From Clostridiales bacterium (GTDB lineage Bacteria; Bacillota; Clostridia; Lachnospirales; Lachnospiraceae): DNA of 64,000 nt. A program made the position numbers and the translations under genes. The notes beneath the pieces were generated by a model. That model made no database searches, was not told where the DNA came from, and saw only the letters and a list, made by a program, of their open reading frames with translations. The stretch's first letter is position 1, and every line of letters starts with the position of its first letter. Location: contig DUNO01000050.1 of assembly GCA_012839295.1 (NCBI GenBank), positions 62,001-126,000 of the forward strand, read 5' to 3'. Shown here one piece after another: positions 1 to 64,000 of the stretch.

Positions 1-216
1 AAGAAGGAATATATCCTGATGCAGGTCAAGGATTTGGACCAGACAAAATTAAAGATCAGCGCCCCCAATCCTGATTTTGCCGCAATTACCCTGGAAATCG
101 GGTATGGAGCCAATTGTCTTGGCAATTCCAGCAAAGCGAGAACCCTTTTGGCAAATGAATATAACTACTATAACTATGGTAAGCTATTAGAGGCTCTGCC
201 TAAATTGATTGGTTAA
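1..216 (+). CDS. C-terminal end of an unidentified protein (5' end outside window)
   Basis: The frame is open from base 1 and ends at TAA, giving about 71 residues. An internal ATG lies at base 19, but the frame continues upstream without a stop, so this is most likely the tail of a longer gene. The visible peptide has a Gly/Asn-rich stretch (IGYGANCLGN) and an Asn/Tyr-rich stretch (NEYNYYNYGKLLEALP). I do not recognise the family. It is followed by aroK on the same strand. Confidence 0.5.
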   Translation, partial: KKEYILMQVKDLDQTKLKISAPNPDFAAITLEIGYGANCLGNSSKARTLLANEYNYYNYGKLLEALPKLIG

Positions 217-283
217 GGAAAAGGAATAGATGCCTTTCAGAGGAATTACGGAGGCAAAAGGATTAAAATAATAAGTGGAAGGG

Positions 284-349
284 GGACCGGATCCATGCTG
301 CATTTTGTGGAATTTTGTGTTGTATGTGGAGCATGGACATACATATGGG
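284..349 (+). repeat. Imperfect dispersed repeat, copy 1 (in front of aroK)
   Basis: This stretch resembles 2861-2946 in front of thpR. Shared blocks, in order, are GGACCGG-TCC, GCATTTT, TGG-A, TTTGTG, GTAT and GCATGGACATA. Copy 2 carries about 20 extra bases between the last two blocks. Each copy ends just before a gene start, so it forms the immediate upstream region and, here, the apparent start-codon region of aroK. Role unknown. Confidence 0.5.
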
Positions 350-893
350 GAACGTCGTATTGATTGGGATGCCCGGTGCGGGTAAGAGTACGGTTGGAGT
401 AATTTTAGCGAAGGTGTTGGGCTATCGCTTTATTGATTCGGATTTATTGATCCAGGAGCAGGAGAAATGCCTGTTGAAGGATATTATTGAACGGGATGGG
501 CTTGAAGGGCTCATCCGGATTGAAGAGCAGGTAAATTTTGAAATTGCGGTGGAGAATTCTGTGATTGCTACAGGCGGCAGCGTAATTTACGGCGCGAAAG
601 CGATGGAGCACCTGCGGGAGATTGGCACCGTGGTCTATATACAGCTCAGCTATAAGACAATTAATAACCGCCTGGGCAATATTAAGCAAAGAGGTGTGGT
701 ATTCCGCGACGGGCAGACGTTAAAGGATCTTTATGAGGAACGCTGCCCCCTCTATGAAAAATATGCCCATATCATCGTGGATGCTGAGAAGCTGGGCATG
801 GAAGAAGTGATGGAAAAGATATTATCGGAACTAAATACATGTTCCGATAATCGGGATGCACGGCGCAGGTACAGCGCCTTTTATGAGAAGTAA
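345..893 (+). CDS. aroK: Shikimate kinase with a repeat-derived C-terminal tail
   Basis: Phosphorylates shikimate with ATP in the chorismate pathway, in the cytosol. The Walker A loop GMPGAGKST is at the N-terminus, followed by the shikimate-site region DSDLLI and the conserved glycine motif ATGGSV. I place the start at ATG 345 because family members begin a few residues before the P-loop. In-frame TTG 315 and ATGs at 324 and 333 lie inside an upstream repeat, and no candidate has a strong ribosome site. The normal fold should end near KILSEL. The last ~20 residues are translated from repeat copy A (819 onward), which also supplies the stop codon. An arginine-rich stretch in this tail (DARRRYSAF) comes from the repeat. 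Confidence 0.85.
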   Translation: MGNVVLIGMPGAGKSTVGVILAKVLGYRFIDSDLLIQEQEKCLLKDIIERDGLEGLIRIEEQVNFEIAVENSVIATGGSVIYGAKAMEHLREIGTVVYIQLSYKTINNRLGNIKQRGVVFRDGQTLKDLYEERCPLYEKYAHIIVDAEKLGMEEVMEKILSELNTCSDNRDARRRYSAFYEK

Positions 894-960
894 AGTGCAA
901 CTTCTCATAACCTATATTATCGGAACTAAATACATGTTCCGTTAACCAAGATGCATGACA
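819..960 (+). repeat. Multi-hairpin repeat, copy A (one unit plus a truncated second unit)
   Basis: In order this holds hairpin 1 (ATCGGAAC with GTTCCGAT), hairpin 2 (GGCGC-aggtaca-GCGCC), a TTTT linker, and hairpin 3 (TTATGAGAAGT with ACTTCTCATAA). A 28-base block at 819-846 then recurs exactly at 914-941 and begins a degenerate second unit, so the period is 95 bp. Related copies are at 13580-13690, 14721-14828 and 16806-16924. The first part is translated as the C-terminus of aroK. Confidence 0.85.
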
Positions 961-971
961 TAAAACAAGCA

Positions 972-1466
972 TTATCTGTCCCAGTCAGTGCCAGCTGCCA
1001 ATAGCTCCACGAATTTTTCCAGGCCGTTTTGATCCGCATGGTCAAAACGGCCTAAGCTTGGGCTGTCGATATCAAGGACACCGACAATCCGGCTCCCGGC
1101 GTGTATTGGTACTACAATCTCAGAACGGGAAGCACTGTCACAGGCGATATGGCCTGGAAATTCATGTACATCCGGTACTAATTGTGTTTTGTCCTCAGAG
1201 ACGGCTGTGCCGCATACGCCTTTGCCAATGGGGATATGGATGCAGGCGGGCTTGCCTTGGAAGGGGCCGAGTAATAATTCCCCATTCCGGATCAGGTAGA
1301 AGCCGGCCCAGTTGATATCCTTCAGGGCTCCGGCAAGCAGGGCTGAGGCATTGCTTAAATTTGGAATTAGAAAGGTTTCATTTTCTAACAGGGACTTAAG
1401 CTGGCTATGTAATAGCTGATAGAATTCTGTTTTTTCTTCCGGGTATATCAATAATGTTTCGTACAT
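972..1466 (-). CDS. msrC: Free methionine-(R)-sulfoxide reductase (GAF-domain, fRMsr)
   Basis: Reduces free methionine-R-sulfoxide in the cytosol using thioredoxin-type reductant. It is a single GAF domain of 164 residues with the three family cysteines, in ACIHIPIGKGVCG (two) and HIACD (one), followed by SEIVVPI and GVLDIDS. The start is ATG 1466, which has AAGGAG six bases upstream; a TTG seven codons earlier lies inside that ribosome site. It is the last gene of a three-gene reverse operon, 10 bp after the DUF3006 gene. The gene symbol is by family; yebR is also used. Confidence 0.9.
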   Translation of the reverse strand: MYETLLIYPEEKTEFYQLLHSQLKSLLENETFLIPNLSNASALLAGALKDINWAGFYLIRNGELLLGPFQGKPACIHIPIGKGVCGTAVSEDKTQLVPDVHEFPGHIACDSASRSEIVVPIHAGSRIVGVLDIDSPSLGRFDHADQNGLEKFVELLAAGTDWDR

Positions 1467-1476
1467 TGTGATCTCC

Positions 1477-1698
1477 TTAACCTGCAAATAGGCGGTTCAT
1501 TTTCTTGCGGATCCGGTCTTCCAGTTTTTTTGTGGTAGTGGAATCCTCGCGGTACATTCCGTCCGAACCCTGTATCAGGCAATCCCCCTCTTTTGCCTCC
1601 AAAGGTAGTTTGTACTTAGGAACTTTGACGGTGGTCTTATCTTCAAGTTCACATATGGCATAACTGCCCTCAAATCGGTCAATGATCAGTTTTTTCAT
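1477..1698 (-). CDS. DUF3006 domain protein
   Basis: A 73-residue protein beginning MKKLIIDRFEGSYAICELED, typical of the small beta-rich DUF3006 family, with a basic C-terminus (KKLEDRIRKKMNRLF). Its biochemical role is unknown. In Clostridia it is commonly encoded beside ComEC-like metallo-beta-lactamase proteins, and here it follows one by 16 bp on the same strand, so the two may act together. Confidence 0.8.
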   Translation of the reverse strand: MKKLIIDRFEGSYAICELEDKTTVKVPKYKLPLEAKEGDCLIQGSDGMYREDSTTTKKLEDRIRKKMNRLFAG

Positions 1699-1714
1699 GA
1701 AAAGCCTCCAAACA

Positions 1715-2626
1715 TCAGTCTTCTAAATCTTCGTCCGTTATATCATAATCTTTTGTATTCACGGATATATTTTTACCATTTGAGGTGAACACTATGGTTC
1801 CCTGCATATCGGTGCGGTAGAGCTTGACGCCCTGCTCTTTTATCCTGCGTAATGTTTCCTCCTTGGGATGGCCGTAATCGTTGTTGGTGCCAACGCAGAT
1901 GACGGCATAAGTGGGATTTACCGCGGCTAGGAAATCCCTGCTGGTACTGGATTCCGAGCCATGGTGCCCGATCTTCAGTACATCGGCCGACAGGTCAAAG
2001 GCTCCTGCCAGCATGTCTATCTCAGCCGGTTTTTCCGCATCGCCTGTGAATAGGAAAGAATTTTTTCCGAAGTTTAGTTTGATCACCAGGCTGTTATCGT
2101 TCATGTCGTCATAGGGGCTGGCCGGAGACAGTATGGTAAAGGTCGCGTCTCCAAAGCTGTATTGGTCTCCCACTTCAGTTTTCGTGATTTTTAAATTCTT
2201 TTTATCTAAAGTGTCCAATACTTCCTCAAAGGTGGCCGTATTGTTTGCAACGTCCGGCAATAATACTTTGTCTACCGGGAATGAATTTAGTACATCGTCT
2301 AATCCTCCAATATGGTCACTGTGGGGATGAGTTCCGACGAGATAATCGAGCTTTTGGATGTTCTGCAATTGTAGATAATTTACAACATCAATGCCTTTAT
2401 CATTTTCACCGGCGTCAATCAGCATTGCAGAGTCTTTTGTCTCGATTAAAATGGAATCACCCTGGCCGACATCGATAAAATGAACCTCAATTACCCCCGA
2501 TGGAAGGGATGTGGATGAGGTCTCTTTATCCCTTGCGGAACCATATTGATTCATTATGAGTACAAATACAATTAAGAGTGTCACAACAACTGTGCGTAAT
2601 GATTTGTAATTTTTACTTTTGCTCAT
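1715..2626 (-). CDS. ComEC-like metallo-beta-lactamase-fold hydrolase, membrane-anchored
   Basis: A 303-residue protein. Residues ~11-26 form one hydrophobic segment, either a signal anchor or an uncleaved signal peptide, so the catalytic domain should be outside the cell. The domain resembles the hydrolase part of ComEC (EVHFIDVGQGDSILI). The metal site THPHSDHIGG gives H100, H102, D104 and H105; later metal-site motifs are FTGDAE and KIGHHGS. ComEC-type domains can degrade DNA during uptake, but the ComEC membrane channel is absent, so the substrate is not known. Start ATG follows AAGGAG. First gene of the operon that continues into the DUF3006 protein and fRMsr. Confidence 0.85.
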   Translation of the reverse strand: MSKSKNYKSLRTVVVTLLIVFVLIMNQYGSARDKETSSTSLPSGVIEVHFIDVGQGDSILIETKDSAMLIDAGENDKGIDVVNYLQLQNIQKLDYLVGTHPHSDHIGGLDDVLNSFPVDKVLLPDVANNTATFEEVLDTLDKKNLKITKTEVGDQYSFGDATFTILSPASPYDDMNDNSLVIKLNFGKNSFLFTGDAEKPAEIDMLAGAFDLSADVLKIGHHGSESSTSRDFLAAVNPTYAVICVGTNNDYGHPKEETLRRIKEQGVKLYRTDMQGTIVFTSNGKNISVNTKDYDITDEDLED

Positions 2627-2645
2627 AGAATCGCTCCTTAATAAT

Positions 2646-2674
2646 ATTATAACGGGTTGTGCATGATATTACAA
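2646..2674 (-). promoter_or_regulatory. Sigma-A promoter of the MBL/DUF3006/fRMsr operon
   Basis: Read on the reverse strand: -35 TTGTAA (2674-2669), 17-bp spacer, -10 TATAAT (2651-2646), about 20 bp before the start codon at 2626. Confidence 0.65.
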
Positions 2675-2689
2675 TGAGTTTATTGGTTT

Positions 2690-2833
2690 ATGCACTTTTT
2701 GCACCAGGGATTGAGCCGTACCGGTTTATTGGGGGATGTTCCGCTGAAAAAGGGGAGGCTGGGATCCACAGTGGAGAAATACATCAATATTGTTGCGGAG
2801 GATGGCTTGATATATAATAGGAAGAAGGGTTGA
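2690..2833 (+). other. Possible 47-codon ORF or gene remnant
   Basis: An ATG-started frame runs to TGA at 2831-2833 in an otherwise gene-free stretch (2627-2978). The peptide looks protein-like (TGLLGDVPLKKGRLG, then EKYINIVAEDGLIYN). There is no ribosome site before the ATG and I recognise no family, so a decayed gene end is as likely as a real small protein. Confidence 0.2.
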
Positions 2834-2860
2834 GAGAAATAAAGTTAATGAATGAAGCAA

Positions 2861-2946
2861 GGACCGGGTCCGTGGCAGCATTTTCATGGCAATTTGTGCG
2901 GTATAAGGGTAATGCCCGTAAGGATTGGCATGGACATAAGCATGGA
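2861..2946 (+). repeat. Imperfect dispersed repeat, copy 2 (in front of thpR)
   Basis: Partner of 284-349. It starts with the palindrome GGACCGGGTCC and ends with GCATGGACATAAGCATGG, about 33 bp before the thpR start. Confidence 0.5.
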
Positions 2947-2978
2947 AAGCCGGGTGGAAGCAGGAGGAGGTTTGGAGA

Positions 2979-3545
2979 ATGAGGTTATTTACTGCAATCT
3001 TATTTAATGAAGAGGTGGAAAATTTACTATATGATTCTGTCCTAAGGCTAAAGGACTATTCGAAGGGTGGAACCTTTACAGCGAAGGAAAACCTGCATCT
3101 TACGGTAAATTTCATCGGCGAGACAAAACGGCTGGAGGAAGTGAAGGGAGCGATGCGCCGGGCGGTAGAAAAATCGAAGGTACACGGTTTTTTCTTGGAA
3201 TTAAAGGGGCTTGGCAGGTTCAAGCGGCGGGAAGGAGATATTTACTGGATTGGTGTGGAAAGGAATGAGACCCTGTGGAGGCTCCAGAAAGAATTGGTAA
3301 AGGAGTTAAAGGAGGCAGGCTTCTTTGATATTGATGATATGGCGTACACCCCCCATATGACCATCGGGAGGAGGATCCAGTTGAAGGAAACCTTCCGGCC
3401 AAGGGAATTCGGGGAAACCCTTCCGGTAATAGGGATGAGGGTGGCAAGGCTTAGCCTTATGAAGTCTGAGCGCATCAATGGGAAATTAATTTACACTGAA
3501 ATATTTTATGTGGATCTTGAAAAAGGGCTGCCGGACATGCCGTAG
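2979..3545 (+). CDS. thpR: RNA 2',3'-cyclic phosphodiesterase (2H phosphoesterase)
   Basis: Member of the LigT/ThpR 2H phosphoesterase family, which opens 2',3'-cyclic phosphates on RNA ends. Both catalytic H-x-T motifs are present, HLT at residues 40-42 (in HLTVNFIGE) and HMT at 126-128. Its 188 residues are the usual length. The start ATG follows a strong GGAGGAGG site. It sits alone between a repeat (2861-2946) and the repeat-rich uvrB leader. Confidence 0.9.
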   Translation: MRLFTAILFNEEVENLLYDSVLRLKDYSKGGTFTAKENLHLTVNFIGETKRLEEVKGAMRRAVEKSKVHGFFLELKGLGRFKRREGDIYWIGVERNETLWRLQKELVKELKEAGFFDIDDMAYTPHMTIGRRIQLKETFRPREFGETLPVIGMRVARLSLMKSERINGKLIYTEIFYVDLEKGLPDMP

Positions 3546-3572
3546 TGGATGACAATTGACCAGAAAAAATCA

Positions 3573-3585
3573 GAACAGACATTCG
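3573..3585 (+). promoter_or_regulatory. Possible LexA box before uvrB
   Basis: GAACAGACATTCG matches the Gram-positive SOS operator core GAAC-N4-GTTC with one mismatch. It lies 10 bp upstream of the -35 box of the promoter at 3595-3623. SOS control of uvrB is well known in Firmicutes; the site itself is tentative. Confidence 0.35.
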
Positions 3586-3594
3586 AATATTATA

Positions 3595-3623
3595 TTGATT
3601 TTAGATTTTGCATATGGTATAAT
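3595..3623 (+). promoter_or_regulatory. Sigma-A promoter of uvrB
   Basis: -35 TTGATT (3595-3600), 17-bp spacer, -10 TATAAT (3618-3623). The -10 lies in the left arm of the first palindrome of the repeat array below, so the array itself would be transcribed as a ~210-nt leader. Confidence 0.65.
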
Positions 3624-3800
3624 GTCGCCAGACATTATACCAGCGCCTAACATATTTAGTGCGCATCCTGGCATGAAGTTCCATACCATGGGAGCTTGCG
3701 GGCATGGTATAATATCGGCAGATATTATACCAGCGCAGACCAGCGGGAGTGCGCATCTTGGCGCAAAGCGCCATGCCATGGTGGTTTTTCATGGTATAAT
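3612..3800 (+). repeat. Two ~90-bp palindromic tandem repeats in the uvrB leader
   Basis: The block GGTATAAT occurs at 3616, 3706 and 3793 (periods 90 and 87). Each full unit contains a GGTATAAT...ATTATACC inverted repeat around a GTCGCCAGAC or ATCGGCAGAT core, then ACCAGCGC, GTGCGCATC, TGGC and a CCAT-CCATGG block. Differences in the palindrome arms are compensated (GTC with GAC, ATC with GAT), which suggests selection for pairing. The third GGTATAAT is a partial unit and could serve as a second -10 box nearer to uvrB. Confidence 0.8.
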
Positions 3801-3844
3801 AACAAGCGTCCCAATAAAGCAAGCAGCAAGGAGGGTATTTGTGT

Positions 3845-5833
3845 ATGGAGTTTAAATTATCGGCTGAGTTCGAGCCTACAGGCGACCAGCCGGAAGCAAT
3901 CAAAGCCTTAGTAGAAGGGTTCCAAAGTGGCAACCAATGCCAGACTTTGCTCGGTGTCACCGGTTCCGGTAAGACCTTTACAATGGCGAATGTGATCCAA
4001 CAGATACAGAAGCCAACTCTGATTATTGCACATAATAAGACCCTGGCGGCTCAGCTTTACGGCGAGTTTAAGGAATTCTTTCCGGAGAATGCGGTTGAGT
4101 ATTTTGTAAGCTATTACGACTATTACCAGCCGGAGGCTTATGTTCCTTCGACGGATACTTATATTGAGAAGGATTCCTCCATCAATGATGAGATTGATAA
4201 GCTCAGGCATTCGGCTACGGCATCCCTGGCAGAGCGGAAGGATGTCATCATCGTGGCCAGTGTTTCCTGCATCTATGGTTTGGGTAGTCCCATCGATTAC
4301 CAGAATATGACGCTGTCCCTCAGACCCGGTATGATGAAGGACAGGGATGATGTATTAAGGAAATTAATTGAGATCCAATATGACCGGAATGACATGGATT
4401 TCAAGCGGGGAACCTTCCGGGTACGGGGGGATGTAGTTGAGATATTCCCGGCGGCTTCCGGGGAATTGGCGGTACGGGTTGAATTTTTTGGTGACGAGGT
4501 AGAGAGGATCTTGGAGATCGATACCTTGACAGGCGAGATAAAGAGCAGCCTTGGGCATATTGTGATTTTTCCCGCCTCCCACTATGTTGTTTCCAAGGAT
4601 AAGCTGGAGGAAGCAATTAAGAATATTGAAGAAGAGTTAGAGGAACGGGTCCGTTATTTTAAAAGTGAGGACAAGCTTTTGGAAGCCCAGAGAATTTCTG
4701 AGCGGACGAATTTTGATATAGAGATGCTGAGGGAAACAGGGTTTTGTTCCGGTATCGAGAATTATTCCAGGCATTTGACAGGATTACCGGCTGGCTGCCC
4801 TCCCCATACCCTGATGGATTATTTTCCGGAGGATTTTTTGATTATAGTGGACGAGTCACATATCACCCTTCCGCAGGTCAGGGGAATGTATGCAGGGGAC
4901 AGATCCCGTAAAACTACTTTAGTGGAGTATGGGTTCCGTCTGCCGTCGGCTCTGGATAACCGGCCCCTTAATTTTCAGGAATTTGAAAGTAAGATCAGCC
5001 AGATCTTATTTGTATCCGCAACGCCCTCCACTTATGAAAGTGAGCATGAGCTGCTGCGTACGGAGCAGGTAATACGTCCTACCGGATTACTGGATCCGGA
5101 GGTTTCGGTGCGTCCGGTAACAGGTCAGGTGGACGACCTGCTGGGAGAGATCCGTAAGGAAGTGGATAAGAAGTATAAGGTTCTCGTTACGACCCTTACA
5201 AAGCGTATGGCGGAGGATCTGACGAATTATCTGAGGGAGGTTGGTATCCGGGTGAAGTATCTTCATTCCGATATTGATACCCTGGAGCGCTCGGAGATCA
5301 TCCGTGACATGCGGATGGATTTGTTTGATGTATTGGTGGGAATCAACCTGCTCCGTGAGGGGTTGGATATTCCCGAGGTTGGCCTGGTGGCCATCCTGGA
5401 TGCGGATAAGGAAGGCTTCCTGCGTTCCGAGACCTCATTGATCCAGACCATTGGCCGTGCTGCCCGTAATGCGGATGGCCGTGTTATTATGTATGCGGAT
5501 CATGAAACGGATTCCATGAGGAAGGCTCTTTCCGAGACGAACAGGAGAAGGCTGATCCAGCAGGCATACAATGAAGCCCATGGAATCACCCCTACGACCA
5601 TAAAGAAGAAGGTAAGGGATCTGATCAGTATTTCCAGGAAAGCGGAAGAAAGCATCAAGGATATGGAGAAGGATATGGAATCCATGTCCCGCGGGGAACT
5701 GGAAGCGCTGCTTAAAACAGTTACCCAGCAGATGCATACGGCTGCGGCTGAGCTGAACTTTGAACAGGCGGCAATACTCAGGGATAAGATGGTAGAACTG
5801 AAAAAGCAGCTCCTGGAGATTGGCAAAGGGTAA
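3845..5833 (+). CDS. uvrB: UvrABC excision repair, subunit B
   Basis: DNA damage verification helicase of nucleotide excision repair. It accepts DNA from UvrA and presents it to UvrC. Visible motifs are the N-terminal MEFKL...[11 protein letters not shown], Walker A GVTGSGKT, the damage-probing hairpin region [16 protein letters not shown], the helicase signature QTIGRAARN, and a C-terminal UvrC/UvrA-binding coiled coil ([13 protein letters not shown]). 662 residues is the family length. Start ATG 3845 follows AAGGAGG; TTG 3839 and GTG 3841 are alternatives closer to that site. uvrA follows 204 bp downstream. Confidence 0.97.
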
Positions 5834-6037
5834 GCAGTAAGGAGACAGGTTGTGAAGGCCAGACAATAAAGATAGCTAATAAAGGATCAATGGTAATTAG
5901 TAAAAAAGCTCAATGGTAAATGATAGAAGACAAAGGAGCCGTTTCTGGAAGGCTTGTTTGTGGATGAAGGACATAAGGATTGAAGGAAAAGCTGATAAAT
6001 TTATTGTGATTCATAGTCACATAGGATAGGTGGAAAT

Positions 6038-8872
6038 ATGGCAGAAAAAAAGAATTATATAAAAATAAGAGGCGCAAAGGAAAATAATTTAAAGGACATT
6101 GAGCTGGACATCCCAAGGGATCAATTTGTCGTGCTGACCGGTCTCAGCGGTTCCGGAAAATCCTCCTTGGCCTTTGATACAATTTATGCAGAGGGGCAGA
6201 GAAGATATATGGAATCCTTATCTTCCTATGCAAGACAGTTCCTTGGGCAGATGGAGAAACCGAACGTGGAAAGCATTGAAGGGCTGCCTCCGGCCATTTC
6301 CATCGATCAGAAATCGACGAACCGGAATCCCCGTTCTACTGTAGGAACAGTGACGGAGATTTACGATTATTTTCGTTTGTTATACGCAAGGATCGGCATC
6401 CCCCATTGCCCTGAATGCGGGAAGGAGATCCGTAAGCAGACCGTCGACCAGATGGTGGATGAGATTATGTCCCTGCCCCAGGGCACAAGGATACAGCTGC
6501 TTGCTCCGGTGGTCAGGGGACGTAAGGGGGAGCATGTAAAGTTATTCGAGCAGGCGAAGCGCAGCGGCTATGTCAGGGTAAGGGTTGACGGCAGCCTCTA
6601 TGACCTTGGTGAAGAGATTAAGCTGGAAAAAAACAATAAACATAATATTGAAATCATCGTTGACCGTCTTGTAGTGAAAGAGGGGATCGAAAAGAGGCTT
6701 TCCGATTCCATTGAAAGTGTACTTAAATTGGCGGAAGGGCTGCTTTATGTGGATGTGATCGAAGGGGAGCAGCTGACCTTTAGCCAGAATTTTGCCTGCC
6801 CGGACTGTGGGATCAGCATTGACGAGATAGAGCCCAGGGTATTCTCCTTTAATAACCCCTTTGGCGCCTGCCCGGAATGCCACGGGATAGGTATTAAGAT
6901 GGAGTTTGATGAGGCCCTTTTGGTACCTGATAAGGACAAGAGCATTATTGATGGTGCTATTGCGGCTCCCGGCTGGCAGTCGGTTGTCGACAAGGGAAGC
7001 TATAGCAGATGTATTATGGAGGCTCTTGCCAAAGAGTATAAATTTGATTTGAGCACGCCCTATAACCAATTATCCGAGGAAGCAAAGCGCATATTTATCT
7101 ATGGAACCGATGGAAAGACGGTGAAGGTACATTACCGGGGACAGAGGGGTGTAGGTGTCTATGATGTTGCTTTTGAAGGACTGATCCGAAATGTTGAGAG
7201 ACGTTACCGGGAGACGGCTTCCGAGACGATAAAGCAGGAATATGAGACCTTCATGAGGACGACCCCCTGCAAGGAATGCGGCGGCCGGCGTTTGAAGAAG
7301 GAATCCCTTGCAGTTACTGTCGGTGATAAAAATATCTCCGAGGTAACGGATTATTCCATCCGTGATTTGGGGAAGTTCATGAATGAGCTTCAGCTTACCC
7401 CCATGCAGCTTAAGATTGGTGAGCTTGTGCTGAAGGAAATCAAAGCGAGAATTAATTTTTTAATGGATGTAGGCTTGGATTACCTGACCCTGGCAAGGGC
7501 TACCGGCAGCTTATCCGGCGGTGAATCCCAGAGAATCAGGCTGGCGACACAGATCGGTTCCGGTTTGGTAGGGGTAGCTTATATCCTGGATGAGCCAAGC
7601 ATCGGTCTCCACCAAAGGGATAATGATAAGCTCCTAAAGACATTAAAGAACCTTAAGGATTTGGGGAATACCCTGATCGTGGTGGAGCATGATGAGGATA
7701 CCATGTTTGCGGCGGACTATATCGTTGATATCGGGCCTGGAGCCGGTGAACACGGAGGAAAAGTAGTAGCCAAGGGTACAGCAAAGCAGATTATGAGGGT
7801 GAAGGAGTCCATTACCGGAGCCTACCTAAGCGGAAGGATCAAAATCCCTGTTCCTAAGGAGCGGCGTCAGCCGACGGGCTATCTGTCCATCCGCGGTGCC
7901 AGCGAGAATAACCTAAAGAATGTGGACGTGGATATTCCTTTGGGCATCATGACCTGTGTAACAGGTGTATCCGGTTCCGGCAAGAGCTCCCTGGTTACTG
8001 AGATTTTATATAAGAGGCTGGCAAGGGATTTAAACCGCGCCCGTGAAATTCCAGGCAAGCATGCTGAGATGATTGGAATTGAGCAGCTGGACAAGGTAAT
8101 TAATATTGACCAGTCTCCTATCGGCAGAACTCCAAGGTCAAATCCGGCTACTTATACCGGTGTGTTTGACCAGATCAGGGATCTGTTTGCATCCACCCAG
8201 GATGCCAAGATGAGGGGCTATGGAAAGGGCCGTTTTAGCTTTAATGTAAAGGGAGGACGCTGCGAGGCCTGCAGCGGTGACGGTATCCTGAAGATTGAGA
8301 TGAATTTCCTGCCGGATATCTATGTGCCCTGTGAAGTATGCGGGGGCAAGAGATATAACCGTGAGACCCTGGAAGTCCGTTATAAAGGAAAGAACATTTA
8401 TGATGTTCTGGACATGACAATAGAAGAAGCGGTAAAATTCTTTGAAAACGTGCCCTCCATTAAGAGGAAGATAGAGACCTTAAATGATGTAGGATTATCC
8501 TACCTCAGGTTAGGACATCCCTCGACGTCCCTTTCCGGTGGCGAGGCGCAGAGGATCAAGCTGGCGACAGAGTTAAGCAAACGGAGCACCGGTAAGACGA
8601 TTTATATTCTGGATGAACCGACGACGGGATTGCATTTTGCAGATGTGCATAAATTAATTGAGATCATGAAGCGTTTTTCCGATGCGGGAAATACAGTAGT
8701 AGTAATCGAACATAACCTGGACGTGATAAAGACGGCGGATTATATCATAGATATCGGGCCGGAAGGCGGAGATAAGGGCGGCACCATAATTGCGCAGGGA
8801 ACCCCGGAGGAAGTGGCGGATAATCCTGTTTCCTACACAGGTGAATATATTAAGAAGTATTTGGAGCATTAG
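6038..8872 (+). CDS. uvrA: UvrABC excision repair, subunit A
   Basis: Dimeric ABC-type ATPase that finds bulky DNA lesions and loads UvrB. Two ATPase modules are visible, with Walker [10 protein letters not shown] near residue 35 and GVSGSGKSS near 645, and signatures LSGGESQR and LSGGEAQR. Zinc-finger cysteines are in CPDCG...CPECHG, CKECGG, and CEACSG...CEVCGG. 944 residues, normal length. Ribosome site AGGTGG before ATG. The gap from uvrB is 204 bp, with no clear terminator. Confidence 0.97.
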
Positions 8873-8941
8873 GAGAACTCCCGGCAATAAGCACAGGAAA
8901 GCTTTCCGGGAGCGCTCCAGGCAAGGACGGAGGATAAAGGC

Positions 8942-9532
8942 ATGGAGAATGGTTTTTTTGCAATGATGTCAAGAATGAAGCTGATCGAGCGTTGGGCATT
9001 GATGCGTAACTCCAATTCGGAAAATATCAGTGAACATTCCCTTGAGGTGAGCATTCTGGCGCATGCGCTGGCAATTATCAGCAATGAGAGGCTGGGAAAC
9101 CATCTGAATGCGGAGAAGGCAGCCCTGATAGGGCTATACCATGATGCGACGGAGATTATCACGGGAGACATGCCTACCCCGATTAAATATTTTAATGAAA
9201 ATATCCAGGGTGCCTTCAAGGCCATAGAAGCGGATGCGGCAAGGCGCCTGCTTGGGATGCTGCCTGAGGATATGAGGGCAGGCTATGAATCCATTTTCTT
9301 TCCGAAAGAGGGGGAGGCTTACCTCTGGAGATTAGTGAAGGCGGCGGATAAATTATCGGCGTTAATTAAATGCATTGAAGAAAGAAAAGCGGGAAATACG
9401 GAATTTGGCAGTGCGGAAAAATCCCTTTGTGTTATTCTGGAAAAGATGGAGCTGGCAGAAGTAGACATCTTCACAAGGGACTTTCTTCCGGCCTATGAAA
9501 AGACCCTGGATGAATTAAACGGACATGATTAG
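8942..9532 (+). CDS. yfbR: YfbR-like 5'-deoxynucleotidase (HD domain)
   Basis: HD-domain phosphohydrolase of the YfbR type, which removes the 5' phosphate from deoxyribonucleoside monophosphates using a divalent metal. H32 (in SEHSLEV), H67-D68 (YHDATEIITGDMPTP) and a later D (KAADKLSA) form the metal site. 196 residues. Strong upstream site GGACGGAGG. The last codons and the TAG stop lie inside the first unit of a 17-bp tandem repeat. It may be cotranscribed with uvrA, 69 bp upstream. Confidence 0.88.
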   Translation: MENGFFAMMSRMKLIERWALMRNSNSENISEHSLEVSILAHALAIISNERLGNHLNAEKAALIGLYHDATEIITGDMPTPIKYFNENIQGAFKAIEADAARRLLGMLPEDMRAGYESIFFPKEGEAYLWRLVKAADKLSALIKCIEERKAGNTEFGSAEKSLCVILEKMELAEVDIFTRDFLPAYEKTLDELNGHD

Positions 9533-9624
9533 TGGACGGATATGATTAGTAGACGGATATGATTAGTAGACGGATATGAATAGTAAACGGACATAATCAG
9601 TAGACGGGCATGATTGGTTAAGGC
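9525..9624 (+). repeat. 17-bp tandem repeat across the yfbR stop codon
   Basis: Five consecutive units resembling ATGATTAGTAGACGGAT start at 9525, 9542, 9559, 9576 and 9593, with a decayed sixth from 9610. Units 2 and 3 are identical; the others differ by one to four bases. TAG occurs in most units, so any slippage would move the downstream untranslated length but not the stop codon. Confidence 0.9.
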
Positions 9625-9730
9625 CAGCTGCTACAGGGGTCACTAATGAACCGGTTATAGTTCGGAGAATGACTTTTCTTAGGCAGCTCCGGGTAAGTAT
9701 ATTCTTAAGATTAAATTGGGGAGAAGAGGT

Positions 9731-10453
9731 ATGGTTACGATTGATGGCAAATGGGTAATGGAAGGACTTGCTGATGACGATCCTAAGAGAATTAAGACCA
9801 GTGGGGAGCTTTCCGGTTATATTAATAAGGTGGGCTTCCTCCCACTATTTAAGAATTCTGTGCAGGGTTTTTCCGTAGAGGAAATTACGGGAATAAATTC
9901 CTGGTGGTCGGATAAGCCGGAGGAGGATCCCTGGGCATGGCGTGAGGTGATCGCTGCGGAAGGCCGGATTGCCTATGGTAAGTTATTTGGCAACCGTGCC
10001 GGCTTTGTATCAAGGGAGTGGTATCCGTACCTGGCAGCCTTCCGGCGGGACGGATATGATTTTGACAGCAGGTATGAGGATGGCCTGGCAAGCTATCGTG
10101 CAAAGCGGATAATGGAGGTCCTGGAGCTGCGGGATGAGATGCCCTCCAATGAATTGAAGACAGCGGCTGGCTTTGGCAAGGGTGGTGAGAAAGGCTTTGA
10201 AGGAACCATGGCCTTATTGCAGATGCAGACCTATATTACCGTGAAGGGTTTTCATAGAAAACGCAATAAAAAGAATGAGGAATACGGTTGGCCTGTGGCA
10301 AATTATACCTTGAGCGAGAATCTGTTTGGAAGAGATTATGTACGTTCTGCATATGATTTAAATACTTTGCAGGCAAAGGATAAAATCGTTGATTGGATTA
10401 TAAGTAAATTTTCTATGGCTTCACGTTCTGAGATAGAAAAAACAATCAAATAA
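9731..10453 (+). CDS. Conserved AlkZ-related protein of unknown function
   Basis: A 240-residue protein similar, from memory, to Clostridia proteins named AlkZ-related (AlkZ is a winged-helix DNA glycosylase for crosslinks). Characteristic stretches are EDPWAWREVIAAEGRIAYGK, REWYPYLAAFRRDGYDFDSRYEDG, and GGEKGFEGTMALLQMQTY. I see no catalytic motif that proves glycosylase activity. The start is ATG 9731 after GAGAAGAGG rather than TTG 9716. The neighbours uvrA and uvrB deal with DNA damage, but that is only suggestive. Confidence 0.65.
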   Translation: MVTIDGKWVMEGLADDDPKRIKTSGELSGYINKVGFLPLFKNSVQGFSVEEITGINSWWSDKPEEDPWAWREVIAAEGRIAYGKLFGNRAGFVSREWYPYLAAFRRDGYDFDSRYEDGLASYRAKRIMEVLELRDEMPSNELKTAAGFGKGGEKGFEGTMALLQMQTYITVKGFHRKRNKKNEEYGWPVANYTLSENLFGRDYVRSAYDLNTLQAKDKIVDWIISKFSMASRSEIEKTIK

Positions 10454-10587
10454 GTTATAGAAGTGCTATCTATAACAGGATGGGATATAAAACAAAGTAC
10501 AGGCATAAGAATAACAAGTTTATTAACAAATATGTTCGTATATAAAACAAATGTTCAATAAAAAGAACAAATAATCATAAAATATAC

Positions 10588-10616
10588 TTGATAAAAATTC
10601 GGAAAGGTCATATAAT
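10588..10616 (+). promoter_or_regulatory. Sigma-A promoter of ulaC with upstream GTTC/GAAC sites
   Basis: -35 TTGATA (10588-10593), 17-bp spacer, -10 TATAAT (10611-10616). Just upstream, between about 10530 and 10570, are ATGTTCG, ATGTTCAATA and AGAACAAAT, which resemble the ATGAAC half-sites found at other ula promoters. The transcript would carry a ~160-nt leader. Confidence 0.7.
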
Positions 10617-10736
10617 ATTCCTGTTCCCTTATTGTAAAGCTGCTTTGTTTCTTGCGAAATAAAGTTTAAGCAATTTTGAGGTAAATAGGAAAATAAGTAG
10701 GCAGATCGGATTTTATTAAGTTGTATGAACCAGATG

Positions 10737-10778
10737 TTAGGAGGAAAAATCCTCTTAACCAAAAGCGTGTTAGGAGGA
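10737..10778 (+). promoter_or_regulatory. Duplicated Shine-Dalgarno with shared anti-SD before ulaC
   Basis: TTAGGAGGA occurs at 10737-10745 and again at 10770-10778, where it is the ulaC ribosome site. Between them, TCCTCTTAA (10750-10758) can pair with either copy, with one G-U pair. Pairing with the first copy leaves the real site free; pairing with the second hides it. This is the layout of a two-state translational switch, but no ligand or factor is indicated. Confidence 0.45.
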
Positions 10779-10783
10779 TTATT

Positions 10784-11239
10784 ATGTTAATAAAAGAGCT
10801 TGTTGATAAAGGACATGTTTGTTTTCAGCAACACTTTGATACTTGGGAAGCGGCAATTGAAGCTTCCTGCCAGCCGTTGATTTCAGACCATTCTATCGAT
10901 AAAGAATATATAGATGCCATTATTGAATGCGTAAAAAAATATGGTCCCTATATTGTTCTGGCTCCTAATATTGCAATGCCACATTCTCAGGAAGGGGCTG
11001 TGGGTGTGAATGATACGGCAATCAGTTTTATGAAGGTTGAGGAACCGGTGCATTTTGAAGAAGGCAATCCGGAGAAAGACGCAAAATTATTTTTTGTATT
11101 GGCATCCATTGATCATGATATTCACTTGCAGAATATGGAGAAGCTCGCTTTGTTACTTTTAAATGAAGAATTAGTAGACGAGCTTCTTGAGGCAAAGACG
11201 GTAGAAGATTTGCTCAGGATTGACCAAAAATATTCATAG
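10784..11239 (+). CDS. ulaC: PTS ascorbate-type EIIA component
   Basis: Cytosolic EIIA of the ascorbate/galactitol class. It passes phosphate from HPr to EIIB. The phosphorylated histidine is H67 in APNIAMPHSQ, the standard PTS EIIA type-2 motif. 151 residues from ATG 10784, which follows AGGAGG; a longer in-frame start at 10721 lacks a ribosome site. It has its own promoter and terminator and so is a separate unit upstream of ulaA-ulaB. The ascorbate assignment rests on the adjacent UlaA-type EIIC, UlaB-type EIIB and ulaG/ulaE. Confidence 0.85.
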   Translation: MLIKELVDKGHVCFQQHFDTWEAAIEASCQPLISDHSIDKEYIDAIIECVKKYGPYIVLAPNIAMPHSQEGAVGVNDTAISFMKVEEPVHFEEGNPEKDAKLFFVLASIDHDIHLQNMEKLALLLLNEELVDELLEAKTVEDLLRIDQKYS

Positions 11240-11312
11240 CATTTTAAGCGGGATATAATAAACAGATATAATTAGATAGATATAGACAGATATATAAGGA
11301 CATAACCTGTTA

Positions 11313-11358
11313 AGCATCATAATCTTCTTTGACAAAGATTATGATGCTGTTTTATTTT
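11313..11358 (+). terminator. Intrinsic terminator of ulaC
   Basis: AGCATCATAATCTT (11313-11326) pairs perfectly with AAGATTATGATGCT (11335-11348) around an 8-nt loop and is followed by GTTTTATTTT. Confidence 0.9.
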
Positions 11359-11418
11359 GCATGAAAGTAAGGGAACATAATAAGTGTACCTGTGTATCTG
11401 GGAAATATGTAGGATATC

Positions 11419-11446
11419 CTGCATTATTTACCATAGAATAATGCAG
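11419..11446 (+). other. Hairpin in the ulaC-ulaA gap
   Basis: CTGCATTATT and AATAATGCAG form a 10-bp stem around an 8-nt loop. No T-run follows. The gene-free stretch 11240-11757 otherwise holds the ulaC terminator, an operator palindrome and the ulaA promoter. Confidence 0.5.
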
Positions 11447-11465
11447 CTGGAATTAGAATAAATAA

Positions 11466-11480
11466 ATGAACAAAGTTCAT
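11466..11480 (+). promoter_or_regulatory. Palindromic operator ATGAACAAAGTTCAT before ulaA
   Basis: A perfect 15-bp palindrome (ATGAAC-AAA-GTTCAT), 102 bp upstream of the ulaA -35 box. The same half-site occurs at the ulaG, ptsH and ulaR promoters (18016-18061, 17001-17006, 17851-17865). The simplest reading is the binding site of the DeoR-family regulator encoded at 17023-17805. Confidence 0.5.
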
Positions 11481-11581
11481 AAAAAAGAGATTAAATTGCA
11501 TTAAATCAAATTTAAACAAGTGACACATGCAAAAAATCCATCAAATGATCGTATAGATATGATATTATTCATATAATAGTA

Positions 11582-11610
11582 TTGACATAAACATATAAGG
11601 ACATTATAAT
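11582..11610 (+). promoter_or_regulatory. Consensus sigma-A promoter of ulaA-ulaB
   Basis: -35 TTGACA (11582-11587), exact 17-bp spacer, -10 TATAAT (11605-11610): a perfect consensus. Such a strong core promoter suggests control by repression. The leader to the start codon is ~140 nt. Confidence 0.85.
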
Positions 11611-11757
11611 GAATTTATAAATATAATATAAATAAAAAGTAAACATAATTAATGAGTATTATGAAAAGGGGGAGTTTCCATTAGGGAAAGTTACGAAGGG
11701 ACTAGGTATTTATAAGGTTGTATTGGTAGAAATCTATAAAAATCTTTAGGAGAAAGA

Positions 11758-13251
11758 ATGGAGGGTAATATGGAAATTTTATTAAAGGTGTGGACTTATT
11801 TTGCAAGCAACATTTTAACGCAACCAGCATTCTTTATTGGTTTAATTGTTATTATCGGTTATCTTTTATTAAAGAAACCCTGGTATGATGTCCTGTCAGG
11901 TGGTGTAAAAGCAGTCTGTGGTTATATGATTTTAGCGGTCGGTTCCGGCGGCCTGGTCAATAACTTCCGTCCAATCCTTGTTGGTTTAAAGGATAGATTT
12001 AGCCTCGATGCTATGGTAATTGACCCATACTTTGGACAAAATGCAGTAACGGCAGGTGTGGAAGAGGTATTTGGCAAGACCTTTTCAAATGTAATGATTC
12101 TTTTGCTGATTGCCTTTATTGTTAATATATTATTGGTTCGTTTTAGAAAGGTTACCAAGCTCCGGGCTGTATTTACAACAGGTCATGTGCAGATACAACA
12201 GGCTTCAACCGCATTCTGGTTAATATTATTTGCATTACCGGTAATTGCGGCAAATGATACATTGATTTTAGTGGTGATGGCTATTATACTTGGTTTATAT
12301 TGGGCAGTAGGCAGTAACTTAACAGTACGTGCGACTCAGGAATTAACTGATGGGGGCGGCTTTGCAATAGCTCATCAGCAGATGTTTGCAATTGCAATTG
12401 CATCCGTATTAGCAGAAAAGATGGGACGAAGGAAGGGTAAGAAAGAATCTAAGAAATTGGAAGACATCCAGTTCCCTGGTTTCCTGTCTATCTTCAATGA
12501 AAATATGGTTGCAACATCCATCCTTATGTTCATTTTCTTTGGAATAATTTTATTGATCTTAGGAAAGGACTATTTGGTTCAAGCTGAGTTTATGAAGGAT
12601 ACAGATAGTTTTCTTTTCTACATACTTAAAACTTGCCTCAATTTCTCGGTATACCTGGCAATATTGCAGTTGGGTATAAGAACCTTCGTAACGGAGTTGA
12701 CCCAATCCTTCCATGGTATATCCCAGAAATTGTTACCGGGTGCGGTTCCAGGTGTGGACTGTGCGGTGGCCTATGGCTTTGGTTCCCCAAATGCTGTTAC
12801 GGTTGGTTTCTTAGCTGGTGCTACAGGACAGTTTCTTGCAATAATTGCTTTAATATTATTAAAGAGTCCGGTACTTGTAATTGCAGGATTTGTTCCGGTT
12901 TTCTTTGACAATGCAACGATTGCTGTATTTGCTAATAATAAGGGCGGCATAAAGGCAGCATTACTATTTCCATTCCTTGCAGGGCTTTGCCAGGTATTTG
13001 GTTCCGCTATCATTGCCAGCTGGGTAGGTATGGCAGCATATGGCGGTTACTTAGGAATGTGGGACTGGGCAGTTGTATGGCCTGTATTTACAGTGGTTAT
13101 GAAATACTTAAGCTACTTTGGTATAGCCATAGTTGTAATTGCATTAATTGCAATTCCTCAATTACAGTATTTGAAAGACAAGAAGCATTACTTCCTCATT
13201 ACAGATGATTACGAAGAATATAAGAAAGTCAAAGCAGAAGAAGCTAATTAA
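11758..13251 (+). CDS. ulaA: PTS ascorbate-specific EIIC permease
   Basis: Membrane permease of the ascorbate PTS (UlaA/SgaT family), which takes up L-ascorbate and phosphorylates it together with UlaB and UlaC. 497 residues with about ten or more hydrophobic segments. Typical stretches are KPWYDVLSGGVKAVCGYMIL, GVEEVFGKTFSNVMILLL, GHVQIQQASTAF and GLCQVFGSAIIASWVGMAAYGGYLGMWDW. Start ATG 11758 follows AGGAGA; ATG 11770 after GGAGGG is an alternative. ulaB follows 35 bp downstream in the same unit. Confidence 0.93.
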   Translation: MEGNMEILLKVWTYFASNILTQPAFFIGLIVIIGYLLLKKPWYDVLSGGVKAVCGYMILAVGSGGLVNNFRPILVGLKDRFSLDAMVIDPYFGQNAVTAGVEEVFGKTFSNVMILLLIAFIVNILLVRFRKVTKLRAVFTTGHVQIQQASTAFWLILFALPVIAANDTLILVVMAIILGLYWAVGSNLTVRATQELTDGGGFAIAHQQMFAIAIASVLAEKMGRRKGKKESKKLEDIQFPGFLSIFNENMVATSILMFIFFGIILLILGKDYLVQAEFMKDTDSFLFYILKTCLNFSVYLAILQLGIRTFVTELTQSFHGISQKLLPGAVPGVDCAVAYGFGSPNAVTVGFLAGATGQFLAIIALILLKSPVLVIAGFVPVFFDNATIAVFANNKGGIKAALLFPFLAGLCQVFGSAIIASWVGMAAYGGYLGMWDWAVVWPVFTVVMKYLSYFGIAIVVIALIAIPQLQYLKDKKHYFLITDDYEEYKKVKAEEAN

Positions 13252-13286
13252 CAGGACACAAAGTAATTTAATTAAGGAGTGAATAT

Positions 13287-13577
13287 ATGTTAAGCATAAT
13301 GGTCACATGTGCCAATGGCGCAGGAACAAGCTTGATGATGAAGATGACAGCGGAAAAGGTTGTTAAATCCCTGGGCTTAAAAGTAAGTAAATTGCATCAC
13401 TGTTCCTTAAGCGAGGGAAGAAGTGCGGCATCGCAATTTGATATTGTCTTCTGTCCGCTGATCTTTATATCAATGTTTAAAGATGCAGAGGCAAAGGGCG
13501 TAAAAGTAATTGGTTTAAAAAATGTTCTGTCCCAGGCCGAAATGGAGGAAAAGCTAAAAGAGGCTGGTATAGCATAA
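13287..13577 (+). CDS. ulaB: PTS ascorbate-type EIIB component
   Basis: Small cytosolic EIIB (96 residues) that carries phosphate on a cysteine and passes it to the sugar at the EIIC. The active cysteine is C8 in VTCANGAGTSLM, the hallmark P-loop of ascorbate/galactitol EIIB proteins. Ribosome site AAGGAG. Second gene of the ulaA unit. Its 3' side runs straight into repeat copy D, which may act as the transcript end. Confidence 0.93.
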   Translation: MLSIMVTCANGAGTSLMMKMTAEKVVKSLGLKVSKLHHCSLSEGRSAASQFDIVFCPLIFISMFKDAEAKGVKVIGLKNVLSQAEMEEKLKEAGIA

Positions 13578-13579
13578 GT

Positions 13580-13690
13580 CATCAGAGTTGCTTTTGCTTC
13601 TGATAAAAGGTGCCGATTTTGGGCCATGCGTTGCGGTTATCGGAACATGAATTTTTGTTCCTATAAATACATTATATAACATTAAGTTAC
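13580..13690 (-). repeat. Multi-hairpin repeat, copy D (degenerate, reverse orientation)
   Basis: On the reverse strand the order matches copy A: hairpin 1 (ATAGGAAC with GTTCCGAT), a GCATGGCC...GGCACC core in place of GGCGC...GCGCC, then TTTTATCAGAAG and a CTCTGAT partner. Hairpins 1 and 3 still pair, while hairpin 2 is weaker. It lies directly behind ulaB. Confidence 0.65.
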
Positions 13691-13757
13691 AAACAGGTGA
13701 CTGTAGAAGAGACTGTATCCCCCGGTTCAGTCTCTTTTACCATAAGGAGAATTGGCC

Positions 13758-14609
13758 ATGGAGGAAGAAATGGTATCCCTGGGCAGGAGAATAAAGCTAA
13801 TTGTCAGCGATATAGACGGAACCTTGCTGAATTCAAAAAGAGAAGTCAGCAAGGCTAGTATGGATGTGATTTGGAAATCGCGTGATGAGGGCATTATGTT
13901 TTCCATCTGTACAGGAAGAATTGCCACAATGACAGAATATTATACGGAAAGGTTACAAATTAAAACGCCGATTATAACTGCAAATGGTGCTGTGATTTGG
14001 GATTGTGTAAGGAAAAAATCTATATTTGATGTACCTATGGATACGAATGAAGTTATAGAGCTTCTGAAAATGTGCAAATCACTTAAGCTGGATTATAGCG
14101 CCCTAACCTTAGGGACTAGTTATTTTTCGGAAAATAGTCTTCGGTTAAACCGTTTTTTGGAATATAACCGGTTTGCAAGTGATAATGGAATGAGTGAAAT
14201 GAAACTGGAATTTTTTGACGAAGAACACCATTGTATGGATGGGTTAAAGGTTTATAAGGTTTTAATCTATGAGAAGGAATTGAAAAAACTAAAATTAATG
14301 CAGGATTATATTAATGAGCTTCCTAATACGGGATTTACTTCGTCTGAACCCGGGCTGATTGATGTGTCGGAAGCCCGGGTAAATAAAGGATATGGATTGA
14401 AGAAGTTGGCAGAGCATCTTGGGTTGAAAAAAGAAGAGATATGTGTATTTGGTGATTATGATAATGATATACCCATGCTTGAAAATGCCGGATTTCCGGT
14501 GGCGATGGGGAATAGTTGTGAAAATTTGAAGGAGCATGCAAGCCTGGTGACAAAAACAAATGATGAGGATGGCGTTGCCTGGGCGATCAGGCGTTATATA
14601 TTAGGTTGA
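13758..14609 (+). CDS. Cof-type HAD hydrolase (HAD-IIB sugar phosphatase)
   Basis: A 283-residue haloacid dehalogenase-like phosphatase. Motif I is VSDIDGTLL (nucleophile D18 and D20 from this start), motif II CTGR, and the C-terminal motifs are NKGYGLKKLAEHLG and FGDYDNDIPMLENAG. HAD-IIB proteins dephosphorylate sugar phosphates and FMN-type compounds; the substrate cannot be told from sequence. Its place between PTS genes and ptsI suggests relief of sugar-phosphate stress, as inference only. Start ATG 13758 after AAGGAGA. Confidence 0.85.
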   Translation: MEEEMVSLGRRIKLIVSDIDGTLLNSKREVSKASMDVIWKSRDEGIMFSICTGRIATMTEYYTERLQIKTPIITANGAVIWDCVRKKSIFDVPMDTNEVIELLKMCKSLKLDYSALTLGTSYFSENSLRLNRFLEYNRFASDNGMSEMKLEFFDEEHHCMDGLKVYKVLIYEKELKKLKLMQDYINELPNTGFTSSEPGLIDVSEARVNKGYGLKKLAEHLGLKKEEICVFGDYDNDIPMLENAGFPVAMGNSCENLKEHASLVTKTNDEDGVAWAIRRYILG

Positions 14610-14687
14610 CAAATTAATATTTAAATACATACGGCTGTATTATTGAAATCCATTATTCAAAGACTTACTATTTTTAAGAAAGATAGA

Positions 14688-14718
14688 TCAGGAGCTGCTG
14701 TAGTCCAGCAGCTCCTGA
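14688..14718. terminator. Hairpin terminator between convergent HAD and ptsI genes
   Basis: TCAGGAGCTGCTG and CAGCAGCTCCTGA make a perfect 13-bp stem with a 5-nt loop. The flanks are AT-rich but have no long T-run on the forward side, so it may act in either direction between the convergent genes. Confidence 0.6.
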
Positions 14719-14720
14719 TG

Positions 14721-14828
14721 CTTATATTATAGGAAGCAAATGCGGCTTCCTATAATCGGGATGCACGGCGCAGGAACAGCGCCTTTTATGAGAAGTTTGG
14801 AATATAACTTCTGATAACTTATATTATG
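14721..14828 (+). repeat. Multi-hairpin repeat, copy B
   Basis: CTTATATTAT occurs at both ends (14721 and 14818). Inside are hairpin 1 (TTATAGGAAGC with GCTTCCTATAA), the conserved core ATCGGGATGCAC, hairpin 2 (GGCGC-aggaaca-GCGCC), CTTTTATGAGAAGT, and an ACTTCT partner. Hairpin 1 has a different sequence from copies A and C yet pairs fully. The right end overlaps the last codons and stop of ptsI (reverse strand). Confidence 0.85.
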
Positions 14829-16504
14829 GATAGTTCTTTTTTTACTTCCTGGAGAGTATAGGCTGCCGCCGCTCTTTTGGCGCATTCCTTTGCTTTCTCG
14901 TAGGAAGAGTTACGGATAATGTTCTTGATGTTAGCGGTTTCTCCTGCGGCCATGCTGAATTCATCCAAACCGAGGCCAAGAAGAAGGGTGGTAGCTTTTT
15001 CGTCACCAGCGAATTCACCGCACATTCCGACCTCAATGTTTTCCGCATGGGCGGCATCGATAATGTGCTTAATACTCTGAACGACTGCGGGATGAAACGA
15101 GTCATACAGGGCAGAAATTTTCTTGTTTCCACGGTCAACTGCAAGGACATATTGGGTTAGGTCGTTGGTTCCAATGCTGAAGAAGTCGACATGTTTTGCA
15201 AAATTCGCGGCACATAGCACGGCGGCGGGGGTTTCAATCATAATTCCTACCTTGATATCTGGGTTGAATGCCAGACCCTCTGCCTCCAACTCGCATTTAC
15301 AGGCTGTTAGTATTTCATTTGCTTTATTTAATTCTTCCATCGATATAATCATAGGATACATGATTTTAACATTGCCAAAGGCGCTTGCGCGAAGGATTGC
15401 CCTAAGCTGTGCCTTAAAAACATCCTCCAGCTCCAATGAAATTCGGATTGCTCTCCAGCCTAAGAAAGGGTTTTCCTCAGTCTCAAATTTATAGTACGGA
15501 AGGGATTTGTCACCGCCGATGTCCAAGGTACGAATAATCAACTCGGAGCTGCATAAGGAAGCAGCTTCTTTATAGACCGTGAACTGTTCTTCCTCCGTGG
15601 GGAAATGGGAATTTTCCATATATAAAAATTCACTTCTAAAAAGGCCGATGCCATCGATATGATGTGTGGTTGCTTTCCTTACATCCTCGATATTACCCAC
15701 ATTTGCACATATTTTCACAGTTCGGCCATCGATAGTAGTAGCGGGCAAAAAGCTTGAGCGTTCTAATTCTTTTCGTTTGTTTACATAATCCTGCTTCAAT
15801 GATTCGTACCTGTGAATCGTAGAATCGTCGGGATTGATTATGATTTTTCCGGTGACTGCATCGAGAATAAGAAAATCATCATTATGTATGCTGGTTAATA
15901 AATCCGGAACACCTACTAAGGCAGGTAGTTCAAGATTACGTGCAATAATACATACGTGGCTGGTCACTCCACCGAGTTCCGTTAGAAAACCGAGGATGTA
16001 ATCCAGATTAAGCGATGAAGTGTCAGAGGGGGCTAAATCCTCAGCGATGAGAATCACTTTATCCTGGATGCTTTTTAAATCGGTTTGGCCGATTCCTTTT
16101 AGAAGCCTCATTAAACGATTACGAATGTCTTTTATGTCAGCACTTCGCTCTCTCATATATTCGTCTTCCATGGAATCAAAAATAGCACAGAATTCGGCTG
16201 CAGTCAGATCGAGGGCAACCTGAGCATTCTGTAGTTCGTTACGGATTCTATTTGTGACGCCGCCATATAATGAGATGTCCTTGACTAATTCTAAATGCGC
16301 AGTAAAAATATCTGATTTCTGGGCCAAGATTTCGATTTGCGAAGCGGCTTCCTTTACTGCATTATCATATTTCATGATTTCACTATCGATTTGATTGGCT
16401 GAGATTTCATAGTTTTCTGGGCTTAAATCTTGTTTTTGAAGCACATAAGCATTTCCCATGGCAATACCTTTGGAAGCGATTCTATCAACCGATAAAGTTT
16501 TCAT
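14819..16504 (-). CDS. ptsI: PTS enzyme I (phosphoenolpyruvate-protein phosphotransferase)
   Basis: Takes phosphate from PEP and gives it to HPr. The N-terminal HPr-binding domain is followed by the phosphohistidine loop GGVTSHVCIIARN (His ~183; most family members have A where C stands). PEP-domain motifs follow: GIGLFRSEFLYM, GTNDLTQYVLAVDR and the active-site MCGEFAGD. 561 residues from ATG 16504; an ATG five codons earlier overlaps the ptsH stop. ptsH lies 14 bp upstream, giving a ptsH-ptsI operon that points away from ulaG and the regulator gene. The stop lies within repeat copy B. Confidence 0.93.
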   Translation of the reverse strand: MKTLSVDRIASKGIAMGNAYVLQKQDLSPENYEISANQIDSEIMKYDNAVKEAASQIEILAQKSDIFTAHLELVKDISLYGGVTNRIRNELQNAQVALDLTAAEFCAIFDSMEDEYMRERSADIKDIRNRLMRLLKGIGQTDLKSIQDKVILIAEDLAPSDTSSLNLDYILGFLTELGGVTSHVCIIARNLELPALVGVPDLLTSIHNDDFLILDAVTGKIIINPDDSTIHRYESLKQDYVNKRKELERSSFLPATTIDGRTVKICANVGNIEDVRKATTHHIDGIGLFRSEFLYMENSHFPTEEEQFTVYKEAASLCSSELIIRTLDIGGDKSLPYYKFETEENPFLGWRAIRISLELEDVFKAQLRAILRASAFGNVKIMYPMIISMEELNKANEILTACKCELEAEGLAFNPDIKVGIMIETPAAVLCAANFAKHVDFFSIGTNDLTQYVLAVDRGNKKISALYDSFHPAVVQSIKHIIDAAHAENIEVGMCGEFAGDEKATTLLLGLGLDEFSMAAGETANIKNIIRNSSYEKAKECAKRAAAAYTLQEVKKELSII

Positions 16505-16518
16505 AAGCCCACCCCACA

Positions 16519-16782
16519 TTATTCGCCAAGACCACTGCTAATGGCATCAATGATTGTCTTTAAATCTTGTTCCTCGTTTTCGCCGTCGCATTCAACGACA
16601 ATCTCATCACCACATTTGATTCCGCCGCTCATTAATATAAGAACGCTTTTAGGATTAACACTTTTTTCTCCTTTTACCAATGTGATATTTGATTTGCAGG
16701 TTGCTGCGATTTTGGATAACTCACCAGCTGGTCTTAAATGAAGACCGGATTTGTTTGTGACTGTAATCTTTTGGCTTACCAT
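16519..16782 (-). CDS. ptsH: PTS phosphocarrier protein HPr
   Basis: An 87-residue HPr. Phosphorylation by enzyme I falls on H15 in SGLHLRPAG. The Firmicute regulatory site for HPr kinase is S46, present here as PKSVLILMSGGIKCG, so this HPr could also act in carbon catabolite control. Start ATG 16782 after AGGAGA; an in-frame ATG six codons upstream lacks a ribosome site. First gene of ptsH-ptsI. The leader contains repeat copy C. Confidence 0.93.
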   Translation of the reverse strand: MVSQKITVTNKSGLHLRPAGELSKIAATCKSNITLVKGEKSVNPKSVLILMSGGIKCGDEIVVECDGENEEQDLKTIIDAISSGLGE

Positions 16783-16805
16783 AATCAATTCTCCTATCAT
16801 AAATA

Positions 16806-16924
16806 TAAATTATCAGAAGTTACACATTACTTCTGGTAAAAGGCGCTGTACTTGCGCCGTGCAAAGTGTGCTCCTGGGGGCACACCAATTATCGGATCAT
16901 GATTTTGATCCCGATAATATAATG
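16806..16924 (-). repeat. Multi-hairpin repeat, copy C (in the ptsH leader)
   Basis: On the reverse strand it reads hairpin 1 (ATTATCGGGATC with GATCCGATAAT), an extra hairpin (GTGTGC with GCACAC), then GCACGGCGC-aagtaca-GCGCC, TTTTACCAGAAGT, and ACTTCTGATAA. The extra hairpin makes it ~20 bp longer than copies A and B. It lies between the ptsH promoter and the ptsH start, so it is transcribed in its standard orientation as leader RNA. Confidence 0.85.
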
Positions 16925-16952
16925 AATTAATAGTAACTGTTTCTTTTGATTC

Positions 16953-16981
16953 ATTATATCATAATATATGAAGGAAATCAA
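16953..16981 (-). promoter_or_regulatory. Sigma-A promoter of ptsH-ptsI
   Basis: Reverse strand: -35 TTGATT (16981-16976), 17-bp spacer, -10 TATAAT (16958-16953). An ATGAAC half-site at 17001-17006 lies 20 bp upstream, pointing to shared control with the ula genes. Confidence 0.75.
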
Positions 16982-17022
16982 TCATAATAATTGAATATAT
17001 ATGAACATAACAGAAAATGTGA

Positions 17023-17805
17023 TCATATATTAAAGATATCGCTTTTTGAAACCTGATGCACGTGAATACCGTTTTCTCGTAAAGCATTAACAATAATTGG
17101 ATTTGCGAGCTCATCTGTAATAATATTCTGGATATTGTTTAAGGAACAACTGACAAAGCTGCTGTTTTTACCGAGCTTTGTATGATCGGCAAGTATATAA
17201 GAGGAACCTGTAACCCTGCGAAACATTAACTGGTTAATATTAACCTCATTCAGCATTTCAGTGGTCATACCGGATTCCAGTGAGATGCCCATACATCCAA
17301 GAAAACTCTTTTTGGCAGAAACCCGCTCAAGATTATTTGTTGCAAATTCTCCAACCATAGCCTCTTTGATCTCACGCAGCTCGCCTCCGGTTAAAATGAC
17401 AGATACATTTGAGGAATGCTCTGTATAGATTGCTTTACCATTGTTGGTTATTACAGTCACACGCTTATCCTTGATATATTTAATCATTTGCAAAGCAGTA
17501 GAGCTTGTATTAATAAAGATGGTGTCACCATCCTCCACAAGAGATGCTGCATACATTGCAATTAATTTACGATAGAGTGTAATATCATCTTCCTGCGTAT
17601 TAAAATGATCATTAATAATGGAAGCGCCACCATAAAAACGCTCTAATTTTTTAGTATCCTCCAGATACTGGAGATCTCTTCTGATTGTCAGTGGAGAAAC
17701 ATTGAATTCTGCCGCTAAATCGCTGACTTTAACATGTCCATTCGCTTTTAATGTTTCTAAAAGCTTACTCCGTCTATTATCCACCAATGCTTTTTCTCTT
17801 TTCAT
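17023..17805 (-). CDS. ulaR: DeoR-family regulator, probably of the ascorbate genes
   Basis: A 260-residue DeoR-type repressor. An N-terminal helix-turn-helix (VKVSDLAAEFNVSPLTIRRD) is followed by a sugar-phosphate-sensing domain with the DeoR signatures DTIFINTSSTALQMIKYI, TVITNNGKAIY and SYILADHTKLGK. Proteins of this type release DNA when a sugar phosphate binds. Start ATG 17805 follows AGAAAGAGG. Divergent from ulaG and upstream of ptsH on the same strand. Its own upstream region has ATGAACAAACTTAAT. The ulaR name rests on neighbourhood. Confidence 0.8.
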   Translation of the reverse strand: MKREKALVDNRRSKLLETLKANGHVKVSDLAAEFNVSPLTIRRDLQYLEDTKKLERFYGGASIINDHFNTQEDDITLYRKLIAMYAASLVEDGDTIFINTSSTALQMIKYIKDKRVTVITNNGKAIYTEHSSNVSVILTGGELREIKEAMVGEFATNNLERVSAKKSFLGCMGISLESGMTTEMLNEVNINQLMFRRVTGSSYILADHTKLGKNSSFVSCSLNNIQNIITDELANPIIVNALRENGIHVHQVSKSDIFNI

Positions 17806-17850
17806 ATAATACCTCTTTCTTCCTATAAAATATTTCCTGATATTAATTAT

Positions 17851-17865
17851 ATGAACAAACTTAAT
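17851..17865. promoter_or_regulatory. Operator-like ATGAACAAACTTAAT upstream of the DeoR gene
   Basis: Matches 12 of 15 bases of the palindrome at 11466-11480. It sits about 46 bp before the regulator's start, a place suited to autoregulation. Confidence 0.35.
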
Positions 17866-18015
17866 TGAAGTCAATCAAATAAAGTGACATTGAAAGGGGA
17901 AGTGCCACTTTTCTTATAAAATCTATATATTAGCGGGGAGATATGAAAAAAAGTAAATCAAATTCCTATATAAGGTTAATAAAAGATAATGAGATTATAG
18001 AATATAAGCATAAAA

Positions 18016-18079
18016 GTTCATTAAATATATTGAATAATCATATAAATATATTGAAATGAACTTATAAATGTAGTATTAT
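18016..18079 (+). promoter_or_regulatory. ulaG promoter with paired operator half-sites
   Basis: -35 TTGAAA (18051-18056), 17-bp spacer, -10 TATTAT (18074-18079). ATGAAC (18056-18061) overlaps the end of the -35 box, and the inverted half-site GTTCAT is at 18016-18021. The spacing of ~40 bp between them would suit a looped or tetrameric repressor. The promoter is 77 bp from the ulaG start. Confidence 0.6.
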
Positions 18080-18155
18080 ATAAAATATAGTTAAATAAAG
18101 CGTATAACACACATTAAACACGAACGTATAAATCATAAAAATTAGGAGGAAAAGA

Positions 18156-19214
18156 ATGAATAAGATTGATGAAATCACAAGAGAGAGCTGGATCCTTGGT
18201 GCGTTTCCTGAGTGGGGCACTTGGCTAAATGAAGAAATAGACCAGGAGGTTGTACCGAAAGGAAATGTAGCGATGTGGTGGCTGGGATGCACCGGTATCT
18301 GGCTAAAAACTGAAAACAACACAAACATTGCCGTAGATTTATGGTTTGGAAATGGAAAGCGCAGTCAGAAAACTAAATATATGGAAAAGTATCATCAGAT
18401 GAGAAATATGACAGGAGGACTTCTGACACAGCCAAATCTCCGTGCAGCACAGATTGTATATGATCCGTTTGCAGTTACTGCGGTTGACGCCGTACTTTCT
18501 ACCCATTATCACAATGACCATATTGATCCGTTCTTTGCGGCAGCAGTTATGAAGAACTGTAAGGAAGATGTTCCCTTCATCGGACCAAAAGAAAGTGTAA
18601 AGAAATGGCTGAGCTATGGCGTACCGGCAGAACGGTGCATCACGGTAAAACCAGGTGATGTGATTAAAGTGAAGGATGTTGAAATTGTCATCTTGGATTC
18701 CTTTGACAGGACATGCTTAGTTACTGCAGATAAGCCACTTTCCGGTATTTGTCCGACTGACATGGATGAAAAAGCAGTGAACTATTTGTTTAAAACACCT
18801 GGCGGAAACATCTATCATAGTGGAGATTCCCATTATTCCGTTTACTATGCGAAGCATGGCAAGGACTATGAAATTGATGTGGCATTTGGCTCTTATGGTG
18901 AAAATCCCATTGGCAACCAGGATAAAATGACCTCCGTTGATATCCTGAGAATGGCAGAAGCGCTCCGTACAAAGGTTGTTATCCCATTCCACTATGATGT
19001 ATGGACAAATTTTAAGGCTGATCCGGCAGAAATCATGCTCCTGTATAATTTTAAAAAGCATGTACTGGAATATAAATTTCACCCATTTATCTGGGAGGTT
19101 GGTGGTAAATATGTTTATCCCCAGGATAAGGATAAGCTGCAGTATCATTATCGCAGAGGCTTTGAGGATTGCTTTACAGAAGAACCAAATGTTCCTTTCC
19201 GTTCCATTTTATAA
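18156..19214 (+). CDS. ulaG: L-ascorbate-6-phosphate lactonase
   Basis: Metallo-beta-lactamase-fold enzyme that opens the lactone of L-ascorbate-6-phosphate to 3-keto-L-gulonate-6-phosphate, the first cytosolic step after PTS uptake. The metal motif is H117-Y-H119-N-D121-H122 in [12 protein letters not shown], with a later GDSHYS. 352 residues is the family length. The N-terminus [22 protein letters not shown] is characteristic of UlaG. Strong AGGAGG site. It heads a unit with the beta-propeller-like gene and ulaE. Confidence 0.95.
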
Positions 19215-19283
19215 TGAAGCTTGCAAATTAGCGACTATGGATAATTTCGGGTGCCTACATGCGTTGGCAGAATGGAGAAGGGA

Positions 19284-20315
19284 ATGAATATAAAGAAAAT
19301 CGTACTGGACGAAATATATCGGTGTTATTGTACCAGCAGTGTTACCGTGGATGGGGTTTTGAAAATATTGCTTGCAAGTGAAGAAATAGAAGGATCCTGT
19401 TATGCATACTTTGGTGAGAATTTTAATCAGAAGGAAGTGGTGTGGGAAAAAGCAGGCGGCACGATGTCAATTGTTGAGATTCCAGGAAGTAATGGGGAAT
19501 TCCTTGCGGTACAAAATTTCTTTCCGGGATTTAACGCCTTAAATTCCAAAATCGTGTGGGGAAAATATGTGGATGGGAAATGGCAAATAAAAGATTTCAT
19601 CAGTCTTCCTTATGTGCACAGATTTGATATTCTGCAGGCAAATGGAAAACGTTATTTCCTTGGGTGTACCCTGTGTGATTCCAAAACTGCCCGTGACGAC
19701 TGGTCAGCACCGGGGAGATTATGGGTTGGAGAGCTGCCGGACGACTTAAATAAACCTATGGAATTGAAGTCAATCCAGGCAGGCTTATTAAAGAACCATG
19801 GGTATTGCAGAGGTATATTCGAGGGAAAAGAAGCAGGATATACTACTTGTGATTCTGGGATTTATGTAGCAGTACCTCCCCAGAATCCAGGAGAAGAATG
19901 GACTGTTCATCATATTTATGATGAGCCCACCTCTGATGTGGCCGTTTATGATTTAGATGGGGATGGTGAAAAAGAGCTTGCAATCATAGCTCCATTTCAT
20001 GGGAATCAGTTCAAAATCCTTAAATCTAAGAATGGCAGGTATGAGGAGGTCTATTCCTATCCGAGGCCTATTGATTTTGCACATGCAGTATGGGCCGGGA
20101 ATATCAGAGGAAAAGCAACCATCGTTGGAGGAATCAGGCGTATGGAGTGTGAACTGTTTTATATACAATACGATGGAGAAGAGTATTTGCATGAAATAAT
20201 AGAGACGGGAGTGGGAACGGCTAACGTGGCTGTCGTTTGTCAAACCCAGCAGGATATTATCATAAGTGCAAACCATACGAAAAATGAAGCAGCGGTATAT
20301 ATTGTAACAGACTAA
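19284..20315 (+). CDS. Uncharacterised cytosolic beta-propeller-like protein in the ula operon
   Basis: A 343-residue protein without signal peptide or membrane segment, so it should be cytosolic. It is beta- and aromatic-rich. Around residue 210 it has the FG-GAP/EF-hand-like calcium motif VYDLDGDGEKELAI. Blade-like stretches recur (GGTMSIVEIPGSNGEFLAVQNF, GNIRGKATIVGGI, GTANVAVV). FG-GAP propellers are mostly extracellular, so a cytosolic one is unusual. It lies between ulaG (69 bp upstream) and ulaE, where ulaD would be expected in other ula operons, but it bears no resemblance to that decarboxylase. Start ATG 19284 follows GGAGAAGGGA. A role in ascorbate metabolism is inferred from position only. 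Confidence 0.7.
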   Translation: MNIKKIVLDEIYRCYCTSSVTVDGVLKILLASEEIEGSCYAYFGENFNQKEVVWEKAGGTMSIVEIPGSNGEFLAVQNFFPGFNALNSKIVWGKYVDGKWQIKDFISLPYVHRFDILQANGKRYFLGCTLCDSKTARDDWSAPGRLWVGELPDDLNKPMELKSIQAGLLKNHGYCRGIFEGKEAGYTTCDSGIYVAVPPQNPGEEWTVHHIYDEPTSDVAVYDLDGDGEKELAIIAPFHGNQFKILKSKNGRYEEVYSYPRPIDFAHAVWAGNIRGKATIVGGIRRMECELFYIQYDGEEYLHEIIETGVGTANVAVVCQTQQDIIISANHTKNEAAVYIVTD

Positions 20316-20430
20316 TCTATTTATGTTGGGTTTATCTCTTGATCCTTAAAATGGGAAGTCTGCTTCCAAGTGGATGTTTAAAAGATTTGGAAACAGCCCT
20401 TCCGAATGAAAGGAAAGGGTTCTATAAGGT

Positions 20431-21288
20431 ATGAAAAAATATCAATTGGGCGTATATGAAAAATCGATGCCGAATCACCTGACATGGCCGGAAAAGCTTA
20501 CTATTGCTAAAGAAACCGGCTTCGATTATGTTGAGATAAGTATCGATGAAAGTGATGAAAAATTAAATCGCCTCGAGTATACTAAGGAAGAAAGATTTGC
20601 ATTAAAGAAGGCTATCTATGATACAGGTACGCCTATTTACTCCATGTGTTTAAGCGGTCATCGCAAGTACCCCCTTGGAAGCCGTAGTGCTGAAGTCAGG
20701 GAGAAGGGATTGCGGATCATGGAAAAGGCAATTGATTTTGCGGCCGATCTTGGTATCCGAATTATTCAATTGGCTGGATATGATGTCTATTATGAAGAGA
20801 GTGGGGAAGACACACGTGAGCTTTTCTTAATGGGGCTGCAAAAGGCTTGTGAAATGGCGGCCTTAAAGGGTATGATTCTTGGCTTTGAAACAATGGAGAC
20901 AAATTTTATGGATACCGTAGAGAAATCCATGTCATATATTAAGAGATTAAATAGTCCGTATCTTGGAGTATATCCGGACATAGGAAATCTTACAAATGCA
21001 AGTTTGATTTATGACAGAAGTGTTAATAGTGATCTTGAAACAGGAAAAGGACATATTTTTGCAACACATTTGAAGGAAACATATCCCGGGCATTATCGTG
21101 AAGTCCCCTTTGGTACCGGACATACAGATTATCTGACACAATTAAAATTGCTAAAGGAGATGAACGTAAAGCTTTTTGTAGGGGAGTTTTGGTATACAGG
21201 ATCAGAAATATGGAAAGAAGATCTCACGTTTGCGAATCAATTCCTAAGGGGGCATTTGGATAAAGTATTTTGCAATGACGTTTTTTGA
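20431..21288 (+). CDS. ulaE: L-xylulose-5-phosphate 3-epimerase
   Basis: TIM-barrel epimerase of the UlaE/SgaU family, which converts L-xylulose-5-phosphate to L-ribulose-5-phosphate in ascorbate breakdown. Typical stretches are GFDYVEISIDESDEKLNRL, SGHRKYPLGS, IQLAGYDVYYE, GFETMET and YPDIGNLTN; the glutamates and histidine in these bind the metal and substrate. 285 residues. The ribosome site is weak (AAGGT adjacent to ATG). Last gene of the ulaG unit, followed by a strong terminator. Confidence 0.92.
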   Translation: MKKYQLGVYEKSMPNHLTWPEKLTIAKETGFDYVEISIDESDEKLNRLEYTKEERFALKKAIYDTGTPIYSMCLSGHRKYPLGSRSAEVREKGLRIMEKAIDFAADLGIRIIQLAGYDVYYEESGEDTRELFLMGLQKACEMAALKGMILGFETMETNFMDTVEKSMSYIKRLNSPYLGVYPDIGNLTNASLIYDRSVNSDLETGKGHIFATHLKETYPGHYREVPFGTGHTDYLTQLKLLKEMNVKLFVGEFWYTGSEIWKEDLTFANQFLRGHLDKVFCNDVF

Positions 21289-21313
21289 ATTGATCTTCAT
21301 GGAAGAAATAAGC

Positions 21314-21395
21314 TGCATCTATAGGAAACCTTTTTACAATAAATGTGCATTTGAAGAATGGCATTTATGAGGTTTTTTATAGATGCATTTTAATT
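21314..21395 (+). terminator. Nested-hairpin terminator of the ulaG-ulaE unit
   Basis: TGCATCTATA (21314-21323) pairs with TATAGATGCA (21378-21387). Inside it AAACCT pairs with AGGTTT and ATAAATG with CATTTAT. TTTTAATTA follows. Confidence 0.8.
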
Positions 21396-21813
21396 ATAAA
21401 TTGGAATTTGCAAGAGAAATATAAGTAAAGGAAGAAAGACAATGCGGTGTTATTTGGGATATATCTACTATATATTACGAAAACCAAAAGTTTTATGCAA
21501 AGCATCCATAAATAGGTCGGAAGATCTGCAATAATTTTTTTTAGAAGGTCATGAATATAATACTTGCCAGGCCTTGAAAGTAATATAAGAACCAGGGATT
21601 TCTAGTATATTATATCCAGATATTACGAAATATGGGGGCAAAAGATTGCGCCGGAACAGGAAAAGGGCTATAATATTACCATGAAGTTTAATGAAAAATA
21701 TGGATATAAGATAAAAGATTACTCGTCAGATAAATAGTATATACTGGAATATTCATATAATTATTTGGCAGAAAGCATTCAGGGGACGGAATAAGAGAGA
21801 AAGGGATGAGGAA
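21396..21813. other. AT-rich gap without recognised gene
   Basis: About 420 bp between the ula terminator and the secreted protein. It has several short A/T-rich repeats and TATATTA-like boxes, but I see no convincing ORF, promoter pair or structured RNA. A GGGATGAGG ribosome site marks its end. Confidence 0.4.
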
Positions 21814-23010
21814 ATGGACATTCAAAGGATAAACGGCAAAGGAAGAAATGACAAGAAAATCAAAGACACAGCATGGGCCAGAAAAGGAATATTAAAAAAG
21901 ATATTGGTAACCTGCATGGTACTCAGTATAGTTCTTGGCAATCCCATTGATCCGGGAACAGTGAAAGCGGCTGATATAGGAGGCTCAGTCGGCGTAACAA
22001 TTAACTATGTTGATGAGTTGGCAACAGTTGTATCTGGGCCGGGGGGGAGTTCGAAGTTTTATTTGAGTACGGATGGAAAGAAAAGCTGGGAAATGCTTGA
22101 TGAGGGCACAAACACAGTTGATCTGTCAGCCATTTTATCAACCAGGGAAGTGACAATATATTTTAAAGGAAATAGGGATACGAGGGAAGTAGCCTGTGTT
22201 CTTCCTGCTCAGGATCCCAAAGACCTGACGGCGAGCTATAAGATTGTTGGTGGTGTAGGGAGAATCGAATTCCAGACCACAACCGGTAGCCCTGTTGAAT
22301 TCAAAAAAGGTGCGAACGGAGCCTGGAAAACGGCAACGAATCCAATGTATACCGCCATCTATGAGGTAAAGGGGGCAGCCCTGTATTTTAGGACAGCCGC
22401 TACGGCATCAAAAAGATCCGGAAAAATCATTAACGTAAAGGTTCCAAAAAGGCCGACAGCACCGTCAGTAAAAGTAGACGGAAGTAAGATGATCATAACG
22501 GGCCTGAAAAAAGGTGTAACCTACTATCGCCGCAGTGACAATCCGTCATGGACTCTGTTTAACCCCAGTGATTCAAAGGTAAACTATCTCGATTTGCGGA
22601 GCTTATTGGGAATCGCTGCAACAGAGACAATTCTGCCGGGAACCGTTGAATTTTATCAATCAGGTTCCGATAAAAAGCGGAATTCAAGCATAAAGATAAT
22701 TGACATAGCCGCACAGGCTCCTGCCCCTGGCCAGGTGGTATCCATCAGCGGAACGACCATAACTATCAAGGATACCAATTTAAAAACCACTTATGAGTAT
22801 ACGGTAGTCAATAAATCTTCAACCTTTGACATTATGAAGGCAAGATGGACTCCAGTAACAGCAAAAAAACCGGTAGTCGCGAAGAATGTATCCATAGGTG
22901 ATAAGATCTATGTAAGGCTAAAGAGCACTACGGATCCCGTTACGAAACAGCCGATTTTAGCATCTGCTCCCTTTATGCATGATGTGACTTCGATAACGCC
23001 GGCGAAGTGA
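21814..23010 (+). CDS. Secreted protein with four degenerate ~80-residue repeats
   Basis: A 398-residue protein with a basic N-terminus, a hydrophobic core (ILVTCMVLSIVLG) and a likely cleavage region near VKAAD (residues ~50-53), so it is exported. No LPXTG or other anchor is seen. The mature part divides into four beta-rich repeats, each with an aromatic strand leading to a tryptophan (W92, W171, W246, W345) and a later strand of the form I/L-Y-F/V. Between them are Pro-rich linkers (PKRPTAPSV, AQAPAPGQV). I do not recognise the family; it could be a cell-surface or matrix adhesin. It stands alone and is followed by a long hairpin element. Confidence 0.75.
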   Translation: MDIQRINGKGRNDKKIKDTAWARKGILKKILVTCMVLSIVLGNPIDPGTVKAADIGGSVGVTINYVDELATVVSGPGGSSKFYLSTDGKKSWEMLDEGTNTVDLSAILSTREVTIYFKGNRDTREVACVLPAQDPKDLTASYKIVGGVGRIEFQTTTGSPVEFKKGANGAWKTATNPMYTAIYEVKGAALYFRTAATASKRSGKIINVKVPKRPTAPSVKVDGSKMIITGLKKGVTYYRRSDNPSWTLFNPSDSKVNYLDLRSLLGIAATETILPGTVEFYQSGSDKKRNSSIKIIDIAAQAPAPGQVVSISGTTITIKDTNLKTTYEYTVVNKSSTFDIMKARWTPVTAKKPVVAKNVSIGDKIYVRLKSTTDPVTKQPILASAPFMHDVTSITPAK

Positions 23011-23077
23011 CATATTGTTGTGTAGATGAGCTAAAGATACCTGAAATTTCCTAAGAGATTATTCAGAGTGTTTACAG

Positions 23078-23179
23078 ACAGGAGGGTGTTGCAAAGTAGA
23101 AGGAATATACCATATTGCAGATATCTGAGGATAATTCCGCAATATGGTATACTCTTTTCTTTTTGCAGCACCCTCCTGT
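23078..23179. repeat. Long nested inverted repeat after the secreted protein gene
   Basis: An 18-bp outer stem (23078-23095 with 23162-23179, one G-U pair) carries AGGAGGGTG and TTGCAAA. An inner 13-bp perfect stem (TATACCATATTGC, 23106-23118, with 23139-23151) sits inside. The forward side ends in TTTTAT. Same architecture as 29755-29853. Probably a transcription terminator, possibly a small mobile repeat. Confidence 0.8.
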
Positions 23180-23309
23180 TTTATATCCCCGATTACCTTA
23201 CAATTTTTTAGAAGCTTTGTAGAACTTTTTCATCTTAGAAAATATTTTGCGAATTTTTTACTTTTTTACGTATTTTTTAATTATTTTTTTGATTTTTTTA
23301 ATTAAGATA

Positions 23310-23340
23310 TTGACTTCAACGCAACGTGATAGTGTATTCT
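23310..23340 (+). promoter_or_regulatory. MerR-type promoter with 19-bp spacer
   Basis: -35 TTGACT (23310-23315), 19-bp spacer, -10 TATTCT (23335-23340). The spacer holds the dyad TCAACG-CA-ACGTGA. An over-long spacer with a central dyad is the hallmark of promoters activated by MerR proteins through DNA twisting, so the gene is probably autoregulated. Confidence 0.75.
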
Positions 23341-23348
23341 TTTCTCAG

Positions 23349-23393
23349 GACAACAAATCCAAATGCTTGCCGGCAGGTTTCTTTCTTGTTGTC
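23349..23393 (+). other. Leader hairpin before the MerR gene
   Basis: GACAACAA pairs with TTGTTGTC, and TTGCCGGCAGG sits in the middle. It begins at about the transcription start and ends before the AAGGAG site. Role unknown. Confidence 0.5.
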
Positions 23394-23416
23394 ATTAATT
23401 AAAGGAGCTGATAATT

Positions 23417-24283
23417 ATGAGAACCATTAGCCAGGTCGCGGAATTAACCGGGATAAGCACACGTACTTTACAATATTATGATGAAATTGGTCTTTTAAAA
23501 CCAAGTGAATTAACCCCATCTGGTTATCGTTTGTATAATGATGAAGCTCTGCAATTGTTACAGCAGATCCTGTTTTTTAAAGAGCTGGATTTCAAACTTA
23601 AGGATATTAAAGAGATTTTACAAAAGCCTGAGTTTGATAAATTAAAAACTTTTGAGAAACAAAAAAAGTTGCTTATTTTAAAGCGAAAACGAATGGATAA
23701 GCTGATTGACCTTCTAAGCAGATTGGAGAAAGGAGAACAGGGAATGAGTTTTAAGGAATTTGACTTGAGTGAATATATTGGAGCGTTAGAGCAATTCAAA
23801 AACAAAAACGCAGAGGATGTTATTAAGCATTGGGGAAGTATAGAGAAATTCAATCAGTTCATACAAAAAGTTAAAGATGATGAATCAAACGTAGCAAAAC
23901 TGGCGATAAAACAATTTGGGAGTGTTGAAAAATATACGGAAGCAATGAAATACAATCTGGAACATTTCCCGGAGTTAATGGAACGCGCAGATGAACTTAA
24001 AAAAAATACGGATGAAGTTTTACAGAAAAGCAATGATTTAAATTTAAAATTGACTTCCGATCTGTCAAAGGATGTGGCTTCCGATGAAATCCAGGATATC
24101 GTCCGCCAAATAGTTGAATTATCAAACGAAAATACTATGGGAATGGACATGGGTGAAGGTTTCTGGGACATGGTTATAGAAGGTTACTCTAATGATGCCA
24201 TCAGAAGTATAACTGACAAAAAATATGGGGTGGGTGCCTCGGATTATACGGCTAAAGCTTTGCAATATTATTTCCACAAATAA
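23417..24283 (+). CDS. MerR-family regulator with TipAS-like drug-binding domain
   Basis: A 288-residue activator. The MerR helix-turn-helix is residues 1-70 (ISQVAELTGISTRTLQYYDEIGLLKPSE), then a long dimer helix (~75-110). The C-terminal ~150 residues resemble the TipAS antibiotic-recognition domain (GSIEKFNQFIQKVKDD... FGSVEKYTEAM ... FWDMVIEGYSNDAI). TipA-type proteins bind peptide antibiotics. No transporter or enzyme target is adjacent; the only promoter of its kind here is its own. Confidence 0.88.
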   Translation: MRTISQVAELTGISTRTLQYYDEIGLLKPSELTPSGYRLYNDEALQLLQQILFFKELDFKLKDIKEILQKPEFDKLKTFEKQKKLLILKRKRMDKLIDLLSRLEKGEQGMSFKEFDLSEYIGALEQFKNKNAEDVIKHWGSIEKFNQFIQKVKDDESNVAKLAIKQFGSVEKYTEAMKYNLEHFPELMERADELKKNTDEVLQKSNDLNLKLTSDLSKDVASDEIQDIVRQIVELSNENTMGMDMGEGFWDMVIEGYSNDAIRSITDKKYGVGASDYTAKALQYYFHK

Positions 24284-24318
24284 TTACTTTAAAATTAAAT
24301 AGAGCCAAAAGTATAAAG

Positions 24319-24360
24319 GAACCTCGGAAACTTATATAAAATAGGCATTCCGAGGTTCTT
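24319..24360. terminator. Bidirectional terminator between MerR gene and guaA
   Basis: GAACCTCGGAA (24319-24329) pairs perfectly with TTCCGAGGTTC (24348-24358). The two genes converge here. The forward side continues TTGG, and the reverse side has CTTTATAC. Confidence 0.75.
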
Positions 24361-24365
24361 GGCCA

Positions 24366-25901
24366 TTATTCCCACTCAATCGTAGCCGGCGGCTTACCGG
24401 TGATATCATAGCAGATTCTATTTACATGCTTTACTTCATTCACAATTCGATTGGAAATCTTTCCAAGCAGATCCCAGGGGAGCTCGGCAAATTCTGCAGT
24501 CATAAAGTCCGTGGTGGTAACGGCCCGGAGAGCCACAGTGTAATCATAGGTTCTCTCATCACCCATAACACCAACGCTTCTTAGGTTGGTCAGTACGGCA
24601 AAGTATTGCCCGATGCTTCTGTCCAGGCCGGCCTTTGCGATTTCTTCACGGTAGATATAATCCGCCTCCTGGAGGATGGCAACCTTCTCGGGAGTGATAT
24701 CGCCGATAATACGGATTGCAAGTCCGGGGCCGGGGAAAGGCTGTCTGAATACCAGCTTCTCAGGAATACCAAGCTCAAGACCGGCTTTTCTGACCTCATC
24801 CTTGAAGAGATTGCGCAGGGGCTCGATGATTTCCTTAAAGTCTACATAATCCGGAAGTCCGCCGACATTGTGGTGGCTCTTGATTACTGCGGATTTGCCA
24901 AGGCCGCTTTCGATTACGTCAGGATAAATGGTGCCCTGTACTAAGAAATCAACAGTACCGATTTTCTTAGCTTCCTCCTCGAATACGCGGATGAATTCTT
25001 CACCGATAATCTTTCTCTTAGCTTCCGGTTCGGACACTCCGGCTAATTTATCATAAAAACGCTGCTGGGCATTCACCCGGACAAAGTTAACGTCGAACTG
25101 GGTTGTGAAGACCTCTTCCACCTCGTCACCTTCATTTTTACGGAGCAAGCCGTGGTCTACGAAGATACAGGTGAGCTGCTTGCCAACTGCCTTACTGATC
25201 ATAACGGCAGCTACGGAGGAATCTACTCCACCGGAAAGGGCGCACAGTACCTTTTTGTCGCCGATTTTCTCCTTCAGGGAAGCAACCATTTGCTCGGTAA
25301 AGGAAGACATCACCCAGTCACCGGAGCAGTTACATACTTTATATAAGAAGTTATGGAGCATCTTTGTTCCTTCCGGGGTATGGACTACTTCAGGATGGAA
25401 CTGTACACCGTAAAGATTTCTCTCAGTGTCTTCAAGGGCAGCAATTGGACAGGAATCAGATTTCGCAATGATGTTAAAGCCGGCTGCAGGCTTTTCAATA
25501 TAATCGGTATGGCTCATCCAGCAGATGGTATTTTCGGATATGCCGTCAAATAACCTGGATGTTGTTGTCACATTGATCTCGGTGCGGCCGTATTCCCTGA
25601 CCGGGGCCTTGGACACTTTACCTGCCAGCAGATAGGTCATAAGCTGGCAGCCGTAGCAGATGCCAAGGACGGGGATTCCTAAAGAGAAAATTCCAGGATC
25701 GCAGCTTGGGGCATCAGGCTCATATACACTGGCCGGACCACCGGTAAATATGATTCCCTTTGGTTTTAATTCCTTGATATGGTCAAGGCTGGTTGTGAAA
25801 GGCAGTACCTCACAATATACATTGCATTCTCTGACTCTTCTGGCAATTAGCTGATTATACTGCCCGCCGAAGTCAAGTACGATGACTAATTCTTTTTCCA
25901 C
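24366..25901 (-). CDS. guaA: GMP synthase (glutamine-hydrolysing)
   Basis: Converts XMP to GMP. The N-terminal class I glutamine amidotransferase has the nucleophile in GICYGCQ and the His/Glu pair in QFHPEV. The ATP-pyrophosphatase domain has LSGGVDSS, followed by a dimerisation domain ending IEWE. 511 residues, normal. The start codon is GTG at 25901, seven bases after AGGAGG. The leader upstream contains a 20-bp minisatellite (25951-26089). I found no guanine riboswitch. Confidence 0.97.
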
Positions 25902-25950
25902 TTGATAACCTCCTATAACAACGATTCTTTGCGGTTCACGTTCCTAAGCC

Positions 25951-26089
25951 GCTTCATAGCGGCTTTGGCTGCTTCATAGCGGCTTTGGACGCATAATAAT
26001 GGCTTTGGCTTTTTGATAGCGGCTTTGGCTCATAATAATGGCTTTGGCCGCTTTGTAGCGACCTTGGCCGGTTTTTATCGGCTTATTCG
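25951..26089 (-). repeat. 20-bp minisatellite in the region before guaA
   Basis: Seven units of 19-20 bp on the forward strand, of the form GCTTCATAGCGGCTTTGGCT. The first two are nearly identical; the others alternate between a TAGCGGC and a TAATGGC variant. It starts 50 bp upstream of the GTG start, so if transcription begins beyond 26090 it forms part of the guaA leader, where each unit could make a small GCCAAAGCC-based stem. The rest of 25902-26366 is AT-rich with no gene seen. Confidence 0.85.
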
Positions 26090-26366
26090 AAATGCAGATA
26101 CATAATACAACAAATTTCATAATTATGCTAGCAAAAATCATAAAAAACTTCCGGATATATTTACATAAAAACATTTTTGTTAATAATAGCAAGGATTCTG
26201 TAAAAAAGGGCAGGGTAAATGGTCATAATTTTGATAAAATATAGAAGAACATGGAAAAAGCTAAGGATCATGGGTTTACAAAATTTGATGAATGTGTTAG
26301 AATTTACCCAATATATTTTTTGTCACATTTCTGCTGTTCCTTAGATATAGGTAATGGAGGGTCATA

Positions 26367-26861
26367 ATGAGGGGAGAAGTAACGAGAGAACTGTTTTCCT
26401 GTGTCCCGGAGATTGATTTTAACTCGGGCAACCGCTATTTTCTTGGAAATATGGGTAACTATACGAAGGCGTTACTATCAACTTTAAAGAGCGTTAAAGC
26501 TAAGCTGCCAATCCTCCGGAATATGCACTATACCGGGGAATACGAGGGGCTGCGGATGGTGATCCAGACCCTCAGGAAAATGCTTGGCAATATTGGGGCT
26601 TTATCCCTGGCGGAAGAAGCCTACCGGTTAGAGACAACGCTGGTGAATGAGGATCTCTTGGTGATAAAGGGGCAATTGGAAGATTTCATAATCCATTTAA
26701 CCAATCTTGCAGGGAATCTGGAGGCTCTACTTAAGCTGACGGATGTAACAGGTGAAGTAGGAACTAAGGAAGAAGGCAAATCCTTTCTAAAATATGATTT
26801 TACCAAAACAAGGGAGAGCATCAGGCGCTCCAAGGATCTTTTGGATCGAAAAATAATGTAA
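26367..26861 (+). CDS. HPt-like helical protein lacking the phosphohistidine
   Basis: A 164-residue, mainly helical protein. Residues ~30-120 follow the HPt four-helix pattern (YTKALLSTLKSVKAKLPIL, then EGLRMVIQTLRKMLGNIGALSLAEEAYRLE). In HPt domains the phosphorylated histidine precedes L-K-G; here the matching residue is Q67 (IQTLRK), so phosphotransfer is not expected. The C-terminus is charged. Start ATG follows GGAGGG. No kinase or receiver gene lies nearby. The HPt assignment is by pattern only. Confidence 0.5.
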   Translation: MRGEVTRELFSCVPEIDFNSGNRYFLGNMGNYTKALLSTLKSVKAKLPILRNMHYTGEYEGLRMVIQTLRKMLGNIGALSLAEEAYRLETTLVNEDLLVIKGQLEDFIIHLTNLAGNLEALLKLTDVTGEVGTKEEGKSFLKYDFTKTRESIRRSKDLLDRKIM

Positions 26862-27100
26862 AAAGATTTAAGGTTCTATTTTCCGAAAGGAAGATGGAGC
26901 CTTTTTGTATCGAAAGGTATTGCAAAGGGAGAGCAATTCATTTATATTAATAGAGTAAAGCGAAAAGCTTTCAATTGAGTTCTGGTATACCGGATCTTAA
27001 AAACTGGGGGAGCCGATGGAACATGCGCAGGCATTTCCTGAGGCTGTTAAAATCAGGTATTTTGCGCTCACATTGATATTATTATGGAGGCGAGTTGAAA

Positions 27101-27802
27101 ATGCTGGAGAAATTAAAACAAGAAGTTTTTGAAGCAAACATGGATTTAGTCGCAAAGGGTATGGTTATCTATACCTGGGGCAATGTAAGCGGCATCGACA
27201 GGGAAAAGAAGCTGGTGGTTATTAAGCCCAGTGGTGTTGATTATGAGACAATGAAGGCGGAAGACATGGTAGTAGTTGACCTTGAAGGAAATGTAGTAGA
27301 GGGCAACTATAAGCCTTCCTCCGATACGCCGACCCATCTGGTGCTGTATAAGACCTATCCTGAGATCGGTGGCGTGGTCCACACCCATTCTACCTGGGGA
27401 GTAACCTTTGCCCAGGCAGGTTTGTCAATACCGGCCTTTGGAACAACCCACGCGGATTATTTCTATGGAGATATTCCCTGTACACGTGAATTGACGGAGC
27501 AGGAAATCAATGAGGCATATGAACATAATACCGGTCTGGTGATTGTTGAAACGATTGGAGATAAGGATGCCATGGCTATTCCGGGAATCGTTGTTAAAAA
27601 TCACGGGCCTTTCGCTTGGGGTAAGACTGCAGCCGGAGCTGTATATAATGCAGTGGTATTAGATAAGGTAGCAGAGATGGCCTATAAGACTATGACACTA
27701 AATCCCAGGGTACCAAGGGTATCCGAGTACTTACTTGACAAGCATTACTTTAGGAAGCACGGGGCAAATGCTTATTATGGACAGGGATCAGAAGATCACT
27801 AA
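27101..27802 (+). CDS. ulaF: L-ribulose-5-phosphate 4-epimerase
   Basis: Class II aldolase-family epimerase that turns L-ribulose-5-phosphate into D-xylulose-5-phosphate. It is the last step of the ascorbate route and also belongs to arabinose breakdown (AraD). Metal histidines are in VVHTHSTWG (H94, H96) and VVKNHGPF (H168). Substrate motifs are GNVSG, SSDTPTH and [11 protein letters not shown]. 233 residues from ATG 27101; TTG 27095 is closer to the GGAGG site. No araA or araB is in the window, and ulaG/ulaE lie 6-9 kb upstream, so I prefer ulaF, but araD is possible. Confidence 0.85.
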
Positions 27803-27863
27803 GAGAGCATTAGTTCCGATATAACCAGCTCTGTAGGTTCCACGAAATAAAACATGATAAATT

Positions 27864-27913
27864 AACAGCTTATATAACTTGATGATGTATCAAGGTATGT
27901 AAGCTGTTTTTTA
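27864..27913 (+). terminator. Intrinsic terminator of ulaF
   Basis: AACAGCTTA pairs with TAAGCTGTT, with CTTGAT/ATCAAG inside, followed by TTTTTAT. Confidence 0.85.
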
Positions 27914-28011
27914 TGTCTAAGCAGAAGAAAAAGTTCGCTCGTTTTGCTTTTTCCATGTTGTATTTAAATTCAGGAGTTCATAAAAAATGTTAGAAGATCC
28001 AATTTATGTAC

Positions 28012-28049
28012 TTGACAAATATTTCATTTGTAACTATAATGGTTACAAA
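28012..28049 (+). promoter_or_regulatory. Rrf2 gene promoter with overlapping operator
   Basis: -35 TTGACA (28012-28017), 17-bp spacer, -10 TATAAT (28035-28040): perfect consensus. A dyad TTTGTAAC-N7-GTTACAAA (28027-28034, 28042-28049) is centred on the -10 box, the classic place for an autorepressor. The Rrf2 start is 12 bp downstream. Confidence 0.8.
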
Positions 28050-28060
28050 AGGAGGCGCTC

Positions 28061-28468
28061 ATGTATTCATCTAAATTATCGGTAAGTATTCATATATTAA
28101 GTGTGATTGCACTGATGGAGGCACAAACTATCACATCAGAGTACATTGCCTCCAGCATTAATACGAATCCCGCCCTTGTCCGGCGCCTGATGAGCCGTTT
28201 AAAAAAGGCAGAGCTAATTAAAACGAGCACTAAGCTTGGTGTGACAGGCCTTGCAAGAAAAGCAGAGGATATTTCACTTCTTGATGTCTTTTTTGCAGTG
28301 GAAGACCAACGGGATTTGTTCAGTATTCACGGAAACACCAATCTCAACTGCCCCGTGGGGGCAAAGATAGAAGGAACATTGAAACACTTATATGACAATA
28401 TACAAACTGCAACGGAAGAGAAGCTGTCTGCCATTACTTTGGCCGACATTACAAAAGAATTTATTTAA
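28061..28468 (+). CDS. Rrf2-family transcriptional regulator (YwnA-like)
   Basis: A 135-residue winged-helix regulator with the Rrf2 layout: N-terminal KLSVSIHILSVIALM, helix-turn-helix TSEYIASSINTNPALVRRLMSRLKKAELI, then a short C-terminal helix. Only one cysteine remains in the region where Fe-S members have three (NLNCPVG), so it is probably not an iron-sulfur sensor but a redox- or thiol-responsive YwnA type. It is followed by a NAD(P)-binding protein and a flavin reductase, presumably its targets. Confidence 0.88.
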   Translation: MYSSKLSVSIHILSVIALMEAQTITSEYIASSINTNPALVRRLMSRLKKAELIKTSTKLGVTGLARKAEDISLLDVFFAVEDQRDLFSIHGNTNLNCPVGAKIEGTLKHLYDNIQTATEEKLSAITLADITKEFI

Positions 28469-28486
28469 TCTATCAGGAGGTGTGAT

Positions 28487-29128
28487 ATGAAAATTGCAAT
28501 TATCGGCGCAACCGGCATGGCCGGCATAGCCCTGTACAAGGAAGGTGTGGCACGGGGACACGAGGTCACCGCGATCGTTCGGCATAAGGATAAAGCCGTT
28601 TCTTTGTTAGGAAGTGGCGTAAAAGTAATCGATAAGGATGTATTTGATTTAACGAAAACCGACCTCGAGGGATTTGATGTCATTGTAAACGCTTTTGCAG
28701 CAGCTCCGGCTAAAGCATATTTGCATCTGGATCTGGCCGCAAAGCTGGTTAGTTTATTCCGCGAAACAAAAAGCCCCAGGCTGTTCTTCATTCTTGGCGC
28801 AGCCAGCCTGCTGGATGAAAACGGCAAGCTGTTTCTGGACACCCTGAAGACTGTTCCTGACGCCGCGTCATGGATTTCCATTCCCACGGAAGCTTATAAG
28901 GCCCTTAATTTTTTGCGCGGCATTGAAAATGTGAACTGGGTGGGAGTATCTCCTTCGGCTGAATTTGTTGCAGGAGAAGCTACGGTTCCTGTTTTAGGAA
29001 AGGATCAGCTGCTAACCTCTTCCAATGGCAAATCCGTTGTAACAAGCGGAACCATGGCGGTTGCGATTTTGGATGAAATAGAAAATCCGCAGTTTATCTG
29101 CACAAGATTTACGGTATGTAATCAGTAA
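28487..29128 (+). CDS. NAD(P)-binding NmrA/SDR-like protein (YwnB-like)
   Basis: A 213-residue atypical short-chain dehydrogenase. It starts with the Rossmann motif IAIIGATGMAG (GxxGxxG type) and the NADP-favouring VTAIVRHKDK. Typical stretches are DVFDL, GFDVIVNAFAA and FILGAASLLDE. No Tyr-x-x-x-Lys catalytic pair is evident, as usual for this group. It lies 18 bp after the Rrf2 gene with a GGAGG site, giving the same pairing as ywnA-ywnB of Bacillus. A stress-linked quinone or redox role is inference. Confidence 0.85.
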   Translation: MKIAIIGATGMAGIALYKEGVARGHEVTAIVRHKDKAVSLLGSGVKVIDKDVFDLTKTDLEGFDVIVNAFAAAPAKAYLHLDLAAKLVSLFRETKSPRLFFILGAASLLDENGKLFLDTLKTVPDAASWISIPTEAYKALNFLRGIENVNWVGVSPSAEFVAGEATVPVLGKDQLLTSSNGKSVVTSGTMAVAILDEIENPQFICTRFTVCNQ

Positions 29129-29164
29129 CTTTAAAATAATTTAATTAACAGGAGGTGTATTTTT

Positions 29165-29713
29165 ATGAGTAGGACAATTGGAATCATTACAGGCAGTTTG
29201 AGAAAGAACTCTTTTTCCGGAAGCATTGCAGACTATGTCAAAAACCACGCGCCGGAAGGATATGTGTTTAAGACCATCGATATCGGAGGACTTCCCCTTT
29301 ACAACCAGGATTACGATGGCGAAGAGCTGAAAGAATACACAGCATTCCGTAACGAAATAAAGGATTTAGACGGCGTGCTGTTCATTACACCGGAGCACAA
29401 CCGTTCCATTCCGGCGGCACTGAAAAATGCGCTTGATATCGGCTCACGGCCTTATGGCGCAAATGCTTGGAGCGGCAAACCGGGTGCTGTGATTAGCCAG
29501 TCTCCCGGGGGAATTGGCGGCTTTGGCGCAAATCATCATTTACGTCAGGTGCTGGCTTTTCTCAATGTTTTAACTCTTGCCCAGCCCGAAGCGTATATTG
29601 GCGCTTACCACACATTGATTGATGAAAACGGTGCGTTAAGCAATGAAGCTACCAAAGAGTTTTTGAATGGATTTTTAGCTGCCTTTGCCGATTGGATTGA
29701 AAAAGTTTCCTAA
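29165..29713 (+). CDS. NAD(P)H-dependent FMN reductase
   Basis: A 182-residue flavodoxin-fold reductase of the chromate/azo-reductase group. The FMN phosphate loop is GSLRKNSFSG near the N-terminus, followed by the family block TPEHNRSIPAALKNALDIGSR and the second FMN loop QSPGGIGGFGANHHLRQ. It reduces quinones, flavins or metal oxyanions; the substrate is not defined. Third gene of the Rrf2 operon, 36 bp after the SDR gene, with a GGAGG site. Confidence 0.9.
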   Translation: MSRTIGIITGSLRKNSFSGSIADYVKNHAPEGYVFKTIDIGGLPLYNQDYDGEELKEYTAFRNEIKDLDGVLFITPEHNRSIPAALKNALDIGSRPYGANAWSGKPGAVISQSPGGIGGFGANHHLRQVLAFLNVLTLAQPEAYIGAYHTLIDENGALSNEATKEFLNGFLAAFADWIEKVS

Positions 29714-29754
29714 ATTGCACAAGAGGGAAATAGCAGGGAAACGTAACACTGATG

Positions 29755-29853
29755 AGGGGCTGCTGCAAAATGTAAGAGTTCAACAAGATATAGTTTCTGG
29801 CTGCTGGCCAACATAAATATCTTGTATGAAAAATTCATTTTGCGACAGCCCCT
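29755..29853. repeat. Long nested inverted repeat between FMN reductase and parC
   Basis: An 18-bp outer stem (29755-29772 with 29836-29853, two mismatched pairs) carries AGGGGCTG and GCAAAATG. An inner 9-bp stem (ACAAGATAT, 29783-29791, with 29817-29825) is nested. Same plan as 23078-23179, including the TGCAAA end of the outer stem, although the inner stems are unrelated. The genes on both sides converge, so it probably terminates both. Confidence 0.75.
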
Positions 29854-29891
29854 CTGTCCTATTCTTAATAGAAATCCATGATAACCGGAAA

Positions 29892-32141
29892 TTATGACAG
29901 CTGTGCCTTCTGCCCCTTATCACCGCGCTTACGGTTACGTACCTTTTTAGCACTCAGGGTCTTTTCGTTATAGGTGAAGGTTTCTTCATTAGGATCAAGT
30001 GCAACTGCGTAGCACACAGAATCATTCTTCTCCAGGGTAATTGCTTTTACTCCGCGGCTGGTCTTTTTAAGCTCGCTTACTTCACAGAGCTGGAAGCCCA
30101 GGGATAAACCTTTTTCTGTCAATATAATAACCTTCAGGTTACCGGACAGCACCTCACTGGCGCTCAGCAGGTTAATACTGATTATTTCGTCCTTTTCCTC
30201 AAGCTTTGTAGCACTGATCTGGGATCTGTTTGTCTCAAATTCAGCTCCAGAAACCTGCTTTATAAATCCGGCCTTTGTGGTAAATAATAGCTGGGCTTCA
30301 AAAAGCTGCTCAAAGGAGGTAGCAAGGATTATGTTTTCCTTGTCCAGCTTACATAAATTATGGATCAGGATGCCCTTATCCTTCATCTTGCAGCGTGGGA
30401 TATTCTCCGCCTTTACCTGATACATATTGCCTTCCGCCGTGAATATACAGAGGCGGTCCGTATTCTTCATCTGTATGATGGTGACATACTCCTTCAGGTT
30501 ATCCTCGGAAGCCCTGGTGTAGCTTGTCACGTCAATGGACTTGGTATATCCAAAGCGGTCCATGAGGACGTAAATATCCTCAATCTTCACTTCCTCTACA
30601 TAGTCTACCGTTGTAGCATTTGCAAGCATGGTCATCCGGTCCCTATGGAAGAGCTTCTTATATTCCCTCAGCTTTGATTTTATGACCTTATAGAGCTCCT
30701 TGTTACTGCCGAGGATTTTCTTGTATTCCTCGATGGAATTCAGCAGCTCGATGTTCTCATCATGGAGCTTTAGGATTTCCAGCCCGATTAATTTGCTTAA
30801 TTGCATCGCCAGGATGGCATCCGCCTGCCGTTCGGTGAAATCAAGCTTTTTGGCTTCATCCTCCGAGGCCTTGGATTTGAACCGGATACCAACGGTATTA
30901 CCCTCAATCAGACAGCTTTTTGCCTGCTTAATGGAAGAGCTGCCACGGAGAATCTCAATAATTAAGTCAATAACATCCGTGGCTTTAATCAGGCCACCAA
31001 CAATCTCAAGCCGCTTCTGGGCTTTATCCAGAAGATATTGGTATTCCTTTGTATAAAGCTCTACCTGGAAATCAACAAATTCACTTAGAATAGATTTCAA
31101 ATTAAATACGATGGGCTGCTGGTTCTTGACGGCGAGGAGATTTGCGGAATAAGTATCCTCCATGCCGGATTTTTTATATAATCCATTTAAGAGATTGTTA
31201 AGGTCACGGTCTTTTTTCACTTCAATGACGACACGGATCCCCTCCTTGGAGGATTCGTCGCGGACATCGTAGATTTCATCAAAAACCTTGTCCTTCATTA
31301 AGGAGGCGAGCCCCTCAACCAGCTTTGTTTTATTTCCTGCTATGGTATAGGGGATTTCCGTGATAACAAGGTTTTTGCGGCCGTTATCCCCGTTTTCAAT
31401 CTCAACCTTGGAGCGGATCCGTATCTTTCCTTCACCGGTCTCATAGAGGGCTACAAGATCGTCCTGGTTGGTGATGATACCGCCGGTCGGAAAATCCGGA
31501 GCCGGTATATGTTCCATTAATTTTCTTACAGTAATGTCCGGGTTATCCATATAAGCGATGACCCCGTCAATCACTTCATCAGGATTGTGGGGCGGAATAT
31601 TGGTCGCCATACCTACGGCAATGCCGGTGGTTCCGTTAATCAGAAGATTCGGGATCATGGCCGGCAGGACAGTGGGTTCTTTCTCGCTGTCATCAAAGTT
31701 TGGCTGGAATTCAATAAGTCCTTTTTCCAGGTGGTCCAGTAAAGCCATGGCTCCGAGGGATAATCTGGCCTCCGTATAACGCATTGCCGCGGCACCGTCA
31801 CCATCAATGGAGCCGAAGTTTCCATGCCCGTCCACAAGGGGAAGCATCAGGGAATAATCCTCGGCCATCCGCACTAGGGCTTCATAGATGGAAGAGTCAC
31901 CATGGGGGTGGTATTTACCCATGGTATCACCGACAATACGTGCACTTTTCCTATGGGGCTTGGAAGGATCCAGGCCAAGCTCAGTCATGGAGTACAGGAT
32001 CCTGCGCTGTACCGGCTTTAAGCCGTCCCTGACATCGGGCAGGGCCCTGGCGATAATAACGCTCATGGCATAATCCCGGTAGCTGTTTTTCATTTCTTCA
32101 GAATAGTCCAATTGGATGATCTGATCATTTATTTTACTCAT
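29892..32141 (-). CDS. parC: Topoisomerase IV subunit A
   Basis: Breakage-reunion subunit of a type IIA topoisomerase, 749 residues. The catalytic tyrosine is Y122 ([11 protein letters not shown]). The quinolone region reads [13 protein letters not shown], with S83 and E87 (E. coli GyrA numbering), the unmutated pattern of ParC. The C-terminal ~250 residues form beta-pinwheel-like repeats, but the gyrase-defining QRRGGKG box is absent; the protein ends in a basic tail ([10 protein letters not shown]). That favours topo IV over gyrase. It follows parE by 181 bp on the same strand. The ribosome site is the last of three GGAGGC blocks. Confidence 0.88.
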
Positions 32142-32149
32142 TGTATCAA

Positions 32150-32202
32150 GCCTCCTGTTTAATGGAGGCTTTGCCTCCTGTTTTTACGGAGGCCTTGCCT
32201 CC
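32150..32202 (-). promoter_or_regulatory. Repeated SD/anti-SD hairpins before parC
   Basis: On the reverse strand, toward parC: GGAGGC-aag-GCCTCC, then GGAGGC-aaa-GCCTCC, then GGAGGC, which is the parC ribosome site. Each GCCTCC can pair with the GGAGGC before it or after it, so the real site can be free or masked. The spacers between units are also alike (TAAAAACA and TTAAACA), which points to duplication. Confidence 0.6.
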
Positions 32203-32322
32203 AACTCTATCAAATTACAATCTTTTAGGTGATTACGAAACTCAAGAACTACCATTGTTTTTCATGTCATTGGTGCAGATCCCTGAGCGCAATTATCTAT
32301 ACAATCTATCATTGAGAGTACA

Positions 32323-34254
32323 CTAGATATCGACCTTTGCATATTTTGCTTCTTCCATAATAAAGCTTCGCCTGGGAGGGACGTTATTGCTCATCAGGAT
32401 ATTCGTGATTTCATCTGCCTCCACCGTATCGCTGATCTCAATCTGGGCCAGAATCCGGGTTTCAGGATTTAAGGTGGTTTCCCATAGCTGATGGGCGTCC
32501 ATCTCACCAAGTCCCTTATAGCGCTGGAGGTTAAGGATTTTATTGCCTTCTATTTTACGGAATTTTTCTAATTCAAAATCATTATAGAGATATTCGGACT
32601 TTTTAGCTTTCTTACCCTTTACGGCGGTTTCGTACTCAACCTTATATAGGGGCGGCATGCCGCGGTAAACCTTTCCTTCCAGGATCAGCTCCGGCATAAA
32701 CCGGTAGAAGAAGGTCAGCAGCAGGGTGCTGATATGGGCACCGTCCACGTCCGCATCTGTCAGGATTATGATCTTGTCATAACGGAGCTTCGAAATGTCA
32801 AATTCATCCCCAATGCCACAGCCAAAGGATGCGATCATGGACTTTATTTCGTTATTGACAAGGATTTTTTCCAAGGTTGCCTTTTCTACATTCAGGATCT
32901 TTCCGCGCAGGGGAAGTACGGCCTGGGTGCGGCGGTTCCTGGCGGTTTTTACGGTACCTCCGGCGGAATCACCCTCCACGATGTATAATTCGCATTCCTC
33001 CGGCTTTTTGGAGGAGCAGGAAGCCAGCTTGCTGCGCGTATCGACATCATTTAGCTGCTTCAATACGGCAACCCTGGCCTTATCGCTGGCGCGCCTTGCG
33101 TTAAAGGATTTCAGGGAGTTGTCCAAAATGCTGCGGAGCACCTCGATATTCTTATCGAACCAGCGCTGTGCCTCCGCGGAGAAGACTTCATCCACGGCGC
33201 TCTTGGCATCCGTATTACCAAGCTTTGTCTTTGTCTGTCCCTCAAACTGGGGATCGGGATGCTTGATGGACACAATTGCTACAAGGCCGTTCCGGATATC
33301 CTTGCCGTCAAAATTCTCATCCTTCTCCTTTAGGTAGTTCAGCTCCCTGGCATACTGGTTAATGACGCGGGTTAGCCCTGTCTTAAAGCCGGTTATCAAG
33401 GTACCGCCGTCAACCACGTTGATCCTGTTGCAGTAAGCATTGATCTGCTCAGAATAGCTGTCCGTATACTGGAGGGCAATCTCCACCTCGATATCACCGC
33501 TTGTTCCCTCCAGATAGATTGGTTCGTCGTGGAGCTTTGTCATGTCCCGGGTCAGGTAGGATACAAAGCTCTTAATGCCATATTCCTCCTGGTAGGTCTT
33601 GGTGACTCCCGTATGCTGGTCCGTAAAGCAGATGAGAATGTTCTTATTTAAAAACGCAATTTCCTTTAGCTTCTTCTGGATAATCTCCGCCTTGAATTCC
33701 ACTGTCTCAAAAATTGTTTCATCGGGATAAAAGGTCACCTTGGTACCCGTGTCGGATTTATTGCATTTTCCGACCACCGGCAGCAGGCCGTCCTCCAGCT
33801 GGGTGATGGCATGTCCACCGTTTACATATTCATCACGGTATATTTTACCGTCCCTTCTTACCTCCACAACCATCCGCCTGGAGAGGGCATTTACGACGGA
33901 GGCACCTACTCCATGGAGGCCTCCGGAGACCTTGTAGACAGAGCCTCCGAATTTGCCTCCGGCATGCAGTATGGTATAGACTACACGGACCGTAGGAATT
34001 TTCTTCGTTGGATGGATATCCACCGGTATACCACGGCCATTGTCGCATATTTCAATTCCGCCGTCCTTTAGTAAAGTGATATTGATTTTTGTACAAAATC
34101 CGGCTAAATGTTCATCAATTCCATTATCAATGATTTCCCAGATCAGATGGTGCAGCCCCCGGGGCCCGGTACTTCCAATATACATACCAGGACGCTTCCT
34201 CACGGCCTCAAGCCCTTCTAATACTACGATCTGGCTTCCGCTATACTGTTCCAT
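32323..34254 (-). CDS. parE: Topoisomerase IV subunit B
   Basis: ATPase subunit of a type IIA topoisomerase, 643 residues. GHKL motifs are EIIDNGIDEHLAG, DNGRGIPV and SGGLHGVGASVVNALS. The TOPRIM metal motifs are EGDSAGG and ILTDADVDGAHI, and the C-terminus has RYKGLGEMDAHQLWETT. Start ATG follows AAGGGG. It lies upstream of parC on the same strand. The naming as topo IV rather than a second gyrase follows from the ParC tail. Confidence 0.88.
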   Translation of the reverse strand: MEQYSGSQIVVLEGLEAVRKRPGMYIGSTGPRGLHHLIWEIIDNGIDEHLAGFCTKINITLLKDGGIEICDNGRGIPVDIHPTKKIPTVRVVYTILHAGGKFGGSVYKVSGGLHGVGASVVNALSRRMVVEVRRDGKIYRDEYVNGGHAITQLEDGLLPVVGKCNKSDTGTKVTFYPDETIFETVEFKAEIIQKKLKEIAFLNKNILICFTDQHTGVTKTYQEEYGIKSFVSYLTRDMTKLHDEPIYLEGTSGDIEVEIALQYTDSYSEQINAYCNRINVVDGGTLITGFKTGLTRVINQYARELNYLKEKDENFDGKDIRNGLVAIVSIKHPDPQFEGQTKTKLGNTDAKSAVDEVFSAEAQRWFDKNIEVLRSILDNSLKSFNARRASDKARVAVLKQLNDVDTRSKLASCSSKKPEECELYIVEGDSAGGTVKTARNRRTQAVLPLRGKILNVEKATLEKILVNNEIKSMIASFGCGIGDEFDISKLRYDKIIILTDADVDGAHISTLLLTFFYRFMPELILEGKVYRGMPPLYKVEYETAVKGKKAKKSEYLYNDFELEKFRKIEGNKILNLQRYKGLGEMDAHQLWETTLNPETRILAQIEISDTVEADEITNILMSNNVPPRRSFIMEEAKYAKVDI

Positions 34255-34454
34255 GTTGAAAACCCCTTTTACTATGAATTCGGTGGTATGTCAAAGCATA
34301 CCCTTATTAATGTACCTGAGGGAATCGAAAGTATGTTTCCCTCAGCCCTAATGAATTATAACATAATGAAAATAACATTTCTACTAGTATTACAGGTAAG
34401 GATTGACACCATATTTCAACAGCATATTTTTGCAGGATTTTTACATGAAAATGC

Positions 34455-34483
34455 TTGACAGGGAAGGGTTGTAATGTTAGAAT
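34455..34483 (+). promoter_or_regulatory. Sigma-A promoter of the ilvB-ilvN operon
   Basis: -35 TTGACA (34455-34460), 17-bp spacer, -10 TAGAAT (34478-34483). Transcription would start near 34490, at the beginning of the T-box leader. Confidence 0.8.
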
Positions 34484-34489
34484 GACAAA

Positions 34490-34842
34490 AACTAAGCATA
34501 TAGAGAAAAGCAATGACGGGGAGTAGTACGTATTTATCAGATTTCCAGAGAGAAGATGGTTGGTGCGAATCTTTATTCGGAAAATATGGAAGTAGCCCCT
34601 GAGCAGTGGACCGAACGGGAATTTTGTAAATGATTCTTTAGTAGGCTTCAACGGAGTTTCCGCCGTTAAAAGGAAAGCGGTATCGATAGTAATATCCGTA
34701 CTGATAATATTATTGTCAGTAAAGGTTTATTATCCGTACTGACAGAGTGCAGAGCAAGAATAGGATATATTCTTCCTGAATTTAGGTGGTAACACGGATT
34801 GCATATTCGCCCTAAGCTAAGAGATTAGCTTAGGGCTTTTTT
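34490..34842 (+). promoter_or_regulatory. T-box leader of ilvB, specifier probably GUA (valine)
   Basis: tRNA-sensing leader that lets transcription continue when its tRNA is uncharged. Stem I landmarks are GGGGAGTAGTA (S-turn), CAGAGAGAAGATGG and GGTGCGAATC. Before CCCCTGAGC the expected specifier position reads GAA-GTA-G (34592-34594), a valine codon. Later come AGTAGGCTTCAACGG and the T-box proper AGGTGGTAACACGG (34784-34797), whose TGGT would pair with an ACCA tRNA end. The terminator is GCCCTAAGCTAA-gaga-TTAGCTTAGGGC (34809-34836) with TTTTTT. Confidence 0.9.
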
Positions 34843-34922
34843 GTTTGCCCAATATGGGTAAACTCTTTCCGGCAGTTTTTTTAATCAAATCCCGCCTGTG
34901 GCGGAGGAATGGAGGATCACAT

Positions 34923-36647
34923 ATGGATATCAAAGGAACAGAATTATTTGTAAAGGCATTGAAGGCAGAAGGAGTAGATATCCTCTTCGGCTACCCCGGC
35001 GGCATGGCAATTGACTTATTTGACGCCCTTTACGGGGAGCAGGAGATTGAGGTGGTGCTGCCGAGGCATGAGCAGGCCCTGGTCCATGCGGCGGACGGTT
35101 ACGCGCGTTCTACAGGCAAGGTTGGGGTATGCCTGGTAACAAGCGGTCCGGGGGCAACCAACCTGGTCACCGGGATTGCCACTGCCAATTACGACAGTGT
35201 TCCCCTGGTTTGCTTCACAGGGCAGGTTGCCACCAATCTGATCGGGAATGATGCATTCCAGGAGGTGGATATCGTGGGCATCACGAGAAGTATCTGCAAA
35301 TATGCGGTTACGGTCAGGGACAGGAAGGAGCTGGGGGAGATCATCAAGAAGGCCTTCTATATTGCCAGGACCGGGAAGCCGGGCCCTGTCCTCGTGGATA
35401 TACCCAAGGATATCCAGCAGGCCTATGGGGATGGGGAATACCCGGAGCATATTTCCATCCGGGGATATAAGCCTAACAGCAATGTGCATGCCGGCCAGAT
35501 TAACAGGGTTATGGAGGTATTAAAGTCGGCGGCAAAGCCGGTAATGCTTATCGGCGGAGGTGTGAATATCTCGGGAGCCGGGAAAGAGCTTACCAGGTTT
35601 GCGGAAATTACCGGTATTCCCGTAATAACAACAATTATGGGGAAGGGAGCCATTCCCACGGAGCATCCGAGGTATGTGGGAAATATCGGCATGCATGGCA
35701 ATTATGCTTCCAACCAGGCAATTAGTGAGTGTGATGTGCTGCTGTCCATAGGAACCCGCTTCAATGACCGTATTACAGGCAGGATCAGCGAGTTTGCCCG
35801 CAATGCGACCATTATTCATATCGATATAGATTCTGCTTCCATATCAAAAAATATCAAGGTTGACATCCCCGTTGTGGCAGATGCAAAAAGTGCCCTTAAA
35901 ATGATGCTTAATTCGGCTGAGGAGCTTAAAATATCAGAATGGGTTGCATTAATTGGGGAATGGAATAAGGATAATCCGATCCATATGGATAATTATAAAG
36001 GATTGACCCCTGAGAAAATAATTAAAAAGATAAACCAAATGTTCCAAAATTCTATTGTAACCACTGACGTAGGACAGAACCAGCTGTGGACGACCCAGTA
36101 TCTGGAGCTGGACGGGAATAAACAGCTGATTACCTCCGGCGGCCTTGGAACCATGGGCTACGGCTTTCCTTCAGCCATAGGAGCCAAGCTGGGGAATCCT
36201 GATAAGGCAGTTATCTGTATTACCGGAGACGGCGGCTTTCAAATGAACCTCCAGGAGCTGGCTACAGCCGTCGCCCTTGAGCTGCCGGTCATTATCTGTA
36301 TCCTGAATAACTCTTACCTGGGTAATGTGCGCCAGTGGCAGGAAATGTTCTTTGACCGCCGGTATTCCAGTACCTGCCTAAGGTACCGGAAACGCTGCAA
36401 CAGGGACTGCCAGAATAAGGAGAAGGCCTGTCCGAAATATTCACCGGATTTTATCAGGCTGGCAGAGAGCTATGATGCAAAAGGAATCCGGGTTGAAAAG
36501 GAAGAGGATATGGAAGGGGCATTCAGGGCTGCCTTGGAGAATAGGGATACACCTACGGTTATCGAATTTATGATAGAGCAGGAAGCGAACGTATTGCCAA
36601 TTGTACCGGCGGGGAAAGCGCTGAATGAAATGATTATGGAGGGCTAA
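34923..36647 (+). CDS. ilvB: Acetolactate synthase, catalytic subunit
   Basis: ThDP- and FAD-dependent enzyme that makes acetolactate or acetohydroxybutyrate for valine, leucine and isoleucine. The catalytic Glu is in PRHEQALVHAADGYAR, the ThDP site in GDGGFQMNLQELATAV...LNNSYLG. 574 residues from ATG 34923, preceded by GGAGG. Between RRYSST and SPDF it carries a Cys-rich insert, C485, C492, C496 and C503, not found in the E. coli or Bacillus enzymes as I know them. Controlled by the T-box leader; ilvN follows. Confidence 0.94.
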   Translation: MDIKGTELFVKALKAEGVDILFGYPGGMAIDLFDALYGEQEIEVVLPRHEQALVHAADGYARSTGKVGVCLVTSGPGATNLVTGIATANYDSVPLVCFTGQVATNLIGNDAFQEVDIVGITRSICKYAVTVRDRKELGEIIKKAFYIARTGKPGPVLVDIPKDIQQAYGDGEYPEHISIRGYKPNSNVHAGQINRVMEVLKSAAKPVMLIGGGVNISGAGKELTRFAEITGIPVITTIMGKGAIPTEHPRYVGNIGMHGNYASNQAISECDVLLSIGTRFNDRITGRISEFARNATIIHIDIDSASISKNIKVDIPVVADAKSALKMMLNSAEELKISEWVALIGEWNKDNPIHMDNYKGLTPEKIIKKINQMFQNSIVTTDVGQNQLWTTQYLELDGNKQLITSGGLGTMGYGFPSAIGAKLGNPDKAVICITGDGGFQMNLQELATAVALELPVIICILNNSYLGNVRQWQEMFFDRRYSSTCLRYRKRCNRDCQNKEKACPKYSPDFIRLAESYDAKGIRVEKEEDMEGAFRAALENRDTPTVIEFMIEQEANVLPIVPAGKALNEMIMEG

Positions 36648-36655
36648 GCGTGAAG

Positions 36656-36760
36656 AGAAGTTCTAAGACACCAAAAGACGGTGACTGACAACTTCTATGC
36701 TTTACACTGGAAGAACGCAAGAACAGCGTTCTTCTTACTTATGCGCAAAAAGCATGCGCG
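36656..36760 (+). other. Three hairpins between ilvB and ilvN
   Basis: AGAAGTT pairs with AACTTCT across ~27 nt. GAAGAACGC-aagaaca-GCGTTCTTC is a strong hairpin, and ATGCGC-aaaaa-GCATGCGC follows. The middle loop (AAGAACA) resembles that of hairpin 2 of the multi-hairpin repeat (AGGAACA), so this could be a very diverged relative. No T-run follows, and the ilvN ribosome site comes right after. Confidence 0.45.
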
Positions 36761-36775
36761 GAAATGGAGGTAAGA

Positions 36776-37273
36776 ATGAAGAAAAGATGGATTTGTCTTT
36801 TTGTAGAAAATGAAATTGGTACCCTTGCAAGAATTGCCGGACTTTTTTCCGGTAAATCCTATAACCTGGACAGCTTGACCGTGGGTGAGACGGAGGACCG
36901 GACGATATCCAGGATGACCATCAGCCTGACCAGTGATGATATGACCTTTGAGCAGGTAAAAAAGCAGCTGAACAGGGCGGTGGAGGTTATCAAGGTGGTG
37001 GATTATACGGATATTCCGATTTATATCCGGGAAGTATTGTTTATTAAGGTTTTTCATTGCAACGAAGCGGATAAGGTAGAGCTGTTCCGTATTGCGGAGG
37101 TATTCGGACTTACAATAGCGGATTATGACAAGAATACAATATTACTGGAATGCACCCATTCCGAGGCGAAAAATAATGATGTTATCAAGCTGCTGGATAA
37201 ATTCTTCTGCAACCGGTTGGAAATCGTAAGGAGCGGAGGAGTGGCTATCGAATCGATTTCCTTGACATCCTGA
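36776..37273 (+). CDS. ilvN: Acetolactate synthase, small regulatory subunit
   Basis: Regulatory subunit that activates IlvB and gives valine feedback inhibition. N-terminal ACT domain: VENEIGTLARIAGLFSGKSYNLDSLTVG, then SRMTISL and QLNRAVEVIKVVDYT. A second ALS-type domain follows. 165 residues from ATG 36776 after GGAGG. It lies 128 bp after ilvB, unusually far for this pair, with hairpins in between. Confidence 0.92.
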   Translation: MKKRWICLFVENEIGTLARIAGLFSGKSYNLDSLTVGETEDRTISRMTISLTSDDMTFEQVKKQLNRAVEVIKVVDYTDIPIYIREVLFIKVFHCNEADKVELFRIAEVFGLTIADYDKNTILLECTHSEAKNNDVIKLLDKFFCNRLEIVRSGGVAIESISLTS

Positions 37274-37312
37274 GAAAATTTAATCAAGAATTTAAATAAA
37301 TGAAAAAAACAT

Positions 37313-37340
37313 TTGAAAAAAACGTAGAATGATGTATAAT
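37313..37340 (+). promoter_or_regulatory. Promoter of the PHP gene
   Basis: -35 TTGAAA (37313-37318), 16-bp spacer, -10 TATAAT (37335-37340). Confidence 0.55.
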
Positions 37341-37363
37341 AGGGACAATATTTATAGCAGAGA

Positions 37364-37402
37364 GAATCCCCCTAGGCGTGAGGCGAAAGGGGGAATTTCT
37401 GG
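37364..37402 (+). other. Leader hairpin before the PHP gene
   Basis: AATCCCCCT pairs with AGGGGGAATTT around AGGCGTGAGGCGAA, shortly after the predicted transcription start and ~100 nt before the gene. No known riboswitch motif is recognised. Confidence 0.45.
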
Positions 37403-37494
37403 GATTATAGGATAATGAGTGTTTTTTTGGTATCTGGTGTATTATTTTGCGGATAGAATAATTATGCAGGATAAGCTATTATATATGAAAGGCT

Positions 37495-38181
37495 ATGGTG
37501 AATATGAGTCTATTCCTTTATGAGACGCATCTCCATACAAGTGAAGCAAGCGCCTGTGCCGTATTCAGCGCAAAGGAGCATGTAAGGTATTATAAAGAGG
37601 CCGGTTACGATGGGATTATCGTGACGGATCATTTTTTTAACGGCAATACCTGTATACCCTCAGGGCTTCCCTGGGAAGAGCGGGTGAACTTATTTTACAA
37701 GGGATATGAAAATGCAAAGGCAGAGGGGGATAAGCTGGGGCTGAAGGTCTTTTTTGGCTGGGAAGCCAATTTTGATGCCACTGAGTTTTTAATATATGGG
37801 CTGGATAAGGCCTGGCTGCTTAATAATCCGGATATATTATCCTGGCCCATAGAGGAGCATTACCGGAGGATCCACGAAGACGGCGGTTTTGTTGTCCATG
37901 CACATCCCTACCGGATCAGACCATATATTAAAGAGGTCAGGTTGTTCCCGAAGCTTGTTGATGCCGTAGAGGCAATCAATGTAGGAAACCATAACGACAC
38001 CTTTGACCGGCAGGCTTTAGTCTATGCCAGGAAGCATAAGCTCCCGGTTACGGCAGGTACGGATGCCCACGGCAATGAGAGGCGGCACAGTGGCATGGCG
38101 TTTTCCTATGAAGTAGAAACTATACAGGCCTTTATCGAGGGGATCAGGGCAGGCAAAGGCGATCTGCTGAAACCGAGATAA
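37495..38181 (+). CDS. PHP-domain metal-dependent phosphoesterase
   Basis: A 228-residue PHP-fold hydrolase. Metal residues are in YETHLHTSEASAC (H-x-H), IIVTDHFFN, GWEANFD, VVHAHPYR and the C-terminal GTDAHGNE, so the trinuclear site looks complete. PHP proteins include histidinol phosphatases and nucleotide 3'-phosphatases; the substrate cannot be read from sequence. The start is uncertain: ATG 37495 has AAAGG only two bases away, and ATG 37504 sits ten bases away. Confidence 0.85.
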   Translation: MVNMSLFLYETHLHTSEASACAVFSAKEHVRYYKEAGYDGIIVTDHFFNGNTCIPSGLPWEERVNLFYKGYENAKAEGDKLGLKVFFGWEANFDATEFLIYGLDKAWLLNNPDILSWPIEEHYRRIHEDGGFVVHAHPYRIRPYIKEVRLFPKLVDAVEAINVGNHNDTFDRQALVYARKHKLPVTAGTDAHGNERRHSGMAFSYEVETIQAFIEGIRAGKGDLLKPR

Positions 38182-38258
38182 TTAAAATAGATTTTGGGAA
38201 ACGATGAAGACAGTAAAGAGGGCTCTTTACGAATAGTTAATGAAATAGGAGGTTCTAT

Positions 38259-39524
38259 ATGAAAAAACCATTTGTCACCAAGGAACAGCTAGTTGAAATT
38301 ACGAAGCAATATCCAACCCCCTTTCATATTTATGATGAAAAAGGAATCCGTGAAAATGCAAGGAAGCTTTATAAGGCATTTTCCTGGAATAAAGGATTTA
38401 AAGAATATTTTGCGGTAAAAGCGACACCAAATCCTTATATCCTAAGTATATTGAAGGAGGAGGGCTGCGGTGCTGACTGCTCCTCCATGACAGAGCTGAT
38501 GATGGCGGAGGCCGTAGGCTTTTCAGGGGATGACATCATGTTTTCCTCCAATGCCACACCGCCGGAGGAATTTGTTAAGGCAAGGGAATTAAACTCACTC
38601 ATTAATCTGGATGATTATACCCATATTGATTTCCTGGAGAAGGTGGCAGGGATTCCCGAGACAATCTGCTGCCGTTTCAATCCCGGCGGAGTTTTTAAGA
38701 CAGCCAACGGTATCATGGATAATCCCCAGGATGCAAAGTATGGGTTTACGAAGGAGCAGCTGTTTGATGGCTTTAAGAAGCTGAAGGAAAAGGGGGCAAA
38801 AAACTTTGGTATCCACTCCTTCCTTGCAAGCAATACAGCCTCCAATGATTATTATCCCACCCTTGCGGGTATCCTGTTCCAATTGGCAGTGGAGCTCCGT
38901 GACAAGACAGGGGCTGATATAAAATTCATTAACCTGTCCGGGGGCATCGGCGTTCCCTATAAGCCGCATTCCCATGTAAATGATATCATGGCTATTGGTG
39001 AAGGGGTAAGAAAAGCCTTTGAAGAGATCCTGGTACCGGCTGGAATGGGAGATGTGGCACTCTTTACGGAGCTGGGGCGTTATATGCTGGCTCCATACGG
39101 ACATCTGGTGGCAACTGCCATTCATGAGAAGCATATTTACAAGGAATATATCGGCTTGGATGCCTGCGCGGTCAACCTGATGAGACCTGCAATGTATGGC
39201 GCATACCACCATATCACGGTCATGGGCAAGGAAAATGTGCCCTGCGACCATAAGTATGACATCACCGGTTCCCTTTGTGAAAATAATGATAAGTTTGCAA
39301 TCGACCGTATGCTGCCAAAGATCGATATCGGAGACCTGATCGTAATCCACGATACGGGAGCACATGGATTTGCCATGGGCTATAACTATAACGGCAAGCT
39401 CAGGTCGGCAGAGCTTTTACTAAAGGAAGACGGGGGAGTTAAGCTGATCAGGAGGGCCGAGACTCCTGAGGATTATTTTTCCACCTTTGACTTTAGCAAG
39501 GATTATAAATTCCCCTTAGCGTAA
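38259..39524 (+). CDS. lysA: Diaminopimelate decarboxylase
   Basis: PLP enzyme that converts meso-diaminopimelate to lysine. The PLP lysine is K54 in YFAVKATPNP; other family motifs are GCGADCSSMTEL, the SGGIG phosphate loop, and FTELGRYMLAPYG with GSLCENNDKFA at the active site. 421 residues. Ribosome site AGGAGG. It is a fold-III decarboxylase of the type common in Clostridia; ornithine/arginine decarboxylases share the fold, but the motifs and the nearby lysS fit lysine. Confidence 0.9.
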   Translation: MKKPFVTKEQLVEITKQYPTPFHIYDEKGIRENARKLYKAFSWNKGFKEYFAVKATPNPYILSILKEEGCGADCSSMTELMMAEAVGFSGDDIMFSSNATPPEEFVKARELNSLINLDDYTHIDFLEKVAGIPETICCRFNPGGVFKTANGIMDNPQDAKYGFTKEQLFDGFKKLKEKGAKNFGIHSFLASNTASNDYYPTLAGILFQLAVELRDKTGADIKFINLSGGIGVPYKPHSHVNDIMAIGEGVRKAFEEILVPAGMGDVALFTELGRYMLAPYGHLVATAIHEKHIYKEYIGLDACAVNLMRPAMYGAYHHITVMGKENVPCDHKYDITGSLCENNDKFAIDRMLPKIDIGDLIVIHDTGAHGFAMGYNYNGKLRSAELLLKEDGGVKLIRRAETPEDYFSTFDFSKDYKFPLA

Positions 39525-39744
39525 TTGATAATAAAATTCAATTGAAGTAATTAATGATAAATTTTGCTTAAAGTATTGCTGATAAATTCCCGCTTAAAGT
39601 AATTGTAAGATATTCATAAATGAGTAGAATATTTTAACGGGTTTGAAGATAAGATATAAGGAAAGCGTTGAGAGAGCAAAATTTTGGATAAAATAAACCG
39701 CACATTATGCTGAAAAACCACAATATATGGCATTTTGATGGAGG

Positions 39745-39773
39745 TTGACAAGATACAGTTGATACGTTATAAT
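39745..39773 (+). promoter_or_regulatory. Consensus sigma-A promoter of greA-lysS
   Basis: -35 TTGACA (39745-39750), 17-bp spacer, -10 TATAAT (39768-39773), 54 bp before greA. The rest of the lysA-greA gap (39525-39744) is AT-rich and contains two ~20-bp near-repeats of the form GATAAATT-GCTTAAAGTA but no gene. Confidence 0.85.
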
Positions 39774-39826
39774 ACTTTGAATGTATTGTATGTTGTATAA
39801 AAAGCAATATGGAGGAAGGGTGTTTT

Positions 39827-40309
39827 ATGGTAGAAAAGAAGAACATATTGACTTATGAGGGATTACGGCAGCTGGAAGATGAGCTTCATGATCTTAAGGT
39901 GAACCAAAGAAAATTAGTAGCGCAGAAGATTAAGGAAGCCAGGGAGCAGGGTGATCTTTCTGAGAATGCAGAGTATGATGCTGCAAAGGATGAGCAAAGA
40001 GATATTGAAGCCCGTATAGAAGAGATAGACAAGATATTAAAGAATGCCGAAGTAGTCGTAGAGGATGAAGTAGACGTTAATACTATAAATATCGGGTGCA
40101 AGGTTAAAATCTATGACATGGAATTTGATGAAGAATTAGAATATAAGCTTGTCGGTTCTACGGAAGCGAATAGCTTAAGGGGGAAAATATCAAATGAATC
40201 TCCTCTGGGAAGCAAGTTAATCGGCAAAACAGTGGGCGATATTGTAAGCGTTGAGACACATGTCGGCGTGGTGCAGTATAAGATTTTAGGCATCCAAAAA
40301 TCTAATTAG
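39827..40309 (+). CDS. greA: Transcription elongation factor GreA
   Basis: Binds the RNA polymerase secondary channel and triggers cleavage of backtracked RNA. The N-terminal coiled coil carries the acidic tip (EQGDLSENAEYDAAKDEQRDIEARI), followed by the C-terminal FKBP-like domain (SPLGSKLIGKTVGDIVSVET). 160 residues from ATG 39827, just after GGAGGAAGGG; an earlier in-frame ATG at 39809 lies before that site. First gene of greA-lysS. Confidence 0.95.
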   Translation: MVEKKNILTYEGLRQLEDELHDLKVNQRKLVAQKIKEAREQGDLSENAEYDAAKDEQRDIEARIEEIDKILKNAEVVVEDEVDVNTINIGCKVKIYDMEFDEELEYKLVGSTEANSLRGKISNESPLGSKLIGKTVGDIVSVETHVGVVQYKILGIQKSN

Positions 40310-40339
40310 TGATCTGATGGCGGGCCGGTTAGCGGCTTA

Positions 40340-40392
40340 ATTAGCATACTAATTAGTAATTTAACCAGCATACTGGTTAAATAAAAAGAATA
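40340..40392 (+). other. Two hairpins between greA and lysS
   Basis: TTAATTAGCATACTAATTA and TTTAACCAGCATACTGGTTAAA are adjacent stem-loops sharing the CAGCATACTG/TAGCATACTA centre. The second is followed by an A-run, not a T-run, so they are unlikely to stop transcription fully. Confidence 0.5.
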
Positions 40393-40431
40393 CAAGCAGA
40401 TAGATTTCTACTGCAATAAGAGGTGAAATTC

Positions 40432-41922
40432 ATGGCTGATGAAAGAATTCAAGCAGAGCAGGATATTAATGAGCTACTTAAGGTAAGAAGGGCAAAGCTG
40501 GCGGAGCTTCAGGAGAACGGCAGGGATCCGTTCCAAATTATGAAGTATGATGTTACCTACCACTCCATCGATATCATTAATAAATTTGAAGAATTGGAAG
40601 GAAAGACTGTGTCCATAGCAGGGCGTATGATGTCAAAACGCGTTATGGGTAAAGCCTCCTTCTGTAACATCAGGGATCTGGGCGGCAATATCCAGGCATA
40701 TGTAAAAAGGGATGAGATTGGCGAGGAACCCTATGCTGAATTTAAGAAATATGATATTGGTGATATCGTAGGTATCGAAGGTGAAGTGTTTAAGACACAC
40801 ACCGGCGAGGTTTCCATCAAAGCCCAGAAGGTTGTGCTTTTAACCAAGAGTCTCCAGATACTGCCTGAAAAATTCCACGGCCTGAAGGACACGGATACAA
40901 GATACAGGCAAAGATATATCGATTTAATCGTTAATCCGGAGGTTAGGGATACTTTCGTGAAGCGTTCAAGGATTATTAAAGAAATCCGTAATTACCTGGA
41001 CAGCAAGGACTTTATCGAGGTTGAGACCCCGGTACTGGTACCCAATGCAGGAGGGGCAGCGGCGAAACCCTTTAATACGCACCACAATGCATTAGATGAA
41101 GACCTGCATTTAAGGATCTCCCTTGAGTTGTATTTAAAGCGTCTGATTGTCGGCGGCTTAGAGCGGGTTTATGAAATCGGCAGGGTATTCCGTAACGAAG
41201 GCCTGTCCGTAAGGCATAACCCGGAATTTACGCTGCTAGAGCTGTACCAGGCCTATACAGATTATTATGGAATGATGGATCTGGTGGAAGAGCTGTTCCG
41301 CAATGTAGCTAAGAATGTCCTTGGTACAACAACGATTTCCTATGATGGTGTTGAAATAGATTTGTCCAAGCCCTTTGAGAGGCTGACCATGATTGAAGCG
41401 ATTAAAAAGTACGCCGGCATTGATTTTGACCAGATCCCGGATGAGGCAGCAGCGAAGGCTCTTGCAAAGGAACGCCATATTGCCTTTGAAAACAGGCATA
41501 AGAGGGGAGATATTATCAATCTCTTCTTTGAAGAATATGTGGAAGAGCATTTGGTACAGCCAACCTTTATTATGGATCATCCCGTTGAGATTTCGCCTTT
41601 AGCCAGCAGAAAGCCGGGCAACCCGGATTATACGGAGCGGTTTGAGCTCTTTATCACAAAGCGTGAGATGGCGAATGCGTTCTCCGAGTTAAACGATCCC
41701 TTGGATCAGAGAAGGCGCTTTGAGGCCCAGGAAGCATTGCGCGCTGCAGGGGATGAGGAAGCGAACCGGCTGGATGAAGATTTCCTTTGTGCATTGGAAT
41801 ACGGTATGCCTCCGACGGGCGGTATTGGAATTGGAATTGACCGTTTTGTCATGCTGCTTACGGATTCTTCTGCAATCAGGGATGTGCTTTTGTTCCCGAC
41901 GATGAAGACGTTGGAGAAGTAA
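40432..41922 (+). CDS. lysS: Lysyl-tRNA synthetase (class II)
   Basis: Charges tRNA-Lys. The N-terminal OB-fold anticodon-binding domain ([23 protein letters not shown]) precedes the class II core: motif 1 around FIEVETPVL, motif 2 [17 protein letters not shown], motif 3 [13 protein letters not shown]. 496 residues from ATG 40432 after AGAGG. Follows greA, as in many Firmicutes, and ends in a strong terminator. Confidence 0.97.
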
Positions 41923-41967
41923 AAACCTCGTACAAGAGGTTTATGATGGTGCCATAGATTAATTACA

Positions 41968-42016
41968 AAACTCCCCGGAGCATCGGCTTGTCAGCTGATG
42001 CTCCGGGGAGTTTGCT
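41968..42016 (+). terminator. Strong terminator of greA-lysS
   Basis: AACTCCCCGGAGCATC pairs with GATGCTCCGGGGAGTT (41969-41984 with 41997-42012) and is followed by TGCTT. The T-run is short, but the stem is very stable. Confidence 0.85.
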
Positions 42017-42044
42017 TCGCTCCCGGCCTTCCCTTTTTCTATTC

Positions 42045-42089
42045 TTGACATATGCCAAAAATAATGTATAATGTTATTGACATATGTCA
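42045..42089 (+). promoter_or_regulatory. Promoter with two TGACATATGYCA operators before the DUF134 gene
   Basis: -35 TTGACA (42045-42050), 16-bp spacer, -10 TATAAT (42067-42072). TGACATATGCCA (42046-42057) covers the -35 and TGACATATGTCA (42078-42089), a perfect palindrome, lies just past the -10. Two near-identical sites bracketing the core promoter suggest repression, most simply by the DUF134 protein itself. Confidence 0.7.
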
Positions 42090-42120
42090 GCAATAAAATC
42101 AAGTGAGATGAGGTGAAGGG

Positions 42121-42486
42121 ATGCCAAGACCCCGGAAACATCGGCGTGTATGCTCACACCCACGATGCACAAGCTTCAAGCCGTGCGGAGGGGATGGTCA
42201 AGTAGTTAGCATGACACTTGACGAATACGAGGTTATCCGCCTGATTGACTTGGAAGGATTGACACAAGAGCAGTGCTCGGAGCAGATGGAGGTCGCCCGA
42301 ACCACGGTGCAGGCCATTTATGCAAGTGCTAGAAAAGCATTGGCTCAATGTATCGTCGAGGGACGCCCTCTACAAATTGAAGGCGGCGATGTACACTTTT
42401 GCGAGCACCATAATCCATCCTGCGGCAAGGGCTGCTGCAGATGGAGAAATTCCCAGAGTGGGAACGAGGGGATTAACATTGAGTGA
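42121..42486 (+). CDS. DUF134 predicted DNA-binding protein
   Basis: A 121-residue protein of the DUF134 family, found mainly in anaerobes next to NifX/NifB-like proteins. N-terminal MPRPRKHRRVCSHP and the Cys motif (CSHPRCTSFKPCG) precede a sigma-70 region-4-like helix-turn-helix (LTQEQCSEQMEVARTTVQAIYASARKALA). A second Cys-rich patch (CEHHNPSCGKGCC) lies near the C-terminus. The cysteines suggest binding of a metal or cluster. GAGGTGAAGGG ribosome site. Confidence 0.9.
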   Translation: MPRPRKHRRVCSHPRCTSFKPCGGDGQVVSMTLDEYEVIRLIDLEGLTQEQCSEQMEVARTTVQAIYASARKALAQCIVEGRPLQIEGGDVHFCEHHNPSCGKGCCRWRNSQSGNEGINIE

Positions 42487-42518
42487 ACCAGTCTATTTGA
42501 AGAAATGGAGGCAAAAAA

Positions 42519-42914
42519 ATGAGAATCGCAGTAGCATATGAAGATGGAAAGGTGTTTCAGCATTTTGGGCATACAGAACAGTTCAAGGTCTATGACATTG
42601 AGGGCGGCAAGGTGCAGGCGGCTTCCATCATAGGTACAAATGGCAACGGCCATGGGGCGCTGGCCGACATTTTGAAAAAGGGTGATGTAGATACCTTGAT
42701 CTGTGGAGGGATTGGCGATGGAGCAAAACGTGCCCTGGCCGAAGCGGGCATCAAGCTGTATGGCGGTGTGGGCGGAGATGCAGACCAGGCCGTAACCGAC
42801 TTGCTGGCCGGCAGCCTGAGCTACAATCCCGAGGTCGCATGCAGCCACCATGGGGAGAACCATCATGGGGAAGGCTATAGCTGCGGTAGCCACGGTGATC
42901 ACCACCACGGCTGA
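42519..42914 (+). CDS. NifX/NifB-like Fe-Mo cofactor-family protein with His-rich tail
   Basis: A 131-residue protein of the dinitrogenase iron-molybdenum cofactor family (RIAVAYEDGKVFQHFGHTEQFKVYD... GNGHGALADILKKGDVDTLICGGIGDGAK). Such stand-alone proteins bind Fe-S clusters or metals and do not imply nitrogen fixation. The last ~25 residues are rich in His with one Cys (HHGENHHGEGYSCGSHGDHHHG), a likely metal-binding tail. Second gene of the DUF134 operon, with a GGAGG site. Confidence 0.9.
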   Translation: MRIAVAYEDGKVFQHFGHTEQFKVYDIEGGKVQAASIIGTNGNGHGALADILKKGDVDTLICGGIGDGAKRALAEAGIKLYGGVGGDADQAVTDLLAGSLSYNPEVACSHHGENHHGEGYSCGSHGDHHHG

Positions 42915-42957
42915 ATAACGGTTGCTTTTTTTGTATATGATGAAAGCAGGGGAAATG

Positions 42958-42998
42958 ATGCTTCCTCGGCTTTTCTATATATCAAGAAAAGGAAGCAT
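42958..42998 (+). terminator. Hairpin after the NifX-like gene
   Basis: ATGCTTCCT...TTTTCT pairs with AGAAAAGGAAGCAT, with a four-base bulge (CGGC). No long T-run follows; it is a likely transcript end. Confidence 0.5.
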
Positions 42999-43134
42999 AT
43001 CAAAGTTATATTTGTGTACTTATTGTTCCCGAAATCACAATTTGTTAAGTGTTTTAGCAAGAATGCCAATAGAAGTTGCTTGAAAAAAAGGCCGCTTTTT
43101 TATAAATTTATAGAGTATACGCAAGGAGGCCAAT

Positions 43135-43656
43135 ATGAAGACTGGAAAAAAAATAAATCAGATTAGAAAAATGGTGGGTATGACACAGGAGGAACTTGCT
43201 GAAAAAATGAATGTATCAAGACAGACCATCTCAAAATGGGAAACGGGGGCATCCTCACCGGATTTAGAAAATGCGGTCCATTTATGTGAGCTTTTTCAAA
43301 TTTCGCTGGATGATTTTGTGAAAGGGGAACGGGCGATGGAAAATGAAGCAAAAATTTCGCTACAGGACCTAGTAAAAATGAACAGACGGTTCCAGCAAAT
43401 GACAATTACGCTGATCAGTGGTTTGTTTTTTGTGCTGATTGGCGTACTTGCAGCTTTGTTTCTAAAGGCTTTGTACAGCACAACCAGCAGCATCGAATAT
43501 ATGCTGTACCGCTATATTGCAGTGGGTGAATATGCATATGCACCTGTTGACTATTGGAAATTGGTTATGCCCGCGCTTCTGTTAATTTTGATTGGTATTC
43601 TTTTGTGCGCGGCTTACGTTTTTGGGAAGTGGAAGGAAGAAAAGAATGGACAATAA
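43135..43656 (+). CDS. XRE-family regulator with two transmembrane segments
   Basis: A 173-residue protein. An N-terminal XRE helix-turn-helix (IRKMVGMTQEELAEKMNVSRQTISKWETGASSPD) is followed by a linker and two hydrophobic segments at about 90-112 and 144-165. Membrane-tethered XRE proteins are common in Firmicutes but mostly uncharacterised. The 3' end overlaps the lipoprotein gene by 11 bp, so the two are probably translationally coupled and may form a sensor-regulator pair. GGAGG site. Confidence 0.85.
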   Translation: MKTGKKINQIRKMVGMTQEELAEKMNVSRQTISKWETGASSPDLENAVHLCELFQISLDDFVKGERAMENEAKISLQDLVKMNRRFQQMTITLISGLFFVLIGVLAALFLKALYSTTSSIEYMLYRYIAVGEYAYAPVDYWKLVMPALLLILIGILLCAAYVFGKWKEEKNGQ

Positions 43657-44218
43657 TAAAAGAATAACAGCAATTGGCCTTGCCCTTATTATCATGGGTC
43701 TTACCGCATGCAGCCAAAAACAAATGGATAATCCGTATGGAAATATTGTTGCGGGATTAGGAGATAATGCTGCCTATGCATTTCTTGAAATGGATTATAA
43801 ATATAACGTTATGGTTACATCGGATGGGATATACGATGAGGGAGAGGAAAGCCAGGCTGCCATTTACTGTGATGTATATTATTACACGGGCGGCGAAGTG
43901 AAAAAGCTCGGAACGATTATGAGTGATGGAACAGCATACCCGGTATCATTTTCAAAGGACGGTATTTTTGTGGCCTCTGGGCATAGCGTAGGAAAATACG
44001 TCATTTCTGAAAAAGAGGGGATTCTCTCTTTGGAGAAAGGCGTTTATGAAAAGTTTGACAGCTTTGGGAACCCGTCCTATACCATCATAGCGAATGGAAT
44101 TGAAATGGAATCAACAGAAAGTGAGTATCAGGAAATGCAAAAGGAATACGCTGCAAGCCAAATCATTCATTTTTCTTATGGCTCAAATGGGAGCATAAAT
44201 GAAATCAGAAAATGGTAG
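43646..44218 (+). CDS. Putative lipoprotein coupled to the XRE regulator
   Basis: A 190-residue protein starting at ATG 43646 inside the end of the XRE gene. The lipoprotein signal peptide is basic (NNKR), hydrophobic (ITAIGLALIIMG) and ends in the lipobox LTAC (C at ~22). The mature part is beta-rich (DGIYDEGEESQAAIYCDVYYYTGGEVKKLGTI). I know no family for it. The 11-bp overlap suggests joint function with the regulator. Confidence 0.8.
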   Translation: MDNNKRITAIGLALIIMGLTACSQKQMDNPYGNIVAGLGDNAAYAFLEMDYKYNVMVTSDGIYDEGEESQAAIYCDVYYYTGGEVKKLGTIMSDGTAYPVSFSKDGIFVASGHSVGKYVISEKEGILSLEKGVYEKFDSFGNPSYTIIANGIEMESTESEYQEMQKEYAASQIIHFSYGSNGSINEIRKW

Positions 44219-44460
44219 TTTCCTAAAAGTTTGCCAAGCGTTTTTTTGGATAGAAAAGAAGATAAATCCAGCAGAGGTTGATGCGATTAACCGACTGGTT
44301 ATTGTTGGAGCATCGGGTATGGGAGCATTGACCTTCCAACCGGAAAGTAGTTTATCTCTGGAACGGTCAGAACTTTCTCTGGATGAGATTGTAGCGGAAT
44401 GTCAAAAGATATTTGAAAGCAATAACAGCGATAATCTGGATGAGCTTTTCCGTATGGGCG
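44199..44460 (+). pseudogene. Truncated HipA-like kinase remnant
   Basis: From about 44247 the frame reads like the N-terminal half of HipA-type serine kinases: NPAEVDAINRLVIVGASGMGALTFQPE, then DEIVAECQKIFESNNSDNLDELFRMGG. In intact relatives the FRMGGSSGGARPK loop and the whole kinase domain follow; here homology stops after FRMGG at 44460 and a different gene fragment begins. No HipB partner is present. The open frame running on to 44702 is a chance continuation. Confidence 0.65.
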
Positions 44461-44611
44461 GAAACCTCAAGTCTGGCAGATGTTCCGGCTTATGTGCTTT
44501 AACGTTTTTTCTCATAATAGGGATGACCAGTCTGCTACATATTTTACAACTATGTTCAAAAGGGAATTTGGGGTTATCCCAAGGGAATTTAGAAAAAAGA
44601 AGAACGATTAA
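44461..44611 (+). pseudogene. Frameshifted C-terminal remnant of an AraC-family regulator
   Basis: One frame from 44461 reads ETSSLADVPAYVL then stops. After a +1 shift, 44510-44611 reads SHNRDDQSATYFTTMFKREF and GVIPREFRKK, the second helix-turn-helix and end of an AraC/XylS protein. It is joined directly to the HipA remnant, so a deletion probably fused two decayed genes. Confidence 0.65.
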
Positions 44612-44705
44612 GCAAGCGTGGAATGTTTCTGGTTTATTCAAGAATGAACGGAATGTTTGGCAATGTGGACCTTTGCCAGACATTCCGTTTTTGTGGTTTT
44701 AAAAA

Positions 44706-45254
44706 TTATATTTCTATATCCTGAAAATCAATATACAAATCATCGTAAATATTTGCCTTTATTTTGTCCTGGAAGGTATAACTATTTACTTCAAATTTAG
44801 TCTCTTCCAGATGATATACGAAAATGGTTTGCTTCATTGGGTTTATAATCCAGTATTCGCGTACTCCGGCATCTGAATACAAGTTTAGCTTACGGATGTA
44901 GTCATGGCTGGAATTTCCAGAGGATACAATTTCAATAATCCAGTCGGGGGCACCGGTACAACCTTTATCTGTGAGCTTGTTTTTATCGCATATAACACTG
45001 ATGTCCGGCTCAACAATTGTTTTTCTGTCCTCCTTTAGCTTGACCGCAAAGGGGGCAGGATAGACCTTGCAGGAACCGCTTTTTGAGCGGATATAGTTCC
45101 GGATAGTTCCAGATAGTTCCATCAATATTTCTTGGTGTGCCCGGCTTGGGGCTGCCTGATAATAAATTTGGCCGTCAATCAATTCTGCCCGGACGTCTTC
45201 CGGCAGCTTGTAATAATCGGCCTCGGTATAGAACTGACGTTGTGGAATTGACAT
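44706..45254 (-). CDS. Uma2-family (DUF820) predicted restriction-fold endonuclease
   Basis: A 182-residue protein with the Uma2/DUF820 motifs: ELIDGQIY, EPDISVIC, PDWIIEIVS and the PD-(D/E)xK-like RKLNLYSDAGVREYWIINP. The fold is that of PD-(D/E)xK nucleases, but the biological role of the family is largely unknown. I prefer ATG 45254 (AAGGAAG upstream) to ATG 45287, which has no ribosome site. It lies convergent to the decayed HipA/AraC region. Confidence 0.85.
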   Translation of the reverse strand: MSIPQRQFYTEADYYKLPEDVRAELIDGQIYYQAAPSRAHQEILMELSGTIRNYIRSKSGSCKVYPAPFAVKLKEDRKTIVEPDISVICDKNKLTDKGCTGAPDWIIEIVSSGNSSHDYIRKLNLYSDAGVREYWIINPMKQTIFVYHLEETKFEVNSYTFQDKIKANIYDDLYIDFQDIEI

Positions 45255-45544
45255 GGTGGTACACACTTCCTTTCCCTTATTTGGCATGCCTATGATATAT
45301 TATTATAGGCTATTAAAAATTTAATTACAACTTGGAAAATAAAAATTGAAAAACAGTAAAAATAATAACCCTGATTGTAAAATTATTAAATTTTATAATT
45401 GGGGTTATATCATTTATACTAAATAATACCTGCGACAATAATTTACCAATCCCTTTACTGGGTTAAAGCAAAATATTGGAAATGAAAGATAGGCTTGCGG
45501 GCCGGGTTATGTTAAAATAAGAAAAAAGACTAGGAGAACGGGGA

Positions 45545-47329
45545 ATGAAAGGAATAAGAAAATTTTTTGGAAGGTTTAAAATCAGGACAAAGATAATTTT
45601 ATTGTACCTTACGGTGCTCCTTCTCTCTTTTCTTATGACCTTTACCATTATTTCCAAGGTAAATGAGGCGTATACCAAACGGGAAGTAGGAAATACGGGC
45701 ATTCAGACACTAAATGCCTTAAAGGGAAATTTAACCTTAGTATTTGAAAATGTAACGCAGTTTTCCAACCTGATTTATTTTGATGATAATGTACAGGCTT
45801 CCCTTAAAAATATAAAATCGAAAAACATTAATCCTACCATCCAGCGCAGGATTACAAAAAGCTTGATCAATATGCTATTGTCCGGTGACTATATTTCCTC
45901 CGTATTTATTTTTGATAAATATAATAACTATTATAATACATATAAGGTTGGGCCCATCAGCGTCCATAATGAGAAGCTGGGGGATACGCAGTGGTATGCC
46001 AAGATGCAGGAAGCCAACGGAAATGGCTTCTTTATCCATAAGAGTGAGGGTATCCTGGAGTTTCCCACCAGAAGGGACAAAAACTATATCACCTACATCA
46101 AGGAAATCGGTGCCGTGAATACCTATGAGCCCTTAGCCACCCTCATGGTGACGGTAGATGAGGCTACCATCCAAGCCTATTTTGAGGAGGTAAGCTCAGT
46201 CCATGCCTCCCAGTTTTTTATCGTGGACGGAGCCGGGAATTATATTATCCCACCCAGCCAATATGAGGAGGAATATGCAGAGTATATTACCGGTAAAAAG
46301 ATATCGGACGAAGTCTATGAAACGGTTAAAATCAAGGATTCTACAGTAATTATGGTCGGTCAGGAGATGGGGATCGCTGACTGGAAGCTGGTCGGCTCCT
46401 TCCAGCTGGACAATAGAAAGGCACTGACCCCCTATTATACCACGGTTATTATTCTGATCATGTGCCTGAACATCATATTCGTTTTTATCTGCTCCATGGC
46501 GTTGACAAGGTTTATTTTTACGCCTCTGGCAAAGCTGGAAAAGCATATGAAAATGGTAGAAGAGGGAGAATTTATTCCGGTAAAGCTGGATGGGGACCAA
46601 AATGAAATCAACAGCCTGAAAAAGGTTTTCAATCATATGACAAGATCGATCCAAAATCTGATAGAGGAGGTCAAGGCTGAAGAAAAAATTATTGCAAAGG
46701 GAGAGCTGGATTTAATTCAGGCGCAGATTAATCCGCATTTTCTCTATAATACGCTGGATGCGGTATCCGCCCTGGCACTGATGAAGGACAATGAAAATTG
46801 CTTTAAGATGACGCAGGCGCTGGGAAGCTTTTATCGAAACAGCCTCAACAGCGGAATGGATTTTGTCACTATTTCTGAGGAAATCCAGTGTATCCGGAGC
46901 TATATCACCATTTTAAATATCCGCTATGATGACAAAATTAAGGTGAAATACGAAGTGGAGGAGCATTTGCTGAAGCATAAAATCTTAAAGCTTCTTCTCC
47001 AGCCCTTGATTGAAAATGCGGTGCACCATGGAATCAAGGGGAATAACGGAGCAGGGAATATTTTAATAAAAATATTTGAGGATGAGGAAGAGATTATTTT
47101 GATTGTGTCAGATGATGGGGTAGGAATGACGGAAGAGCGGGCCAGGGCCATTATGGACGAAAAGAGCGTTACAGGAAAACCAGGCTTTGGAATATATAGC
47201 CTGAAGCAAAGAATTACCTTATACTACGGCATCCCAAATCCCATTATGATCCATAGCGAGGTAGAAGGGGGCTGTGAGATAACGGTAAGAGTAAAGAAGA
47301 TAGAAGAGGGTGAAACAATTGAGCATTAA
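45545..47329 (+). CDS. YesM-type sensor histidine kinase
   Basis: A 594-residue membrane kinase: TM1 at ~17-37, an extracytoplasmic Cache-like domain (~40-290), TM2 at ~298-322, HAMP, then a His-kinase domain of the internal-region type with H398 in QAQINPHFLYNTLDA. ATPase motifs are QPLIENAVHHGIKGN, SDDGVGM and GFGIYSLKQR. Such kinases sense sugars or sugar-binding proteins. It overlaps the response regulator gene by ~11-20 bp and controls, presumably, the ABC transporter that follows. GGAGAACGGGG site. Confidence 0.92.
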   Translation: MKGIRKFFGRFKIRTKIILLYLTVLLLSFLMTFTIISKVNEAYTKREVGNTGIQTLNALKGNLTLVFENVTQFSNLIYFDDNVQASLKNIKSKNINPTIQRRITKSLINMLLSGDYISSVFIFDKYNNYYNTYKVGPISVHNEKLGDTQWYAKMQEANGNGFFIHKSEGILEFPTRRDKNYITYIKEIGAVNTYEPLATLMVTVDEATIQAYFEEVSSVHASQFFIVDGAGNYIIPPSQYEEEYAEYITGKKISDEVYETVKIKDSTVIMVGQEMGIADWKLVGSFQLDNRKALTPYYTTVIILIMCLNIIFVFICSMALTRFIFTPLAKLEKHMKMVEEGEFIPVKLDGDQNEINSLKKVFNHMTRSIQNLIEEVKAEEKIIAKGELDLIQAQINPHFLYNTLDAVSALALMKDNENCFKMTQALGSFYRNSLNSGMDFVTISEEIQCIRSYITILNIRYDDKIKVKYEVEEHLLKHKILKLLLQPLIENAVHHGIKGNNGAGNILIKIFEDEEEIILIVSDDGVGMTEERARAIMDEKSVTGKPGFGIYSLKQRITLYYGIPNPIMIHSEVEGGCEITVRVKKIEEGETIEH

Positions 47330-48893
47330 AGTATTGCTGGTAGATGATGAGAAGCTGGAGAGGGTATTAATCCGGAATGGCTTTGACTGGGAAGGAAATG
47401 GGTTTGAAATTATAGGAGAGGCAGGCTCCGGTGAGGAAGCAATGGAATACATGCTGCACCGCAAACCCCAAATCGTACTTACGGATATCAGTATGCCCCA
47501 CATGGACGGCCTGGAGCTGTCAGAGAAAATTCTCAGGGCTGATCGAAGCTGCCATATTATTATTGTAACCGGATACCGGGAATTTGATTATGCAAGAAGG
47601 GCCGTAAAAATAGGAGTGGAGGACTTTCTGCTAAAGCCTGTCAATGTCAGTGAAATTGCGGAGCTGGCAGGCAGGTTAAAGGAAAAGATCAGGCAGGAGG
47701 AAAAACAGGTAAAAGCGGTTGAAGAGCTAAAGGCCAGCGTATTGGCTGACCAGGACATTGTGATGGAGAGCTTTTTCCAGCGTCTGGTAGAATGCCATAT
47801 CCCGGAGGAAGAGGCAAGGCGCAAGCTGATGCTTTATAACTGTGAAAACCTGCTGCAAGGGTGTATCTGCCTGAATATTAAGCTGAAGGAGGCCGAAGGG
47901 GAAAGAATCTCCCAAAAGCACAAGAGGGTCATTGACCTGATTAAAGGCGAAAATTACGAGAGCGCTATTTGCTTTACCCACTATATGCAAAATATTTTGC
48001 TCTATTTTACCGGTTCCGGTTATGAAAAGGTAAAGGGTGCTGCAAAAGCCTTGCATGAAGCACTTGGCAGCCGTCTCGGAGTGGCCGCCACCATCGGAAT
48101 TAGTGAATGGAATGAGGGCTTTGCGGGAATTGCCAATGCTTTTGAGGAGTCACAGAAAGCCCTTAGTGCCTCCGTCTTTCTTGGCAGAAACCGTTGTGTT
48201 ACCTATAAAGAATACGAAGAGGTCATGAACCAGAATAAAAATAATAAAGAAATTGACTGGGAGGACTTTCTGTTTGCTGTCCATAACTGCCTGGTGGATA
48301 AGGTGGAGGACTATATTAAGGAATATGTGGATTTAATCAGGGGTGCAGGAGTGACGGATATTGAATATCTCCGCCTGATGACGATGAATCTTCTGACAAG
48401 GGCGGGCACCACACTGAATAAATACGGCATGGGCCTTTCCCGGCTTATGGGGGAAGAGAACCTTTATAAAGAAGTGAGGCGCATTAGCACCGTAGATGAA
48501 ATTACCAGCTATTTAGAAAAGGTAATGCATATCATTATGGAATATCATGAGGGCAGGAAGCTAAAGCAGGGAAACAAGGTAGTGGAGGAGGCGGCAGCCT
48601 ATATCCGGGAAAACCTGTTTAATCCGGAGCTGTCCCTGCGCCTGGTTGCAGCTAACATTTACTCAAATGAAAGCTATTTAAGCAGGGTATTTAAAAAGGA
48701 AAAGGGAATCAGCCTGATTGAATATATTTTGAAAAAGCGGATTGAAGAGAGTATACGCCTGCTGGATACAACGGATTTAAAGGTATATGAAATAGCAGAA
48801 AAAATAGGATTCCGGGATTCCCATTATTTTAGCATCTGCTTTAAAAAGCTGACGGGGGTTACGGTGAAAGAGTTTAAAAGGGAAAAATATTAG
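47319..48893 (+). CDS. YesN-type response regulator with AraC DNA-binding domain
   Basis: Receiver domain at the N-terminus with VLLVDDEKLE, phosphoacceptor D in VLTDISMPHMDG (residue ~56) and K in FLLKPVN. A long middle region is followed by a C-terminal AraC double helix-turn-helix (LSLRLVAANIYSNESYLSRVFKKEKGISLIEYI... KVYEIAEKIGFRDSHYFSICFKKLTG). No ATG is available: TTG 47319 has GAGGG eight bases upstream, and GTG 47310 overlaps that site. ~525 residues. Likely activates the transporter operon at 49194. Confidence 0.92.
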   Translation: MSIKVLLVDDEKLERVLIRNGFDWEGNGFEIIGEAGSGEEAMEYMLHRKPQIVLTDISMPHMDGLELSEKILRADRSCHIIIVTGYREFDYARRAVKIGVEDFLLKPVNVSEIAELAGRLKEKIRQEEKQVKAVEELKASVLADQDIVMESFFQRLVECHIPEEEARRKLMLYNCENLLQGCICLNIKLKEAEGERISQKHKRVIDLIKGENYESAICFTHYMQNILLYFTGSGYEKVKGAAKALHEALGSRLGVAATIGISEWNEGFAGIANAFEESQKALSASVFLGRNRCVTYKEYEEVMNQNKNNKEIDWEDFLFAVHNCLVDKVEDYIKEYVDLIRGAGVTDIEYLRLMTMNLLTRAGTTLNKYGMGLSRLMGEENLYKEVRRISTVDEITSYLEKVMHIIMEYHEGRKLKQGNKVVEEAAAYIRENLFNPELSLRLVAANIYSNESYLSRVFKKEKGISLIEYILKKRIEESIRLLDTTDLKVYEIAEKIGFRDSHYFSICFKKLTGVTVKEFKREKY

Positions 48894-48909
48894 GAAGATG
48901 TCAAACGGC

Positions 48910-49010
48910 ATATCAGCAGATCAAGTAAAATATCAAGTAAATTATCAAATGAAATATCAAGTGAAATATCATGTGAAATATCAAGTGAAAATATTAAGTA
49001 AAAATAGTTA
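48910..49010 (+). repeat. 12-bp tandem repeats in the gap before the sugar-binding protein
   Basis: About seven units of the form AAATATCAAGTG follow one another with one to three changes each. A second short-period pattern, TTAAAG every 9-10 bp, runs through the leader at 49084-49145. The promoter lies between the two arrays. Confidence 0.75.
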
Positions 49011-49032
49011 CCTTTCACAGCAAAATATTAAA

Positions 49033-49061
49033 TTGAGTATCCGGTAAAACTTCAGTATACT
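49033..49061 (+). promoter_or_regulatory. Promoter of the first ABC sugar transporter
   Basis: -35 TTGAGT (49033-49038), 17-bp spacer, -10 TATACT (49056-49061). Leader ~125 nt. Confidence 0.65.
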
Positions 49062-49193
49062 GGTTTTAACATAAACGCATGCGATGTTAAAGAAGTGTAA
49101 AGCTGTTAAAAAGTTAAAGATGTTAAAGGTATTAAAGGCCTTTAAGGAGCAAGAAGATTCATAATCAATTAGGATACACGAGGAGGATATGAA

Positions 49194-50558
49194 ATGAAAA
49201 ATAAAGTTGTGAAAAGGATACTATCTGCAGTTCTGGCAGCAGCCCTGGTTGTAAGCCTGGCAGCTTGTGGGAGCAGTGGGAAGACAGAGGATACAAAGAC
49301 AGACAGTACCTCGAATAATACACCGGATACAGAAAATGGATCCACAGAACCCTCCACTGATGAAAAAATTACATTGAATGTATGGCATCAATGGTCCAAC
49401 GATACCAATGAGCTTAAAAAATTATATGACGCGGCTGCAGGGGAGTACATGGAGCAGAATCCAAATATCATAATCAATACCCAGACCCTGGATACGGAGG
49501 CTTATAAGACAAAGATCTCAGCAGAATTTACAGGAACCGCTTCCGGCATTGATGTATTCTATTACTGGGGAGCCGGAACAGCGAAAAAGCTGGTGAACGC
49601 GGATAAATTATTACCTTTAGATGATTACATAACAGATGAGATAAAAGCAAAATTATTGCCGGGTTCTACAGGTGCATTTATCTATGACGGAAAGACCTAT
49701 TCCCTCCCATCCTTTTCCTGGTATATGACCCTGTTCTGCAACCAGGAATTATTTGATCAGGCAGGAGCAGCCCTTCCTACAACCTATGATGAAATGTTAG
49801 CTGCAAGCCAAAAATTAAGTCAGCTGGAGGGCGTTACACCAATCGCAGCAGGAGCGAAGGATGGCTGGAATGCAGCATTTGTCTATCAGGCATTGGCAAT
49901 GAGGGAAGTTGGGGCAGAAAATGTCAATAAGATGTTAAAGGGAGAAATTCCATTCGGGGAAGACAGCGGCTATAAGACAGCAGCTGAAAAGGTATTGGAG
50001 CTATATAAGGCAGGAGCCTTTGGAAAGAACCCGCTGGAATCAGGAAATGATGATGCAAATTCAGCATTTATTACCGGAAAAGCGGCAATGCGTATTATGG
50101 GAAGCTGGTTCGCAAACCAGGTATACACAGATGATACTGCTACGGTGAACCCGGAGAAGGTAGTTGCATTAAAAATCCCCATGATTACAGGAAAGGGCAA
50201 TGAAAGTGATTACTGCGGCGGCTTTATTGAATCCTTCTGGGTAAATAAGAATACCAAATATGCGGATGAAGCAGCTAAATTTGCAATCTATATCAATGAG
50301 CAGATGGGAAAAGCAGCATATGAAACAGGAACAGGCTTCTGTGGCTGGAATGTAGATCTGGATGAGAGTAAATTAAATCCCTTGTTTGTTCAAATCAAGG
50401 ATTTGGCAGGCGCAGGACAGACCAGCGTTCTTGCCTGGGATACTTCCTTGGACGCAAATCCGGCAACCATCCACAATGAACAAGTACAGACCTTATTTGC
50501 ACCGGATGCAGACGTAGATGCATTTATTGGGGAGCATGAAGCGGCAATTAACCAGTAA
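49194..50558 (+). CDS. ABC transporter sugar-binding lipoprotein (CUT1 type)
   Basis: A 454-residue extracellular solute-binding protein (family 1). Lipoprotein signal with lipobox SLAAC (C ~25), then a Ser/Thr/Asp-rich linker. The fold begins ITLNVWHQWSNDTNELKKLYDAAAGEYMEQNPNI. Other class features are FITGKAAMRIMGSW and YCGGFIESFWVNKNT. The ligand is not evident. Ribosome site GAGGAGG. First gene of an operon with two permeases; no ATPase gene is present, as is common when a shared MsmK-type ATPase serves several systems. Confidence 0.92.
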   Translation: MKNKVVKRILSAVLAAALVVSLAACGSSGKTEDTKTDSTSNNTPDTENGSTEPSTDEKITLNVWHQWSNDTNELKKLYDAAAGEYMEQNPNIIINTQTLDTEAYKTKISAEFTGTASGIDVFYYWGAGTAKKLVNADKLLPLDDYITDEIKAKLLPGSTGAFIYDGKTYSLPSFSWYMTLFCNQELFDQAGAALPTTYDEMLAASQKLSQLEGVTPIAAGAKDGWNAAFVYQALAMREVGAENVNKMLKGEIPFGEDSGYKTAAEKVLELYKAGAFGKNPLESGNDDANSAFITGKAAMRIMGSWFANQVYTDDTATVNPEKVVALKIPMITGKGNESDYCGGFIESFWVNKNTKYADEAAKFAIYINEQMGKAAYETGTGFCGWNVDLDESKLNPLFVQIKDLAGAGQTSVLAWDTSLDANPATIHNEQVQTLFAPDADVDAFIGEHEAAINQ

Positions 50559-50589
50559 ATAATTTCTTAGGGCAATTTTTATACAGGGG

Positions 50590-50627
50590 GAGGTTGTCAC
50601 GGCTGTGGCAATCTCTTTTCCTTTTGC
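50590..50627 (+). terminator. Partial terminator between binding protein and permeases
   Basis: GAGGTTGTCAC-ggct-GTGGCAATCTC (two G-U pairs) followed by TTTTCCTTTT. Such hairpins after binding-protein genes raise their expression relative to the permeases. Confidence 0.75.
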
Positions 50628-50726
50628 AAGACAGTTAAGGATGGGAGCGCTAAAAATCGGATTCAGGTAAGTGGAGGAATAAGACGTTCAGCGCCCGGAT
50701 CCAAGGTAGTTAAAGGAGGATTTTAA

Positions 50727-51620
50727 ATGGATAAAATGTTGGGCAAAAAAAGCTATATTGCAGTATTTGTTTTGCCGGCACTCTTGATATTCGTCAGCTT
50801 TGTAATGATACCGCTTTTGATCAGCGGAACCTACAGCCTGTTTGAGTATGACGGAATTGGCAAGATGAGGTTTCTGGGTCTCCAAAACTACATCGATATG
50901 TTTACAACAGACCGTTATTTCCCAAAGGCTGTGGTTAATTCCATTGTCCTGGTGGTTGCTTCCCTTTTCATACAGCTTCCGGTCTCCCTGGTCCTGGCAC
51001 TGGTCCTGGCACATGGTGTAAAAGGTGAAAAGTTTTTCCGCACGGTCTATTTTGTGCCGGTGGTCATTTCCAGCATGGTAATCGGGCAGCTGTGGATGAA
51101 AATATTCCACAGTGAATATGGGCTGCTAAATATTTTAATTAGCGCAATCACAGGGAGCACCTTTGACTATTCCTGGCTATCCAATTCAAAGACAGCCTTT
51201 CTGTCTACGGTTATCCCGGCGGTCTGGCAGTATATAGGCTATCATATGCTTATTTTCTATGCGGGAATCAAGTCGATTTCCACGGAGTACTATGAGGCGG
51301 CGCAAATTGACGGAGCTACAAAGTGGCAGACCAACATGAAAATCACCCTGCCGCTGCTGACGCCGGTCATTAAAACCTGTGTTATCTTTTCCATCACAGG
51401 CTCCCTGCGGGCCTTCGATCTGATTTATGTTATGACGGGAGGAGGGCCAAATCACGCCAGTGAGGTTCCGGCCACCTTGATGTATAACAATCTGTTCCGG
51501 AGGGGCTTATATGGGTATGGAAGTGCGCAGGCTTTTTTCATCGTGATTGAGTGTTTGTTATTTACATTCATTATCAGCCGTATTTTCAGAAAATCAGAAG
51601 AGAATGCATCTGCAATATAA
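50727..51620 (+). CDS. ABC sugar transporter permease (MalF/UgpA type)
   Basis: A 297-residue inner permease with six predicted membrane segments. The ATPase-coupling EAA loop reads YYEAAQIDGATKWQTNMKITLPLLTPV. It starts at ATG 50727 after AGGAGG. Works with the binding protein before it and the permease after it. Confidence 0.93.
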   Translation: MDKMLGKKSYIAVFVLPALLIFVSFVMIPLLISGTYSLFEYDGIGKMRFLGLQNYIDMFTTDRYFPKAVVNSIVLVVASLFIQLPVSLVLALVLAHGVKGEKFFRTVYFVPVVISSMVIGQLWMKIFHSEYGLLNILISAITGSTFDYSWLSNSKTAFLSTVIPAVWQYIGYHMLIFYAGIKSISTEYYEAAQIDGATKWQTNMKITLPLLTPVIKTCVIFSITGSLRAFDLIYVMTGGGPNHASEVPATLMYNNLFRRGLYGYGSAQAFFIVIECLLFTFIISRIFRKSEENASAI

Positions 51621-51631
51621 AGGGGGAAAAC

Positions 51632-52462
51632 ATGAACAGCAAAAAAACAGCAAAAAGCTTTAAGATGATTATTTTGTCTTTCATAGCGGCTACACAGATT
51701 TTCCCTTTGTACTGGCTGATTACCTTTTCTTTAAAAAGCAATGCAGAGATATTTGGGGAAAATGTAATCGGATTGCCGAAGGCCTGGCGCTTTGTCAATT
51801 ACAGCACGGCTTTGACGGACGGAGGAATTTTAAGATATTTCTTAAATTCCGTATTTTACTCTGCGGCCACGGTGGCTGTAGTAGCTATTATTACAGCAAT
51901 GGCGGCCTATGCCATTGCCAGGATGAAGTGGAAGCTTAAGGCTGCCGCCTTTGGTATTTTTTCGATTGGGATTATGATCCCGTCACAGGCAGCACTGCTC
52001 CCCCTCTTCCAGACCATGGATAAGCTGGGCTTAAAGGGAGGCTACCTAGGACTTTTAATTCCCTATATCGCCTTTGGAATCCCGATGAGTGTTATGATAC
52101 TTACTGGCTTTTATAAGGGAATCCCAAAGGAAATGGAGGAAGCGGCCTATATGGATGGCTGCGGGATCTTCCGGTGCTTTCTTGCCATTATGCTTCCCAT
52201 GGTAAAGCCGGCAGTCGCAACGGCTTCCATCTTCACCTTCCTTGGAACCTGGAATGAGCTGATGTTTGCGAATACCTTGGTAGACAGTGCCGATTACCGT
52301 ACGCTTCCCGTAGGAATTATGTCCTTTGCAGGGCAATACTCCACAGACTGGGGTCTGATCGGCGCAGGTATGGTCATTGCCACCCTGCCGACTATTTTGA
52401 TCTATTTCCTGCTAAGTAACCAGGTACAGGAAAGCCTGGTGGCGGGAGCAGTGAAGGGCTAG
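51632..52462 (+). CDS. ABC sugar transporter permease (MalG/UgpE type)
   Basis: A 276-residue permease with six membrane segments and the EAA loop MEEAAYMDGCGIFRCFLAIMLPMVKPA. The start is ATG 51632, after AGGGGG and 11 bp behind the previous gene; an upstream extension of the frame overlaps that gene and lacks a ribosome site. Last gene of the first transporter unit. Confidence 0.93.
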   Translation: MNSKKTAKSFKMIILSFIAATQIFPLYWLITFSLKSNAEIFGENVIGLPKAWRFVNYSTALTDGGILRYFLNSVFYSAATVAVVAIITAMAAYAIARMKWKLKAAAFGIFSIGIMIPSQAALLPLFQTMDKLGLKGGYLGLLIPYIAFGIPMSVMILTGFYKGIPKEMEEAAYMDGCGIFRCFLAIMLPMVKPAVATASIFTFLGTWNELMFANTLVDSADYRTLPVGIMSFAGQYSTDWGLIGAGMVIATLPTILIYFLLSNQVQESLVAGAVKG

Positions 52463-52497
52463 AGGATTAAATTCTATGTCTCTAAGGTGAAGCATAG

Positions 52498-52668
52498 GTC
52501 TGTATATGCGCTTTCGGCTCCGAGGACAGGGGCATTGAGTGTGATCTGCCTAAATCTAATGATTTTTATGATTGTCACTGGTATAACCAGTTTAACCAGT
52601 GGATCACAACAGGTTCAAGTGTTTTTGAAAATAAACATGGTACTTTGGAGAACCTTAATGTAAAATAG
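52498..52668 (+). pseudogene. Gene-end remnant, family unknown
   Basis: An open stretch without start codon ends at TAG and reads like the end of a real protein (GSEDRGIECDLPKSNDFYDCH, then NQFNQWITTGSSVF and HGTLENLNVK). A stop lies just upstream, so the rest is missing. It may be what is left of an enzyme gene once cotranscribed with the transporter. Confidence 0.35.
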
Positions 52669-52804
52669 AGATACTAACACTCACGGGGAGGACTGGAAAA
52701 TGGTATTTTTAGAACCGATTTGCACCCTGTCTCCTGGAATGTGATCCGGTTTAAGAAGTAAAGTTAAATGAATGATCTGAGCAGAAAGTTTACCAATCTA
52801 TGAG

Positions 52805-52884
52805 AACTCCTGCTGCGATATTGCGTTTTATAGGATGGCTTTATATAAGCTGCCTAAAAAGCCATCGCAGCAGGAGTTTTCTGT
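52805..52884 (+). terminator. Nested-hairpin terminator or repeat element
   Basis: AACTCCTGCTGCGAT (52805-52819) pairs perfectly with ATCGCAGCAGGAGTT (52864-52878), with GGCTT/AAGCC nested inside and TTCTGT after. Built like the elements at 23078 and 29755. Confidence 0.7.
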
Positions 52885-53304
52885 ATGATTTGAGGAGGTA
52901 TTGTGTTTGCAAGAATAATTTAGAAAATATCCTCTTTTTGCGTTATGGAGAAAGTATTCCTTTTTCATATGAAAGATCACTCCAATCTCATCCTAAATAA
53001 TAAAGTATTTGTGCATATTCCATGATATGTATCAGGCAGTAATATGCTGTCTTTACAATATGATTTTTATGCAATGGGAAAAATACGTTTTTTTATGCAT
53101 AGTGCATATTTTCCGCACAAATGCTAATTACTTTTTGAATTAGAAGACTCCTTTTGCAACAAAGTTATATTGCAGGCATATAAGGCGGATGTTAGTATCG
53201 GATTAAGTTATATGGTGTGTGCTGACACACGGTCAAATGACGAACCCAATATAACCTATATACTATATAACTAATAACTAGAAATGTTGTTGGAGGAAAA
53301 CCAG
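52885..53304. other. Gap before the GH99-like gene
   Basis: About 420 bp, AT-rich, without a convincing gene. Around 53214-53232 is the hairpin TGTGTG-CTGA-CACAC, flanked at a distance by ATATGG and CCAATAT. TATGCATAGTGCATA near 53092 is near-palindromic. One of these may be a regulator site for the second carbohydrate locus. Confidence 0.35.
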
Positions 53305-54429
53305 ATGAAACAAAAATATGATGTGGCAGCTTATGTATGGCCAGCCTACACGGGCACGGAACCACGCGCATACCAATTTTGGCCCGAGAAGTCAGGTGAA
53401 TGGCAAACAGTTAATAAGGCGAAAAGAAAATTTAATGGGGATACCTGGCCACGGAAACCACTGTGGGGCTATGTTGATGAGGCCGATCCCTATATAATGC
53501 AAATGCAAATTGATGCGGCAGCGGATCATGGTGTCAATGTATTTATATATGATTGGTATTGGTATGATCGGAGGCCTTTTTTAGAACAATGCTTGGATAA
53601 TGGTTTCCTAAAGGCTCAAAATAACGACCGCATGAAATTTTATCTTATGTGGGCTAATCATGATGCCAATGACACGTGGGATATCCGTTTATCGGGTGCA
53701 GGTACTGTAATTTGGGATGGTAAGGTAGACCTATCAGAATTTGAACGGATATGCGACCGCTTGATTAATAAATACTTCCATTTGCCTAATTACTATAAAA
53801 TAAACGGACAGCCGGTATTCATGATTTATGATCTCTCTAATCTTATAAATGGGCTTGGTGGATTGGAAAATACAAAAAGAGCATTGGACTGGTTTCGTGA
53901 GAAGGTAGTAGCTTCCGGGTTTCCAGGCTTACACCTGCAGTCTGCTTTATGGGGCGAAAATGCTTTGAATATCAGTGGTGTGGACAGTAGCAGAGGCTTT
54001 TCCCAAAAAAACGCTGTTTTCGAATTGGGGTTTGATAGTGCCAGCCATTATCAATATGTACATTTCACAAATATTAGCCGGGACTATACCGAATTGATGC
54101 CGGATGTAGTTAAAGAATGGCAGCGTATTCAGACGGACTACCATATCCCTTATTTTCCTCATGTTACCCTGGGATGGGATAACAATCCCCGTTTCAAGGA
54201 AACACTTTTAGATGTTATGACCGGCAACACACCGTCAGAAATAAAGAAAGCATTGCAGCTGGCAAAGGATTATGTAGATGCACATCCGAATCAAGCACCT
54301 TTAATTACTGTTAATAGCTGGAATGAGTGGACAGAAAGCAGCTATTTGCAGCCCGATTCATTGTATGGTTACGGTTACTTAGAAGCTGTACGTGATGTGT
54401 TTTTAGAGTTGGCTGGAAAAGAGGCTTGA
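53305..54429 (+). CDS. GH99-like / WbsX-type protein
   Basis: A 374-residue cytosolic protein (no signal peptide) of the WbsX / glycoside hydrolase family 99-like group. It begins DVAAYVWPAYTGTEPRAYQFWPE and has the hallmark VNVFIYDWYWYDRRPFLEQCLDNG, followed by FYLMWANHD, YYKINGQPVFMIYD and ITVNSWNEWTESSYLQPD. GH99 enzymes act on alpha-mannose linkages; the exact activity of WbsX-like members is mostly unknown. Start ATG 53305 after GGAGG. It is 4 bp from the alpha-galactosidase gene, so the two are coupled. Confidence 0.85.
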   Translation: MKQKYDVAAYVWPAYTGTEPRAYQFWPEKSGEWQTVNKAKRKFNGDTWPRKPLWGYVDEADPYIMQMQIDAAADHGVNVFIYDWYWYDRRPFLEQCLDNGFLKAQNNDRMKFYLMWANHDANDTWDIRLSGAGTVIWDGKVDLSEFERICDRLINKYFHLPNYYKINGQPVFMIYDLSNLINGLGGLENTKRALDWFREKVVASGFPGLHLQSALWGENALNISGVDSSRGFSQKNAVFELGFDSASHYQYVHFTNISRDYTELMPDVVKEWQRIQTDYHIPYFPHVTLGWDNNPRFKETLLDVMTGNTPSEIKKALQLAKDYVDAHPNQAPLITVNSWNEWTESSYLQPDSLYGYGYLEAVRDVFLELAGKEA

Positions 54430-54433
54430 TAAA

Positions 54434-56584
54434 ATGGAGAAAAAAATTTTTGATATTAATGGGCTTAAATTAATTTTCGTCCAAAAAGATGATAATCTAC
54501 TGTTTTCCGGTATTGACACAGTTGATGCACCATTATTGTATGAAGACCTGCTGGTGCCTCCCTTTATGCTTGGTGTACAGGGGAAGTTTTATGGCGGGAA
54601 CCGTGTTGGAACATTGTCATACAGCCAGCTTTCGTTAGGCAGCAGGTTAAAACATATGGAAGAAAACGAAGAGTCATTAACGCTTATATATGCCTGTACA
54701 GGAGAGCCGCTGGAAGTGACTGTTAAATTTGAAAAAACAAAAACAGCTTCCGCGGTAAGAGTCAGGACATCGGTTAAAAATACTGGAAATAGGCCGATTA
54801 GTATATCCGCGCTGTCCAGTGTCTTCATTCAGGGCATTGCACAGGATGAATTTTTATGGAATATTAATCAAGATAGACTTGCAATACATTATTGCAAGAA
54901 TTCAGGCTTTGGCGAGGGACAATGGCGCACAGCGGGACTCTCTGAGGCTGGCATATATTATGTCGGCACACATTTGAACCCAGCCAACTTTCATCTGCAA
55001 AATACCGGAAGTCAAAGCACCAGTCAGTATTTTCCGGTTGTTTTGGTAGAAGATAAGCAAAAAAACAGAATATATTTTGCGGAAATGGAAACCTCTTCAA
55101 GTTGGCATATAGAAACAGGTTTCCGAAATGCAGCAGAAAAAGATAAGGGAAGCTTTTTTATGTTACTTGACGCCGCACGAGAGCGTAATAGTTTATTTTA
55201 TGTAACTCTTTCTGACGGAGAAAGCTATAACGCCGAGCCGGCTGTGATTGGATGCTGTCCGGGAGGCTTTGATCAGGCCGTAAAGCAATTAACTTTATAT
55301 CGCCGTGAAAAAGTAATGCCTGCCCCTGCCTGGTACGGAGAATGCCCGGTGGTATATAACGATTACATGAACACCTTATGGGGAAACCCGACATTTGATC
55401 AATTAATTCCGCTGATAGACGCGGCTGTAAGAGCAGGAGCACAGGTCTTTTGCATAGATTCGGGGTGGTATGATAAAAGAGGCGAGGTATGGGGAGAAAA
55501 TCTTGGCGATTGGCTGCCCTCCACAGACCGTTATGGCAATGAGGATTTGCAGTTTGTGCTGGATTACATAAAAAGCAAGGGATTAATCCCTGGTTTATGG
55601 CTGGAAATGGAGGTTGCCAATTTTCGCTCACAGGTTGCTAAAAACGATGACAGCTGGTTTATTTGCAGAAACGGTATACGTGTAGCTGATGGCGGACGTT
55701 ATTTCCTGGACTTCCAAAACTCTGATGTCTGTGACTATATGTTTTCGGTAATTGACCGGCTTATGGCCATGGGAATTGGGTATATCAAGAATGATTATAA
55801 CTCCTGTATATCTTCGGGTGATGATAAATACGGCTCGCCTGCATATAATATGCAGTTACATTTAAGGTGTTTTTATGCTTTTATTGATGCGGTCAGAGAG
55901 AAGTATCCAGACCTTATCATCGAAAATTGTGGCGGAGGCGCCCAACGTGGGGATAATGGAGCATTATCACATTTCCATTTACAAAGTGTATCAGACCAGG
56001 AAATTTATCACTTGATGCCTTCCATTGTTTTGGGCAGCCTTGCAACAGTTTTGCCCGAACGACTGGGTATCTGGAGCTATCCTTATCCTCTGCGCTTTAA
56101 ATACAGGAATAATACTGAGCATCTTGCCAGTCCCGAATATATCAACTCAATGGCGAATGGCGAGGAAACAATTTTTAACATGATTACCGGTATGGCGGGG
56201 AATCTTTATTTATCAGGCTATTTATCATACGCTGATGAAAAGAATATGGCGCTGATAAACGAAGCGGTCACTTTGTATAAGACCATGCGTTCTTTTATCA
56301 AAGCAAGTTTTCCCGTATATCCATGCGGCTTGAATCCGATAGATAAGGATAACTCTTTTGCAGTGCTTATACTTGAAAACGATAAAAAATCGGAAGGTTA
56401 TTTATATGTATGGAGAAGAGGGTGCGAGCGCGACACCATTGAAATTCCTTTCCATGGCTATACCTCAGCCAGTAGGATTTATCCTTCTGCTGATGAATAT
56501 TCCTGCGGAATAAATATGGAACCGGGATTATTAAAGATTACGCTGCAAGAAAAATATAGTGCAAGGCTTATCAAGCTGAATTAG
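54434..56584 (+). CDS. Alpha-galactosidase, GH36 family
   Basis: A 716-residue GH36 enzyme without signal peptide. An N-terminal beta-sandwich (~1-295) is followed by the barrel, with VFCIDSGWYDKRG, GLWLEMEV, nucleophile D454 in GYIKNDYNS, and the acid/base D507 in ENCGGGAQRGDNG. It releases terminal alpha-galactose, or possibly alpha-N-acetylgalactosamine, in the cytosol from imported oligosaccharides. Second gene of the second carbohydrate locus; the LplB-type permease follows 105 bp on. Confidence 0.9.
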   Translation: MEKKIFDINGLKLIFVQKDDNLLFSGIDTVDAPLLYEDLLVPPFMLGVQGKFYGGNRVGTLSYSQLSLGSRLKHMEENEESLTLIYACTGEPLEVTVKFEKTKTASAVRVRTSVKNTGNRPISISALSSVFIQGIAQDEFLWNINQDRLAIHYCKNSGFGEGQWRTAGLSEAGIYYVGTHLNPANFHLQNTGSQSTSQYFPVVLVEDKQKNRIYFAEMETSSSWHIETGFRNAAEKDKGSFFMLLDAARERNSLFYVTLSDGESYNAEPAVIGCCPGGFDQAVKQLTLYRREKVMPAPAWYGECPVVYNDYMNTLWGNPTFDQLIPLIDAAVRAGAQVFCIDSGWYDKRGEVWGENLGDWLPSTDRYGNEDLQFVLDYIKSKGLIPGLWLEMEVANFRSQVAKNDDSWFICRNGIRVADGGRYFLDFQNSDVCDYMFSVIDRLMAMGIGYIKNDYNSCISSGDDKYGSPAYNMQLHLRCFYAFIDAVREKYPDLIIENCGGGAQRGDNGALSHFHLQSVSDQEIYHLMPSIVLGSLATVLPERLGIWSYPYPLRFKYRNNTEHLASPEYINSMANGEETIFNMITGMAGNLYLSGYLSYADEKNMALINEAVTLYKTMRSFIKASFPVYPCGLNPIDKDNSFAVLILENDKKSEGYLYVWRRGCERDTIEIPFHGYTSASRIYPSADEYSCGINMEPGLLKITLQEKYSARLIKLN

Positions 56585-56689
56585 AGGTCGATTTATTGAA
56601 TAAAGCGTGCTTATTATGTTTGTACCCAAATAGATAATTCCGGAAACTGAGATCGGATTATAAATTAAGATAGGAGTGGATGATACAAT

Positions 56690-57658
56690 ATGGAAAAAAA
56701 GAAAAATATGGGGGTGCAAGCCCTTGAGCACTGTAACGCAGGAAAATACCAGCTGAACAGTTTTATGAAATATTTTAAGAGATATCATCCGTTGTATGTG
56801 CTTTTACTACCGGCATTGATTTATATTATTATTTTTGCATATGTACCCATGTATGGTATCCAAATAGCGTTTAAGGATTATCGTGCGAGTTTTGGTATTT
56901 GGGGGAGCGAATGGGTTGGCCTGACCCATTTTGTTACCTTTCTGAAATCACCTAATTTTGTGCAGCTAATCCGGAACACACTTGCATTAAGCATCTATTC
57001 CCTTATTGCAGGTTTTCCGGTTCCCATCATATTGGCTTTCATGATAAATGAAATCCAATCACCCAAGTTTAAGAAAACGGTTCAGATGATAACCTATACG
57101 CCGCATTTCATTTCCACAGTGGCAATCGTGGGGCTCATTGGTCTTTTTTTGAAGCGTGAAACAGGATTGTTAAATATCCTATTTACAAATCTCGGAATGC
57201 AAGGAAAGGATTTCATGGCAGATCCAGGTTCCTTCAGAACTATTTATGTGCTTTCAGGCATATGGCAAAATGCGGGTTGGGGGACTGTTATATATATATC
57301 CGCGCTTTGCGGGGTAGATCCGGAAATTATTGATGCTGCTAAAGTCGACGGAGCAAGCCGTCTGCAAAAAATCTTTTATATTGATTTTCCGACCATAAAG
57401 CCAACGATAATCACTTTATTGATTTTGAATGTTGGTTCACTGATGAGCGTAGGCTTTGAAAAAGTATTACTTATGCAGAACTCGCTAAATATGGAAACCG
57501 CTGATGTTATATCGACCTATACATACCGTCTGGGTATTTTGGGAGGACAATTCAGCTATACGACGGCTATTGGACTTTTTAACTCGGTTATTAATGCCAT
57601 ATTACTATTAACTTTCAACGGTATTGTGAAAAAAGTGGATGGTAACTCCCTATGGTAA
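56690..57658 (+). CDS. ABC transporter permease, LplB type
   Basis: A 322-residue permease of the LplB/YtcP-associated group, which imports complex oligosaccharides. Typical are the start HPLYVLLLPALIYIIIFAYVPMYGIQIAFKDY and the EAA loop EIIDAAKVDGASRLQKIFYIDFPTIKPT. Six membrane segments. The ribosome site (AGGAG) is ~14 bp from ATG 56690, so the start is slightly uncertain. Confidence 0.92.
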   Translation: MEKKKNMGVQALEHCNAGKYQLNSFMKYFKRYHPLYVLLLPALIYIIIFAYVPMYGIQIAFKDYRASFGIWGSEWVGLTHFVTFLKSPNFVQLIRNTLALSIYSLIAGFPVPIILAFMINEIQSPKFKKTVQMITYTPHFISTVAIVGLIGLFLKRETGLLNILFTNLGMQGKDFMADPGSFRTIYVLSGIWQNAGWGTVIYISALCGVDPEIIDAAKVDGASRLQKIFYIDFPTIKPTIITLLILNVGSLMSVGFEKVLLMQNSLNMETADVISTYTYRLGILGGQFSYTTAIGLFNSVINAILLLTFNGIVKKVDGNSLW

Positions 57659-57697
57659 AATACCTGAATATTTTAGAAGAAAGATTGGTGCAAATAA

Positions 57698-58594
57698 ATG
57701 TCAGCAAGAATAACGAATAAGATATTTTCAGCAATCAACGGCTGCCTGTTGCTCTTGATTTTAATCATTATAGTTTATCCGCTTTACTATACTGTCATAG
57801 CTTCTTTTAGCGATCCCGAACTGGTTGTATCCGGTAAAGTTTTATTAACCATCAAAAAATTTACACTAGATGCGTACCGGAATATTGTTTCAAACAATAG
57901 CATTATCATTGGATACCGCAACTCAATTTTATATACGGTAATTGGAACGTTATATGATCTTTGCCTAACTATTCCTGCCGCCTATGCCTTGTCCAGGAAA
58001 GAACTAAAAGGCCGCAATTTTTTTATGGGGATATTTGTATTTACAATGTATTTTAGTGGTGGGATGATTCCACAATATATGTTAATCGACCGATTAAATT
58101 TAATAGATACTTTCTGGGTCATGATTATACCTTCCGGCCTTAGCGTATTTAACCTGATTGTCGCACGCACATATTTTAACAGTAATTTTTCGCAAGAGCT
58201 GAATGATGCGGCTAAAATCGATGGTTGTGGTGAATTTGGAGTGTTTTTCAGGATAGTATTACCGGTATCTGGTGCGATCATAGCTGTTATGAGCTTATAT
58301 TATGCGGTTGGACATTGGAACTCATTCTTTCCAGCTTTGCTATATATTAATGACAGTAAATTGTATCCATTACAGCTGGTTTTACGAAATATACTGGTTT
58401 TAAACCAAACAATGCTGATGGATATTGAGTCACTTACGACAGACCAGGTATCACTTGCAGTAAGACTTTCGTATTTAGCTGAAACAATGAAATATTCATT
58501 GGTTTTCATTGCCAGCGTACCTATGTTGATTGCTTATCCTTTCGTACAGAAGTATTTTGTAAAGGGTGTAATGGTCGGAGCAGTAAAAGGATAA
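57698..58594 (+). CDS. ABC transporter permease, YtcP/LplC type
   Basis: A 298-residue partner permease: six membrane segments and the EAA loop ELNDAAKIDGCGEFGVFFRIVLPVSGA, ending KYFVKGVMVGAVKG, the standard C-terminus of this group. 39 bp after the LplB-type gene. The ribosome site is weak (GGTG). Confidence 0.92.
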   Translation: MSARITNKIFSAINGCLLLLILIIIVYPLYYTVIASFSDPELVVSGKVLLTIKKFTLDAYRNIVSNNSIIIGYRNSILYTVIGTLYDLCLTIPAAYALSRKELKGRNFFMGIFVFTMYFSGGMIPQYMLIDRLNLIDTFWVMIIPSGLSVFNLIVARTYFNSNFSQELNDAAKIDGCGEFGVFFRIVLPVSGAIIAVMSLYYAVGHWNSFFPALLYINDSKLYPLQLVLRNILVLNQTMLMDIESLTTDQVSLAVRLSYLAETMKYSLVFIASVPMLIAYPFVQKYFVKGVMVGAVKG

Positions 58595-58927
58595 GCGCGT
58601 CCTGGCTTTCTATGGGACCAATTTCACGTGATACCATCAAATATAACTTTTCAGAATCACAATAATTGTGGACTGACCTGAAATTTAGCAACTGATTATC
58701 ATGCAGGAAAATCTGCATGATGGTAGCAGTCAAAGAAAGATTTAATCCCGGGAGTCTTTGGAAGGTACAAACAGATCAGGGGTAAATTTCAGGAAGTCGG
58801 GTGCAAGGATATCCGGATAAGTGGGATATCCGCCGGAACCAGGCTGAAGATTCTGAAAAATTATATATAGAGTGTAAAAAAGCAATTATCAAACGCTTTA
58901 AGAGCCAAAATAAAAGGAGGAAATTTT
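58595..58927 (+). other. Gap between permease and binding-protein genes with a hairpin
   Basis: ATCATGCAG-gaaaat-CTGCATGAT (58698-58721) is a perfect stem, and GGATATCCGGATAAGTGGGATATCC near 58807 is a second possible one. No T-run follows. No gene is recognised. The region ends in the AGGAGG site of the binding-protein gene. Confidence 0.5.
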
Positions 58928-60643
58928 ATGTCAAAAACAAAAAAAGGGTCAAGGGTAACTGCACTTGTATTAAGCCTTGCTATGCTGTCGACGTTTGCCA
59001 TCGGCTGTGATAAAACCGATAACCAGGCACAGTCATCCGGCGGCACAACATCCCAAAGCACATCTTCGCAGGACGCTAGCCAAACAGAAAGCACACTTAA
59101 TCCCAACATCAATCTGGATAGCACTTTTCCGGTAGTAAAGGATCCGGTTGAGGTTGAAATTGCTGTAATTGCGGCTTTGCCGAATACTGACCAGAACCGC
59201 ATGTGGTTTTGGAAATGGGCTGAAAAGAAAACAAATGTGACGGTTGAGCCTGTGCAGATTGAATCCTCTGCCTGGGAGGAAAGAAAACAATTAATGTTTG
59301 CAACGGACCAGTTACCTGACGCTTTCTTGCATTGTACTTTTACCAATGCTGAATTACTGAGTTTTGGCCAGATTGAGGGCAGCTTAATTGCACTCAATGA
59401 CTATCTGGATTATGCTCCGAATTTTAAAGCAGCACTTGAAGCTGATCCCTTGCTGAAAGCCAATGTTACAGCTCCTGACGGAAATATTTATAGTGTTCCT
59501 ACCGTTATGCAGGTCAGCAATACCAAGCCATATCGCTTTTTTGTAAATGCTGACTGGCTGGAGAAAGCCGGTATGGACATGCCAAAGAATCTTGATGAAT
59601 TTTACAAGGTGTTAAAGTACTTCAAGGAAAATGATATGAACGGTAACGGCGACCCCAATGACGAAATCCCTTGGAGCGGCTCATGGGAAGAGGGTTATTA
59701 CGAACGCGCATTAATTATTAACGCGATGGGCTTTTCCACTACTAACTCCAATTCGGTTATTGACCCTGAAACCGATACCGCAGTGTATTTCCCGCTGCAT
59801 CCTAAATACCGTGATTATTTGAAATATATGAATAAACTTTGGGAAGAAGGACTACTTGATCCGGATATATTTACCCAGACGCAGGTGCAGTATCAGGCAA
59901 AAGCAGCATCCAACCTGATTGGTGCGGCTGCTGATAGTGCGAGCTATATAATCTACCCTGAAGATTATACAGCCTTCGAGCCAATCTGGGCTTTGAGCGA
60001 AACAGAAGGCGGAACTCCCACTTGGCCACAGGATGCTGTGTCAAGCAATGGCTCCTTTGTTATAACAAAGAATGCAAAGAACCCAGATGTTTTAATGAAA
60101 TGGGTAGATATGTTCTTTACTGCAGAAGGAGCAATCCGCTTTTGGAATGGCCCGGAAAAGGATAGTGAAGATGATATTGGCTCAGTAGGTGCTATGTATA
60201 ATGAAAACGGTCAGCGTTATCATGATTTACCGCAGGACATCAACAATGAATGGGAATATAATTGTAAGGTTCTGTCTCCGATAAACGGACGGGCAGTTGG
60301 TTATTACTCTAATGATGCCTTTTGGACGGAGCTGGGATTGTCCATACCTCCGGCAGCAGAAAATGACGCATTTTGGCAGGATCTCTATCTGGAACGCAAT
60401 ACCCCTTATGCAAAGCCTATGTACCCTAATGTATTTTACTCAGAGGATGAACAGCGTACAATTAATGAAATTTCAATGCCCCTTGAAGATTATGTAAAAA
60501 ATATGGAAGCAAAATTTATTATAGGTGCTGAATCCATTGACAGTGGCTATGATAAATTTATCCAACAGATAAAGGTATTACGCGCAGAAGAATACCAGGA
60601 TATTCTTATTAGTGCGTATGAGACCTATAAATCAAATAAATAG
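58928..60643 (+). CDS. Extracellular oligosaccharide-binding lipoprotein (LplA/YtcQ type)
   Basis: A 571-residue solute-binding lipoprotein. The signal peptide ends in a lipobox-like AIGC (C ~27), followed by a Gln/Ser/Thr-rich linker. The mature part has the LplA-type features FWKWAEKKTNVTVEPVQIESSAW, GNIYSVPTVMQ, NADWLEKAGMDMPKNLDEFYKVLKYFKENDMNGNGDPNDEIPW (the last part is a calcium-binding loop), and TPYAKPMYPNVFYSEDE. Its size matches partners of LplB permeases. Followed by a terminator. Confidence 0.93.
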   Translation: MSKTKKGSRVTALVLSLAMLSTFAIGCDKTDNQAQSSGGTTSQSTSSQDASQTESTLNPNINLDSTFPVVKDPVEVEIAVIAALPNTDQNRMWFWKWAEKKTNVTVEPVQIESSAWEERKQLMFATDQLPDAFLHCTFTNAELLSFGQIEGSLIALNDYLDYAPNFKAALEADPLLKANVTAPDGNIYSVPTVMQVSNTKPYRFFVNADWLEKAGMDMPKNLDEFYKVLKYFKENDMNGNGDPNDEIPWSGSWEEGYYERALIINAMGFSTTNSNSVIDPETDTAVYFPLHPKYRDYLKYMNKLWEEGLLDPDIFTQTQVQYQAKAASNLIGAAADSASYIIYPEDYTAFEPIWALSETEGGTPTWPQDAVSSNGSFVITKNAKNPDVLMKWVDMFFTAEGAIRFWNGPEKDSEDDIGSVGAMYNENGQRYHDLPQDINNEWEYNCKVLSPINGRAVGYYSNDAFWTELGLSIPPAAENDAFWQDLYLERNTPYAKPMYPNVFYSEDEQRTINEISMPLEDYVKNMEAKFIIGAESIDSGYDKFIQQIKVLRAEEYQDILISAYETYKSNK

Positions 60644-60662
60644 TTGAACAACAAATATCGTG

Positions 60663-60700
60663 AAAGGTTTCCTGCCTTCCCGGCCGGAAACCTTTTGCTG
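60663..60700 (+). terminator. Terminator of the binding-protein gene
   Basis: AAAGGTTTCC (60663-60672) pairs with GGAAACCTTT (60686-60695), followed by TGCTGC. Confidence 0.8.
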
Positions 60701-60742
60701 CTAATTACATATTTGCTTAAGAGAAAACTGATGGGGTAAGTA

Positions 60743-60771
60743 TTGATTTAAAATGCTCATTTTAAGATAAT
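60743..60771 (+). promoter_or_regulatory. Promoter of the membrane AraC regulator
   Basis: -35 TTGATT (60743-60748), 17-bp spacer, -10 GATAAT (60766-60771), 54 bp before the gene. The spacer holds AAAATGCTCATTTT. Confidence 0.55.
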
Positions 60772-60825
60772 AAATATAGCTTTGGCTGATATAAGTGGCA
60801 CGAGAGTGAGAAAAGGAGAAAAACG

Positions 60826-63057
60826 ATGAAACTCAGTAATTTTGTGAGGCAGAATTCTTATCTTATACGTATAATCATAATTGCTGTTTTAATTCTATTT
60901 ATCCCTGTTTCTTTGTTTATGATTGTTACGAGCAACCGTATGTTTCAAAGTTTTAATGATAAATTAGTTTCTGTATACCAGAGTGATGCCTTAAATGCTG
61001 CTGAACGTTTTGACAGTTTTATCGATACTATGGATGTAACTGCAATAAAAATGTATTTGGATAGAAGTCTCGAGCAAAACCAAGTTAGTGCCCATGCCTT
61101 TAATGAAATAACCGCAATTAATACATTAAGATCATTTACAAATGTCGTTCCGTTTGTTGAATCCTGTGCTATATATTATCCGGACAGTGAGGTTATTTAC
61201 TCCAGCAAAGGCAAATTTTCGCTATACCTTTATGGAATATCCGAACTGGGATTTCAAGCGTCCGAGAATTTTGTATCCTTGCTGGAACAAAAATCAAAAC
61301 CATTCTGGGCCTCCACCTTTGAAGAGAATATGGATGGCAAAATGATATATTTTGTACCCATACAGGCAAAAATGTCCACAACAGAAAGCCCTGTGGTGAT
61401 GTTTATTCTTACCAGAGACAGTCTTATAAACGCAATGCAGTTTCAGCTAAAATGGCAAATGTCAATTTCGGCAATTTTGGACAGTAATAATCAACAATTA
61501 TATATAGATACATTCCAACCTGCTGTTGATTTTTCCAAGCTGGTACCGACAGATGAGCGGAACGATATATACTATTTTTCAGACGATTACAAAAATGAAT
61601 ACATTATATACTTTGTTACTTCAGAAAAGCATAGTTTTAAAATGTTCCTTTTAGTACCTAAAGAGCAACTGCAACTGCAAATGAGGGATTTTGAGATATT
61701 ATTAAATACTCTTACTTACCTCATGTTAGCAATATGCTTTGTTGCGATAGTGGCTATGATATACTTTAATTATTTACCCATTAAGTCTATGAAGCGAACG
61801 GTTGGAAATATACAGAGTGCTGATTCGGATGATATTGAGCCGTCACAAACACATACTCCAGTAATGGGTGAATTTGAAGCGATGCTTTATGTCCTGCAGA
61901 AAAAAAACTTGTCAAATAAGAAACTGGCAGCAGAAGTTCGAAAATACAATAGTGAAATGGTGCAGCATGTAGGCAAAAATCTTTTGCTGGGAGGCTTTGT
62001 CACCGAAACAGAGAAAAAGGTTGTAATGGACTTATTATCCGGTAGTTTTTATTTTGCTGTTGTTATGCATACATGTATTTTATCCAATGAAATTGCGGAA
62101 TCAAGTTTATTAAGACAATTTGGTTCTGGACTAATCGTAGAAATGCCACATTTGCAGCATCTTGTTATTATATTGGATATTCCGAACGAGGCGTTCGCAG
62201 CGCAGCGTAAGAAAGTGGATGAATTATCAGCCATAATAAAAACTTTTGATGAGAATGCTAAAATAGGTGTGGGAGATATTTACGCAGATATTTCAGATAT
62301 AGATAAATCCTATCTTGATGCAACGATTGCGTACGAGTATCGTGCACGTAAATTGGTGGTTTATTACAAACAAATTATCGAGCAAAATGCTGATAAAAAT
62401 AGTCCGGTAGAGGAGCATATGGTAAGATTGCGGCAGGCAATTCATAATTCCGATCGCAAAGGCGCCTACGAAGAACTGGAACTTATACTTAAGATAATAT
62501 CCCTGGTTACAGCTGACCACAGCAGACGAAAGCAAGAATTCTTTGAACTGATAGGTGGCTATTATACCATATTCCACGAACTGGAATTAACTTTTCATGA
62601 AAGTGAAATAGCGGCATTGTTGAAAATGCGTAATATGATAGAAATTGAAGTGACTTTCAAGCGTCTTATTGATTATGCTTTGGATGAAAATGATTACAGA
62701 CGTGTGGAATCAGAAGAAAAACGAGCGGCTGCTATCGTAGAATACGTAGATAATAATTTTATGGATAGTAACTTGTCTATAAATGTGATTTCACAAAATT
62801 GGCAAATTGCCGAGTATACAATAAGCCGTATTTTCAAGAAAAAAACAGGTGTTAATTTCAGTTCATATATCATTAATAAACGGATTAATAAGGCGAAAGA
62901 ATTATTGATTGATACGGACTTGAGTATAAAACAAATTGGAGAGCGCATTGGTTTGGCCAATGATTCATATTTTATCAAGCTTTTTAAGCATTATGAAGGA
63001 GTCACACCGTCACAATATCGAAAAAATGCAGAGCAAGAAAACAAAACGAATTTGTAA
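60826..63057 (+). CDS. Membrane-bound AraC-family one-component regulator
   Basis: A 743-residue regulator. TM1 lies at ~14-34, an extracytoplasmic Cache-like sensor at ~35-290, TM2 at ~291-312, then a cytosolic linker and a C-terminal AraC domain (IVEYVDNNFMDSNLSINVISQNWQIAEYTISRIFKKKTGVNFSSYI... DLSIKQIGERIGLANDSYFIKLFKHYEGVTPSQYR). It has no kinase or receiver motifs, so the external signal is passed directly to DNA binding. Such proteins usually control adjacent LplABC-type sugar genes. GGAGAAAAACG site. Confidence 0.92.
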   Translation: MKLSNFVRQNSYLIRIIIIAVLILFIPVSLFMIVTSNRMFQSFNDKLVSVYQSDALNAAERFDSFIDTMDVTAIKMYLDRSLEQNQVSAHAFNEITAINTLRSFTNVVPFVESCAIYYPDSEVIYSSKGKFSLYLYGISELGFQASENFVSLLEQKSKPFWASTFEENMDGKMIYFVPIQAKMSTTESPVVMFILTRDSLINAMQFQLKWQMSISAILDSNNQQLYIDTFQPAVDFSKLVPTDERNDIYYFSDDYKNEYIIYFVTSEKHSFKMFLLVPKEQLQLQMRDFEILLNTLTYLMLAICFVAIVAMIYFNYLPIKSMKRTVGNIQSADSDDIEPSQTHTPVMGEFEAMLYVLQKKNLSNKKLAAEVRKYNSEMVQHVGKNLLLGGFVTETEKKVVMDLLSGSFYFAVVMHTCILSNEIAESSLLRQFGSGLIVEMPHLQHLVIILDIPNEAFAAQRKKVDELSAIIKTFDENAKIGVGDIYADISDIDKSYLDATIAYEYRARKLVVYYKQIIEQNADKNSPVEEHMVRLRQAIHNSDRKGAYEELELILKIISLVTADHSRRKQEFFELIGGYYTIFHELELTFHESEIAALLKMRNMIEIEVTFKRLIDYALDENDYRRVESEEKRAAAIVEYVDNNFMDSNLSINVISQNWQIAEYTISRIFKKKTGVNFSSYIINKRINKAKELLIDTDLSIKQIGERIGLANDSYFIKLFKHYEGVTPSQYRKNAEQENKTNL

Positions 63058-63084
63058 AAGCTGGTAAAAGGAAGGATCTAAAAA

Positions 63085-64000
63085 ATGGATAGATCTATTA
63101 AAGAAGAAATCGACAAGATTGATGAGCCAATGTGCGAATTTTTTGAGTACGCCAGGCCTGTTTGGGTAAGTGGTAAGGAAATGACTTCTAATTTAATGAT
63201 GGCCCTTTTTTTTGACATACAGGCAAAGCCGGCCAGTGAATACAAACTAAAAATAACCGGCTCAACATTATACAGAGTAATTTTGAATCATCAATTAATC
63301 TATTATGGACCAGCCAGGGCCGGACATGGATTTTTTCGTGTTGACGAAGTGTTTCTGCCCGTTAACCCCGGAGAAAATACGTTACTGATAGAAGTGGCCG
63401 GATATAATTGCCCTTCTTATTACACTTTAAATTACAAATCATTCCTTTGTGCGGAAATATTATGTGATCGCGTCGTGGAAAATTATACCTGCTATGATTC
63501 CAAAGCAAGGATTATCACGGAACGCGACAGTAAATCTATCCGATATTCTTTGCAGCGTGCATTTACAGAAATATGGAGCTTAGACCACCATAAGGAAATA
63601 CAGTATGACAGCCCTCTTGCTGAAATTGATGTTGATTGGGGGTTTATACCAAGAGAAGTGCCTTATCCGGTTTTCCGCAGTGGCACGAATGCTAACATGA
63701 TAAGCCGGGGGCGGTATTCCAGAGATAATAACGCAACCGTGAAAAAGTTCTGGTATATGAAGGAGGCGATTCCCGGCGACGATGCATTTTATGACCTGCA
63801 AAGACTACGTTTTACAAAGGTATGCGAAGTTGAATGTACAAATCAGGCCGATTTCTTGGTTAAATCCGGAGAATACGTGGTACTTAAGCTGCCAATTAAT
63901 AACAATGGTTTTATTTCTGCAAGTATAACAGCAAAAGAGGACAGTGAGCTGTGGTTTGTATTTGATGAGATGCTTACAGGGGATATTGTAGACGGCCTTC
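63085..64000 (+). CDS. GH78-like alpha-L-rhamnosidase-type protein (3' end outside window)
   Basis: The frame is open from ATG 63085 (after GGAAGG) to the window end, giving ~305 residues. The visible part is the beta-rich N-terminal region typical of bacterial GH78 alpha-L-rhamnosidases: PVWVSGKEMTSNLMMALFFDI, then YRVILNHQLIYYGPARAGHGFFRVDEVFL, GENTLLIEVAGYNCPSYYTLN and FFD-type GYISA-like strands. The catalytic barrel is not in view, so the call is by N-terminal resemblance. 27 bp after the AraC gene, hence probably cotranscribed. Confidence 0.65.
   Translation, partial: MDRSIKEEIDKIDEPMCEFFEYARPVWVSGKEMTSNLMMALFFDIQAKPASEYKLKITGSTLYRVILNHQLIYYGPARAGHGFFRVDEVFLPVNPGENTLLIEVAGYNCPSYYTLNYKSFLCAEILCDRVVENYTCYDSKARIITERDSKSIRYSLQRAFTEIWSLDHHKEIQYDSPLAEIDVDWGFIPREVPYPVFRSGTNANMISRGRYSRDNNATVKKFWYMKEAIPGDDAFYDLQRLRFTKVCEVECTNQADFLVKSGEYVVLKLPINNNGFISASITAKEDSELWFVFDEMLTGDIVDGL

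Follow-up and report, generated by a model that had tools for sequence, protein, structure and literature searches.

Why does a short chain of hairpins recur within a single stretch of a Lachnospiraceae-type genome, with stems that differ in sequence from copy to copy and still pair? The window analysed here (the whole 64-kb stretch G000:C57:62001-126000, from which the model coordinates of the copies were converted) had been described in the initial annotation as holding four copies of a hairpin repeat, whose shape was attributed to selection on RNA or cruciform form. Folding and covariance-model matches both place four copies with a like hairpin chain where that annotation put them (Table 1), so its central claim stands; some details required correction. 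A shared core is present in exact form in copies A, C and D, and when up to three mismatches were allowed the core GCACGGCGCNNNNACAGCGCCTTTTA was found three times in the window, all of them exact, against 0.00 expected from 100 shuffles; copy B is diverged. The extra hairpin that had been assigned to copy C belongs to copy D, and the separate hairpin that precedes copy C (approximately 14687-14719) lies outside the repeat. The second unit said to begin after copy A is real, although truncated beyond its hairpin 1.

Table 1. Positions of the repeat copies and their parts in the window.
Feature	Position	Strand	Score and remarks
Copy A, complete unit	819-920 (model match 816-918)	+	115.5 bits, E 5.2e-20
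Copy A, hairpin 1	821-851	+	
Copy A, hairpin 3	862-878	+	followed by TT
Copy A, hairpin 4	881-910	+	
Copy A, end repeat CCTATATTAT	911-920	+	
Second tandem unit after copy A	911 to ~960	+	hairpin 1, followed by decayed sequence; E 0.006 for the model match at 911-1002
Copy B	13571-13671	-	diverged, imperfect hairpin 3; 49.8 bits, E 2.7e-6
Copy C, complete unit	14721-14825	+	111.5 bits, E 3.7e-19
Copy D, long form	16802-16923	-	hairpin 2 at 16866-16885; 61.1 bits, E 1.2e-8; ptsH leader

The unit of approximately 95-105 bp is built in the order TATATTAT, hairpin 1, an optional hairpin 2, hairpin 3, TTTTA, hairpin 4 and CTTATATTAT. The basic repeat has three different hairpins, with hairpin 2 as an optional extra that was seen by eye in 9 of 26 copies; a pattern search recovered it in 6 of 89 copies but missed clear cases such as copy D. 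ATATTAT direct repeats flank the hairpin chain of every unit, and the ends are sharp: a drop in conservation from more than 1 bit to approximately 0.1 takes four bases at the 5' end and only two at the 3' end. The unpaired letters of TTTTA and CTTATATTAT are kept across genera. Relative to shuffled sequences, the fold z-scores on the element strand are -5.8, -2.3, -4.9 and -5.3 for copies A to D, respectively, and on the opposite strand -7.4 for D and -1.1 for B.

A covariance model built from 12 copies gave 98 matches at E<=1e-3 in the 6.36-Mb draft genome, one of them an antisense overlap, and 28 occurrences of ACAGCGCCTTTTA were counted there against none for the reversed control; the repeat is thus far from confined to the four copies first noticed. 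Among the 98 matches there are 12 same-strand tandem neighbours, and one pair of copies is identical over 102 bases with different flanks. Counting the genome itself each time, matches were found in 9 of 34 genomes of the genus, in 3 of 150 of a family sample and, with the broader model R2, in at least 5 of 392 genomes of the order, a floor since 10 candidates were scored per genome. Carriers include G000, G127, G146, G172, G174, G178, G181, G183 and G510. No copy was found in the plasmid, phage and viral collections searched, and carriage of the repeat by phages or plasmids was therefore rejected.

Site, strand and end analyses used 89 copies (93 matches less four antisense overlaps). At none of 79 evaluable sites does a gene span a repeat, in regions that are 78% coding; copies instead adjoin gene ends and leaders. 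Genes were called with a simple in-house caller. Because its initial 'inside' test would overlook any gene that a repeat had disrupted, the flanking open frames were checked and the sites recounted with overlapping gene ends, which left the classes unchanged. At 2 of 88 sites the repeat has a long open frame running up to it on either side in the same strand; judged by eye, the left frame stops there and a different protein starts. In two cases, L188 and copy A, a gene end reaches more than 45 bases into the repeat; copy A encodes the stop and approximately the final 24 codons of a shikimate kinase ORF (315-893). Copy B lies between a PTS IIB gene, which ends at 13577, and a gene for a HAD hydrolase, whose ORF runs from 13752, and copy C lies between convergent HAD hydrolase and ptsI genes, with its CTTATATTAT end supplying the ptsI stop codon. 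A preference for one replication strand was rejected, the G-rich strand being used by 47 of 89 copies in G000 and 13 of 21 in G127. Avoidance of genes and indifference to strand are thus observed directly.

Comparison with relatives revealed filled and empty sites. The flanks of one site lie 167 bases apart in G127 and 4 apart in G183, where the repeat is absent, and at the place matching a second G127 site there are 4 bases in G184 and 36 in G185, figures that rest on BLAST rows. The site of copy C is empty in all five genomes that have the convergent HAD-ptsI pair, and one orthologous site carries two units in one genome and one in the other. These empty sites are comparisons between species, and at some of them the relative may have lost the repeat. 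Among orthologous length differences between G127 and G183, the pairs L248/L271, L257/L266 and L256/L264 (the last two examined by eye) did not show the repeat, and at site 1 of L242 an empty site could not be read. All of these comparisons were between species, and they revealed no fresh insertion.

The claim that structure is kept while sequence drifts is strongly upheld, and the finding that was to count against it in the initial annotation, a lack of additional copies and of covariation, did not materialise. Each of two alignments has two-sided changes at 24 of 27 stem pairs, a level that none of 500 shuffles attained; there are 203 two-sided cells against 56.1 in shuffles for the 93 matches of the genome itself, and 160 against 35.0 for 57 distinct matches from other genomes. 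These alignments (A3 and A4) were built on the structure of the model, a procedure that biases them towards pairs and towards G-T relative to A-C. When the copies were realigned without a structure and column pairs were ranked by APC-corrected mutual information, stem pairs took the top five places in the 57 rows from other genomes and in the pooled set of 119 rows, and the top three places in the 62 best copies of the genome itself. In diverged own copies the broken fraction of the stems is approximately 0.11 against 0.35 expected under free decay, a figure biased by detection with a structural model; such intactness would likewise be expected from a local function of each copy or from palindrome repair.

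What was missed initially is that the repeat forms a dispersed, apparently mobile family, and this, together with the sharp ends and empty sites, suggests that the shape may be kept because spreading requires it, and not for a function of the individual copies where they lie. We consider it probable that the repeat is a family of small non-autonomous mobile DNA elements, with approximately 100 copies in this genome, that has spread as folded hairpin DNA. According to this model, units would insert between genes in both orientations and would at times be amplified as tandem arrays, moved by a putative enzyme that would act in trans and recognise the hairpins as folded DNA. The stems would covary because only foldable copies founded new copies, with resident copies presumably undergoing slow decay. 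Several observations weigh against this model: Y1 and Y2 mobilisers were not found in this genome, the plasmid, phage and viral collections yielded no copy, fresh insertions were not seen, and the genome's own copies have well-preserved stems and an excess of G-T over A-C.

The proposal of selection on RNA or cruciform form is therefore supported in part, and of the two forms RNA is the less likely. A transcribed cis-acting RNA, retained at each locus to control genes by terminating or attenuating transcription or by stabilising mRNA, would be consistent with the strong RNA-type covariation, the TTTTA directly after hairpin 3 and the positions at gene ends and leaders, and in the genome itself G-T cells do outnumber A-C cells (93 against 63, p 0.02). 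RNA is expected to tolerate G-U far more than A-C. However, in other genomes A-C exceeds G-T (33 against 20), and the pooled counts are close (113 G-T, 96 A-C; counts from 86 of 93 own rows and 56 of 57 other rows); a control of 15 tRNAs, itself biased by ARAGORN, gave 29 G-T and no A-C. Relative to neighbouring genes at the 79 sites, 28 copies have the same and 24 the opposite orientation, 17 are in divergent and 10 in convergent settings; this lack of orientation and the near-equality of pooled G-T and A-C favour folded DNA over RNA. The repeat is, moreover, absent at the orthologous ptsI site, and none of 4227 Rfam families, by gathering score or E-value, matched at any copy (an E-value hit elsewhere was at chance level), so that a known RNA family was rejected. 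We thus regard control by a cis-acting RNA as very unlikely. Palindrome correction, in which template switching during replication or repair copies one arm onto the other so that the arms match without selection on structure, and tandem copying with gene conversion spreads the variants, is also unlikely. It would agree with the pooled G-T and A-C counts, with the excess of two-sided over one-sided changes and few wobble pairs, and with one well-kept orthologous pair that differs by three two-sided changes (G-C to T-A in hairpin 1; T-A to C-G and C-G to T-A in hairpin 3). It leaves unexplained the dispersal, the sharp ends and the conservation of unpaired letters across genera, and the change in place may instead be conversion, because GGCGT/ACGCC is present in one other G183 copy.

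There is little probability that the copies are remnants of, or were carried along by, a Y1 HUH transposase that this genome has since lost, either as REP elements with their RAYT or as miniatures derived from IS200/IS605. Hairpins at both ends, fixed flanks and no target duplication are features of single-stranded DNA transposition, in an account that draws in part on PMC8266576, and are seen here. In 57 solitary copies, end 8-mers gave 288 matches against 282.7 in shuffles (988 of 5000 as high), and none of 1096 registers in 27 copies was convincing; target-site duplication as at MITE insertions was rejected on these tests. Three carriers hold Y1 matches, fragments included (G127 13, G178 3, G172 1), but six others, G000, G181, G174, G183 (86% complete), G146 (68% complete) and G510, hold none, yet the non-carriers G150, G151, G153 and G184 have 1, 3, 6 and 2. 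Y1 count does not track copy number. No Y1 transposase (PF01797) was found in G000, a 97.9% complete draft, against matches in 5 of 14 control genomes, nor any Y2 transposase (PF04986), for which none of 14 controls gave a match, so that this control is silent; both were rejected as resident mobilisers. Across 13 genomes PF04986 was found in three, the carriers G181 and G127 (a broken fragment) and the non-carrier G185. REP palindromes have an invariant tetranucleotide in front of them, usually GTAG (PMC8266576); GTAG lies inside 2 of 62 units here, and in 10 of 62 the outer 14-20 bases contain GTAG, CTAC, GGAG or CTCC. The absence of a constant tag and of a strand bias both stand against such an origin.

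The preferred reading, of elements mobilised as folded DNA, places the repeat beside several known systems. It appears to be undescribed and may work like REPIN, BOX or MITE elements. No title or abstract describing it was found in a search of the open literature; PMC3733652 and PMC10969869 gave zero hits for the terms asked, and PMC2267715 and PMC8040213 present many families and candidate RNAs whose sequences lie outside the present comparison. REP/REPIN/BIME elements with RAYT are likewise numerous extragenic palindromes of high copy number with doublets and tandems, and spread in trans is proposed for both, but the present repeat has no constant tag, has three different hairpins and resides in a genome where Y1 was not found. 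The last point, and the lack of strand bias, also set it apart from IS200/IS605-derived miniatures, which it resembles in its hairpins near the ends and its lack of target duplication. BOX elements of Streptococcus pneumoniae are likewise short interspersed repeats that fold and are assembled from modules, of which the inner one can be missing or present more than once (PMC3049150); the likeness, which is one of architecture, extends to the optional inner module, whereas the hairpins differ, the hosts here are Lachnospiraceae-type genomes and whole units multiply. As in MITEs (RUP, ERIC and the like), the repeat is short, folded and intergenic, with AT-rich ends, and is missing at matching sites in relatives; unlike them it showed no target-site duplication in the tests above. 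Its end arms are loosely alike by eye (TTATNNGAAG), and no parent IS was found among the families sought, Y1 and Y2.

It is possible, though we advance it only tentatively, that the repeat represents a new class of mobile DNA in Lachnospiraceae, a folded hairpin chain that shows neither target duplication nor strand preference and owes its movement to some enzyme other than the Y1 and Y2 HUH transposases, its covariation reflecting selection for mobility and not RNA function. Strong RNA-like covariation can arise from a dispersed DNA repeat, which is a trap for searches for structured RNAs. A family with carriers, non-carriers, empty sites and two units against one at the same place provides material for understanding how hairpin repeats may spread without the usual Y1 enzyme.

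The four repeat copies recognised in the window by the initial annotation are present where it had placed them, and the core that it had described as common to all four is exact in A, C and D, while B has diverged. The extra hairpin assigned to copy C belongs to copy D instead. The covariance model and search of the genome and its relatives that the annotation had proposed returned many further copies, with two-sided stem changes above those of shuffled alignments. In the own draft genome (6.36 Mb, 82 contigs) R1, a covariance model built from 12 copies, gave 122 matches at E<=1 and 98 at E<=1e-3 when 150 of 3961 first-look candidates were scored, with antisense overlap at one of the 98. The repeat occurs in 9 of the 34 genomes of the genus, at 96 copies in the own genome, 31 in G178, 18 in G181, 6 in G174, 3 in G172 and one in each of four others. 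A family sample of 150, searched with stricter filters than the genus, contained three matching genomes (the own genome; G127, 22 copies; G146, 9), and two of five genomes in the genus of G127 match, with 26 and 22 copies. Across the order at least 5 of 392 genomes match the broader model R2 with the best 10 candidates per genome scored, and all are of the same family. Searching the named genome collection with a generic pattern that fixes 21 bases gave 22 stretches, from 14 assemblies as counted by accession prefix, under titles naming Lachnospiraceae, Lachnoclostridium, Roseburia, Herbinix, Clostridiales, Clostridia, Eubacterium, Bacillota and one 'Bacterium D16-50'. No matches were found in the collections of viral contigs, phages and plasmids searched.

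Window coordinates of the repeat copies and adjoining features, and anatomy of the complete unit
Feature	Window position	Strand	Sequence or remark
Copy A	816-918	+	
Copy B	13571-13671	-	
Copy C	14721-14825	+	
Copy D	16802-16923	-	
Shikimate kinase reading frame	315-893		
Overlap of this frame with copy A	819-893		
End repeat of copy C	14815-14824		CTTATATTAT; supplies the ptsI stop codon
T-box leader	34504-34817		RF00230, 114.4 bits; sole window Rfam match at gathering score
Unit, 5' end			ATATTAT
Unit, hairpin 1			arms e.g. ATTATCGGAAC ... GTTCCGATAAT
Unit, spacer, hairpin 1 to hairpin 3			CGGGATGCAC
Unit, hairpin 3			GGCGC, seven-base loop, GCGCC
Unit, spacer, hairpin 3 to hairpin 4			TT
Unit, hairpin 4			arms TTATGAGAAGT ... 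ACTTCTCATAA
Unit, 3' end			CTTATATTAT

Conservation falls away within a few bases at either end of the unit. Of 26 distinct copies, 9 have an additional hairpin separating hairpin 1 from hairpin 3, counted by eye. Because hairpins 1 and 4 resemble each other (TTATNNGAAG arms), with loops that also match in the stretch L108, the unit may be one palindrome in two copies flanking hairpin 3. A lone palindrome preceding a copy in L178 (upstream of 3501) combines a hairpin 1 left arm with a hairpin 4 right arm, as would result if these two hairpins had recombined and hairpin 3 had been lost. One copy in G146 (L070 1501-1633) is a further modular variant, in which an extra hairpin 4-like palindrome adjoins hairpin 4. 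Of the 98 own matches, 12 are same-strand tandem neighbours, and eight of these have a spacing of 95-98 bp. Contig breaks fall within a copy or at its end in L186, L199, L229, L232, L233 and L213 and in G178:C21, perhaps where longer tandem arrays were collapsed by short-read assembly.

Pairing is maintained while the stems change. Paired cells make up 94.5% in the 93 matches of the own genome and 96.0% in a set of 57 distinct ones drawn from other genomes, members of the own genus included; two-sided changes occur at 24 of 27 pairs in each set, with 203 two-sided cells against 56.1 in shuffled alignments and 160 against 35.0, respectively. Sliding the partner column by 1-3 lowers pairing to 38-54%, and across genera the hairpin 3 stem reads GGCGC/GCGCC, GGTGC/GCACC or GGGGC/GCCCC. 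After structure-free re-alignment the top five mutual-information pairs were stem pairs both in the other genomes and in the pooled set, as were the top three in the 62 best copies of the own genome; further down the ranking, stem pairs were interspersed with neighbouring and non-stem pairs.

In the own genome broken pairs climb from 0.015 to 0.107 as divergence at unpaired sites reaches about 0.2, and stand at 0.051 in the most diverged bin, below the 0.34-0.35 expected in those bins from independent stem changes; in other genomes they lie within 0.019-0.054. One orthologous copy (L254/L260) differs between the species at three stem pairs changed on both sides, at one pair that is mismatched in one species only and at one wobble pair, and in another (L248/L271) pairing is, by eye, visibly lost in both species. 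Resident copies therefore decay, but slowly, with a possible part played by palindrome correction or by a use at the locus.

Comparisons of orthologous flanks suggest movement between sites. In G127 a decayed two-unit repeat immediately follows the apparent stop codon of a gene, and its flanks are 167 bases apart versus 4 in G183. A second two-unit site of G127 corresponds to 4 bases in G184 and 36 in G185 (BLAST) and to a decayed repeat without hairpins 3 and 4 in G183, and another orthologous site has two units in G127 versus one in G183. The convergent HAD and ptsI genes that flank copy C are kept as a pair in five genomes of the genus, none of which has a repeat match at that place; two of the five, G172 and G173, carry the repeat elsewhere. 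Two copies are identical across 102 bases with different flanks, and no target duplication was seen at the repeat ends in tests on 27 and 57 copies. Searches for Y1 transposases, which serve REP and IS200/IS605 elements, gave no match in the own genome or in the carriers G181, G174, G183, G146 and G510 (two incomplete); such enzymes are present in the carriers G127, G178 and G172 and also in the non-carriers G150, G151, G153 and G184. Y2 transposases matched in 3 of 13 genomes and were not found in the own genome.

Because a G-U pair formed by one strand corresponds to mismatched A and C in the complement, an RNA function predicts many more G-T than A-C cells. The counts were 93 versus 63 in the own genome (p 0.02), 20 versus 33 in other genomes (p 0.10) and 113 versus 96 pooled (p 0.27), from alignments that favour G-T. 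The opposite strand of copy D folds at least as strongly as the element strand. Relative to GC skew, 47 of 89 own copies and 13 of 21 in G127 lie on the G-rich strand, and own genes of at least 150 aa split 315 to 76. Among 88 sites, nine were at edges; at the remaining 79 no gene spans the repeat, which lies on the strand of both neighbours at 28, opposite to them at 24, and between divergent genes at 17 and convergent genes at 10. Only 2 of the 88 sites have same-strand open frames of at least 70 codons running up to the repeat on its left and on its right; there, by eye, the left frame terminates and a new protein starts. These site and strand data lend no support to a transcribed element, and the placement fits insertion into intergenic gaps in either direction.

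Some copies reach into coding sequence. Neighbouring genes in the window were assigned by Pfam to shikimate kinase, PTS IIB, a HAD hydrolase, PTS enzyme I and HPr. Roughly the final 24 codons of the shikimate kinase frame, as well as its stop, come from copy A; the Pfam SKI domain of this frame extends to residue 173 of 192. Copy C provides the ptsI stop codon, and several further sites show an overlap of 2-39 bases between the 3' end of the repeat and that of an opposing gene.

No description of this family was found in the literature by titles and shown abstracts, with subscription journals outside the search. The repeats work like REPIN, BOX and MITE repeats, but lack one tested defining feature of REP/REPIN and one of MITEs; the comparison with BOX is one of architecture. 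This family of structured interspersed repeats is best read as non-autonomous mobile DNA whose fold is what has been conserved.
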